This document shows, in pieces, positions 1-64,000 of a stretch of DNA of 64,000 nt (within the stretch, counting starts at the first letter, position 1; each line of letters begins with the position of its first letter). Both the position numbers and the translations under genes were made by a program. Source of the DNA: Tetradesmus obliquus (lineage: Eukaryota; Chlorophyta; Chlorophyceae; Sphaeropleales; Scenedesmaceae). Under the pieces are notes generated by a model, which was given only the letters and a program-made list of their open reading frames with translations, was not told the DNA's origin and made no database searches. The DNA is taken from the NCBI GenBank assembly GCA_030272155.1, contig CP126202.1, positions 2,852,001 through 2,916,000 on the forward strand. Reading direction: 5' to 3'.

Positions 1-138
1 TAGGGCATGTATCTGCAGCAAAAGAGAATGCATAGCAGGCGGAGAGATCTGTGTGATAGGTGTATGTCAGGTATACTTGAAGAACTCTTCCAGCAAGCAG
101 TCGTTGACTCAAACAAGTATAACATGGTGTGACTGCAG

Positions 139-3100
139 GTTATTGGGGGGCTGACGCGCCGTCTGCCACCGTCCCTGTGGCCACCAGCAACGCCTTTGCA
201 GCACTGGGTGACATGGCTGCAGCTGCCGGCAGCGAGCAGCTGTTAGCGCTATCAGGGCAGCCATTGATGCAGCCAATGCCTGGTGCATTCGGCTACGACT
301 GGCAGCAGCAGCAGCAGCTGGTGCCTCCATTCATGTGGCATCCACCACCACCTCCACCACCACCAGCCGCAGCAGCAGCGGCTGAAGAAGAGGCTGCGGT
401 GCCTGCTGCTGTGGCAGCTGCCTGCCAGCGCCGGCGTCCGCTGGAGGAACTTTTGTTTGAGGAGACTGATGCAGCGATGATGAGCAGGTGCGTGCGTATT
501 ACATAGTGTAACTTGGGCGAAACGTGTGCTGCTACATGTGCATCTCTCTTTGGCGGCCCAAGCCTGGTTCTCTTGCACTGTCATCTGGTGAGGCGCGGTG
601 TATGCACCAGCTTGTTTGGTTCACAGGCTCCCCGGCTCAGAAAACTCCAACTTGCCTCAGCAGGTGTGCAATTGCATATGCTGCCTGGTGCTGCTGTAAG
701 CTAGATGCACATGCAGCACTGCAGGATGGGCTGCAGTGTGATGTGCATTGGCAGCCCCACTAGCACTGCTATGTCTGCTGCTGCTGCCGGCGCTTGCTGC
801 TGCTGCTGCCACCAATGCAGGGCTGAGCGACAGACGCTGCTGCAGCACCTGAAGGAGCAGCTGGTGGGAGGCTTTGCTGATGCTCTGCAAGGAGACATCG
901 CTGCACTGGACAGTCTGAACACACAGCTGCGGCAGCTGTATGACGCCAACAGCCTGCAGGTGCGCTGCAAACTGGCAGGACAAACAGAGCAAAGTGTATG
1001 CCGACCTCAACTATCAACACAACATAATGCGGCACAGCCTGCTACTTCAGTGAAAGCTGTTGTGGGCTGCACTTCTGCGTGCAGCACGGATGGGCTGCTG
1101 GCTGGCTGCTGCAGGCACAGCAGGCTGCAAGATGTCAGTCAGCGCATGTACTTGTGTACCCACGTGTTAGCTGACGTCTGTGCATCTGTGTCGCCGCAGA
1201 CGCTGCGGTGTGCGCGTGTGGTGGGTATGACCACGAGCGGAGTGGCTCGCATGCAGAACCTTGTGGAGGCACTGCAGCCCAAGGTGGGACACTGCAGAAT
1301 TGTTTGACAATGAAGCTTGATTCACAAGAGCATGCAAAGACAGCTATGGGTGCAGCTTGGGTGAGCTGTGCATCAATGCCTGGTGAAGCCTCGTGGAGGC
1401 GCTGCATCCCAAGGTGAAACGCTTGTTAATATGGCTGGATCATGGAGAAGGCTATAAAGGCCATGTTATTCTAGCTGCAGCTGCATCTTGTGCCGGTTGT
1501 GCAGCAGGGCCTGGTGCAGCCTTGCAGCCTGCTGTGGCTCAATTTCATGCTGCTGCATGTACAGAAGAATTGTGTGTAGGTGCTGAGATGCTGCGCCCTG
1601 CTGCTGCTGCTGCTGCCAGGTGCTGCTGATCGAGGAAGCTGGGGAGCTGCTGGAGGCACACACACTGGCCTCACTCAGCACTGCAACAGAGCACGTCATC
1701 CTGATTGGTGAGGGCTGCAGCTGCAGCAGTGTGACACAGACAGCTGTACACTCTGTTGCGCCGCCTTCATTTTATAACAAACATATGACTCAACACCCTG
1801 CCAACATGCACATGCAAATCCTCCAATGCTCCAATCCTACACCTGCTCCCCATTACTTCGGCCAGCCGGCTGAGCGTGACTCGTCTGCCAAACTTGTGCT
1901 TGACAGCTCAGCTGTGCGCGTGGCTGCTGCAGGCGACCATGAGCAGCTGCGCCCCAAGCCGCAGTACTACCCCCTGGAAGCAGCCTCAGGGCGTGGGTAC
2001 AACCTGGATGTGAGCGCCTTTGAGCGGCTGGCGAGCAGCGGCAGCATCCCTGTTGTCACGCTGCAGGAGCAGCGACGCATGCGGCCCGACATCTCCAGGT
2101 GGGCTTGCCGACTGCCACCTTGTTGCTGGTTGACTGCTGCTGCGTGGCTTGTCATGCGTTCAAGATGATGAAACGTGTCAGCAGCAGGTTTATGCTGTGC
2201 ACTTGCTGCTGCTGCATGTGCAATTGTGTGCGATATACACCTTGCATGGACGGCATCAGACTCCTGCTGTTTCTATCCTCATCCTGCTACTCCTGTTACG
2301 CATGTGTGCTTACATATCTGTGTGTATGGCTGCACTGTTGATTCTGCCCAGGCTCATCCGTGCACCCATCTACCCCAGCCTGCGTGACCATCCCAGTGTG
2401 GCAGCTTACCCGGCAGTGCGGGGCATGGCGCAGCCGCTGTTCATGCTGGCTCACAGTGTGCCTGAGGGCGGCCAAGGCGCGGATGACAGCCGGTCAAAGT
2501 TCAACTGCCACGAGGTTGACCTGGCTGTTGGGCTGGCCAGGTAAGTTCTTTAAACGCAACGTATGCAGATTCAACCTTTGTGAAGCAATAGTGTATTGTT
2601 TTGGCGTTGCCAATTCCAGCGAAACATGGGTGTGTAGGGTGCAGCAGGCGGAAGGACTTACCAGCGGCTGCAAACACCTGAAATCTGGGTACATGACTAT
2701 GCCCATTGCGGTGCTGCCAAGTTCACTTGCTCTCATGACATCGCTGGAGATTGCATGCACACTATCTCTCCTGCTTGCTTGCCCTTGCTGCAGCTACCTC
2801 ATCAAGCAAGGCTACACCAAAGAAGGTGATTTAGTCATCCTCACGCCATATGTGGGCCAGCTGCGGAGGCTGACCAAGGCAGTGGCAGCCAGCAACATGC
2901 GGGTTCTGCTGAGTGACAGGGACACAGAGGAGCTGGCTAAGCTGGTGGATGAAGCAACAGCAGCAGCAGTTGCAGCTGTAGAAGCCGGCGATGCTGCTGC
3001 TGCTGCTGCTGCTGCTAGTGGTGGTGGTGATGTTGCTGCTGCTGCTGCTGGCAGCACTGGCGACACCGGCAGTGGTGGTGCTGCAGGTGGCGGTGCTGCT

Positions 3101-6100
3101 GCTGGTGGCACTACGGTCACTGACATGCAGAGCTGCCTGCGGCTGGCTACGATTGACAACTTCCAGGTAGGGTTTGTTGCAGCAAACCTGTCCTCTAGAG
3201 ATGCAGATCTGCTGTCTATCATGAGACAAAAGGCACAACAACCTGTTCTTGGCATTGTCAAGGTGGCCGGAAAACGTTGGTGGGGATATGCTCATGCGGC
3301 ATACATCATGCGATGTGCTGCCAGAAGAACTGACCTGTGCTACTGCAAGCTTGCACCACATCAGAGGCTGCATTTGGTTAGGCAGCTGTCATGCAGCCAC
3401 CAGGCACCAGCCAGCTGAGCTTGCAGGAACCCACCAAGCAGACACAACCTGTCAGCAGCTGCGCATGATGCTGCGTCAGCAGCTGTCCAGCCCTCCAGGG
3501 GCTGACAATCCTAGCCCGGCACAACACTGTGCTCAGCATAAGATTGTTGTTTCCTGCTTACCTGTAGCCCCATCAGCCTTGTTTGGCTCCTTTTTGGGTG
3601 GGCCTGCAGCCTACTATAATTCTGATTACCCGGTAATTGGGTGATATGTTGCCCCTGCAGGGTGAGGAGGCCACCCTGTTCATCCTGAGCCTGGTTCATC
3701 AACAGCTGCCCAGCCTTCTCGAGGTTTTGGATGCCAAAGCCAGCACGCTAATGTGGCTGAGCATAAGCCTGCTGTTTCTTTCTTTCGTGCCTCATTCCCC
3801 TGCAGGGTGAGGAGGCGACTGTGGTCATCCTGAGCCTGGTGCGCAGCCGGCCAGACGGCAACATCGGCTTCCTGCGGCTGCGCAACCGCATCAACGTGCT
3901 GTTGTCGCAGGGCCAAGCACGGCATGTACCTGCTGGGCAATGCAGGTGCGCTGCTGCTGCTGTCGGCCGCTGTACACTGGGCAAATCTGCGGGTGCATCA
4001 GGGTGGGGGGTTGCATGGTGTAGAATATCAACTGCATGTTTTTGAGTGGAGCATGTAATGTAATGTAATGTAATGTGTGTTTTTGATGCGCTGTTGTCGC
4101 GGTCACTGCCGCAGGGAAAGGTTTTGGGTATGTGTCACCATGCAATCACAATAACCCCCAAATGGGCATGGCGTGTTGCCCTGCTGCCGCTGTTTGTGTA
4201 GACACGCTACGTGCTGCGGCTGCGCCGCCGCCGGAGGGCAGCAGGCGTCCTGCTGCCCCCATGTGGGGGCAGGTGCTGGACATGCTGCAGGAGAGGGACT
4301 GCGTGGGCAGGGAGCTGGAGGTGGGTTGCGTGGTTCATCATGCCATTTTGTAGAGACATGTGGCTTACACACACGTGTGCATCAATGTCACTGCTGCTGG
4401 GACATAATTGAGGAGTCGGGCTGCGTGGGCACGAAGCTGGAGGCAGGTTTTCACTCTGGTATGAATAGTGAGCAGCTGATGCGGTTTGAGTCGCACGCCC
4501 ACCCAGATGCACTCCCTTCTCATCTTGCAGGTTAGAACCTGAGCGAGGTGTTGAGAGCTGTTGGGATTTGAGCTGTGGAGAACTTTGCGGCTGGCATGGC
4601 AGCAGCATGGCACCATCACCGTATGTGCCTTCTCATCACTTGCAAGCCGGTTGCAGGAAGCATCGGCACTGTGTTCTGTAACCCGTGCCGTAGTGTTCAT
4701 CTGTCATCACAACTCCTCTGCTGCTGCTTGCCACTGCTGTGACCCGCCCAACTGCCACCGCTGCCTTCCTGCAGCTGGTCTGCCAGAAGCACGGCAACAG
4801 CACCCGCGTCTGCCAGCCGGATGACTTCGAACTTCTTGCAGGAGACGGCGGCTGCCAGCTACCCTGTGATGAGCGCCTGCCCTGCGGCCACGCCTGCCGC
4901 AGGCGCTGCCATGCAGACGACCCCGGGCACCTCACATCTCGCTGCTTGCAGCCGTGTGCCAGGCTGTGTGCTGCGGGGCTGCATGCCTGCAGCAAGCTGT
5001 GCTTTGAGGCGTGTGGGCGCTGCCTGGAGCAAGTTGATGGGGTGGTGCTGCCTTGCGGGCACACTGCTGATGGCGTGGCCTGCTACCAGTGAGTAACTCA
5101 GTGTCGAGTTACGCCATGGCATAATACAGACTAAGTTGTTGCTGCAACATACATATGCAAGCTAAGCTGCCCTGTGGACACACAGCTGATGGCGTGGACT
5201 GTCACAAGTGAGTGCTGGTCCCAAACAGTGGCATGCGTGTGCTTCCAGCAAACGTGTGCCAGCAGACAGCAAACATGTGCTTGACTCTAGGTATCCAGCA
5301 GAGGGTGCAAAGGTGCTGCAGGGGTGATGCAGAGGTAGTTTGAGGCGTACTTTGGGCTGCCGACAGCTTTGCTTTGAGCAGGAGTAAGCAGTTCAATACA
5401 ACACAACTCAGGACTGGGGGGCCGTTCAGCACAGCAGTTGTTGCTGCACTCTGGCGGCAAAGTCGTTCAGTGCAGCGGCCCGTAAACACAGCCGAATGTT
5501 ACTTCTTGCTGTGTCTCTTGCACTTGTTTTTTGTTATGCAGGGCCCTGCAGCCCAGCACCATTGCCTGCAACACACAAGTCACGGTGCACCTGCCCTGCG
5601 GCCACAGCCACACCACCAGCTGCACAGCAGCTGCAGCCCTAGCAGCCAACCCTCACACCTGCCCTGCAGCAGTACAGCTCAAATTGCCAGCCTGTGGCCA
5701 CCTCCTGAGCTGTGCATGCAGTGAGGTGGCAGCCAAGCGGTTAGACCCCAGCACTTGCAAGGAGCTGTGCGGGGCGCTACTGCCAGGCTGCTTGCATGCA
5801 TGCACCAGCAGCTTTGGCAGCTGCATGGGACTAAACCTGGAGCGGCTCATGCAGCTCTGGGTGCAGGCAGTTGAAGCGGAGCAGGGTACAGAGTGGCAGG
5901 GTTTGGGAGCTGTGTGCAGGCGGCAGATGGCAGGTGCTGGTGGAGCGAGGCAGCTGCTGAAGTTCCTGCAAGGTGCAGGCACAGCAACAGCAGATGCTGC
6001 AGGTGGTAGGGTTTCATCAGGCAGGAGCTCTGGGAGCATCAGCATCAGCAGGGGTGATACAAATGAGGCGGCAGGCGATGCTGAGCAGCACAGAAAGCTA

Positions 6101-9100
6101 GCAAACAGCTGGCTAGCATGGCTGCAGCAGCTGCAGCAGCGCAGCACGGCTGCTGCGCTGGACGCCAACAGCAGCAGCAGCAGCTCCGCCAAGCAGCAGC
6201 TGCACCTGCCTGCAGACTTCACCCTGATCCACCCTTCCTGCAAGCTCAAGTGCAGTAAGCCGCTGTCCTGCGGCCATCCATGCAGCAGCAGCTGCCACAG
6301 CGGCAGGCCCTGTCCTCCCTGCGGCGCCAAGTGCCCGGTGTCCTGCGAGCACACACGCTGCGGCAAGGGCTGCAGCTTGCCTTGCGCCCCATGTGCAGAG
6401 CCCTGCGGGTGGTCCTGCAGCCACCAGGGGGCGTGCAGCTTGCCCTGTGGGGCGCCCTGTGACAGGCTGCCTTGCAACATGCGGTGTGAGAAGACGCTGA
6501 AGTGTGGGCACCGCTGCCCTGGACTGTGTGGCGAGGTGTGCCTGCAGGGCGGCTGCGTGCACCCCAGCTGCAGGGACAAAGTGCAGAAGGCCAAGCCACA
6601 CCTGATGGATCAGGTGCGGCGTTTGTATTGCCAGTATGTGTTTGACGGTCTGATGGTCGTGCCTTGTGAAGCTGCGTGCGTGTTGGGCAAGGTCCTTGCA
6701 CCTCCCTGTGCCCATGATGCTGCTGGTGTGAAGACTGCAGCTGCAGCTTGTTGACCAGGTGCTACTGGTATTCGTGTCAACAATAGCCCTGCGCTTTGCA
6801 ATGAATTGAACATCGGCGACTGTTCCTGCTTCCTGTGCTGCATGCGCTGCTGCTGTGCTAACTGCTGCAGGTGGTTGACCTCGTGATGCTGAGCACCTTT
6901 GCTGACCTGGACGACTCAGCAGTGGACGCAGACCCGCTGCTGCTGCTGCCCTGCGGCCACGTGTTCAACACCAGCACCCTCGACGGCTGGATGGACATGA
7001 CAGCCGCATACGAGGGCATCGCAGCAGGTTTGTTGCGCCCGCTGCTGCTGATCTTTCATGCCCCGCTGGCTGTGCGTGTGCTGGTCAGCAACAAAGATAG
7101 CTTAGCTGTTGCACTGCGGCGCTGACACTATATTTTGCTGCTCTCAGACCCCAAAGATCTCCTGGGCTCCGTGTCTGCTGGCCATTCTGCTTGCATGCAG
7201 GCAAGGACAGCCCGGCCACCTGGACAGCCCCCAAGGCGCTACCAGATGTACACACATCACAAACCTGTTGTTGATATGTCCAAGATACACAACAGCTCCG
7301 CACACATGTCCTGTGCTGCATGCCTGCTACCTCTCTGCCCATGTCCCTCCACAAACAGGCGAGGACAGCTCAACCAGCTGGGCAGCCCCCAAGGCGCTGC
7401 CGCCGGATGTGTGGTCACCCAAGGCCTGCCCTGCTGGAGGCTGCGGGGCGCTGGTGGTGGGGCTACGCCGCTATGGCAGGCCAGCCAACAAGGCGCTGCT
7501 GGACTTGATTCAAAGGAAGCAGCTGGAGTCGGGCAGGTGCGTGGCAGTATGTTATGCATGCAATAAATATACATCACAAATGTGTGCACGCCAATGCATT
7601 TAGTACTGCACGCGGGTTGCCCAAGCAGCAGCTGCAACTGCATAAAAGCTCCTCACCGAGCGCTGCATTGCCAGAGGCTGGCTGACTGTGTCATGCATGA
7701 GCAGAGGCTTGCAGTGCAAGGAAGCCTCCTCTGCATGTACCGACCACTCCAAAACCCAACGTCAATGCCGTGCACATTCTGTCATCGTAAACACCCTCAT
7801 CCCTGTGTTTGCTGTACACGCCGCCGGCACCTGCTGCTCCAGGCTGCGCTGCCAGCAGCTGTCAGGCCAGCTGCAGTCGCTTGCTGCTGAGGTGGACAGC
7901 GCCAGCAAGGCCCCTGGCTTGAAGCAGGGCTTTGCGCTGCTGAAGCGCTGCAGCAAGATGGCAGATGACCTGCAGACAGGGCTGGCACAGGAGCAGAGGT
8001 GAGTCACTGATGGCCATTGCAGCACAACGTGCATTAAGAGACATTTAATGCAAGTTGCAGTGCACAGGGGTAGTTGTGCAGCTGGTAGCTGTGTGGTGGG
8101 ACAGCTGATGCTACAGCACACTATCAGCTGCATAAACCATCTGCGTTGTCAATGAGTCAGCTATTTCAAAGCTAACGCGAGCAACCGTCAATCACTAGCG
8201 TGTACTACTGAGTAGTACTCATCAGGCCGCCTGAGCCATGCTGATGAAGCTGAGCCACCTGCTGCTGTGCTTTGCATCCACTTTTGCATCCCGTCTTTGA
8301 CTGCATCGCTGTGCGTCTGCTGTCCTCGCTTCTTTGACTGCTCCGCTGTGCGTCTGCTGACGCAGCCCTCCCACGGCGCGTGTGCGTGAGGGCTGCATTG
8401 TGGCCCTCAAGAGGCTGCAGCAGGAGCAGCGGCTGACAGCGCAGCAGGTGGAAGCCAGGCAGCAGCTGCTGCTGGTGCCCCAGCCAGACACAAGCCTCTG
8501 CGGCACGTAAGTGCTGTCAGTGCTGTGGCGGCTAGAATCCCTATTTAGGTTTAGTGTGTGAGAAGAGGAGAGCACAGCGCTGTGCTGCTAGCAGCTGTCT
8601 CATGACTTGGCAGCAACACTGTTACATAGCCTGAAAGGTGAAACATATGCTAAGCAGGAAACATAAGTTAAGCAGCAGATACCACACGTGGACCTTGCAG
8701 CAAGATAGCTTTTCAAGCGGCTCTGCTGGTCCATCAACTGAAAACCAGCACAGGAGATGAGTGGACATGACTGCATGATCTGCGCTGTATTTGCACTGTG
8801 CAGGTTTGCACGTGGTGTTGCTCAGGTGACAGAGCAGCACCTGCGCGTGATTCAGCTATTGCTGGCGGCAGCAATGAACAATGCAGACACCAATGCAACA
8901 GCAGGCGGTGCCAGGGGCTTTGGCCGGGCGGCTGGTGGCAGCACTGCTGCTCAGACGGCTAAGAAAGAGCAGCAGGTGAGTTGATGCTTGCATCTGTTTT
9001 TGAGTGCTGGTGCTGCCTGCCTGCCTTGACATTGCCTTGCACAAGCATGATGAATGTTGCTGAGCATGTGCATGAGCATATGTCTGTAGACGAGCTTGAC

Positions 9101-10192
9101 ACATGATCAAAAACATTTTACCACTGCAGCAGCAGGCAGGCTCTCTAGTATTCTGTGCAGAACCGACACGGCTGCATGCAAGTTTGGTGCGCCGCTTGCA
9201 GCACGTATGAAACTGCTGGGTGTTCATCATTATGATGTTTTGTTCTGCAGGTAGTCACCCTGCTGACTGGAGCCACCTTCAGACTGCAGCAGGTGTCAGC
9301 ACTGCTGCAGCAGCAGAGTGCATCCGCAGCAGCATCCAGCAGCTACAGAGCAGTGCTTGAAATACGGCTGGCCCACATGCGCCTGGCAGTACAGCGCGTG
9401 ATGCAGCTGCAATCCCTAAAGTCAGCGCAGGTGGCAGCGCTGCTGCACCGGGTGCTGCATTGCATGCCAGCTGCAGCTGCCGAGTCAACAACAGCAGCGC
9501 TGCCAGCATCCCAGCTCGCTGGCAAGGCAGATGCAGCAGCAGCTGCTGCATTGGCTGCTGGGCTTGCTGCTGTGCTCGGCACTGCTCCAGGTCAGGAGCC
9601 ACTAGGCCCTGGCAGAGGCGCAGATGGCCAGGTTGGCAGCAGCTGGCAGCGCTGGTCAGCAGGCAAGGCTGCTGCAGCTTGTGCAACAAGCGGTGCAGCG
9701 TGGGCAGAGGTTGTGTTGGAACTGCAGGAGGAGATGGTGCAGCATGTGGTTCAGCTGGGCAAGGCAGCACTTGCTGAGCATGCTGCAAGCTCGCTGGTGC
9801 GAGACAGCAGCAGCAGCAGCAGCGACAGCAGCAGCGACAGCGGTCCTGCGGCCTCCATCAGAGAGCTGCTGCAGCAGCTGCCACAGGTGCTGGAGTCTGT
9901 CAAGCGTGATGCAGCAGCCGCTGAGATAGCAGGTGTCCTGCAAGCTCTGTATAAAGCCGAGTTTGGGCGCGGGTATGGAAACATGGCTTCATTCATGGCT
10001 GGGCACCTCTACCAGTGCCCAAATGGCCACATGTATGTGATTGGGGAGTGTGGCGGGGCAATGCAGCGCAGCAGGTGCCCGGAATGTGGCAGCGTGGTGG
10101 GGGGTGCCAGCCATAACCTGGAGGCCAGCAACAGCAGGGCTGATGAGGGGCTACTGCATCGCCTCAGGGAGGCTGTCAGGCCAGGCAGCTGA
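139..10192 (+). CDS. ZNFX1-like SF1 RNA helicase with NFX1 and RZ zinc fingers (5' end missing)
   Basis: The gene reads in from the left edge; its Walker A motif would lie outside. Supported exons are about 139-487, 825-957, 1199-1276, 1621-1708, 1931-2097, 2351-2540, 2793-3165, 3806-3943, 4200-4320, 4773-5091, 5541-6613, 6872-7026, 7355-7535, 7832-7999, 8379-8508, 8803-8976 and 9251-10192. Seen directly: VVGMTTSGVAR followed by the motif II-like LLIEEAGELLEAH; GDHEQLRPK and LQEQRRMRPDISR (motifs III/IV region); GDLVILTPYVGQL and EEATVVILSLVRS (motifs V/VI region). Then come Cys/His-rich NFX1-type repeats (LPCGHACRRRCH, LSCGHPCSSSCHSGRPCPPC, LKCGHRCPGLCGEVC), a ring-like LLPCGHVF segment, and a C-terminal RZ-type finger (HLYQCPNGHMYVIGECGG ... 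CPECGSVVGG). Known family role: ZNFX1 relatives act in RNA surveillance, small-RNA inheritance or RNA-virus sensing; the role here is inferred. Odd points: an Ala/Gly-rich insert at about 2950-3115 inside the second RecA lobe, a one-base frame break near 3908, and several exon-edge duplications. Confidence 0.85.
1249..1420 (+). repeat. Exon-edge echo, helicase exon ending at 1276
   Basis: The end of the exon encoding VEALQPK plus its GTGGGA donor (about 1249-1282) recurs in degenerate form at about 1373-1420, inside the following intron. The copy again ends in a CCCAAG|GTGAAA donor-like junction. Confidence 0.65.
3651..3845 (+). repeat. Exon-edge echo, helicase acceptor and start of GEEATVVILSL exon
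   Basis: The acceptor CCCCTGCAG and the first 40 or so exon bases occur at 3651-3705 and again at 3795-3845. The downstream copy continues into the conserved helicase exon. The upstream copy encodes GEEATLFILSLV and then loses homology, so it is a decoy acceptor with a partial exon. Confidence 0.75.
3902..3943 (+). other. One-base frame break in helicase motif VI
   Basis: The helicase exon reads in frame through NRINVLLS and then continues as QGQARHVPAG. Removing the single C at 3908 restores R-AKHGMYLLGNA, the family-typical LSRAKxGMY motif, directly before the donor GTGCGC at 3944. This could be a sequencing or assembly indel, or a real lesion that would inactivate the gene. No alternative splice site rescues the frame in an obvious way. 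Confidence 0.7.
4275..4447 (+). repeat. Exon-edge echo, helicase exon ending DCVGRELE
   Basis: The exon end and donor at about 4275-4326 are repeated in diverged form at 4402-4447 (GACTGCGTGGGCAGGGAG versus GGCTGCGTGGGCACGAAG). The second copy lies in the intron. Confidence 0.6.
5047..5214 (+). repeat. Exon-edge echo, NFX1 finger exon end and donor
   Basis: Positions 5047-5097 encode LPCGHTADGVACYQ followed by a GTGAGT donor. Positions 5166-5214 repeat this as LPCGHTADGVDCHK with another GTGAGT. The intron copy keeps the cysteine spacing of a zinc finger and a usable donor, so it could be spliced as an alternative exon end only if an acceptor lies before it. Confidence 0.8.
7190..7412 (+). 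repeat. Exon-edge echo, helicase exon starting near 7355
   Basis: The acceptor-proximal segment GGACAGCnCnnCCAnCTGG...CAGCCCCCAAGGCGCT at about 7197-7246 is repeated at about 7359-7412, where it continues into the real exon encoding CPAGGCGALVVGLRRYG. Confidence 0.7.
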
Positions 10193-10889
10193 TCACGACT
10201 GGAAGCATGCTGTGCAGCAACCGGGCCGGTTCGCGGCAATGCCAAGGGTGCTGGTGAAAGTGTTGGGAGAGCGTGTACTTGGTTTTTTGTGCCACAGCCG
10301 AGGGTGGTGCACGTGCACCTTGAGTGCACTCGAGCATTGGTGCGAGGTGGCGTCCCGGTGTAACGGGGCTTCAGTGTCAGGATGTAATTACAGCTGCAGG
10401 GTCGTACATGTAGCTTGGCGCGTGCATGGATCCATGGACTTGTGATGACTTACATCTGTGCACCTCAAGTGTTGCTAACCTAAACTAACAGAATGGCTAA
10501 AAGCAAGCAATTGAAAACGTGAAGCGTGATGCAACAGCATGTGCAGTGACACCATGCGCAGCATCAACATCCCAACATGCTGCACAGCTGTTACCAGCTA
10601 GTTCAGTCCCGCGCTACAGCAGCAGTTGCCATTTTGCGGATCACAGTTGCTGATCAAAACCCCTCCAAGGTGCTGCTGTTCAACCACTAGCATGCTTGTT
10701 GTGCAACAAAGCAAACATGCCCGCCAAGAGCTGGGGGCCAACCGCCACCCCACTAATGTGAACAGCATGCCCCACCCGAACACAAACCATCAATCCAGGC
10801 CCCTCTCTCCTGCCTTTCCTCAATGACTCCTATCAAGCACCCAAGCCACCAGCACTAGTCCCTAATGCGCTCTGTCGGCTTCCCCCACT
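10193..10889. other. Convergent intergenic region between helicase and TRIC gene
   Basis: This is 3' flanking sequence of two convergent genes. It contains TGTAA pentamers on the + strand at 10359-10363 and 10383-10387, candidate poly(A) signals for the helicase. I see no convincing coding exon. Confidence 0.6.
10359..10387 (+). terminator. Candidate poly(A) signals (TGTAA, two copies) for the helicase gene
   Basis: TGTAA occurs twice, 167-195 bases past the helicase stop codon. TGTAA is the usual chlorophyte polyadenylation signal. The assignment is by position only. Confidence 0.45.
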
Positions 10890-13588
10890 TTATGCTGCCA
10901 CTGCCTTGCGCTGCGAGCGCCGCGGCCGTGTTGCTGCCTCTGCCGCGCGCTGCTGCGGCTGCACACTGCACACCTGCTCTGCACCTGCTGGGGTTGCAGC
11001 GGGCTCATCCGCTGCTGCTGCTGCCGCAGCCTTTGCAGGACTGCCTTTGCTTGCAGGAGTGCGCTTCCCTGCAGGGCTGCCCTTGGCTGGTGATGCCTTG
11101 CCTTTGCTTGCAGATGCTGGTGTCTTGGCTGGTGTGGCGGCAGCCTTGGCTTGCTGGCCGATTGCCACTGGGCTGGACACGCCAGCGGCTTTTGCTGCAG
11201 TTGCATTGGGGAACTCAAAGCTGCCACTGCGGCGGAAGATGCTCACTGGCGCTGGCAGTGGCTGCGGTGGAGGGTGGGGCACCAGCCTGCAGGGCAGCAG
11301 CAGCGCGGCCACACCAGTCAAACACTACAGCTACTCGTCATGGTCACAAGTACACAATGCAACATTGCAGCGAATGTCTGGTTTGGTGACAGCAGACTCA
11401 CACAGCTGTGCTTTCCTTGCGCGCCAGCTGCAAATCACCAAGCGCCATGACCGCAGCAACCCAGAGCACGGTGCGCTGAAGGTGCAATTAAGGTCTCTGG
11501 TTGCTGGTGACTCACGTGAGCGTATGCAGCAGCTTGGCCACAGGCGCTGTGAAATCCAGGGTGTGCCCACTGACCTCCTTCACAAATGTGTGCAGCACCT
11601 GCAGCCATGAGGCAGCAATGTGAGGAGTCAACATGTGTGAGCCAACGTCACTCGTGTGATACGGCAACCGTGCAAGCATATGGAAGGTCAGTTGCTGACA
11701 GCCAAACAGCTACTACATACACAGGACAGCAGCCCACACTTAAAAGAATAGGATCCGCTGTTGCTGCCCACCGTCTGTCCACAACAGCATGCTTGTTGCA
11801 TGATTTTGCATGCAAAGCCGAGCTGACCGCATTGTTTTAAACCTCACCAGCCACGTCACCACAAAGCCGGCAGCAGCTGATGCCGGCAGCAGCTGCAGGA
11901 CATACGCCAGCAAGTAGTATGTGGTGGCTGCCATGGCAGCAGACCGGCTGACAAAGCCAGGCGATGACAGCTCTGCATGACCTGGCAGTGCACCCCAGCT
12001 GTGCAGCAGGGTGTCTGCCAGTAGGCGGCCGCCGCAGCCTGCCAGTGTGCCGAGCAGCAGCGGTGCTGCCACGATGCCTGGGTACAGTTTGACTGCGAGG
12101 TCAACCTGCAAGAAGCACAGCCACACAACACACATACAGCAGCTCAATTAGACACTTGCAGCGTTCACTCAAGCGTTACAGACTATGCCAGGGTATACAA
12201 ATATGCCTTGGCTGCTTTCAGTGTGTGACAGAATATCAGGCAGGTCACTACAGCAGGATGCTGGGCAAAAAGCAGCTTGCAGGAAGCAGTGACACTTGAG
12301 CAGGAGACGTGCGATCCACTACAAACAGCACAATGTCTCCTTAACTTGGTAGCAGGTCAACAAGCATGGCCGTGCTGCTATTGATGAACTAAGCAAAGGC
12401 CCCAGCTGACATTGTGGGTGCGGCTGCAATGCAGTCCAGCAAGGCGCGCTGCAGCAGCTGGCTTGCGCAATGCGCCTCACCCGTGAGACGATCAGCAGCG
12501 CCCTCATCAGTGCAGTGCATGACGCTGCAAACATCTGCAAGTGCAAATCAGCGGCAACAGCAGTAGCAGCAGGTGTGACATCAACAGTCAGGTGTTGTGC
12601 CACTGCTGCTGTTCGTGGATGCCGGCAAGTAAACCCGTCGCTTGTGCACAGCTGCTGGCGTAAACAATGTGGCACTTTAACATGGGCTGCTGACAGGTTG
12701 TTCCTGCTGTCACCTTGATGTACCACTTGTTGAGCAGGTTGTACACCAGCCCTCCAGGGCAGTAGTTGACCAGCCACCTGACGTGACAGCAGCAGATGCG
12801 GAGCATCAGTGGGACACATGTCAGGCAGTCAGCAGTGCCAACACACAGGCGCAGAGAGCGTGCCAGCTGCAGGTGGTTTATGAAGAAACGTCTAAAATCT
12901 GCAGGCGGAGCTGCAATGCTGTGTTGCGCCAGCTGCTGGGTGATTGCTGGCATATTGTGCTGCCACAACAGCTGCAGACGCAGCCTTCTTGAACTCGCTG
13001 CTGCTGCACTGCCCAATATACTGCTGGATTTTGCTTCTAATGACATTTGCACCTACCAGCATACAGTCCAGATGCCGAGCACCTCATTGGTCGCAAAGAA
13101 CGAGAGCTTTGCATGCTGCGGTGCCTGCAGGAAACATACTGTTATGTCAGTTGCTGGCAGTTGCTGTGCTTTCCTGCCAAGAACGTAGTTTGTGCGAAGC
13201 CTATCATCAATGTAGTGAAGTACAGCTGCTGTGCATCACTATGTTAGCGTGGTGCCTTGACCCTTACCATGAGCAGCAGCGCTGAGACCACGCCACCTCC
13301 ATTGCCCCAGAGGAATGTCAGCTGGTCGGGTCACACCACACAGACATGATTTTGTCAGACGAAGGGCAAAATACAAGTATCTGAACGAATCCTCTGACGC
13401 TCTGTGCGTACCACGTAGTGCACAAAGCAGCGGTCCCTGAACTCCTTGGCTGGCAGGGAGCAGAAAAGGCAGTGCCCCGCGAACACGTACGCAAAGGGCA
13501 GCCACTTCCAGAATTCGTTCAATTCAGTGAATCCATCTACAATTTCCCCAGGTATCAGCGTGCGCAGGTCTGTAAGCACTTCAGCCAT
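10890..13588 (-). CDS. TRIC-family trimeric intracellular cation channel
   Basis: Family members form K+-permeable channels in endomembranes that balance charge during calcium release. The first exon (13588 down to 13412) encodes MAEVLTDLRTLIPGEI ... WKWLPFAYVFAGHCLFC and joins in phase to 13321-13268 (LTFLWGNGGGVVSALLLM). Later exons give FATNEVLGIW near 13085, WLVNYCPGGLVYNLLNKWYIK near 12785-12716, a basic helix ALLIVSRVRRIAQA near 12490, and the diagnostic VKLYPGIVAAPLLLGTLAG with the GCGGR turn near 12095-12040, followed by hydrophobic helices to about 11850. The last exon (11305-10890) is an Ala/Lys/Pro-rich tail with AKAAATPAK and RRSQRK, comparable to the basic tails of animal TRICs. 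Exon joins in the middle and before the tail are not resolved; the tail exon's phase did not match my first choice of donor, so a further exon is likely. Confidence 0.75.
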
Positions 13589-14354
13589 CTTTGCAGTGTC
13601 AACAACGTGTGCCCACCCGGGCTATCGATGCGCTGCACCATCAATAAAAAGCACTCTTCAGCGCATCTCAACTCCTACACATCGGTGTCAAGTGTGCCAT
13701 CACGACGTTCAGACCTAGACCCTGTGGTATAAACATTGGGTTACACATTGACCACTGCTATATAAAGAAAGTTGCCGATTGCATACATTACAAGCATTGA
13801 AGCACAATGCAACATCATGCATACTCACATAGCTAGACGGCGCCCCCAGGCCATCATGGCTGCTTCAACTTCAGACTCTATTGCTGCTGCTCCTTCTACT
13901 TGTTCTAGTATTACCTGCAAACAAAACAAAACCTGGTCAGTGCTGTTCCCAGTAGCCACGATGCCTGGGGGGAACGAGCACTGACGGTCTTCTGCTCCTT
14001 TGTAGCCTTTATAGCCTGAGGTAGCCCTGGTGTAGTGTTGTCAGTGACACTCTCAGGTCGTCACTTTCAGCACAGGCGTGTAGATTGGATGCTGTTGGCC
14101 CCGCGAATTTGACTAGCAACAATGCACGTTCGAGCTGAACTTTATCCAAGATCCCGCTGACAGAACAATCAAACACACGAGCCACGTTACACAGCACAGA
14201 CTACAACAGCGCCATCAGCGGCAACATGCAGTCAGGCTGACAATGCTGCAACCTGTTGCAATCACACACAGCTCCCACCAACCCAAAGAAGTAGCTCAAC
14301 CATCAACCAGGCATCAACACAACACAGTGCTTGCTCAGCGCACTTGTGCCCAAA
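13589..14354. other. Intergenic: TRIC promoter side and ATM 3' flank
   Basis: Both neighbours are on the minus strand. The segment holds the ATM 3' untranslated region and the presumed TRIC promoter. A TTACA (TGTAA on the minus strand) at 14187-14191, about 164 bases past the ATM stop, is a candidate poly(A) signal. No coding exon is supported. Confidence 0.5.
14187..14191 (-). terminator. Candidate poly(A) signal for ATM
   Basis: TGTAA on the minus strand, about 164 bases downstream of the ATM stop codon. Supported only by motif and position. Confidence 0.35.
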
Positions 14355-16251
14355 TCACTGCCAGGCAGCCCAGCCCACAAACATGCGGCACAGCCTGTCA
14401 GGGTCTTGTGCGCTCTGCAGCCACTTGCCAACCTGCGCAGCAACACTCATCGCCACGCCACCCTCCACATCCTGCCCCTCCAGCTTCTGCTTCACCCTCA
14501 GCACTGCCCTCTCCGCATCCGCATTCCCAATTGCTGCTGCACCGCTTCCTGCAGGACCGCCCGCGCTGCTCGCTGCACCACTCGACGCAGCAGCAGCGCC
14601 AGCTGCTGGTCCTGCAGGCGTCGCAGCAGCAGCGCCGCCGCCGTCTGCTGCTATGGGGTCCTGCTGCCGCCGCTGCGCCTTTACGGGTGTCATCTGCCAC
14701 TTGTACATAGGGTCATGCAGCACCACCTCCACCACTGTCAGCAGAGCCTCTTTGTGGCTGCGCAGTGCCTGCAAGCAGCAGGGAGAGATGCAGCATAGCG
14801 GCAGCAGCGGTTTGTGTGCGCATGAATGTCAAGTGTCTTGTGATTGTGCATCGAAAAACCACTGCACAAGCCTGACCTAGCAACCGCTGAGCATGGTTTT
14901 GTCAGAAAAGCAGCGCATACCGCATCATCCACATCCCAGCCCCACCCACGCAACAATGCCATATGTGATTTCACCAAAGAGCAAGACTCTCTGCTGTCCC
15001 ATGTGCAGAACCAAACCAACCCAGCCCCTAAAGCATGCTACATGATCATCTTGCCGCCGCACCTGCAGCGTTGTCTCGCAGCAGCGCCGGAAGGTTCCCT
15101 CCAGGCCTGCTGCGCCCATGCCGTCAACCACGTTGGCCGTCAGCCGGAACGGCACGCGCTCCGGGGTGGACAGGAACATGCCCTGCTCGAAGGCAATGCC
15201 CAGGTCGATGTGCAGCACCTGCACAGCGTATAAAACGATTGAAACACGCATTATACCTGCTTTCCGCCAAAGCGTCGCACCTCTGCAGTGGTTCAATCAA
15301 CCAGCACTGCCAGCAAGCAACGCCTCACTTGCAGCTGCGCAACAGCAGCCCTAACCAGCAGCACAAAGCACAGCCCCACCTCTGCAGTGGCCAGATCTAC
15401 CAGCACGTTGTTCAGGTGCCTATCACCAAGTCCGATCACTGCCCCAGCCATGCTGTTGACGGCGGTGCTGCGCGTGTAGGCGGTGCGCGCGGTGAACCAG
15501 GCCGACGGCTGCGGGAAGAGCTCCAGGAAGAAGTTGTGGAACACGGGCGGGAAGTGCGCCATGCACTGCGAACAAGGGTGTGAAACTGAGTTGGAACATG
15601 GGTGTGAAGTTGAGTCCAACAATCAACATCAGTAAACACTCCAGTCCCAACATCCATTGATATGTACAAGCTGTGCATGCGTGGTTGTGCGTGAGCAAGC
15701 CACACAAAACCAGCAAGCAGCGCCAAACAAACATACCAGGTGTTTCTGCCCGGCCCGAATTGCAACAACATTAACACTAATCTACACAGCCGCATCCCAC
15801 TCACGTAGAGCAGGTTGTCCTTCAGCTGCTCAGGCTTGGAGCTGTGCATGCGCTGGTGACACTCGAACCACGTCATGTTGCCGGGCTTGCGGTACCTGCA
15901 CGCAGCAACAGCACCAGCCACTGGTCCATTTAGCAATACCATTGCACAGCAAATTCTTGGAGTCTTTGATAATCAAACAGACATTGGCAGACACTGGCTG
16001 TGATGATCGGCACAATCATGCAGCTAACAGCAGCTGCAGCAGTTGACGCTAGAGTACTATTGCAACACAGCGCTAAGCGCCGTTCTAATAATTTTGACTT
16101 GCAAGGTCATTTCTGCTCATGCATTTGCTAATCCGTACCGTGCGCATGCGCCGCCCTCCTTCATGGCTCCCTCTGAGAGGTAGTCGCCCACTGGCTGCGT
16201 GCCGTCCACCCACTGCACCACGCCCACCTTGGGGCTGCACGGCACCACCCT

Positions 16252-16309
<58 letters not shown>

Positions 16310-16599
16310 TGTAAGCAGTAGTCAACAGGTGGTGTCTGCAGGAATGCCGTCCACCCACTGCACAACGCCCACCTTGGGGCGGCATGGCACCACCCTGCAG
16401 CAGCAGCAGCAGCACCAGCAGCAGCAGCGAGCACGCGTTTCAGCACAAGAAGCCAACTCCGCTGCACCATGCCCACCTTGGGGCTGCACGGCACCACCCT
16501 GGCAGCAGCAGTCGCAGCAGCAGCAGCGAGCAGGCGTTTCAGCACAAGCAGCCAACCTCACTGCACCACGCCCACCTTGGGGCTGCACGGCACCACCCT

Positions 16600-16634
<35 letters not shown>

Positions 16635-16923
16635 GCAGCAGCAGCAGCAGCGAGCAGGCGATTCAGCACAAGAAGCCAACCCCACTGAAACACGCAACTT
16701 TGGGGCTGCACGGCACCACCCTGGAGCAGCAGCAGCAGCAGCAGCAGCAGTAGTGAGCAGGCAGTGTCTGCACAAGAAGCCAACCCCACTGCACCACGCC
16801 AACTTTGGGGCTGCACGGCACCACCCTGGCAGCAGCAGCAGCAGCAGCAGCAGTGAGCAGACGTTGCAGCACAAGAAGCCAACCCCACTGCACCACGCCC
16901 ACCTTGGGGCTGCACGGCACAAC

Positions 16924-16962
<39 letters not shown>

Positions 16963-18406
16963 GAGCAGACGTTGCAGCACAAGAAGCCAACCCCACTGCA
17001 CCACGCCCACCTTGGGGCTGCACGGCACCACCCTGGCAGCAGCAGTAGCAGCAGCAGCAGACAGTAAGTATACGTGCCAAGCTGGCGCTGTCCGCCAACA
17101 CTGTCTCCTCTGGCTGCAGCCGGCTGCTGATGCTGGCGGCTCTGGCATTGATATACGCGTTGCAACATATTGAAATGGTGATGTAGCACTGACGTGTTGG
17201 TAATCACAAATCAAACTAGCAAAGGAAAAAGATGATTGCAGTTCAGTCACCAGTAACATGCCCACCTGTATGTGCGCAGGCTGAGCTGGCGCTGCTGGCT
17301 TGCAGGGCTGCTGCTGAGCAGGTCGTTGATGAGCCCGAAGAACTGCTGCATGACGGCGTCCTGGCGCAGGTCGTCGTTGCCTGACTTGACGAGCTGCTTT
17401 TGCAAGTTTCCGGCCGAGTCGGTGGTTCGAACCACCATCGGCACGTTGATGCCGCCGGGGAGGTCCACGACGCTGTCGACCTCTGTCACGTGCGGTATAT
17501 CCTGTAAACACATTTGTATGGCACAGCAGCAGCAATGTGTGCTCTCCTGTGTCCTCCCAGCATATCCATGGCACAAGATTCAGTCAGCAAGAGGCTGGGG
17601 TTGCTTCAACAGCAGCAGCGTTCACTGCTGCTGTTTGACAGTAGAACAAAGATGCAGCCAGCCAGCCTCACCTCGTAGCGACAGCTAGGGTCCAGTGGCA
17701 GGTTGATGCAGATGGGCGGCGCGTGCTGCACAGCCAGCAGCCGCCGCCGCACACTGCCCGGCAAGGCCACCTGCTTCTGTAGCACGCGTCCCTGCGCGTT
17801 GCGCGGCACCTTCACTGCCTTTTCGAGCTCGATGAACACCTGGACCTGTAATAAAAACAGAGCAAGAAACAGAAAGTGTGCAACTCTGAGCTGTACCTGT
17901 ACTGTTTAGGCATTCATGCAGCTGATCAGCAGCTGAGTGCTCCAGTCCAGGATGCTGCTGCTGTTCGGCTCATCCAAACAGGCAATGCTGCAAGTGCTAC
18001 AGAGCCACTGCCTGCATCATCACCTGTGTGACCATGTCATCAATGGCCTGCGTGAAGCGGAAGGTGGTGTGGCTGGCTGACAGTAATGCCTCATACAACA
18101 CAACAGGCAGTGCTGAAATCACAACAGAGTTACTAACTGCCTGTATCATCACCTGTGTGACCATGTCATCAATGGCCTGTGTGAAGCCGGGGGGCCATCT
18201 ACCCCAAAAACATCATCATCACCATACTTGATCATTCAGTCCCCAGCAACAATGTCCATATCTCGCCCCATGCAAAACATATGTTTTAGCCATCACCTGT
18301 GTGACCATGTCATCAATGGCCTGCATGAAGCCCAGGGGCCCCTTGCCCCGCAGCTCCTCCAGCAGCGACGCAGCAGCAGCAGCCTTGCCCTGGTCGGTCT
18401 GCACCT

Positions 18407-18462
<56 letters not shown>

Positions 18463-21400
18463 GAGACTGGCAGAAGCAACACGTACAAACCAGGTAGCTG
18501 ACGTGCTGGCAGCAGCAGCAGCAGCTGCAGCTGCATCTTTACAGTTGAGCATCTTCACTTTAGGGCTGGTAGCAGCAGCAGCAGGTTGATCCTGGGAGCA
18601 GTTTAGTACACAATCACCAGGTGATCAACCCTACCTGAGCGCCTCCATCCACGTCTCCGTTCCTCAGCGCAATGAGCGAGTACAGGGTGTGGTAGGGGTG
18701 CTCGCGCATCAGCCTGCTCAGCGCTGTCTTCAGCACAGCCTGCAGCAGCAGCAGCAGCAGGAGCAGCAACAGCAGCACAGCGGTGAGAAAGGGTCTCAGG
18801 CAGTGCTGTGTTCTTCACAAGGATATAACATCCATCTCTGTACAATCTTTGATTATGGCAACCACCCAGGAATGCAGCAACAAGGACATAAAATGTAGGC
18901 TCAAAACTAGCAACAAGCACATGTGCTGTTGCTGCTGTCCAGCCATCACACCATCTGTTCCACCAGCCGCACAAACTTTGCCCTGAGCATCTAGCGAACA
19001 CCTAGCAACAATGTCATGTAACAACAAGTAACAACGTCATATGACATGTCACGTGTCACTTGCCTGAAAATAGCCCTCGCTGCTGTCCAGGCGCGAGGCC
19101 ATTTGGTACACCAGCGGCGCAAATCTGGCGCTGGGCACGCTGCTGAACAAACAGCAGCATTGTCATGCGACTACAAATAACACTGTCATGTAGCATGTAA
19201 CGGTGCCAAGTAACACACCACAGTGTCACTCACCTGAAAGGAGCCCTCGCTGCTGTCCAGGCGTGAGGCCTTTTGGTACACCAGCGGCGCAAATCTGGCT
19301 GCGCTGGGCACGCTGCTGAACAAACAGCAGCATTGTCATGCGACTACAAATAACACATGGTAGGAGGTGTGAAGGCGCATGGGGTATCCTCATCGTCACA
19401 CACACCCCCTCCCTTAACTTACGCGGGTGGCGAGTTTTAACACACCACGCGTAGCTCATTCATTCATTCATTCACAAATAACACTGTCATGTAACATGTA
19501 ACAGTGCCGAATAACACATCACATTGTAACTCACCTGAAAGGAGCCCTCACTGCTGTCCAGGCGTGAGGCCATTTGGTACACTAGCGGCACAAACTTGGC
19601 GCTGGGTACGCTGCTGAACACGTCACCCAGGGCGCCGTTCACGCTGGCGTCACTGCTCAGCTTGAACCACAGCCCACACAGCCGGTACACCACCTGGCGA
19701 ACAGATTTGAAGGATAGCAGTAGGGACAGGGCAGCAAATGGAAACATGCACTGGTTAGGAGCGGGGCGCCAGAGCGGCTTCAACAAATATTGAACGCAAA
19801 TGTGTTCTTGCAAAGCCAAAGCAAGTATGCAGGTGGCACCGGTGCTCGTATCCTGCACATGCAAGCAAACCCGCGGCAAGCTCACAGACCAGAGTAACAG
19901 CCAGCACCCTAAGGGTCCCAACCCCTCCGGCTCCCAGTCATACCTGCAGGTCGTGTGTGTTGCCAGTCGCAATGCACAGCCGGTAGCTGCTCAGCGCAGT
20001 GCGCAAGCACGCCGCGCGATTCGCCTCCACCTGCTGCACGATCTCCTTGTCAGCAATGACCTGGCGCTGCATGCCTGCATTGCGGTTTAGCTGCTTGATC
20101 TCAGCCTGAACCGCCTGCGAGCCCTGCTTGGCTGGAGGCAGCCGCCTGAGCTCCTGAGCACGCTGCAAAATGGCCCTCCAGACGCCTTCTTTGTATTCCA
20201 GCACCTGCTTCTGCTTCTGCCATTCAGGGGATGCCATCTGCGCTTCAATCTCTTTGAAGCGCTGGTCTGCGTACGAGGCGAGCTGGAAGTACACTCCGCA
20301 GTGCAGGCGAGAGAGCTCGGAGTGAGCATGCGAGTCTGCTACGTCAGCCGCGGCACCCTGCTGCTGCTGCTGAGCGATCGCTGCCGCTGCTTTGAAAGCA
20401 CTCAATGCGCTGTCGCCGCTGCTGCTGAACTGCCCTGCTGCCATCCACTGCCCAGCAAGGGCCTGTGCACGCATCAGCGCTATTGGCAGCCGCTCGCTGC
20501 TGCTGCTGACTTGCTGTCCTTGCTGCTGCTGCTGCTGGCTTTGCAGGGCAGCCACGAGTGCCTGCAGCTCCCTGAAAGCTGGCAGCTGCTGCCCCTGCTG
20601 CCACTTCAGCTGCACATTCTCCAGCAGCCAAGGAGCTTCAGGTGCCACTAGCTTCTGTAGCCAACCCCTCAATCGCTGCTGCTGCTGCTGCACTCTGCCA
20701 GTATCTCCACTCAGCAGTTGCATCTGCCAACCAGCAGTCGCACTGCTGCCGCCAGCAGCCGCACATGCCTGCTGCAGCAACTGCTGCAGCTGGTTCAAAG
20801 CAGCCAGCGCAAAGTTGGCTTGCCCTGCCTTGCGTGCTGTGCGTGCATGTGCCTGCAATGTGAGAGCTAGAGCATCAGGCCTGCCTAATACTTTGGTCAA
20901 AGCACCTTGCAGTGACAGCAGCTGGTCAGCAAGCTGAAACCTTGAGACTCTCAGCAGCTCTGCTGTTGCTGAGCCACCACCAGGTATCCAATCAGCACCA
21001 AGCAGGTGCTGCAGCAACTGCTCGGCATCTCCTGCTGCTGCTGCACTCGGCTCTACACTGCCGCCTCTGCTGCCAGCCCTTGCTGCTGCTGCTGCTATGC
21101 TGCGCTGGCTCGCTGCAACAGCAGCCTGCTTCCTAGCCCAGCCTAGCCCCTGCTGCAGCATATGCAGCATCCGCAGCTGCACCAGCAGCGGATTCACTGC
21201 TGCCGCGCTCTGGGTACTGCTCCTGGACAGCTGCAGCACACACTCATGCCTCGCATTCGGCACACTCGCTGTAAACCCCTCTAAATCCTTACTCTGCAGG
21301 GCCTGTAGTGCCGCCAGCACTGCTGCATTGAAGCTTGACTGCGCTGATGAGTCAGCAGACTTGACTGCTGCAGCTGCTGCTGCTGCGAGGCCACCCGTGC

Positions 21401-24400
21401 CTCCTGCTGCTGCTGCTGTGCTATCTGCTAGGAGGCTGTCTGCTACCCCCCAGTCTGACAGTCGCCATGCAAGCTCGCACTGCATGTCCAGCAGCTGCTG
21501 CTGCTGCTGCCTCTGCTGCTGCTGCTGCCGCTGCATGGCTGCACCATAAGGTGCGCTTGCCTGCATCGCCCCTCCTCCTCCTATTGCTGCTGCTGCTGCT
21601 GCTGCCAGGCATTGTTGTGCTGTTGCCTGGCAGCCCAAGTGCTGCAGCGCCACGAGCACACCTGCAGGACACATGAGCAGCAGGCAATGTGTGGCTGCTT
21701 GAACAGGCACGACAGGCATGCATCTGTGATACACTGTAGTACAACAGTGCAGCACAAAGGGCTCTGCTGGCAAAGCATGGCACATATAGTTTACAATTAC
21801 ACATATTGTTGCACAATGTCTGCTGCAGCATTGTGTGGTGCCAGCTGGGCATAGCACATCGCTGAAAGAGAGATCTCCCTACCTGTGTTGCCTTGTGCCA
21901 GGTGCTGCAGCTGCTGCGGCTGCACTGCAGCTGCTTGCAGCAAAGCATCCTCTGCCCCCAGCACCTTGGCCCACAGCTGCTCATGCTGCAGCAGATGCAG
22001 CTGACTTGCAGGACTGCTGAAGGCTGCTGCTACTGCATAAATCCCATCCGGCTCATTCACATTGCTGTACAGATCTAGCAGCATTGATTCCAGCTGCTGC
22101 TTCTGCTGCTGCGCGGCTGAGGTGCTGGACCCGAGCTCTTGCAGCTGCTGTTCTGCTGCACCTGCTGTTATACTGCCAAGTCCTGCAAGCTGCTGCAGCT
22201 GCTGCAGGTGCTGCAGCTGCACTCCGCCTGCTGCCTCTGCATCCGCTGCTGCAGGATTCAGCGCGAGCTTTCCGTACTGCTCTTCGCACCAATGCTCTAT
22301 GTACAGCAGCGCAGTGAAGTACGCCTTGCAGGAAAGCGCAGCAGCAGCAACTGACAGGTAATCGAGGTGCACGCAGTAGCAGCGCTGCCAGGCAGCTGCA
22401 GGAGGCGGGTTCTGCGTGCCTGGCGGGGCGAGCATCGCAGTCCGATGCACGATTCGCGCATGCTCCAGGCAGTTCAGCAGCACGCTCATGCCACGCACAT
22501 CTACCCCAGTGCCTCCATCGCAGCTGCTACCATTGTAGCTGTCGCTGCTGGGGTTGCTGCAGCCAAAGCTAGAGCTGCCAGGTAATGGCGGCACCCTGCT
22601 GCTGCTGCTGCAGCCTAGCTGCAGACCTTCTGTGATCGCTGCTCCTAGCCGTGCTGACAGGCCCACACTGCCAATGCCAGGCAGATCTACTCCACTGCCA
22701 TCTGAAGTACAGAGAGCCAGCAGCGCATGTGGCAGCAGCAACTCTGCAAGCCCTGGCCGAAGTGCTGCAGCATCTGCCAGCAGCTGCAGCAGAGAGCTGC
22801 CTGCTGCTGCATCTTGCGCTGCACTGCATGCTGCGAGCAGTGCACTGCACAATTCACACAGCCAGCTGTTAAAGGGCTTGCTGGTGGGGCTCCAGAGTGC
22901 GGAAGAGGTTGCTGCTGTCAGTGCCTGCACTGCTGCCTCACGGTCAACGTCCTGGTTGATGTTTGACTGAGAAGACTTGTCAGCAAAGACTGACAGGTAG
23001 CTGCACAGCAGCGCCAAGCTACTGCTGGAGCCGCCTGCATCAAATGCTGCACCTGCTGCTGCTTTGGCTGTGCTGTCCTGCAAGCTCTTGAGCTCTGCTG
23101 CTGCTTCGGGCGTTGCCAGCAGCCTGCTCAGCGTTGACTGAGCAACAGCAACCACTCGAGGCTGCGGGTCAAACAAGCACTCCACCAGATGCTGCAGAAC
23201 GGCACGCATGGGGAATGCCGTGCGCTCTGCAAGGCGCTGCCTGCTGTCACTGCTGCTGCCGCTGCTGCTGCCATCTGCTGCAGCAGCTGCTGCGTCAAAC
23301 GTTATAACGTTAGGGTCAACCGGTCCTGCAATCGCCAGCAGCTGTCCTGCAAGCTCTGTCACACCCCGGTCCCCTAGCTGCGTCCCTAGCTTCGCAAGCT
23401 TAAATGCTGCTGCTACCACTGCCGGATCTACTCTGGACTGATGTGCGGTGCCTGCTGCTGCTACCCCTCCTGCTGCTGCTGCTGCTGGTGTTGAGCCAGC
23501 GCCTGCACTGTCCGTACTGCTTGCTCTCTTGCTGCTGCTGGCGCTGGCTCTTCCTGCATTCTCACCGCTAGTTTGACCAGGGCTGTCTAGGTACAGCTCT
23601 GCTGCGCCAAGCTGCAGCTGCGCTGTGATGGCATGTATCAGCCGCTGCCTGCTGCTTGCTGCCATGCCTGCTGCCCGCTGCTCAAACTGCACCACCTGCT
23701 GAGGCAGCCTCAGGCCTTTCCGCAGCTGCTGCTGCAGCGCAACCGGCCCTGCTAGCACACGCAGCGGGGGCAGCAGGTCCAAAGTTTGAACCACATGCAG
23801 CAGCGGCTGCGGAGGGTTTAACAATAGGGCCAGCAGCAGTGCAACCGGCGGCAAGTCGGCTGGTAGGTCTACTGCTGCAGTACTGCTGCTGACTGCGGCG
23901 CTGCTGAATGTTCCTGCAAGCAGTGGCTGCAGGGGTAAGCTGTTGACCGGGCCAGCCCACAGCAGCAGCTGCTGCTGGAGCTGCTTCGCAGCTGCTGCTC
24001 GCTCAACGCACTGCACTAAGCTCGCTACTGTAGGCGGCAGCAGCTCCTCAAGCAGGCCGACTGCCAGCTGCTGCTGCTGCAGCTTCTGCTCCTGCTCTGC
24101 TTTCGCTGCTGCTTTGGCCTCTTTGCTGGCTGCCTTTGCAGCAGCTGGCAGCTCCACATCGGCACTGGCAGCTGCATACAGGATGTTGTGCAGGATTATC
24201 TGCAGCAGCATGCAGCAATGGGGCTGCAGAGCTGGCATGTGCACAAGCTGCAGCAGCATGCTGACAAGGTAGCGCGCTAGGGCAGGGGATGCTGCTTCGC
24301 TTCGGTCCAGCAGATGCATGAGAGCCTCCAGCTGACCCAGGCGCTGCAGCTTGTGCATGGGGTGGCCTGCTGCTGCGATGTTCCTGCAAGCAGCAGAATG

Positions 24401-26766
24401 TGCAGCGACAGCGCAAGGCATCACACACCAACTGTTTGAATCATTTTGCAAAAGTTACACCATTACAGCTCAATCAGACATAAGACACTGCAGTAGGAGT
24501 CGTTCATGTATTATATCGGCAGCGTCGTGGAAATGTTGACCAGGTTTGACCAGCTGGCCGCGTTGTTTGACCAGAACGTACCTGTGCATGTTCAGCAGCA
24601 CCTGCTGCAGTGCTCGTGGGCTCAATAGCGCCTGCTGCATGGCTGTCATGCCCCTGGTCTGCTCCTGCTTGAACTTTGTCGCGCAGACACCCTGCACACC
24701 AAAAAAACAGCAGTTGGGGTCAAAAGCCAACAGCAGCAGCAGACATTGCGGGGTGAGACTCCCATACACCAAGCTCTCTGTGGTGCATCCACTGCCGCAT
24801 AGTTGATGCACGCAATTGCTGTAGCTTATGGTGCTTGAATTGACTGACAGAAGACGCACAAGCAAGATAAGTGATTTATCGCTTGCAAAAAGCTCAACTG
24901 CGTCCCAACAGCCCTGAGTGCTTGACCGAGCCTGCTGGTCAAACTGCTGACTCACCATTGCAAAGATCTTGAAGGTCTCTGTGACCAGAGGCTGCGGGTA
25001 GAACAGGCAGCTTGACTGGCGGGCGGCAGCCTGGTCAAACCACCTGGAACAGCAGCAACAGCAGCCGCAGCAGCAAATGGAGGAGGCACTTGAGACCCAC
25101 CAGAAGGTATACTAGCTCAAGGCTGCAGCAGGTTCTTCAGCCTTCACAGCATGTGTGAGCAGGCGTCTGTGCCGCTGTCTGCGTCGTAGATTACACATTG
25201 CAGCAAAGCACAATACTCCCTGCATCTGGGTAGCAGCTGATGTCAAGCGGCGCTGTTTTCTCGGAGGTTTCTGGGTATGTATCTACATCCCGTTTGCCGC
25301 TGCGCCTGCCGCACCTGTTGATCTGCTGCCGCTGCTTCTGCTGCTGTTGCTGGGGCGTGGTGGCGGCCACTGCTGACGGCAGCGCCATACTGAACAGCCC
25401 ATTCAGCAGCGCACGCTTGCCGCTGTGAGTGATGAGCTGCAGCAGATGAGCAGAACAAGCAAACCACTCAGTTGACAGCACGGCAGCAGCGACGGACAGG
25501 GCTAAGTAGGCTTGTGCATACTGACCATCACTGCTTTTTGGGAAAGACGTACATGACAACATGGCTGTTTCCAGCAAAGAGTTGGCATTGCGGCCCAGTT
25601 ACTGCAAGCTGTGAATCTAGAGTACATCACATCCAAAAGCATATGTCTACAAACCGCCCGAGCCTCCCTTTGATCTCCCTCTCACCTTGCTCCCGAGCTT
25701 CATCTGCGCAGCAATCGCACCCGCCTTGGCTGCCGTCGCGTCAGACTTGGCAGGCCTAGTCAGTGCAGGGTACAGCGTGGCAGTGACCTGCCAGCACCAG
25801 CGGTCTGCCAGCGCTGCTGCGCTGCTGCCGGCAGCATCTGCTACTGCTTGCAGCTCCTGATCCGCATCTGCATGCAGCAAGCTGCTGACTATGCTGCCGC
25901 CGTAGCGATCCAGCAGCAAGAGTGCAGCTGCCTTACTGCTGCTAGCTGCGCTGCTGGTGTTGATCGGGGCAGCAGGGTCAGGCGGGCACAGCAGCGGCTG
26001 CAGCAGCAGCAGCTGGTCAAAGCTGCGCCCGGCCCCAAACCACTGCCAGAGCCAGGTGGGAATCTGATACTCCAGATACCTAAACCTGCTGCTGTACTGC
26101 TGCTGAGCCGCAATCACATCTAGCGCTGCTGCTGCCAGGCGCATCTGAGAAGCTTGGCTGTCTGATTCACACACCTCATACGTTGGCAGCAGCTCAGGCT
26201 GAAGCTGCTGCAGAAATGCAGCATGACCACACAGCAGCTGCAGCAGCAGCGGATCAAGCGCATTCGGAGGCTCCTCAGCCTGTGCTGCTGCTGCTGCTAC
26301 AGCAGAAGCAGCAGCAGCCACATCAGCAATCTGCACAAGTGTGCTGTCCCAGCACACCAGCAAACTCTTTAGTGCTCTCTGCAGCCCTTTCTTGGACTCC
26401 TCTTGCTCAGGCGAGATCATGTCAGCAGGCAGCTGCAGCAGCTGCAGCAGCTCAGCCTGCTGCTGGTTGAGCCGCGCGCTGCGCTGCAGCTGCAGCTGCT
26501 GCTGCACGTCCGCTACTGCAGCCGTCACGGCTGCAGCAATAACTCCACTGCTGCTGCTGCTGCTGCTGCTGGCGTTACCATTACTTACTGCTGCTGCTGA
26601 GGCCGCGGCTGTGTTGGCTGCATTTGCAATAAGCTGTGCAGCCAGCGGGCCTGCCCTCACTCTCAGCGCATTGTGCTCACTGCTTAGCAGCGACAGCATC
26701 TCTAGCCTGTAATGCTCCAGTTCATCTGCAAGCTGCTGATCCTCATCCTCTTCATCATGCCTCACA

Positions 26767-26804
<38 letters not shown>

Positions 26805-29800
26805 GCGGCTGTTATACATATGCTGTGGGTGCAGCTGCAGCAGCGCGAGGGTGGTGAGTCCCAGCTGCAGCTGTGTTGAGCCTGGCAGGGGGTTGTGTGC
26901 GCTGCTCTGCTCTGCTGCCTTGCGCAGCTTCGACAGGCGGCCATACACATCTTTGAAGATCTGCATGGCAACATATAGCAACACCGTGTAATACATGCTG
27001 CAGGAGGCATCGTTTGGCTTGTCGATACACCGGATATGCCCCTTAACGTCTCAGCTCTCTTTAAATGCAACTGACACTGCAGCAATGCCTAGCCGCTCTT
27101 ACAAGCCTTGCTGGTTCAACACAGCAAACTCTGCTCAAACACATACACTTCCAAACCAGCCCCACCTCCATCATCTCTGCAAACATGGAGACGCCGCCCC
27201 CGCCATCCACCTCCATCTGCTGCTGCTGAGAGTCCAGCACGCCAAGCGAGCCCTGAGACACTGCTGCCTCCACAAATGCGTCCCGCATGCAGTGCAGCCC
27301 GCAACCTTAACCTTACCCCCCAGAACCCGCGGCCGTTTTAATCCAGACAAGCAAACTCTCAACCGCAGCTGAAACCCTCCTGCCTACCTCCATCATCTCT
27401 GCAAGCATGGACACGCCGCCCCCGCCATCCACCTCCATCTGTTGCTGCTGCTGCGAGTCAAGCACGCCAAGCGAGCCCTGAGACACCGCTGCCTCCACAA
27501 ATGCGTCCCGCAAGCAGCCCAGCCGCACTCCCGCAGGCCCCGCGGCAGCAGCCACAGCTTGCAGCAGCCGCAGCAGCAGGTGCAGCGTGGACAGGGGAGG
27601 CTTCTGCGCAGCCAGCAGGGTGTGGCTGCCGCGCATCAGGCCCAGCAGCTGACCTAATTGAACCCAGCCGCCTGCAGAAAATGCAACACAGGATCGACAT
27701 TGTGACGCATATCTATTGTGTTGTGTGTCATGTTGCTGCTGCGCATGCGCCCCAGCAGCTGACCCAGCTGCGCCCGACCACCTGTAATGTGCATCACACC
27801 ACAATACACGTAAAACACAGATCTGGTGTTTGGAGTGCGGTCTAGGGCCGCGCATGAGCCCTAGCAGCTGATCCAGCCGACCCATCAAGCCGCTCACCTG
27901 AGCACGCCGCAACGCACATTGTCTCCACAAGTGCCTCCAGCACCTGCTCCAAAGGTGCGCTCCCAGCAGCAGTGACAAAAACAGGTACAACAACAGCACA
28001 AGCTTTGTAACGCAGCACAGCTGCTCACCTGAGCACACCAAAATGCAGATCAGCTTCACAAGTGCTTCCAGCAGCGGCTCTGATGGCACACCCCCAGCAG
28101 CAGCAACAACCAACAGGTACGGCAACAACAGTACACACTTTGTAACGCAGCACAGCCGCTCACCTGAGCACACAGCAATGCACATCAACTCCACAGGTGC
28201 TTACAGCAGCTGCTCTGATAGCGCACCCCCAGCAGCAGTATCAAACAACAGGTACAGCAACAGCACAAGCTTTGTATCACAGCACATCAGCTCACCTGAG
28301 CACACCAAAATGCAGATCGGCTTCACAAGTGCTTCCAGCAGCTGCTCTGATGGCACACCCCCAGCAGCAGCAACAACCAACAGGTACGGCAACAACAGTA
28401 CAAACTTTGTAACGCAGCACAGCAGCTCACCTGAGCACACAGCAATGCACATCGTCTCAACCAGCGCCTCCAGCAGTGCTCTGATGGCACACCCCCAACA
28501 ACAGTAACATACAACAGGTGCAACAACAACAACAACAACAGTACAAACCTTTAACGCAGCAGCTCACCTGAGCACACCGCAATGCACATCGTCTCCATAA
28601 GTGCCTCCAGCAGCTGCTCTGAAGGCGCCCCTCCAGCAGCAGCAACAACCAACAGATACGGCAACAACAGTACAAACTTTGTAGCGCAGCAGCTCACCTG
28701 AGCACACCGAAATGCACATCGTCTCCACAAGTGCCTCCAGCAGCTGCTCTGAAGGTGCCCCTCCAGCAGCACCAGACACTGTCCTCCACAGCTGCAGTAA
28801 ACCCTGCGCCGCATCTGGACCACAGGCAGGGCTTAGTGCCGCCAAAACCCTGAGCCCAGCACCCTCAACCCCAGCCACTCCCGCTAAACCCTCATTCAGC
28901 CCTCCGAGCGCAAAACCCTGAGCTTGAGGGCCAGACACATTGATCGAAAGTGGTGCAGCTGCATCATATGAGGGGTCATATGCTGCGAGGGCTGGGGCGA
29001 GGGTTTTGGAACCCCAGGCTTTAGACGCCCTGCCGCTGAACCCTGCTAGACCGCCTGTGACAAGATTAGCGTAAGACGGCCCTGCTGCAGCCGCACTGCC
29101 TGCTGCTGCTGCTGCTGCAGTTGACTTGGATACTGGAGGCCCCATGGCATGTGGCCCTTGGGTAGGGAATCCACCTACCCCCCCTGCTGCTGCTCCAAAG
29201 CCACCAACACATGTCTGCTGAGATGCTGCTGCTGCTGCTGCGGTAGTGGTTGGCGTGTGTGAGACTGCGCGGGGTGCTGGCGCAGGGAAGTCATCATCTA
29301 GGTCAAAGTCACCCGCAGAGTTGAAGGTGCGGCACTGCACAACAGACACAGCACATGCGGCAGGCCACGGCCATGTTAGGTACTGCTGCAGGGTGCTGTC
29401 ATCAAGGTCAAAGTCACCTGCAGAGTTAAAGGTGCGGCACTGCAGGACAGCACACACAGCACGTGTGCACAGGATTCATGATGTGTGCATATCTTGTTTG
29501 TGATGGGCACTGCTGCAGGGTGCTGTCATCTAGGTCAACGTCGCCCGCAGAGTTGAAGGTGCGGCACTGCATGACAGACACAGCACGCGCACCAGTCACA
29601 GCCAGGCGCAGTTATAGTACAGGATTAAGTGGCGAGGTTGACGCACACTACGTGCATGGGGCGGTGATTTTGGAGACAATGAAATCGAAGCTGTGTACCG
29701 AAGACGAGAACAAGCACTGAGTGACAGATCACACAATGTGTGTGCACAGAAACAGTGCAAGCACACCAGTGCTGTGATAACTGCCGGTGTGCTCAGCACA

Positions 29801-32800
29801 CGATGGGAAGAGCAAGAATGCAACACCAGGGTGTGCAGCAGACGGCAACACATGCTCAAAATCCATTGAACAGTTCACCCAAACCAGCCAAAAATATCGC
29901 CTCAAGAGTTTAGCACTGTGCTCACCCGTTTGAATCGAGGGTCGTCAGGCGCAGCCACAGCAGCAGCAGCAGCTGCCCTCACCCGCACCTCCAACGCCAA
30001 CACCACAGGCTGCAACACACCCGCAGCTACAGCCAGCGCTACATCCCTGCTGCTCACTGACGCCCCCTGCTGCTGCTGCTGCTGTGCAGTGGTGCCGTCT
30101 TGCCCTTCCGCAGCATCTGCTGCTGCTTGCTGAGGCTGTGGCGCTGCTGCTGCTGCTGCTGCTGCTGTTGAGGCGTTGAGCATGCGCTGTAGGCGTGCGA
30201 GGCTTGCTCCCAGGTGCTGCAGCTGCTGCAGCCAGCTACTGCCTGTAGCACAAGGCAGGTCAGCCAGAGAGTCCTGCAGCAGCAGCAGCAGCAGCAGATA
30301 TGAGGTGCTCACTTACACGGGATACTTACGCACTGTGCTTGTGCAGAAGTACATTGGCGTCACGGCGTGACAGCATTACTTTACACATACACTTGGCAGT
30401 CACATAGATGTGAAGCAGCAGCATGCTTTGCTTGCCATGCATATGACATGGTGGACAGCAGTAGTGCCCTCGCACGCTGCACAGGAACAATCACTGCACG
30501 GCTGAACTTCAAGTCAACAACAGCAACGAAAAAAAGAACAGCAGCAGCAGCCAGGGTCGCTCACCCTGATTTGCCCCCCAGCATGCTGCAGCAGCTGCAG
30601 CAGCTGCTGCTGCAGCTGCACATGCAGCCCAGGCAGGCCAGAAAAGCCCACACCACGCCAGCTACCCTGCTGCTGCTGCTGCTGCTGGAGCTGCGGGGGC
30701 AGCAGCATGCATTTCGCGGCCGCAATGCAGGGTAAGCTTGCGGCAGCTGCTGCAACCAGCAGCATGTGTGAGAGCTTCCTATTGGAATCAGTTGGCTGGC
30801 TGGCTGGTACACCAGTTGCCAGCTGCCCTGCTGTTGCTGTTGCTGTTGCATCACCCCAAGGGTGCTGCTGGTCCTGCATGTCAGCATCTTCGTCGTCTGG
30901 CAGCAGGGACGCAATGGCCTGCAGGTGCAGCAGACAGCATGTTGATGTGAACGGCAGCCAGCCAAATGAGCAGCAAGAGCAGCTGACAAAGTGGCGGTAC
31001 ACAGTGGGCAAGAACATCAAGGCATGAGAGCACCAGCACTGTCACACAGCTGTGGCTGCTGAGTTTCAACAGCAGCATCCATCTTTGCTGCCATGCAGCC
31101 GCCCAGCTAAACAAACATATCCAGCCTGTCCAAACTTCACCGAGCATGCATCAATCAAGCACCGTATATGCCACTAAGAAACACGCACACACATAACACG
31201 TGGTACATATGCACCTGTGTCAGCGCCTCTGCTGCACCATCAGCCAGCTGGCACCAGCAGCGCCACCACACAGCAATCCCGCTGGAGCCCTGAACCCCTG
31301 CCGTTAAACCATCACCATGTTCAGCAGCTGCAGCTTCACCACCACCTGCAGCAACAGCAGCACTGTCGCAGCCATCTACAAACACCGCAGCAGCCGCACT
31401 GCTGCTGCTGCTGCAGCTAGCTCCTGGTGCGCTGCTGTCACCGGCTGCAGCAGCGCCAGCCAGCAGCTGCTGCAGCCGCATCGCTGCTAGCTGTCTTTGC
31501 AGGTGCTCATGCCCTGTGTCAAGCCCTTCTATTTGGCCCTCTACCCTCCTATCAGCCCACCACCAGCTGCTGGCACTGTACCAGACAATACTGCAGCTGC
31601 TGCTCAGCTGAAGCCCCCCTAGCAGCTGGCCCAGATCATCTACTGCTGCCATCTGCTGCCTTGCACTGCTGCTGCTGCTGCTGCTCATGCCTGAGAGTTC
31701 TGCTGCAAGGAAAGCAGCAGCGCTGCACCCATTTAGGCCAGGGGTGGGCAGGCCGGGTGCTTCTAGCAGTGCTAGCATTGCTGCCAGCAGCAGTTCAGGC
31801 AGGCAAGCAGCAGCACCACTCACACTGGCACCAATCGGCACTGCTGCTGCTGCTGCTGCTGCTGCAGTGGGTCCAGTGCTGTGGCTTACTGGAGCAGCTT
31901 GAGTCGCTGCTGCTGCTGCTGCTGCTGTAGCACCTGTAGTGCTCGACCGATGTACAGCGCTGCCGTGTCTGCTGCTGCTGCTGCAGCAGTACGCTTCAGC
32001 AGTTGCTAGGCAAGCCTGCAGCAGACGCAGCCGCAGGGATGCCTCAGAATGGCTGGCTACCCTTTCCCCAGAGCACAAAGTGATCAGCAATGCTAGCTGA
32101 GCATCAGACAACGGCCTCACCAGCTGCTGCTGCTGCTGCTGCTGGCCTGGGGAGGCATCACCCGCATGCTGCTGCTGCTGGGGTTGCTGCGCCGGCAGCA
32201 GCAGCAGCGGCAGCAGGTGCAGCAGCGCAGCAGACTTGCTGGGCTGCACTGCCACCAGCTGAAGTGCTGCCAGCGTGTGTAGTGACCAGGCCATAGATTC
32301 TAGCAAACCAGCGTGGAAGCTGCTGTGCAACTGCTGCCCTGCTGATAAGACCAGGTCAGAGAGTGCATCCCAAACCTGCTGCCAAGCTGCATTACAAGGA
32401 GGTCTAGCTGCCGCTGCTGCTGCTGCTGCTGTTGATGCGTCCTTTGTCCCGGTGTGTCCACTGTCACTGCCGCTGCCGCTGCCGCTGCCGCTGCCGCTGC
32501 TGCTGGTTTTGCTGCTATTTGCTTCTGCTGCCGCATCCTCAGCAGCAGTAGTTGACAGCCGGTGCAGCTCTGCCGGCCAGCGCAGTGCCAGCTCACTGCA
32601 GCAGCGCAGCAGCCACAGCAGCTGCTGTTGTTGCTGCTGCAGCTGCTGCAGCTTTGCTGCCGTGCCGCCAGCAGCAGCAGGACGTGTCAGACCGTCAGCA
32701 ACCAGTGCAGGCACAGCAGTAGCTGGACTGAAGGATGCTCTGTACAACCCCTGTAACCCACCACCACCAACAGCAGCAGCAGCAGCATATGCCGGCACCC

Positions 32801-34729
32801 CTGCTGCTGCAGCAGCAGAAGCGGCTGCAACGCTGCTTGCTGCTCTGCTGACACCGTTTGAAAGTTGCTTTAGTGCTGCAACTGCAAACACTGGAGGCAG
32901 CAGGGGGCCGTGCATGTGCAGCAGCAGCGCCAGCACAGGGCACCACCTGCAGCAGCAGCAGCAGCGGGCAGCATGACATGATTGGCAAACACATCCAGCA
33001 CGCTGCCTGGCCATCCTGGCAGCATGCAAACAACCTCAAGCAGCCATATGCAGCAAGGCTGTGCTTATGACAGACCTGCATTGCGGCTGCAGGTCTGGCA
33101 GCTGTTTAGCTTGCAGCAGAAGTTGTTGCTACGCATAGGCTGGCGCCAAGTCTGGCACTGGCACTGTCCAGCATGCACAGATGCTCCAGCAGCTACACCC
33201 ACCTCTGCGGCTGCAGTTCAGCCAGCTGCAGCAACTGCTCGCCTGGCAGCATTACAAACTAGTGTATAGTGTCCAGATCCAGTCTTGCACAGCTGCGTAT
33301 CACAACCCCCACCTCTCCAGTTGCAGCTCTGCCAGCTGCAGCAGCTGCTCGCCAGGCAGCAGCACCCTGCTGATGCACCAGATTAGATAATGCTGCAGTT
33401 GTATGCAGCCATCACCGCCTACCTTGCTGGCTGGAGCTCAGACAGCTACAGCGGCAGCACCCAGTGCCGCACTAGGGTCTGCTATCCGCAGCCTGCCTTA
33501 GGCTACTCAAGCAAATATGCACAGCAGGACACCCACCTTTCTGGTTGCAGCTCTGCCAGCTGCAGCAGCTGCTCGCCAGGCAGCAGCACCCTGCTGCGCT
33601 TGCGTGGTAGCATCTCAAGCTCACCATCACCATCATCACCAAAGCCATCTCCATCATTTTCAGCAGCAGCAGCAGCAGCTGCGGTGTTTGGTGCATCCTC
33701 GTGCTGCCGCTTGCTGCCCAGTAAAGCAGCAGCAGCAGCTGCAGTGCCGAATGATCCGCCGGCACCGCAGCTGCCTTGGCTTCCTGCTGCCATTCCTCCG
33801 GCTGCTGCCCCTGCTGCTGCTGCACCTCCTCCTGAGCCTGCTGATAGAGATGTGAGGTGTGCATTGCTGCTGCTGCCGCCTGCTGCGCCTGCTGCTGCTG
33901 TGAAGGCTTGGTGGTAGTAGAGAGTGGCTGCGAGAGCTGCCAGCTGCTGCTGCAGCTTGCTTCCTTGCAGGTCCCTGGGGTTGCAGGCAGCAGCAGGGGC
34001 AGCAGCAGCAGCAGCAGACGCAACAGACAAACACTATGAATGATGCAGCATGCTAGCACCACTGCAGACATGTGCAACGTGACGACAACCTTTGGTATGC
34101 ATACCGCTGCGGGACCTTCCTTTCCTGTGCTGCTGCTGCCCTGGCACAACTGGAACCTGGCAGTAAAAATAATCTGGGGTGTACCTGCTGTACAATTGCC
34201 AGACTCATCCTCAAATATCACTGCACAAGAAGATGCCCCTTACCACACCAGTCCATGAGCGCTGATGTCTCTGCTGACCAGGGCCAGCAGCTCAACCTGG
34301 GCCCTGGATTGTACCTGACTTATGGATCAAATGCGCACACGCATGGGTTAAGCTGCTCACCATACAAGCCCATCCGCGCCAACGTCTCTGCTGACCAGGG
34401 CCAGCAGCTCACCCTGGGCCCTGGGCTGCACACGCCACACAGCTGGGCGGTACCAGACACCAGCTGCACAGCTCAACTGCACACATGTCCAAGCTGCTCA
34501 CCACACAAGGCCATCAGTGATGGCGTCTCTGCTGACCAGCTGGGCTGCACCCACCACACAGCTGCGCTGTATACAATTGACAATGTAGAGTAATTTCATA
34601 CATATGCTCACCATACAAGCCCATCAGCGCCGATGTCTCTGTTGATGAGGGCCAGCAGCTCAGCCTGCGCCTTGGGCTGCAGCCCCCCCAGGGTCACTGC
34701 CAGGCGGCAGTAGCACAGCAGGGCCTCCT

Positions 34730-34761
<32 letters not shown>

Positions 34762-36669
34762 GGTAATCGCAGAAATGAAGGTTATGAAGGTTACTTCAAA
34801 GAGGATATGCTAAACACATATGCAGCTGTTAGAGCTGCACCAAGTTACATACCCACACAAACAAAACACAAGCACACCACTCCTTCATGGGTCCCGACCC
34901 TGGTGGCCAGGCACATCACATGCCGCAACAGCAAACCGAGACAGCTTCAAGTTGAAACAACAAACGCACCTTGAAGCGGACGTTGCGCTCGCCCCATGCC
35001 TGCTTGACATACTGCTGCAGCGGCCGGTGCAGTGTGGCAATTGTAGGCCGCAGCTCCTCGCCATATGACAGCAGCAGCCCATTCAAACTGGCTAACAGCT
35101 GCACATCGATGCGCCCGTAGCGCCTGCAGGACAGGACGAGCATGGGTGAGTTGAGCCAAGCTGAGGCAGCAGCATGGTCAAGGTATATGCAGGTGGGTTT
35201 GGTGCGGATGGCATGCACTGCACACTGTGCAGTTCTGGCATGACCTGCTACCTGCAGATTATGCTGCCGCTGTTGCTGGAATGTGCTGCAATGCATGCTG
35301 CATTTGAGAGGAAACTGCGAGACCAGATGTACCTACTAGCACAAAAAGGCAGCAGCGCCAGCATCCCGTGCTTCTCTCGCTGTTTGCTGCAGCCCAGCTG
35401 CACCCATTTGTGCAGCTGATTTCGATTTGCCATGTTCAGAAAGTAACAACAATTGTAACAACCCCGCTCACCGCTGCTGCCCCAGCCACTTCAGCTGCTC
35501 CACCAGGAAGCAAGCAGTGTCAGCGACAAATTGAGGCACCAACTGCCCTGGCACCCCACCCAGCAGTCCTGCAAGCAGCCCTGCCATGCTGTGCATCTCT
35601 GCTTCACCCACTCACGCATGCAGGAGGGCACCTGACAGCTGGTTCAAATTTGTTATTTTAAAAGTGACGCATTTTGTAACAACCCCGCTCACCGCTGCTG
35701 CCCCAGCCACTTGAGCTGCTCCACCAGGAAGCAAGCAGTGTCAGCCGCAAACTGAGGTACCAGCTGCCCTGGCACGCCCCCCAGCAGTCCAGCAAGCAGC
35801 CCTGCCATGCTGTGCATCTCTGCTTCTGCTGCTAGCGCCTCCTTGCCCCGCCCAAAGGCCCCTGCTGCTGCGCCCTGTCCTGCAAGCCGGCCTGCTGCTG
35901 TGGCTGCTGCAGAGCGGCGAGCTGCCTCTTCGTCTGCTGCTGTTATGCGCTGCTGCAGGGATTCGAAGCGGCACATGACCTCCTCAATGAGCCCTGCAGC
36001 AGTGCAAGCAGGGCAACCAGTTTAAAACAGTGTGTTGGGATCGGCCATAACGCTGTTCTGCTGCTGTTATGCGCTGCTGCAGCGATTCAATGCGGCACAT
36101 GACTTCCTCAATCAGCCCTGCAGCAGTGCACGCAGGGCAAACACATGACCGTGGTTTAGTGGCAGGCTGCGTTTACACGCTGCTGACGGGACGCAAAGCA
36201 GCACATGACCTCCTCGACGAGGCCTGCAGCAGTGCAAGCAGCACAGTTGAGGGTTTTTGAAATAGCCAACACGATCCTTGCACATTCACCAAAGTGCGCG
36301 CACCAGGCACAAGGCAATGCGTACAGACGTGCAGCTGTGATGCGCTGGCCCTGTTGTCACAGAAGCAGTGCCTCATTGGCCGTCCATACACAAGTCAACA
36401 GTGCCGCAAACAACACACATAGGGCACACAAACACCATACAAAGGACCATTCACCCCTCACCCTGGAAGGTCGCCACTGTGCTGCGCTGGCAGTACTGCG
36501 GGTTAGGCAGCAGCACCTTTTGCAGGATGCCTACAAACTCACGCCCTGCCGGCGTGCCAAATCCCTCCCCTGGGGGGTCACATGCCTCCAGCACTTTGTG
36601 CAGCTTGTCAAAAGCCACGCCAGCACGGCGCAGAAGGTTGCAGCTGCCGGGACCTGCAGCAACAGCATG

Positions 36670-36730
<61 letters not shown>

Positions 36731-38236
36731 ATGATATTATATCATTTCACAAAATGCAGCTGCTTTCTGGTTAGTGCTACTGGCACTTTGGGCAGCTTGT
36801 CATGCCAGCACGGCGCAGCAGGTTGCAGCTGCCACGGCCTGCAGCAACAGCAGCAGCAGCAGGAGCAACAACAGTTGATAGTCTGCAGCAGTTGTTCTCT
36901 CACACTGCTGCTGGCACTTTCTGCATCTTGTCAAAGGACACGCCAGCACGGCGCAGCAGATTGCAACTGCCGGAACCTGCAGCAGCATGCAGCATCCACA
37001 ACAGATGCAATTGATGCGTACGTGTTTAACGCAGCACATACACTGCCACTGGCGGTGGTGATTGCTCAAGCCAGTGCTACTTGCTGTGATGCATATGCCA
37101 ATCAAGCAAGCGGGGCACTCTGCTGACTGCTACTGCCACCAGCTGAGCTGACTTGTGACCTTGCTCGCTGTCCAGCCAGCTGCTACTCCTGCCGCTGCTG
37201 CTACTCCTGCTGCTGCTGGCTGCGCCTCACCGCATCTGTCTGGGTTGTCTGCCTCACTGAAGATGCGCCGCAGCACTTTGTTTCGTGTTGCGTCCACCTG
37301 CCGGCCTGCCTCAAGCTGCTGCTGCTAGCTGAGCTATGTTTACAACCTCGGCTGCCGCCGCTGCTGCTACTCCTGCTGCTGCTGGCTGCATCTCACCGCA
37401 TCTGTCTGGGTTGTCTGCTTCGCTGAAGATGCGCCGCAGCACTTTGTTGCCTGTGACGTCCAGCTGCCTGCCTGCCTCCAGCACCTCACGCTGCAGGAAG
37501 CCCAGAAACATGTCCACCAGCCCAGGCCAGGTGCCAACTGCAGCAGCAGCAGCAGCAGCAGCAGCACAGCAGCAGCACAGCAGCAGCAGCAACCTCAACA
37601 ATTTCAATGTGATTTAAAGCAGCAAGTGTTGGCGGACCATCAAACATTTTTGCAGCAGCTGTTGCAGCGGAAAGGATCAGGCAAAACAGCAAGGAAAGCA
37701 GGGCACAACGCAGCTGCAGGAGGTACCATAAAACATGCTGGAAAAAGAGGTGACAGCACTCATATAGTTCTACACCTGGGATCTTCTGCATCAAATGTGG
37801 AGCTAAGGATTTGCACGACCTGCACTGCACTGCACTGTACTGCACTGCTGCTGCTGCTGCTGCTGCTGCACAAGACTTGCAGAAAATCTCAGCATGCTCT
37901 TTGTGCTCTAGCGTGCTGCTAGTCCTGCATGCCACTGCTATTCTTATATCCACATCAGAAGTACGGCCCACGCACATGTGAGCCTGTCCTGCGGCCATAG
38001 CTTTGCTGTGTTGGCGTCCAGCTGGTGCAGGAACTGCGGACTGTCCAGCTGCACATCAAGCTGCTTCAAGCCCTCCTGCAGGCGCAATTACAACATGTGT
38101 TTCGTGTTAGCTATCACTAAATTATGGTCACAACGGAAAGGGATCCTGTGCATTTTGCACACCCTCAGAGCAGCACCTTTCTGTCTTTCACTTTGCTGGA
38201 GTTCAGCTGCCTCTTGATGCTGTCCACCACCTCCAT
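14355..38236 (-). CDS. ATM: ATM/Tel1 serine/threonine protein kinase (PIKK)
   Basis: ATM is the apical nuclear kinase of the double-strand-break response. The start at 38236 follows an in-frame TGA and encodes [20 protein letters not shown], which joins in phase to [20 protein letters not shown]: the Tel1/ATM N-terminal (TAN) motif. A second TAN-like element, [16 protein letters not shown], lies near 36500. A long helical solenoid follows, swollen by Ala/Ser/Gln runs. FAT landmarks are [19 protein letters not shown] near 22290, [10 protein letters not shown] near 22045, a segment ending [13 protein letters not shown] near 19990, and [13 protein letters not shown] near 19665. Kinase landmarks are [20 protein letters not shown] (17400-17340), [13 protein letters not shown] (16249-16210), the catalytic loop [11 protein letters not shown] (15440-15400) with Asp and Asn present, and the activation-loop start [11 protein letters not shown] (15215-15180). 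The FATC domain ends [16 protein letters not shown] at 14358. The kinase therefore looks catalytically intact. At least eleven exon edges are duplicated into adjacent introns, so exon calls are uncertain in places. Confidence 0.93.
16227..17048 (-). repeat. 8-copy array of an ATM kinase exon start plus its acceptor
   Basis: The true exon start ([13 protein letters not shown], copy 1 at 16227-16256) is followed upstream on the minus strand by seven partial copies beginning at about 16372, 16476, 16575, 16699, 16803, 16902 and 17010. Spacings are 145, 104, 99, 124, 104, 99 and 108 bases. Each unit has a (CTG)n tract, a CAG acceptor, about 40 exon bases and a shared spacer reading GGTTGGCTTCTTGTGC in most copies. 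All copies lie between the exon for VVPCSPK and the upstream exon for LRTYR, so they are intronic or alternative acceptors. Confidence 0.9.
16251..16308. repeat. (CAG)n microsatellite at an ATM acceptor
   Basis: About 19 CAG units on the + strand form the CTG-rich pyrimidine-like tract directly upstream of the VVPCSPK exon on the coding strand. Confidence 0.95.
18017..18335 (-). repeat. Three copies of an ATM exon end ([10 protein letters not shown]) and donor
   Basis: The exon end and GTGATG donor at about 18291-18335 recur in the downstream intron at 18146-18186 and 18017-18057. Both intron copies keep the CACAG|GTGATG junction and the DDMVTQ coding potential. Confidence 0.9.
18408..18462. 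repeat. (CAG)n microsatellite in an ATM intron
   Basis: An uninterrupted run of about 18 CAG units, adjacent to the exon encoding [15 protein letters not shown] and acting as the acceptor-side tract on the coding strand. Confidence 0.95.
19062..19695 (-). repeat. Three copies of an ATM FAT exon end, one carrying an insertion
   Basis: The exon edge encoding [24 protein letters not shown] and its donor is seen at about 19533-19640 (continuous with the longer upstream exon), 19231-19340 and 19062-19150. The intronic tract ACAAATAACACTGTCATGT follows in each unit. The middle unit is interrupted by a 117-bp insertion. Confidence 0.9.
19357..19473. mobile_element. 117-bp putative retroposon with ATTC-repeat tail
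   Basis: The insertion lies between two copies of ACAAATAACAC (19346-19356 and 19474-19484). The paralogous tandem unit at about 19170-19190 has a single ACAAATAACAC and no insertion, so it acts as an empty site. The insert ends in GCGTAGCTC followed by an (ATTC)n tail. Flanking 11-bp duplication and a short-repeat tail fit target-primed reverse transcription of a SINE or a truncated LINE. No ORF and no clear pol III B box were seen. Confidence 0.7.
27130..27510 (-). repeat. Duplicated ATM exon segment (MFAEMMEV / MLAEMMEV)
   Basis: About 120 bases at 27165-27290, encoding [19 protein letters not shown] and the donor side, are repeated at about 27390-27515 with few differences. Both copies keep the ATMDEGG-like acidic/Gly stretch and a CACCTCCAT donor-side context. 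The two are separated by about 100 bases of intron-like sequence. Confidence 0.8.
27891..28790 (-). repeat. 7-copy array of an ATM exon end and donor
   Basis: Copies begin at about 27891, 28021, 28156, 28288, 28424, 28560 and 28690, with spacings of 130-136 bases. Each holds the exon segment [19 protein letters not shown]-like, a CTCAG|GTGAGC donor and about 35 bases of intron. The 28690 copy is continuous with the long upstream exon (28712-29344). Units are partly multiples of three, so long open frames run through the array, but spacings of 130 and 136 break the frame. Confidence 0.9.
29294..29600 (-). repeat. Three copies of an ATM exon start ([14 protein letters not shown])
   Basis: The exon start at about 29294-29345 recurs at 29396-29450 and 29523-29580, each with a CTGCAG-type acceptor context and the coding potential [18 protein letters not shown]. 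The copies lie upstream of the true acceptor on the minus strand. Confidence 0.9.
33195..33605 (-). repeat. Three copies of an ATM exon end ([15 protein letters not shown])
   Basis: The segment GCAGCTGCTCGCCAGGCAGCAG and flanks occur at about 33534-33600 (part of the long exon to 34030), 33311-33375 and 33201-33255. Each ends in a CACCT donor context on the + strand. Confidence 0.85.
34251..34700 (-). repeat. Four copies of an ATM exon end ([13 protein letters not shown])
   Basis: The motif GATGTCTCTGCTGACCAGGGC with flanks occurs at about 34614-34690 (true exon), 34495-34540, 34366-34420 and 34251-34310. The copies decay progressively away from the exon. Confidence 0.85.
35460..35830 (-). 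repeat. Duplicated ATM exon end (about 140 bases)
   Basis: Positions 35687-35826 (true exon end, [13 protein letters not shown] and donor) are repeated at 35465-35612 with over 90 percent apparent identity by eye, including the AACAACCCCGCTCACC donor-side sequence. Confidence 0.9.
35939..36245 (-). repeat. Three copies of an ATM exon start ([18 protein letters not shown])
   Basis: The acceptor GCTGCAGGGCT and exon start at about 35939-36005 recur at 36060-36130 and, more diverged, at 36178-36240. Confidence 0.85.
36565..36990 (-). repeat. Three copies of an ATM exon start near [15 protein letters not shown], plus CAG tract
   Basis: The segment CAGCACGGCGCAGnAGnTTGCA occurs at about 36622-36660 (true exon), 36800-36845 and 36945-36985, each with a CTGCAG acceptor. 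A (CAG)n tract of about 18 units at 36675-36728 lies between the first two. Confidence 0.85.
37190..37460 (-). repeat. Duplicated ATM exon end ([15 protein letters not shown])
   Basis: The exon end at about 37375-37460 is repeated at 37208-37292 with the same CTCACCGCATCTGTCTGGGT donor-side sequence. Confidence 0.9.
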
Positions 38237-39568
38237 GCTGAAGCTCCTTAGGGCCTGCTGGCCTCACTTATAGCTTATCATAGCCAACAAGAATACGAAC
38301 AGCACATGCAATGGGCGATCGAGGCGTTGTGACCGCAATTTTGGACAACTTCACACGTATGCGAACGCCTAGTCACGTTCAGAGCACGTAGTTACGTCGA
38401 ACATCTCTAAGTTATCAGTCTTTAGTGGTTGCTTCAGCATTTGTATTGGGTCACCTGGGGCGGGTGTGAGTGTCACGCCAAGTGACATCATTTGAAAACA
38501 GTCATCTGGTTGGAGAACCGTGGCCTAATGGAGAGCACTGCTGCTCACAACAATGCCTCCAAATATTTCTGAAGCATGCTTCTTCGTCATGGGCAGGCCG
38601 CGGATGGGCAGGAGACACCAGCAGGTGCAGAGTGACCGCCCAAGTGAGTGTGCCACAGCTGTCATGCATGATCACGGACCAGTGCCCGCCTGTCCCAAGT
38701 GCTGAACATGCAGCATGCACGTTCTCAACGCGATACACCTGAAACGTGCATCTTAAATGTTTACACGGAGACCATGACCATAGATTGTCATACCGCAGTG
38801 CTGCACTGCCGCAACTGCTAGCGGCCACCCGCTGACTTAGTGGGTGTCTGCAAAGCAGCAGTTGCTGTGCCACAGCAGGTACCCCAGAAGAAGAAAAAAA
38901 ATATATGGAGGGATTGCAATGTAGCAGGGAGGCAAAGTTGACCGCCAGAGAGGCCACGACTGCACTGCAGGCTGCAGCGGCTTCGTGCAGCTCAGGGAAA
39001 TGCCGGCACTGGCACCGCTGCAGCTCCCCATGTCTGTCTTCTGTGCTGCGCTCCTGATGGTACATATAGCAAAGATACATGCTTGTACTGATCCAACAGC
39101 CACGTATGCTGCCACCCGGCGATGGCCCTCACCCACACGTCCTGCAACACTGTTGCAGAGTGCTGAGCACTGTTGCAGAGGTGATCGTTTTTATGAGCTT
39201 CATTGGCAGAAGTGTCGTGCCCGCTGCCGACCCTGGAAGGACAAATCAACCCATTCATAAGGTACAAGCTACAAGCGCTTTGCATTTTAGATTGGCCTCC
39301 GGCACGCCTGATGACGCAGCCATGGGCACGCAGCTTGTCATTGCACGTGCAGTAACCACTGCCAAATCAGCCTAAATTTTGTCCGAGGCTGTACCGCAAT
39401 CACTTCAATCGCGTTCATACAACGCAAGCAACAAGTGAAGGCATTGATATCGCCACGAACTACGCTGAATTCGACGATGTGAGCGGTTAGTTCCGGAAGC
39501 AGGAAATCCACAGTGAGGCAGTATGCAGCGTTTGTAGCGGCTGATTTTAACACAATTTGTTCAAGTCC
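38237..39568. promoter_or_regulatory. Divergent intergenic region between ATM and protease genes
   Basis: This 1.3-kb interval separates the start codons of two divergent genes, so it should hold both promoters. A minus-strand open frame (39080-38502) contains a segment, VYRVENVHAACSALG, preceded by a TTTCAG acceptor-like sequence. I do not recognise it, and it may be an upstream exon, a small gene or chance. An 18-base motif, GAGCACTGTTGCAGAG-like, is repeated around 39148-39181. Confidence 0.4.
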
Positions 39569-42500
39569 ATGGCGAAAAGTGTGATGCTGCTGCTGGCAGC
39601 AGTGTGGCTGGTGTGGCCTGCAACCCACCTGCAGCGCAGCGTTACAGCTCAGGGCTTGGAAACATCTGACTACCTGCTTGGGGCAGGATCGGCTGCCACA
39701 GCCGCCGAGTTTGAAACCTTTGAAGATGCACTTGGTGGGTCACAGGTTTGGGCCCATCTGGGGCAGATCTACACCATAATGCAGCTGCTGAACTAGTACT
39801 GCAGTGCCACTGGAGCGGTTCCAAACACAAGTCGAACTTGACACTGCAGTGTGCACACTGCCGTACAGCAACACCAGTTTTGTGTTGCTGCAACACCACA
39901 TGGAAGGTTGCATCTGGCCTTTTCATGGACCATGAACAACCAATGTTATATCCAGTCAATATAGAACAGGTCAAGATAGCACGGCTGCATGCATGCGCAG
40001 TTGATCAGTCAGACAGCGTCTTCAAGGCCAAGTTGACCAGCAGGCAAAAGTGCAGTGGCATTGCATAGGCCTGCAGGGCCTGTTGCAGTCGCAGCCAACT
40101 TTGTGCTTCAGTATGTGTGGTGTGTCATCCATACACGTGAAAGCAACAGCAGCAGTGCTGCTAGCAGCAGCAGCAGCAGCAGCTGCAGCAGCAGCAGCTG
40201 CAGCAGCAGCAGCAGCAGCAGCAGTGCCAGCAGCAAAGCAACGGCCCACTTTGGTCATGTGGAATGCTGCATGCTAGCAAGCATTTGTATAAGTGGGGGA
40301 CTGCAACATGCTGAGCAGTTGGTGGCGGAAACAATCCTTGCGCGCTTCTGTGATGACAACCTGCAGCAGCTCCAGTGCAAATAATTGCAGCGCGGTTGAG
40401 CACTAATCACCAACACTGTCTGGTACTGCTTGCATGCGTGCTGTGTGTGCAGCGCTGCTGAATAGTGGAGGACGTGGCAGGGGAGGCCGCGGTGGCATAA
40501 GTGAGGCACATTTATAGTGAGGCATATATATGCATGCATGCCTACGTGGAATTGAACTGCTCTCTGACCATGAGGCCTCACCATAGGTGCCTTGCAGCAA
40601 CATGATTTTATCGCTCAAGTTGGTCACATGCCTGTACATGCCCACGTCCAAAACACCACACACATGGGTAGCCGCTCAGTGACTGAGCAGCAGCACATGA
40701 CGTCTGGTGGCGCCCCAGATCATCCTCCAGGATCAGTCAACAGTTGATCCTCCAGCACAGACACACACCATGCGTAGCTCATTCATTCATTCACAGCACA
40801 GACACTTACATGTCGCACTACAGCAGCGCAACAACCGCATTTCTGCTCCCCTGTCTGCTTGCCGCCTAACCTCGTCGTTCACAAACTAACGCGCTCTGCC
40901 CCGCCGGTTTGTCCCTTGCAGGCAACCTTGGCGGCTTTCGAGGAGTGAAGGACTTTGAGCAGTTCCAAGCTGCTTACTACTATATCGGAGGCTCGCCAAG
41001 GGCCTATGAGAGCTCAAACCCTAGCCAGACACCAGTGCCAGACGGCGCGGAGCGCGGGCTGAACTATGTGCCGCCACCAAACGACCAGAAGCTATGCAGC
41101 ACGTGAGCTGGAGTGGTCAGTGTGTGTGTGTTCTGCGGCATGCTGCATGTTGGAGTAGCTAGTCCTACCTGCAAGCATGTGTACATGTACGCTTGTCATG
41201 TCCACGCAAGCAACCAGAGCAAATATCACATGTAGTTGCTGCTGCAATGTTGTTGACACAGCTGCATCACAAGTTGCTGCTGCCTCTGTTGCACCTGTTG
41301 GTGTGCATGTGCTCCTGCTACGCTGCTGTTTGCAGGTGTGTGGGCCAGGCTGTAGCAACTGCAGCCCAGATCTCGCTGGCATATGCTTTGCGACGCCCAG
41401 TGGAGCAGCTGCCAGTGTCCCCCTTAAGCATCTACTACTGCGCGCAGGGAGGCAGGACATGCCTCACTGGGTGGGACATACAGCCAGCATTGCTACAGCT
41501 GGTGAGAAGGAGTTCAAACATGTCAAAAGTCTGGCCTCATGCAACTGCATGCATCGTGCATTCAGTGTAATCTACCGCACACATATCTGTGCCGCCAAAT
41601 CTCCATACCAGTCACTGTCGTGACGACAGTGCTGGTGACCTGTGCCGTGCGTTTCTGCCTGCTGCAATCACGTGCAGGAGAACAACCCTCAACTGCTGCT
41701 GCCCAAGAAGTGCTTCGACGCTGCCAATGCAAGGGACACGGAGGCTGAACTCAGCGACTGGTCCAGCACATGTGCAGCGGCTGCAGCTGGGTCTACCAAG
41801 CCAGAGTGCAAGGCAATCACCAAGGAGCACCCAAAGTACAAGTGCACCTACAAGTCACTCAGTGGCTTCTACCAGATCCAGCAAGTAGGTATCATGAAAC
41901 ACAGCCATGAAACACAGCGTAAGGATGGGTTGTGCTGAGGGAGCATACGCGGCAGATGCAGAGAGCAGCCACTGGTGCACGCATTGTTGCAAGACTCTGC
42001 CGCCCATTTGCGGCCCCTTCAGTCCCACCTATTACAACAGTGGTAGTGCATGTGCATACATCATCAGCGCACATCTCTGAGCAGCCTCCAGGTATTTGCA
42101 ACAAGGCGGCCACTTGTGCAGCTGCCGCTGGGCTGGTGCTTGGGGCACTGCCCCAAGGAGACGCGACTTCTCCGTCCCAATGTTTCAGCGGAGGTTGTTC
42201 TGCTCGGGAGGCGTAAAACGCACCTTGACCAGCCTTGCTTTCCAATGAGAATTAGTGCTCAGTGCATGATGGAACTCTAAGGTGCACTTACACAAGGGCA
42301 CACACACATGCCTCACTTAGCAACTGCAATGCGCACTCTGCATCCCCGTTGACCATAGTGTGCATTACATGGCCAAGTACTCAGGACAGTGACTCGTGTT
42401 GTACACTGGACGCAACTCACATCCAGTGTGCTGCTATGTCTGTTCTTTGTAGGCCATCAGGCGGTCTGGGGCAGTCATCACAAGGTGTGGCATTGCTGGC

Positions 42501-45500
42501 TTCACTGCGGTTTCGACCTCCTTCTAAACACGCTGTGTGACGTGCTGCACAAGTAACTCAGCATGGCGTGTTGATTGTGCAGCATCTACACAATCTTAAC
42601 AAGTACAGCTGATCAGCTTTGTCATGGCCTTCGGCTATGCTGCTCAAATTCACTTGGGGTCTTCATGTAGTGCGTATGTATATCAGTGGTGGTGATGGTG
42701 TGACTACTAACTGTTCCAAACGATCAGGGTGGTTACTAAGCCAGCCATTGGTCAAGCTGCACTGCTGCTCCTCATTACCAGCGGCCGAGGAAGAGAGTAG
42801 TTTGCTGAGCTGCACATCTGTGAGTATCAGGCGGCAATCACTTTTTGTTGATGCAGCACCACAACACACTATGTGCGAATTGTGGCGGCCGCAGGATTGC
42901 AATGCCGGATGACTTTGAGGTCCAGTTCAATCACACCAAGAGGTTTACCAGCGGCCTGGAGCTCCCTCCTTACAGGTGACACGGTTAATATGCACGCAAC
43001 ATGTGCACACACGTCGGACAATTGTAGCATGTTTGTATCTCAGCGATGTGTGGCTAAGGGACAGGCAAGATGAGCTTGCTTGCAGTAGCTTGCTCAGTGA
43101 AAGTTCGTTGCTGTCTCAGAAAAGTTTATCAACAGCATGTGTGGCTGTATGTTGTGTCCTTGCTACCTGACACTCATGAGCGCGTGAGCAAGGGCGCATG
43201 GGCAAGCATTCAAGTGGGGCCCAACTATAACATCTTTGCATTCACCCCCAGCCTCATTGCCAACAACATGCTGATGCGGTGCCGGCTAGTGTTATTGACA
43301 CTGTCGCACTGGTATAACAACTGTACGTAGGTTCAACACATCAGCCAAAGTCGCGTACGCACACGCTGCCGTCATCACCGGATATGACAACGACAACTTC
43401 ACGTGGTAAGGCTCTCACGTGCTTCTGCAAGCTGTTTACTTTACGCTGGGTTTATATTACTATTGCTGCTCAACAACATGATAATTTGTATGCAAGTCAT
43501 GCATACATTCATGTGACCACTGAACTCCTCCACGCTCAAGTCACGCATCCGGACTCCTTGTGACAAGCCGGAGCATAATGAAGCAGCGGCTCCTGTACAC
43601 AATGTGAGGATGTACCATTTACTGGTGTTGAAGCTTTAACACGCCACTCTGGCCACATTTCCATGTTCCACATGTGGTGTGTTCCATGATGTGGCCGCTG
43701 ATCATCAACAACGGTTGTTGCGTCGTATGTTGCAGGACAATCCTGAACAGCTATGGGAGAGGTGATGCTGCTGACCAGACTCGCCTACGCGGTGGTGTCA
43801 CGGCAGATGGCCTTTTCAAAATTTATATGGGGCTGGCAGGTAAGGAGGCGCGCTGATGTAAATACAACATTACACCACCTAATGCGTAGCCTACTAGGCG
43901 CGGCGCCACGTTAGGCACATGATCGGCCATTGAGAGCTGATGGTGATAGTACCAACCTCAGACCGGAAATCTGGTTGTGTGAGAATGTACTATGATACCA
44001 CTGAACGGTAGTAAGTCACGTTCCGTTATGTCCGTGAAGCCAGCATGTTTGATGCCTTCCGGAGCTCAATAATTTCAAGAAACTTCATTAATAAAACGCC
44101 ATGAGCCAAGTACGAGCGTTTCTCAGGACCGGCCCTTGCTAATGATGGGCTATGCTTTTTTGCGCACAGCCTATGCTCAGCAACGGCAATCATGATGTAT
44201 TGACATGTACAATAACTGTGTTGCTGCACCTGCAGGTGTTGGGACACCCGAGAAGAGCTATGCAGGTATGTGTGTGCCTCTGGCAAAGCATACCCTCCTC
44301 CTTCATGGCACTGCCACCACTGAGTAGTATGGCACACCTGAACTTGACTAGTATGGCACATTTAAGCAGCGGCTATGTTGTGCCCACCTGCAGCAAACCT
44401 CATCTCATAGCTATTTTGCTAGCTGGTATGTTTGACCACCTTGTGAATTGCAAGTAAACACAAGTGCACACAACGCGGCAGCAATACATCATGTGATACG
44501 TACCAAGGACACACTGTGAGCTGACCCCCCATGTTTATGCAACTTTCAGCCACTGCCAGCTTGTGAATTCAGCAACATTCAGTGCTGAATCCTGTGCAGT
44601 TAATGCTGCTGAAATCGCTGACTTCGCGTAATAGCGACGCTTTTTATGTGCTTTTCAGCAGAATTCACTCGCTGCCGCTGAGAAATTCACCGCCAGTGAA
44701 AGCGCGCGATTATTCAGCGGCGTGTTTCATAGTGCATCATAGTGTTGACACATAGAGCTTGAGAGCGATCTTGAGAGCGAGCCGTAACCAGAAACACTGA
44801 AAAATGAGGCAAGTGATGACAACTTCAGGGATATTCAGCAGTGAGAATGCTGAAAATGTGCACCTAAAAGTCAACCTGTTTTCACCCAACTTCAGAGGCC
44901 AGCTGAAAATTTCGCCGCAGTCAGCAGAATTCAGTGGTGCATGCGCTGAATTTTGCCTAATGCCTGCTGAAACAGGGGGAGGTTAGCTCACAGTGACACT
45001 ACATGTGTGGTTTGGGTAAGTGAATACCAGATCACGCTTGTTTGAAACTCGTGTCAGGGAACTCACTAGTTACATGCTTACCATTTGATCGACATGTTTT
45101 CGCCATTGTTGCTGACAATGTTCATGTTCCATTTGCTTTGGACACAGTTTCGTGCCAGCCAGCAGCAGGCACCACCAACAATCTCCATGGCGAGGAGTCG
45201 TGGCTGCAGCGGCACCGCAAGCCTGTCGATGACGATGGATTGCCGCCCGGCATCAAACCCGAGCAACAATGTTACAAGTACACTGCCGTCACTGGGGACA
45301 CTGTTGCCGACATCGTTGATCACTTTGACCTTGACATCCGGGCGTTCGTGCGCGAAAATGCCAATGTTGTGGGCGAGCTTGCAAACCTGACCTTCAAGTG
45401 GCCGATGACTCTGAGGGCTGAGGAGCTTGCCTCCGTTTTGAGGATCGTCACCAATGCCACAGGAGGTGCCGCAAAGCAAGCACCATTCTTTGCGTGCTCA

Positions 45501-48500
45501 TACTTTGAGGCAAGCGGCAAAGAGGCCACGGTTGAGTGCAACAGCGTCGAGGCAACTGGGAACTCTGCTTGTGAGGCAAAAGGCATTGTAGGTGAGTGTA
45601 GAAGCTTCTGCACGGTGGTTCCTCTTCTTGCTCAAGTTCAATAGTCCACCATCATTGATGCAGATTTCATCAAGTATCTGAGGCTACACAATGAAGCCGG
45701 TGGATGAATGTTATCATAGCACGGTAGAAACCATGCTATTTGCCGCGCGGCCCGGTAGGGCGCACATAGGAAGGACTACTGCTCCAATAGGTTGGCTGAT
45801 GTACTGTGAAATGTTTTTGTCCCGCACACCAACTCTTCCTCAACACATCACAAGTGTTGTACTTGCCGCAATTTGCTTACCTTCTCATGACACCAAGGAG
45901 GCCCTCCTGATTCGGAATCATTTCAATCAACATTACATGTGGCATCTGCCCTTCAACATTTCAGCGTTGTTTAAGGCAGCGCAGTAAAGAGTCTCATGCC
46001 CTAGCATGTGCAACACATTGCATGTGTGCGTATCTCTGTCACATGACAACACGCTGCTTAGCACTGCATTATGCTGCGCTACAGGATGTACACTGCATTA
46101 CCAAGACGTCAATGTCACGGCGCTCGTACCACCTGGCGCCAAGGTTCTTGTGTGCAATGAAGCATGGGCAAGCTTTGTTGTGTTCAACCGGGTTGCTTAT
46201 TTGCAACCATCAGAACGCTACAACGGCGTTCTGATACCACCCAAAGAGGCAGCTATACTGGAGAAGATCCAGTATGTGGTGCAAGATGGCTCTTTATTAA
46301 TACCGATTGAACAGCGTATATATTGGCAAATGAACTGCACTTTTAATGACACGTCACTCATTCTAATGAACTCCAGCGCTGGTGGCCAATACATCATGCA
46401 GTGGGGGGCCATCTGCTCGAATGGTGCAGGCAAGCCAGGAGTTATAACCAAGTTAAATATCAACTTCTTGCCGAACACAGGGAAATTTGTGCCAAGTGCA
46501 TTCGTGCCTCAGCTTACAGAGGAGCTCGGCTTGATGCTTTTGAACTTGGAGCATCTTCAGTGGCTGCACATTGAAGTCCTGTCCGGGACAATCCCACCGC
46601 AGTTGGGAGCCTTGAAAAGCCTGAAAACGGTGTGGATCATGCACTACTGCCTCACTGGTCCCTTGCCCACTTACCTGATCTCTGAGTGGCGTGGCCTTGA
46701 AGATCTTGAAATCACGCGCACGCTGATAGGTGGCATCAACTATGTTGACCCATCAGGAGGGGAATGCGGGGTGGAGGGTCCTATCCCTGCAGCTTGGTTT
46801 GCCAAGGAGTCCAATTTGACAAAAGTGGACTTGAGCCACAATCGTTTGTCAGGTGGGTAGCCGAACACCATTACACTATTGCATGCATGCTTCATGTAGT
46901 CTCGTTACTTTGAGTTTACACTGCAATTGCGAGGACGAACTGATGTTGTTCTTGTCTAACAACATATGCAGCATGTGCAAACAGAGTTTTTAGGTTCAGA
47001 CAAATGGTACATTGCCTGCAATCTTGTGCACGTGATGTGGTTGTTGTGCATTGCAGTTTCGGCATAGTCCAATTTTGCTCATACGTGAGCTTTTTGTTTG
47101 CGCCAAGCAGCGGTGATCGAGGTGCTCAACCATTTGTTTAATGAACACTTACACCATGCACATGCACCCCCCCCCCTCCCCCCCAAAAAAGCAATGAACC
47201 TACACACCACGCTCCTCGAGAAGTATTAATCGAACTTCAAGACATTGTTTGATGGATTTTCCGTCCCCTACAACCCCATTTTCTACGGATTTGCAGGCGG
47301 GCTGCCAGTGCAGCTAGCTGCCAAGTGGCGCAACATAGACGAGCTGATATTGAGTAACAACAGGTGAGGGCTGATGAAGCCCATCTCACGGGCCATTTGA
47401 GCTTGTGACTCTAGTGATGTTCTTGCCATGTTGCCACAAGCTTCACACCTGAACAACAAGAACCTTGAACTTTGGACGTAGGCGCTGCATTCTGCTCAAG
47501 TTATACACACGCTCATGCCTCATTATGAAATTGACTAAGGTTGTAATGACATGTCGTTGGCTCAACCACCAGCAATGCTATGCCATCATGATGACGTGCA
47601 GGCTGAGTGGTGACATACCTCGAGCGTGGTCATCTTGGAGTCGACTTCACTACCCTACACCGGATTTGATTGTGGGTGTGGATCGACCCAGATTCTTTGC
47701 AATATTCACCCTCGACTTATCATACAACAACATAGAAGGCTTATTTCCCCTCACGTGGTCGTCGTTGAAGTACAACGTGTTGGACATGTCCCTGAGAAAC
47801 AATGCCCAACTGCATGTGAGTGGCTTTCAGTGGTTCTAGTGTACATATCAGCTCACAGCACCATGCTGGACTCATGAGACATAAATCAGCATGCATGTCA
47901 TGTAGTGCGGTAAGAAGCTTCGGCTGAAGATGCATATACGTGCATGTTTGGCCTATCACGTGGCTGTTTTGTATTGCGCCTCTTAAGGGTGGCATGACAC
48001 ATGCTCCCACGTTGTGTCTGTATCATAAATCACAAACTCAAATCCTCATCAAAACTCACACCGGGGTATTGTGAACGTAGGGTTGTGTCCCTCTGGACTC
48101 ACTGGCAACTGTTGACACTATAGGCACAAGCTTGACAGGCTTGTGCCCTACCAACAACAAAGACTTGGAGGCACAACAAGCTATTGCCATCCAGCGGCAA
48201 CTGCCACGTTTGTGCTTGCGCGGCCAGGTTCCAGATGACCTGAACAAAGGAGACAAGACTGTTACAGCAAAACAGTATGACAGTGCGATCGACCAAGCGG
48301 CCAACGTCATCCAAACGCTGGGTAGTATCGTTGATAGCGCACAATCTAGCAGCATGTTGTGGGTTACAACACGGGAAATGGGCGGCGCTGATGTGGAGTT
48401 CCATGTGGACATCATCGATGGTACAGAGTTCGTCACCCTCATTCGATTGTGGCGTGTGGCGCTCAATGCAACACATTTGCCACTTCTGTTGCAAGACATG

Positions 48501-51500
48501 CCCAAGCTGCACACGTTTTGGTGTGAAGAGTGCTACATTGTGCCTGCGTCACTTCAACCCCATGACAGGATGTTGCCACCCAACTTACCCAGGGTCGCGC
48601 CACAACTAAAGCAGTTTGTGGTATCCAGTGGATCGTTGGTTGGACCACTGCCGTCAGAGTTTGGCGAGTGGAAACCCCTTGAGCTGTTGAGGCTTCATGG
48701 AAACGGACTCACCAGCAGCTTACCAGCGCAGTGGAAAGGTATGCAATCCCTGAAGAGTCTGGAGTTGGAAGGGAATGGGTAAGTGCCGGTACCCAATGCT
48801 ACCATGACCTGCCCTAATGGCTTCTTAAAATACATGTGCTACGTGATACCATTACATCCGAAATGGTGCCAGGGCCCACATGTCACTATCCTCTCTCAAT
48901 TTATGCCATATATGTCTCAAGTCCAGCATTGCGTCATGTTGTGCACGTGCACGCACGTGCTGATGCTGGTGTTACATCTGTATACAGGTTGGTCGGCTCT
49001 TTGCCACCAGAATGGGGCTCCGCACGTGTGATGAGGCAAGACTTGCACATCGCATTACACAGGAACGAAGGCATTGAGGGCCAAATCCCTCGGAGCTACG
49101 CGCACTTCACCTCAGGCTACCTCAACCTATACGGTACAACACTCGGTGCTGATAGAACGCAGTGTGCACCCGGTGGCATGTACGTGCAAATGGACTTCGG
49201 GCAAGCACAACAGTGCTTTTCAAGTTATGCCGAGGTTGCCGTCCTCAGTGCTCTCAAACAGATCTTGGCAAGAAGTGGCAGCTCACCTACATTGGAAGCT
49301 TGGGACACCGTGAACCCAGGAGGTGCAGGTGAGTGCAGCAGTACACTTTGTTGCAGCATACAACATCAGTCACTAGTGTTCGTTGTGCCGAGTCAAAAGC
49401 AGGGCTATCAAGAAGCAACGTTGACAGTGCGCCAAACTAAGGCTGTGTCAGGCTGCCTTGCAAACAAATCATCGAGTTGCAGTACATCTTGGCCGTCCGC
49501 GCGTGCAATCATGTTCTGTAAGACATGCTAGTTAGCTACTGAACCAATCTCATAAAGCATTGGTGTTGCTTTGTCACGCATCTTTAAACTATGTTGTTTG
49601 GTTTGCAGGCTCTGGCACCATGCCCCGCTACTGCAGAGTATGGCCGGGCGTGTCATGCGATGCCAACTACTATGTGACTGGCATTGATTTGACAGCTCTT
49701 CATATGAAGCTGACAAAACCGCTCACGCTGAAGGAGGTAGCAGGCACAATCAAGAGCTTGAAGAAGCTACAGAGTTTGGTTTTGTCGGACGTCGGATTAG
49801 CGGGCAAACTTGACGCGCCAGCAGGTGAAGGGTTGGCAGCTTTGGCGAACCTGCAACACCTTGACTTGAGCAACAACTTGGAGCTTGGTGGGAACCTGCC
49901 TGATTGGCTTGCAGGATTGACGGCACTGCAGACCATCAACATCTCACACACAAGTGTCGGAGGTGCTCTGCCCGCCAGCTATGTTTCCCTTCAACAGTTG
50001 CGCGAGTTTAGGGCCGTTTCATGCACAACCATTAGCGGAACGCTACCTATGGAGTATGCTCTGCTTCAACGCTTGGAGGTGCTTGAGATCTCTGGCTCAG
50101 GTCTCTCTGGACCTTTGCCGACTGAATGGGGCGATTCACCAAACATGAGGGCCGCACATCCTATCAAGCGTGCATCTGTGCAAGTAGCATCCGCTCGGGT
50201 GCAGCAGGCTGCCGCACAAGCACAAATAAGAAACGCCCTGGCCACAGGTGGTCCGTTGCAGCCTAGCAATGCAGTCAACAGTCATGGTCGAGGCTCTGGC
50301 ACCTTTGCCATCTCATCAAACACATCACAAGAAGCGCCAACAGACCTTGGTGGTGACTCGTCACTTGCGGACTACTATGCTTCTCAGTTAGAAGCAAGCG
50401 CAGCCAAGCGTGCTTTGGCGTCTTTGCGCTCCACCAACTTCAACTCAGCGACAATAGGCATGTTGAGCCTGCAAGAGTTACGGCTACCCAACAACAACCT
50501 GAGCGGCAGCTTGCCGGACAGCTTTGCCAACATGAAGCAGCTGCGCGTTTTTGATGTATCACAGTCAGCCCCACAGCATTCTGGTGGTATTGAGGGGCGC
50601 TTGCCGGCAAAGTGGGCAGCATTGCAGAACCTCAAGGTGAACGTTTTGGCTGAACTCACATCTAGCAAACTAGACGCAGCGAAGCTTGCCGTGCAGTAGG
50701 CCAATATATGTGGTGGTCTTTATCTAACTAGTGGCGATGTAACAGTATCAACAGCATCTGGGGAGAACATCCGCATGGCATGAGTAGCGGTGGGCGTTGC
50801 GGTATGTACAACATTGAGTATCTCAAACACAAACAAGCACTTGCCGGCTGATCAACATTGCTGTACATACATGTATGGTATCGCCGTGTGGCTACATGTC
50901 AAATGGTTCACCACCATAACACCATGTGACATACCGCTTCTCATGCAACAGGTGCTCAACGTGGCCGGCAACAAGGTTGGCAGCTCCATGCCCACATCAT
51001 ACGCTGGCTTGTTGCAACTGCAAGTGCTAAACGCCTCCAGCAATGTTTTGCAAGGTAGGGGCATGCATGGAGTTGGCTGTGGCGCAGCTCTATACGTGAG
51101 CCAATGTTTGAAATGATCATGGGTGGTAACGATGTAAACCATCAAAGACATCTTCTGCTGAGTGCGTGACTCACTTCTGCCTTGTGTTGCATATCAACTG
51201 ATGGCATGGCAAAAATGAAGTCTGACCTAGTTGTGCGATTTCGCCTGTGTGTGTCTGGTTGCCACCGTCAACGTGCTGCTGTGTTTCAGGCACACTGCCT
51301 CAAGCATGGGTGGCGCTTAGGCACCTGGCTATCCTTGATCTCAGGAACAACATGCTCAATGTCACTATACCACCGCTTTGGGACAATTTTGCTGGTGATG
51401 GCTTTGAGTTGCAATGCCTCCTGCTCTCGCCCAATGACGGCATGGTCCTTGATCAGGCAACAAAGGCCAACATGGTTGATAAGGCGCAGGGACGTGCACC

Positions 51501-51564
51501 GCCGCTGGGCTTGGTGGTAGATGATGCCACAAGCGCGAGCTGCCAGCTTGACATGCTGGAATGA
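39569..51564 (+). CDS. Secreted papain-family protease - LysM-like - leucine-rich-repeat fusion protein
   Basis: Eighteen exons join in phase to 1,659 codons: 39569-39734, 40922-41102, 41336-41501, 41678-41884, 42453-42484, 42895-42975, 43331-43405, 43736-43839, 44236-44265, 45148-45591, 46085-46852, 47297-47363, 47602-47815, 48081-48778, 48988-49328, 49609-50636, 50952-51054, 51290-51564. The start gives a signal peptide (MAKSVMLLLAAVWLVWPATH). The C1A protease core has Gln111 and Cys117 in DQKLCSTCVGQAVA (papain spacing), GAVITRIAMPDDFE, His289 in YAHAAVITGYD, and Asn307 in WTILNSYGRG. Residues about 388-435 (CYKYTAVTGDTVADIVDHF) resemble LysM. Leucine-rich repeats follow from about residue 600 (GTIPPQLGALKSL, LSGDIPRAW) to the C-terminus, with a cap-like YCRVWPGVSCD near residue 1198. 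No C-terminal membrane segment is visible. The likely site of action is the cell wall or extracellular space. The fusion could be two genes if the protease ended at 43853 by reading through the exon-8 donor; the in-phase join through a 30-base microexon (VGTPEKSYA) argues against that. Confidence 0.8.
40146..40235. repeat. Interrupted (CAG)n tract in protease-gene intron 1
   Basis: An imperfect CAG/AGC repeat of about 90 bases with two CTG interruptions. It lies well inside intron 1 and is not coding in the supported model. Confidence 0.9.
40765..40793. mobile_element. 29-bp truncated retroposon copy with ATTC tail
   Basis: The sequence ACACCATGCGTAGCTC plus an (ATTC)n tail is flanked by the 12-bp direct repeats CAGCACAGACAC at 40753-40764 and 40794-40805. 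It matches the 3' end of the 117-bp insertion at 19357-19473 (ACACCACGCGTAGCTC then ATTC repeats). This fits a 5'-truncated retroposition event in intron 1 of the protease gene. Confidence 0.65.
44540..44990. repeat. TTCAGC/GCTGAA-rich segment in protease-gene intron 9
   Basis: About 450 bases hold more than a dozen copies of TTCAG or CTGAA in both orientations, with related blocks such as CAGAATTCAnTnG and CTGAAAATTTCGCCG. The density of inverted short motifs is unlike the rest of the gene. It may be the remnant of a mobile element with subterminal repeats. Confidence 0.4.
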
Positions 51565-51591
51565 TCAGTGCAACCTATGCACGGGAAGTGC

Positions 51592-51596
51592 TGTAA
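51592..51596 (+). terminator. Poly(A) signal for the protease-LRR gene
   Basis: TGTAA lies 28 bases past the stop codon of the protease-LRR gene, the expected place for a chlorophyte polyadenylation signal. Confidence 0.6.
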
Positions 51597-52580
51597 CTTA
51601 AATTGTCAACGTACGTTTGGCAGCGTGCAAAGTGGCAACAACAAGTTGTGAAGAGAGAGTTTCCAGTTGTGTTAGCTGAAATGCAAGGATGCATCTCACG
51701 CTGGTCGTTATTGTCACGTATGTAGCTTTGATTGCATCAGGGTTTGCATGCAGCATACACCCGGTGCTCTGCGAGTGTACATGAAATTCGGCGAATTCTT
51801 GGAGAATCACACAGTTGTACGCCGCATACATGTCCAAAAGCATCCACCCCACATGTCATTGGCACCAAGCATTGGCTCGGATGGTGTTTCTTTGGAATGC
51901 ATGCATCCTCATTGCCCCGTGTCATTCATATTTTGATTCCACCGGTGGTACCTCTCACTTGTCACACCGCTTGCAAAGCTTTTCTGGACAAGTAGGTGGT
52001 TGCTGCAACTGATCAGATGGAGGGCATGACTGCATAGTGGTAGCGTCTTCAAAGCCGCTAAGTGGCATGAGCTGAAAGCCGTTCTGTTGACAGAAAAGAC
52101 TGTAACGTTACAATCTTGAAAACCCATTGATAAAACTGATGCACCATGCATTTGGAACAGTCATCATCATGGTAGCAATAAAGCCAAAGCATTGACACCA
52201 TCACGCATTTCACAACCAAACGTCAAGTCAGTTGTTTTGTAATGTCAACCCCGAGGCTGAGATTTCCACAAAGTGCTGCACCAATGTTTTTGATTCCAAG
52301 CCACAGATCAGCTCTGCTCAAGCTCTGTCTAGACAGGCAGCAATGTGCTCCTGGTAGCTCTGCAGCTGCGTATCTCCAGGCACGCTATGCTATCAGGAGC
52401 ATACCTGCACGGCACAAAACATTTGGAAAGGGTCAGCGGGCTAAGCTTGCTTGCAGGTTGCACGCAGAAGGCATCTGCTGTTCTAATCACTCTCCCTTGT
52501 GCTGCGCTGTGTTGCAAACAAGACGGCGACACAGATGCTGACACACATGTATTCTTCAGCATATTGCCTTGCCAGAATGC

Positions 52581-52585
52581 TTACA
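52581..52585 (-). terminator. Candidate poly(A) signal for the GH1 gene
   Basis: TGTAA on the minus strand, about 90 bases past the GH1 stop codon. Confidence 0.5.
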
Positions 52586-52673
52586 TACAACCAAATGCAA
52601 TCCCCCCGTCAACATGTTGTTCCATGCGCATGCATGCATGTTCATATGAACCAGCGGACTCTGTCCGGCAACA

Positions 52674-57650
<4,977 letters not shown>

Positions 57651-58115
57651 TGCTGGCTGATGCCAGAAATGGTTTCATGCGGTCCAAGCTACGATAACTC
57701 AACACTAGAATAAAGTTTCTGAAGTCAATGACGAGTTTGCCTGAGTGCAGACTGGTGACGGGGAAGAAAAGTCTTCACTGCGGACGGCAGCAAGCGCAGA
57801 CGCGTGTGCAGAGCAGAGCTATCGTTGATGAATGATGAGGTTACATAAAGACATCACCGCACTGTTTCTACGCAACTATCGTCCTTGTCACCCGTCAAGT
57901 AACGTTTGCCTGGACCACCCGCTACATTTGCCGAGGTAGCTGCATGCTCAGGATGATCGGTGGAATATGTGAAGTTACACGCTGAAGCAGCTGTTAAACG
58001 TTGCCTTGAAGCACAACAGCAACTGCCACATCGCAATCCACACACACCACATAACGTTCCTGCGCCATCGTTTGGGCTACAGGTTGCAGCTGTTCAATCG
58101 CCCTCGCAACAATAC
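57651..58115. promoter_or_regulatory. Head-to-head promoter interval, GH1 and SDR genes
   Basis: Only 465 bases separate the two start codons of these divergent genes, so this is a likely bidirectional promoter with both 5' untranslated regions. I see no clear TATA box. An open frame in phase with the SDR start runs back to about 57960 but contains no ATG. Confidence 0.5.
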
Positions 58116-60047
58116 ATGATGCCAGTGGTTCTGATCACCGGCTGCTCTGCGGGGGGCATTGGTCATCATCTGGCCCAAGAATTTGCAGCTAGGGGCTGTA
58201 GCGTGTGGGCCACAGCCAGAAGGGTGGAGAGCATGGCAGACTTGGAGCCTCTGGGCATCAAAACCTTTGCCCTGGATGTGACAGACAAACAGCAGATTGC
58301 CTCTTGCGTGGTGAGCAGTCACATACCAGTGATGGTAGCATCCATCAGGCTGGTGCGTGGGGCACCTGCGGCAGGTTGATCAAATTGCAACTGCTGCCAG
58401 CAATGCAGCACATCATGGCTCATGCAGCATCAAGGCAGTGGCTTCATCTCAGATGATGAGCTGCGGCAGCTCATACTGTGCTGTAATGCTACACATCCAA
58501 TGAGCACACACTCGCGGTATATGCATTCCTGTGCTCCATGCTCAGCACAGCTACCGACTCGCCACTGTCGCTTGCAGGAACACATCATGTCTGTCGAGCA
58601 CCGCATTGACATCCTTGTCAACAACGCTGGCCTGCTGGCCAAGGCTCCAGTGGTTGAGGCAGGCGTGGATCATTTCAGGCAGGTCATGGAGACAAACTTC
58701 TTTGGCTGCCTGGAGCTCATCGCAGCAGTCACCCCGCAAATGATACAGCGGCAAACAGGTGGGCAGCGTTGTAGTAGCAGCCATGGCGTGTTGCAGATGT
58801 GCACAGCTGATGTTCACAGCAATGCGTCTTTGTGGCAGTTCAGTTTCGGCGGTCACAAAGTAGCACTGGGTTGCGTGCAGGCTACAGCGCAGGCAGGCAT
58901 GCAGGCATGTTGATAACTCAGCACGCGGTGAACAGCACATTGCAAACTCAGAAGCCGTACTTGCCCAGCAGTACACTACTCTGTGCTCCTACAGCAGCTG
59001 CCCACCTTGCAGGCACTGTGCAGGCACTGCAGGCTATCTTTTGGTGGGCAGCTTGATGGAGCGCGTGAAAAGCTGTCACTCACTCACATGTGTTGCCGGC
59101 GGCCTTGCTTGCGCCATATGTAGCACCAGCAGCATCGCCATACGACGCTGCAGCTGCCGCTCACTCGCACTTGTTACTCTTTGTCCTGCAGCTGTCGTTC
59201 AAACACATCTGTTCTTCTTTGCCCTTTTGGCCTGCAGGCACCATCGTGAACATTGGCAGCATTGCCAGCTACACCTCTCAGCCCTTCTGGGCCGCCTACA
59301 GCGCCAGCAAGGCCGCGCTGATGAGCGTCACAGACGCCATGCGCACAGAGCTGAAGCCCCTGGGGGTGAAGGTGGTCTACTGCGCGCCAGGTGGGCATCA
59401 TGGTAGTTTGCTGATGACAGGCCAGCTTCTCACTCTGACAGCTTGCTCGTGTGACATCAACGCAGCTTGTCACCCACGCCCATGCCCACGGAGCTATGGC
59501 ACAAGACCCAGTGATGGCAGCTACCATGCAGATGCCATGCAATTCCATGCGTAACCTCTGCTGTGCACATGCCGCTGCGTCCCTCTGCTCCTCCTCATCA
59601 ACATTTGTTGCAGTCTTTCTTGCCACCCATGTCATTCACCCTGCACTGTGTCCAATCATGCTCATGCATTCCACAGCACTGTCTGCTTGTCGCGATTACC
59701 TTGTGTTCCTCATCATGCTTGTGTTTGTTGCAGGCTTCATCGCCACGCAGCTGGACAGTAAGTCGCGCCAGTCCGGCATGAACTACCTGGACCCCAAAGG
59801 ACCCTACGGCAGCAACCAACAGATCAGTGACTGGGTGCACAAAACAGATGGCATCAGCGACGGCACGCCACCCGCAGCATTTGCCAAGGGCTTTGTCGAC
59901 ATGGCGCTGAGCAGGTGCCCGCCGCCGCACTACGTGAATGGCAAGATGTCGTGGGTGGTGTGGTTCCTGGGGAAGCTGATGCCGCTGAGTGTGATGGATG
60001 GACTGTATGCAAAAGCAAGCGGGCTGCAGCAGCTGGCAGCAGCTTGA
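58116..60047 (+). CDS. Short-chain dehydrogenase/reductase (SDR), AYR1-like
   Basis: Four exons join in phase to 280 codons: 58116-58310, 58578-58758, 59238-59390 and 59734-60047. The start is the first ATG in the frame (MMPVVLITG). Seen: the nucleotide-binding motif [14 protein letters not shown] (an Arg-containing segment typical of NADP(H) users), the structural DILVNNAG, the catalytic Ser in [12 protein letters not shown], and the catalytic YSASK. This is a classical-type SDR core. The TGCSxGGIGxxLA form and overall layout resemble 1-acyl-dihydroxyacetone-phosphate reductases (AYR1) and related retinol-type SDRs, which suggests lipid or ketone reduction. The substrate cannot be fixed from sequence. 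The C-terminus ([20 protein letters not shown]) is hydrophobic and may associate with membrane. The last exon is tandemly copied past the stop codon. Confidence 0.85.
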
Positions 60048-60405
60048 TGCGACTGCATGCTAATGTACGTTGCTTTTTGGCTGAGTCGTGGCGCGTTGCA
60101 CTGCTGCATCAGCATACGAATGAAGAGCACTGCTTTGCCAAGGGCTTTGTCGACATGGCGCTGAGCAGTAGCCCGCCGCCGCACTACGTGAACGGCAAGA
60201 TGTCGTGGGTGGTGTGGTTCCTGGGCAAGCTGATGCCGCTGAGTGTGATGGATGGACTGTATGCCAAGGCAAGCGGGCTGCAGCAGCTGACAGCGGCTTG
60301 ATGCGACTGCATGCTAATGTACGCTGCTGAGTTATGGCGTGTTGCACTGCTGCATCAGCATACAAATGAAGAGCACTGCTTTGCAAAGGGCTTTGTTGAG
60401 TGGCT
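59881..60405 (+). repeat. Tandem copies of the SDR 3' exon and flank
   Basis: The segment beginning [11 protein letters not shown] starts at 59881 (genuine exon), again at 60135 (ending ...GLQQLTAA and stop at 60301), and a third time at about 60381, where homology stops after roughly 25 bases. Periods are 254 and 246 bases. The second copy is near-identical, keeps an open frame to the stop and includes 3' flanking sequence, but has no visible acceptor of its own. Confidence 0.92.
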
Positions 60406-62117
60406 GTTTGGGGTGCTTGGCTGATGTGCATGCTGTTGAAGTTGTATGTGCCAAACTGTTGCTGATGAGCATCCTATCAATGCTTGATGTGTATATTGTT
60501 GCAGAGATGAGGGTTTGCATGTTACGATGAATAAACTGAGCATATCTCAGAGTGTGAGAGTGAACGACCACTGAAAGGAGAGGTACGGCACAGTTTGATT
60601 GAGTGCATGTGTTGTTTCATGGAGTGCTTTCTTGTGTGCGGACATGGCAGTGCACTGCCACATCTGGGCTATGTGCAATGCACTGCATTGACTGGTGCGG
60701 CCACCTGGCTGGTCAGCGAGCAGGGGCTGATAATCCACGCAAGCCTAGGTGTTTGCGCTGTGCGTCCTGTTATTTTTGCCTGGACTAACAGCCCTGTGGA
60801 TTACCGTCTAGAGTGCTTTCCATCGCGATGTGCTGCTTATGCAATGCAGTAAATGCAGCTCATGTGGGTCTACACTAGGTACGACCTGTTGTGTGTTCCA
60901 ATGCAGCCGTTGCTCCAGCTGCTATGTGCCGCAAGTGTACAACAGATTGGTCTGGAGTTATTGCAGCAGCAGAGGAGAGACCTATTCTTGGGGCGTGTCT
61001 GGTGTGCCTCAAGCCCATTTCTTTGTATAAGAGCAGGGTTTGCCCCACAGCCGCCGCCCTTTGCGATGGTTAGCTGCAAACTGCGAGAGTCAGCTGTGGG
61101 GGCTGCCGTGTGGCTGGTTCTGTTGTTGACTTAAGCACCATCAACGGTGTTCATGGTTTGCATGGCTGCAGATGCCTGGGTGAAAAAAAACAGGTACGCC
61201 ATGCTCACCACGCGCAGCTCAACTGCGCTGCGCTGGATGCTCTTGTTAGCGCACAGCGCATGGTCGTCTATCGACACACCTGGTGTTGACCACTGGTTGA
61301 AATCACACTGGTGTTACAGGCTGACTCACCCATAGCTGAGGATTAGGTCAAGCATGATGGGCAAGAGAGGGGCCATCTGCTGCAATCGCTTTTACTTTTG
61401 GGGCACTGCTGACACTCGCAAATCCTGAGATGATGCAACAGGTTTGGCAGTGATGAGATGGTCAGAGGTGCCATCCACTGAGTGCATTTGCAGCGCGAAC
61501 TTCTGTCTGTGAACAACAGTTGTTCACGCGTGCGGCACGTCCACGCGTGGTAATGCAGGAACTTCCTGCTTTGAAAGCAAGCAAGGCACCAAGCATGTTA
61601 TACCAGAGTCACAAGTGTTCAACCTTTTGAATTCGTGTGTGCTAGGTCTTCCAGTCACTTATTACATTCTGAAAGGCAAGGGACAGACCCTGACCAGCTC
61701 TACTGCCTGGCAGGGCTGTCCCGCAATCCGGGACGCCTTCAAGCAGGCTGGTAGGCGGGCAGGTGTGACACTAAGTTGCTGATGATGTCTTGCTGCGTCG
61801 ACCATACCTCCCAAGACCTGAAACTGTGCTGCTGAGCCACCAAAGTGAAACTGTAGTCTTTCCCTGACAGTTGGCAGTTCCGGCAAAAGGGCTTTATTCC
61901 TAGGGTCCAGTGATCGCTGTCCAGTACGCTGCCTGCGGTGCGCGTGATGGCCAGATTTATCACAATTACCTGTTTTCTGTTGAGCCACGATTTACAAGCA
62001 CGCATGTCACAAATAGTCACTCGTTCGGGAACAGAGGGGGGCACGGAAGACGCTCAACATGTTGGCTATATGCCCTGTAAATTATCAGTGGTGATCGCGC
62101 TTGTCTGAACCGCTGGA
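60048..62117. other. Interval between SDR and karyopherin genes
   Basis: Besides the SDR 3' copies, no clear gene is seen. Around 60839-60960 a Cys-rich open frame holds two related blocks, QCSKCSSCG and QCSRCSSCYVPQVY, both after an AATGCAG acceptor-like sequence; this may be an exon with an echo. A minus-strand open frame at 62044-61739 (containing DSDHWTLGIKPFCRNCQ) begins 73 bases from the karyopherin start. I recognise neither, and both could be chance. Confidence 0.35.
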
Positions 62118-64000
62118 ATGCAGTCGATGGCGATGGGTTCGCCGGTGCCTGTCGTGCAGACAATGCTGCAGCAGCTTCGTGAAGCCATTCATGGGCTATA
62201 CTGTGGCATAGAAAGGTAACAACAGCCTCAATCATCGGTATTTGGCAGCTGCTGCAGGCTGAGCAACACAGCCATCCCTGCCTGCAGCAACAGTCCCAGC
62301 ACAGCGGGGTTGTCTGGGTGCTGCATCCCCTGCCTGCATGTTCACGGTCTCCTGCTGGGCACGACTAGGTTCAATCAAAACCTTCGCTCCCAGCCACGGC
62401 GTTGCAGTTGTTCTGCTTGTTTGCTGACAGCACGGCTGGGCGCATGGCTGGCTGTACGCAGCTCATCTTGCTGCGCCAGCAGCCAGCAGCGCCTGTTGTT
62501 CCTCATTCTACTGCTGCGACTCTGGTGTTATCCTGCAACCTCCTGCTGCAACCGGCTGTCTTTTTCTACCTGCAGCATTCAAAGGCCTGCAGACGCATGG
62601 CTGCAGAGCTTTCGCGCGGCAGCAGGCTCCTGGCGGGTGTGTGTGCAGCTGCTGGACGCACCCCACTTGCAGGAACACGAGTGCTACTTCGCAGCAAACA
62701 ACATAAAGGCAGCCTGCCAGAAGCACCAGGTGCGCAGCAGCTGCAGCAGTGCTGCATCTATGGCACATGTTCCTGCAAGCATGTCTGCTGCAGTTTGTGG
62801 TGTGTACCGCCTCATCTACATGAAACCCCTGCTTACATATACTGCTCTTATTGCGCCGGCATCTTTCACATTCTTGCCTTCTTTCCAACACTGCAGTAGC
62901 CCAAAGTAGCCCAAAGCACAATCAAAAAGACGAATAAACATGCTTGCTGGCCACTCCTATTGAAATGCTTGCTTGCAGGATGTGCTGGAGCCTGCTACTC
63001 TGCGGGAGCTGCTGCCGAAGCTGGCGCTGCACATGCAGGCATGCCTGCACCGGCAGCAGTGGTGCGTAGCAACGCAGCAGCAGCAGCAGCTGCTGCAACT
63101 GCAGCACGGCAAGCCTCACCCACTACACATCAGCATATTTGACCAACCCCTTATCATTTACCTTCTCTGTCACTTGCAATTACTGCTGCTGCATGCTGCG
63201 TTGTGACTTTGTAGTACTGCTTGCTATGGCTGCCTGGGTCATTTCTGTGCGCCTGCTGCCGCTTTTCCTGCAGGCCGTGCGCAGTGCAGCTGGCAGCAGC
63301 AGCAGCATCAGTGGCAGTGCGTGCACCTAGCTTGGCGCCCGGCACGATTGTGCAGGACTTGCAGGCTCTGTTCCTGCCTGCACCAGCAGCAGCTGCAGCA
63401 GCTGCTGCTGCGGCAGCCACTGCAGCTGCAGGTGCAGCTGCGGTTGCCGCACACAAAAGCAGCAGCAGCAGCAACAGCAATCAGCTTGCAGGAACAGCAG
63501 CAGCAGCAGCAGGAGGGCCGCATGGCTACTCTGCACAGGGCGCTGAGGCAGCAAACGCTGCAGCTGTAGCAGCAGCGGCTGCTGCAGCCAGCAGCCTGAG
63601 TCATCAGACGCTTGGCCTGCATCTGCAGCAGGATCCTGTGATGCTCGCAGCAGTGCTGCAGCTGCTGGCAGCATTGCCAGAGGCAGTGCTCAGCAAGCAC
63701 ACCTCAGTGCATCCTGATAGGCGCACTGCTGTAGGTGACAGCTTGAAGCAGAGTGCGTGGCCTGCTCCTGTGCTGCGGGCAGCGCTTTGCAGCCAAAACA
63801 CGAAGCTGCTCCTACTGGCATGTGAGGCAATTGTAGCGTGGTGTGAGTTGGGGGTGCCACTTCAGGGCATTGAGGCGCATGCAGATGCTCTAGATGTGCT
63901 GGCTGCTGCATTGCTTGGGCGGGAAACTGCAGTCAAAGCAAGTGAGGCGTTTGCAGCGATGCTGGCGGCCTGCAAGGACAGCAGCAGCGGCAGCAGCACC
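62118..64000 (+). CDS. Importin-13/transportin-3-like nuclear transport receptor (3' end missing)
   Basis: Exons 62118-62215, 62576-62729, 62979-63061 and 63274 to the window end join in phase. The start follows an in-frame TGA and gives MQSMAMGSPVPVVQTMLQQL, then IHGLYCGIER / SIQRPADAWLQSFRAAAGSW, and the importin-beta N-terminal signature HECYFAANNIKAACQKHQ, comparable to YFAAQTLxxK of transportin-3 and importin-13. Later residues form helical HEAT-like repeats (VMLAAVLQLLAALPEAVLS, LLACEAIVAWCELGVPL). Such karyopherins carry SR-rich splicing factors or other cargoes through the nuclear pore under Ran control. An Ala/Ser-rich insert at about 63380-63590 swells the region. The gene runs off the right end, so length and cargo specificity cannot be judged. 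Confidence 0.78.

Follow-up and report, generated by a model that had tools for sequence, protein, structure and literature searches.

Partial copies of exon edges in the introns of Tetradesmus obliquus and their likely origin in short tandem duplication

About one exon edge in five in the DNA of Tetradesmus obliquus analyzed here carries a partial copy of itself ~120 bases off in the adjacent intron. Among 391 predicted exon edges, 79 match their own adjacent intron, while the null obtained from non-neighboring introns is 0.4%. These exon-edge echoes are part of a larger population of local direct repeats in the nuclear genome, which are best explained as tandem duplications of units of ~85–170 bp (median near 120). 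We consider it rather likely that short tandem duplication is recurrent, that the copy joined to the exon stays in use while the other becomes a silent echo in the intron, and that edge-spanning units are either preferred when they arise or slower to erode afterwards. A first-pass annotation, made from the same DNA, had suggested that a mechanism acting throughout the genome, and not locus history, lies behind the copies. The figures above bear this out, and the comparison with non-adjacent introns is a close form of the check which that annotation had itself suggested.

The window, that is, the whole stretch of 64,000 nucleotides that was analyzed (C12:2852001-2916000), belongs to a genome of 104.66 Mb and 17 contigs. 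Its GC content is ~56% on average and CAG/CTG tracts are frequent; the GC content given for published T. obliquus in PMC5966456 is 57%. The genome sample consisted of twenty 10-kb stretches at set positions, of which one was all N, and the 19 usable stretches together with the window amount to 254 kb. Repeats were detected by self-BLAST of the window (E<=1e-3) with CAG/CTG-rich tracts masked by rule, and families were merged at 45 bits. The data basis is one assembly of one strain, and exons and introns were predicted from DNA alone by an ab initio two-strand exon-intron model trained on the same DNA. The version used here has stronger penalties and yields 257 donors and 251 acceptors; an earlier version drifted to tiny exons and was discarded. 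Predicted donors are mostly CAG/GTGAGT and acceptors TGCAG/G, the slash marking the splice site. The gene model is rough in that in-frame echoes are at times called exonic and long "introns" are possibly intergenic. It also calls exonic 33 of the 44 bases of the echo at 3652-3695. Pfam supports all five spliced predictions (mitochondrial carrier, PLP enzyme, sugar transporter/MFS, KAT11 acetyltransferase and GH1) and both of two further ones (SDR and AAA_12 helicase). Among ten single ORFs a Pfam match was found in five, four of them above the curated cut-off. Edge totals vary by script (68, 74, 79, 81 or 85) as a result of differing query widths and score limits.

Masked self-BLAST of the window returned 67 direct pairs at an offset of <=1 kb, one direct pair farther apart and, at E<=1e-3, no inverted pairs. 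A single CAG-cored array at 16200-17060 holds 24 of the 67, and the same search found no local repeat family at ~37.5–53.9 kb. Under the common setting of 45 bits this self-alignment yields 19 families, in good agreement with the "about twenty places" counted in the first pass. Outside this list are three weaker pairs with E=5e-4 (4274/4395, 27621/27731 and 53976/54354), and the pair 1259/1389, the weakest place in the earlier count, was excluded with E=0.023. In the ZNFX1-like, PIKK-like and GH1 genes and at the SDR 3′ end, many of the shared cores are indeed exon edges with their splice sites, as had been proposed (Table 1). Not all window families are exon-edge echoes. The array at 16200-17060 is minisatellite-like, and those at 18931-19620 and 27888-28774 are longer arrays. 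The Pfam domains behind the gene names are RZ-type zinc finger, AAA_12 helicase, FAT, GH1 and SDR. In the gene previously called ATM, Pfam found a FAT domain and, below the threshold, ATR M-HEAT, and one of its ORFs had no match in a PDB sequence search; its identity as ATM is not established and we refer to it as PIKK-like. For the GH1 exons at 55281 and 56211 the model start lies farther in, and the starts given were read from the CAG and a GH1 motif.

Table 1. Local repeats and exon-edge echoes in the window (positions are those of the window).
Feature	Positions	Strand	Identity	Offset or period (bp)	Remarks
ZNFX1-like gene, acceptor-type echo (CAG + helicase exon start)	echo 3652-3695; exon start 3797-3840	+		145	AAA_12 helicase hit (Pfam)
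Weaker pair at predicted donor of exon 4202-4320	4274-4327 / 4395-4449	+	78%	121	E=5e-4
ZNFX1-like exon tail + donor GTGAGT, donor-type echo	exon tail 5047-5094; echo 5166-5213	+	83%	119	
ZNFX1-like acceptor-type echo	echo 7198-7243; exon start 7356-7401	+	85%	158	
CAG-cored minisatellite-like array	16200-17060	.		period ~99-108	not clearly exon-edge echo
Three-copy local repeat	17977-18340	-		125, 144, 273	strand from gene model
Tandem array	18931-19620	-		shortest 148	strand from gene model
PIKK-like exon tail + donor, with copy	exon tail 27383-27524; copy 27161-27299	-	92%	222	both partly exonic in model
Array of ~6.6 copies	27888-28774	-		period 131-135	some segments called exonic
Three-copy tandem repeat	29294-29587	-		105, 232	
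Three-copy repeat	33167-33596	-		111, 224, 336	
Four-copy donor-type array	34239-34681; exon copy 34605-34681	-			GTGAGC kept in copy
PIKK-like exon tail + donor, donor-type echo	exon tail 35674-35826; echo 35453-35605	-	94%	221	7 of 8 codon differences synonymous
Three-copy acceptor-type array	35933-36241	-		106-124	
Three-copy acceptor-type array	36591-36977; exon copy 36591-36654	-			
PIKK-like exon tail + donor, echo	exon tail 37392-37471; echo 37226-37305	-	90%	166	homology extends on intron side
GH1 exon start (inferred), echo	exon start 54012-54051; echo 54181-54221	-	90%	169	both exonic in model
GH1 exon start (read by eye), acceptor-type echo	exon start 55281-55329; echo 55400-55448	-	84%	119	
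GH1 exon start (read by eye), acceptor-type echo	exon start 56211-56284; echo 56346-56419	-	91%	135	
SDR 3′ end, complete 254-bp tandem duplication spanning stop	59880-60399 (copies at 59880/60134)	+	92% along unit		frame 59439-60047

Across the 254-kb sample there are 88 families with 253 direct pairs within 1 kb, ~1 family per 2.9 kb, and no inverted local pairs. Density is uneven, with no family in five of the 19 stretches and ten in each of two. Nearest copies are spaced at a median of ~123 bp, and the nearest spacing falls between 83 and 170 in 67 of 76 exon-touching and eight of 12 exon-free families. The 43 simple two-copy families have a core of 37–184 bp (<=80 bp in 33) at an offset of 58–271 bp (90–170 bp in 36). 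A predicted splice boundary lies inside the core in 35 of these 43, where random placement gives 11.5±2.9, and in 64 of all 88 families, where it gives 33.5±4.1. Donor-type echoes (exon tail plus GT) are situated downstream in the intron and acceptor-type echoes (CAG plus exon head) upstream. When 18 donor and 19 acceptor rows were aligned on the splice site, identity was ~0.8–0.9 in the nearest 20–40 exon bases and across the splice signal, dropping to ~0.6 and below within ten intron bases of the site. The AG is present in all 19 aligned acceptor-type echoes, and the donor GT has an identity of 0.94/1.00 in the 18 donor-type rows, one of which is actually a stop-codon end. The splice site lies within the match at 40 of 43 donor and 32 of 36 acceptor edges, in line with the earlier statement that copies keep their splice sites. 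The accompanying statement that copies decay with distance stands as a modest tendency: the nearer echo is the more similar one in 21 of 31 two-echo arrays, the less similar in 9 and equal in 1.

Matching is concentrated at exon edges and in longer introns. Exon interiors taken 70–125 bp from the edge match in 8/146 and 5/148 cases, compared with 29/146 and 26/148 for the edges against the same introns; intron heads and tails match the rest of their intron in 13/158 and 14/158. The echo rate is 0.02–0.04 in introns of 200–300 bp, 0.15 at 300–400 bp and 0.40–0.42 above 400 bp, although the 32 edges of 150–200-bp introns, with a rate of 0.16, run against this trend. Among introns of 150–1500 bp, those with a tandem family have a median length of 485 bp (n=61) and those without one 283 bp (n=138), as expected from the earlier proposal that the process lengthens introns, and 22% of intron bases are within families. 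The mean intron of T. obliquus is 462 bp in Table 1 of PMC5966456, compared with 230–302 bp in four other green algae.

After a tandem duplication, the intron-side flanks of the two copies should once have matched, whereas the exon side beyond the breakpoint should not. Intron-side flank homology is significant at 38 of 68 edges and the exon-side control at 9 of 68, which supports the tandem duplication origin suggested in the first pass. With a core identity of 0.90–0.95 the intron side is significant in 21 of 29 edges and the exon side in 1 of 29. A stricter, anchored flank test on 36 edges gave significance for 12 on the intron side and 6 on the exon side. The mean z on the intron side was 1.3 for donors and 1.8 for acceptors, compared with 0.08 on the exon side. 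The anchored test on masked DNA, which is biased by BLAST end trimming and by masking, was dropped and unmasked tests were used instead. Complete, little-decayed tandems occur, such as the 254-bp unit of the SDR gene and a 100% identical pair at 4396-4568 of sampled stretch L007. The difference between intron-side and exon-side flanks, together with these complete tandems, points to tandem duplication as the base process. Intron-side homology is not significant in four of the ten youngest cores (identity >=0.95). In stretch L009 (9129/9256) a 98% core is followed right after the GT by unrelated sequence; a simple duplication of recent date would not be expected to leave this. Long tandem pairs mismatch in 281 of 3288 exon columns and in 850 of 6698 others, a count that leaves out row L009 1450 (603/603, overlapping copies aligned to themselves) and in which other long arrays may be similarly affected.

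The differences between exon and echo are biased towards synonymous changes beyond the neutral expectation. Omega between exon and echo is 0.35 (95% 0.27–0.45), and a neutral echo is expected to give 0.5–0.6. By type, it is 0.30 (0.21–0.43) for acceptor and 0.40 (0.28–0.56) for donor edges, and the donor-type edges alone do not exclude neutrality; at an identity of at least 0.92 it is 0.135 in 18 acceptor and 0.277 in 17 donor edges. The synonymous share is 0.52 (193/373 codons, all 81 edges) against a neutral expectation of 0.37–0.42. The 0.59 obtained from 35 clean families (94/159 codons) comes from a smaller set, and the 81-edge value is the one to trust. A three-copy polarization of 31 edges, with 60 echo-specific synonymous changes and 58 that are not, against 0.263, was not relied on since a change in the exon may be wrongly attributed to the older echo. 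Mismatch clustering as a sign of partial gene conversion was not found in 65 alignments (mean z 0.11±0.13).

The plainest alternative is that duplications fall anywhere and decay neutrally, with edge echoes standing out only because one copy is coding and unchanged. This accounts for the direct orientation, the intron-side homology, the smaller number of exon mismatches and the roughly even spread of echo scores. It was simulated with evenly placed duplications and neutral echoes, also with heavy indels, under uniform ages and assumed rates, which were 0.7 of the neutral rate for third positions in exons and 0.08 of it for the other positions. The simulated ratio of edge-spanning to intron-only repeats is 1.5–1.7, but the observed ratio is 60:9 for families and 62:20 for pairs (core touching exon), the family count using 69 of the 88 after 15 touching no bounded intron and 4 in introns >1200 bp were dropped. 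Significant intron-side homology has a simulated frequency of 0.69–1.0 and was observed in 11/29 edges below and 27/39 above 0.9 identity. The simulated median exon overlap is 64–71 bp, with 49.5 bp observed (46 edges, KS p 0.0001–0.005), where observed values come from exons >=120 bp and simulated ones from exons >=60 bp. The synonymous excess is likewise beyond the model. Since the neutral simulations miss the observed values and the synonymous excess is added to this, we infer that the echoes originate at exon edges or else outlast neutral DNA, by way of edge-placed duplications or of cleaner, longer-kept echoes, and we regard the plain neutral account as doubtful. Copying targeted to the edge itself, by positioned breaks or nicks, R-loops at splice sites or RNA-templated repair, would put ~50 exon bases and the splice signal ~70 bp into the intron. 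This would agree with the narrow exon overlap at the 46 edges (quartiles 37–68, maximum 98 with 120 bp offered), with similarity that stops only a few bases away from the splice site and with some near-identical cores that have unrelated flanks. It would not lead one to expect intron-side homology to be kept in 21 of 29 edges at 0.90–0.95 identity, nor 12 exon-free families with a similar median spacing, and we give it a minor chance.

It is also conceivable that the echoes are functional, their extra splice sites being used in alternative or regulated splicing or nonsense-mediated decay and kept by selection. The low acceptor omega, lowest in the more similar pairs, points in this direction, as do the kept sites; the echo has a better score than the real site in 8 of 39 donor and 10 of 31 acceptor cases. 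Where the frame is open, the synonymous share is somewhat higher (0.62 vs 0.45 for 4 and 39 donor edges; 0.68 vs 0.57 for 11 and 20 acceptor edges). On the other hand, echo sites score lower on average, the offset is a multiple of three in 18 of 74 cases, which is no bias, and the synonymous share is nearly equal for in-frame and out-of-frame offsets. If the frame is followed on to the partner, a stop is encountered in 39 of 43 donor and 20 of 31 acceptor cases, so that translation of echoes, as judged by frame and stop counts, finds little support, and a functional explanation as a whole appears unlikely. The first-pass annotation had pointed to duplication across AG/GT, a proposed route to new introns (the Rogers model), as a process that seems to run continuously here, and for such a route the duplicated intron-exon boundary and gained intron described for potato RdRp (PMC4974935) offer a precedent. 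Its signature, a copy of the upstream exon tail at the intron 3′ end or of the next exon head at the 5′ start, is found in 2 of 184 introns, and an internal AG/GT option exists at 7 of 39 acceptor-type and 5 of 46 donor-type edges (12/85 in all). This part of the proposal is not supported, the model being very improbable here; as far as these data show, the duplications make new introns rarely if ever. Copies on either side of a spacer, often of ~60–80 bp, might also be left by transposable introns (Introners) or by some other dispersed repeat that makes long target-site duplications. However, only 1 of 68 window direct pairs (E<=1e-3) is >1 kb apart, one repeat searched genome-wide gave only its two local copies, and the target duplications reported for some Introner families in PMC9860276 are 3–9 bp. 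Judged by the window and this single genome-wide search, a dispersed element of either kind is an unlikely source, to which we attach hardly any weight. All copies were read from a single assembly, which leaves an artefact to be considered. Most copies differ, by up to ~25% and with a synonymous bias, and all local pairs are direct; this divergence, bias and orientation argue against duplicated reads or haplotypes and make an artefact scarcely credible.

A duplicated unit that covers an exon edge carries ~30–80 exon bases together with the splice site and some of the intron. Under recurrent tandem duplication, the copy still attached to the exon body would stay in use, while the other would come to lie in the intron as an echo, silent but with its splice site preserved as a decoy, and every event would add about one unit to intron length. 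The intron parts of the two copies would decay fast and the exon part would stay recognizable because one copy is under coding selection. Exon edges may be preferred sites of origin for edge-spanning units, or the echoes of such units may erode more slowly than neutral DNA. For the latter we propose that recombination between echo and exon would place a damaged echo in coding position, making degenerate echoes costly. A stronger version, which we put forward only tentatively, is that edge-positioned duplication, or selection or recombination keeping echoes coding-clean, acts genome-wide, with introns growing at their ends in steps of ~120 bp and burying former edges and splice sites as layers.

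Several known systems resemble this in part. The cases described for potato RdRp (PMC4974935) and for novel intron positions in Drosophila (PMC2891723) likewise involve a short tandem duplication within a gene, and the piece duplicated in potato spans an intron-exon boundary, like the acceptor-type echoes here. In both of those accounts a new intron results, whereas here an existing intron is lengthened with the copy inside it. Internal gene duplication (Gao and Lynch, 2009, as cited in PMC4974935) also entails frequent duplications of gene segments in eukaryotes, but the narrow unit (median near 120 bp), the exon-edge position and the longer introns seen here differ from that picture. A DNA-repair route that yields short tandem duplications, fill-in by CST/Pol alpha-primase at staggered breaks, is described in PMC8355091 for mammalian cells at induced breaks. 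Introners are presented in PMC9860276 as a cause of genome-wide intron change, mainly in fast-evolving lineages including green algae, and here, unlike there, no dispersed family was seen in the window. In the literature searched, we recognized no report of exon-edge echoes in an alga.

These observations bear on the lengthening of introns and on the tolerance of splicing for near-perfect decoys beside real sites. With roughly one in five predicted exon edges affected, T. obliquus provides a natural decoy experiment with graded ages. The duplication process could also help to explain the long introns of this species.

The minus-strand gene that the first-pass annotation had named ATM carries a FAT domain and a sub-threshold match to ATR M-HEAT, which do not establish it as ATM among the PIKKs; we call it PIKK-like here. 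Two arrays were also observed in the window, one within the PIKK-like gene region and the other minisatellite-like, with CAG runs as its core and several reading frames open through it. Local tandem families (direct repeats no more than 1 kb apart) are absent from a 16-kb stretch and present on both sides of it; over most of this stretch GC is lower (0.48-0.55), and it holds a putative gene for an LRR-like protein, judged by eye from the ORFs.

Coordinates of the features (L016 and L018, 10-kb stretches from elsewhere in the genome)
Feature	Position	Detail
CAG-cored array	16200-17060	period about 99-108
PIKK-like gene	19938-26960	
Array	27888-28774	131-135-bp unit, about 6.6 copies, identity about 81%
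Stretch without local tandem families	37500-53900	
Intron	L016:2259-3068	
Duplication	L018:4382-5677	offset 518 bp, copies 96% identical

The usual unit is far shorter than the L018 duplication. In L016, a single intron of a predicted transporter gene contains an echo of each flanking exon; the two are nested towards the interior, as though this intron had been extended at each end.
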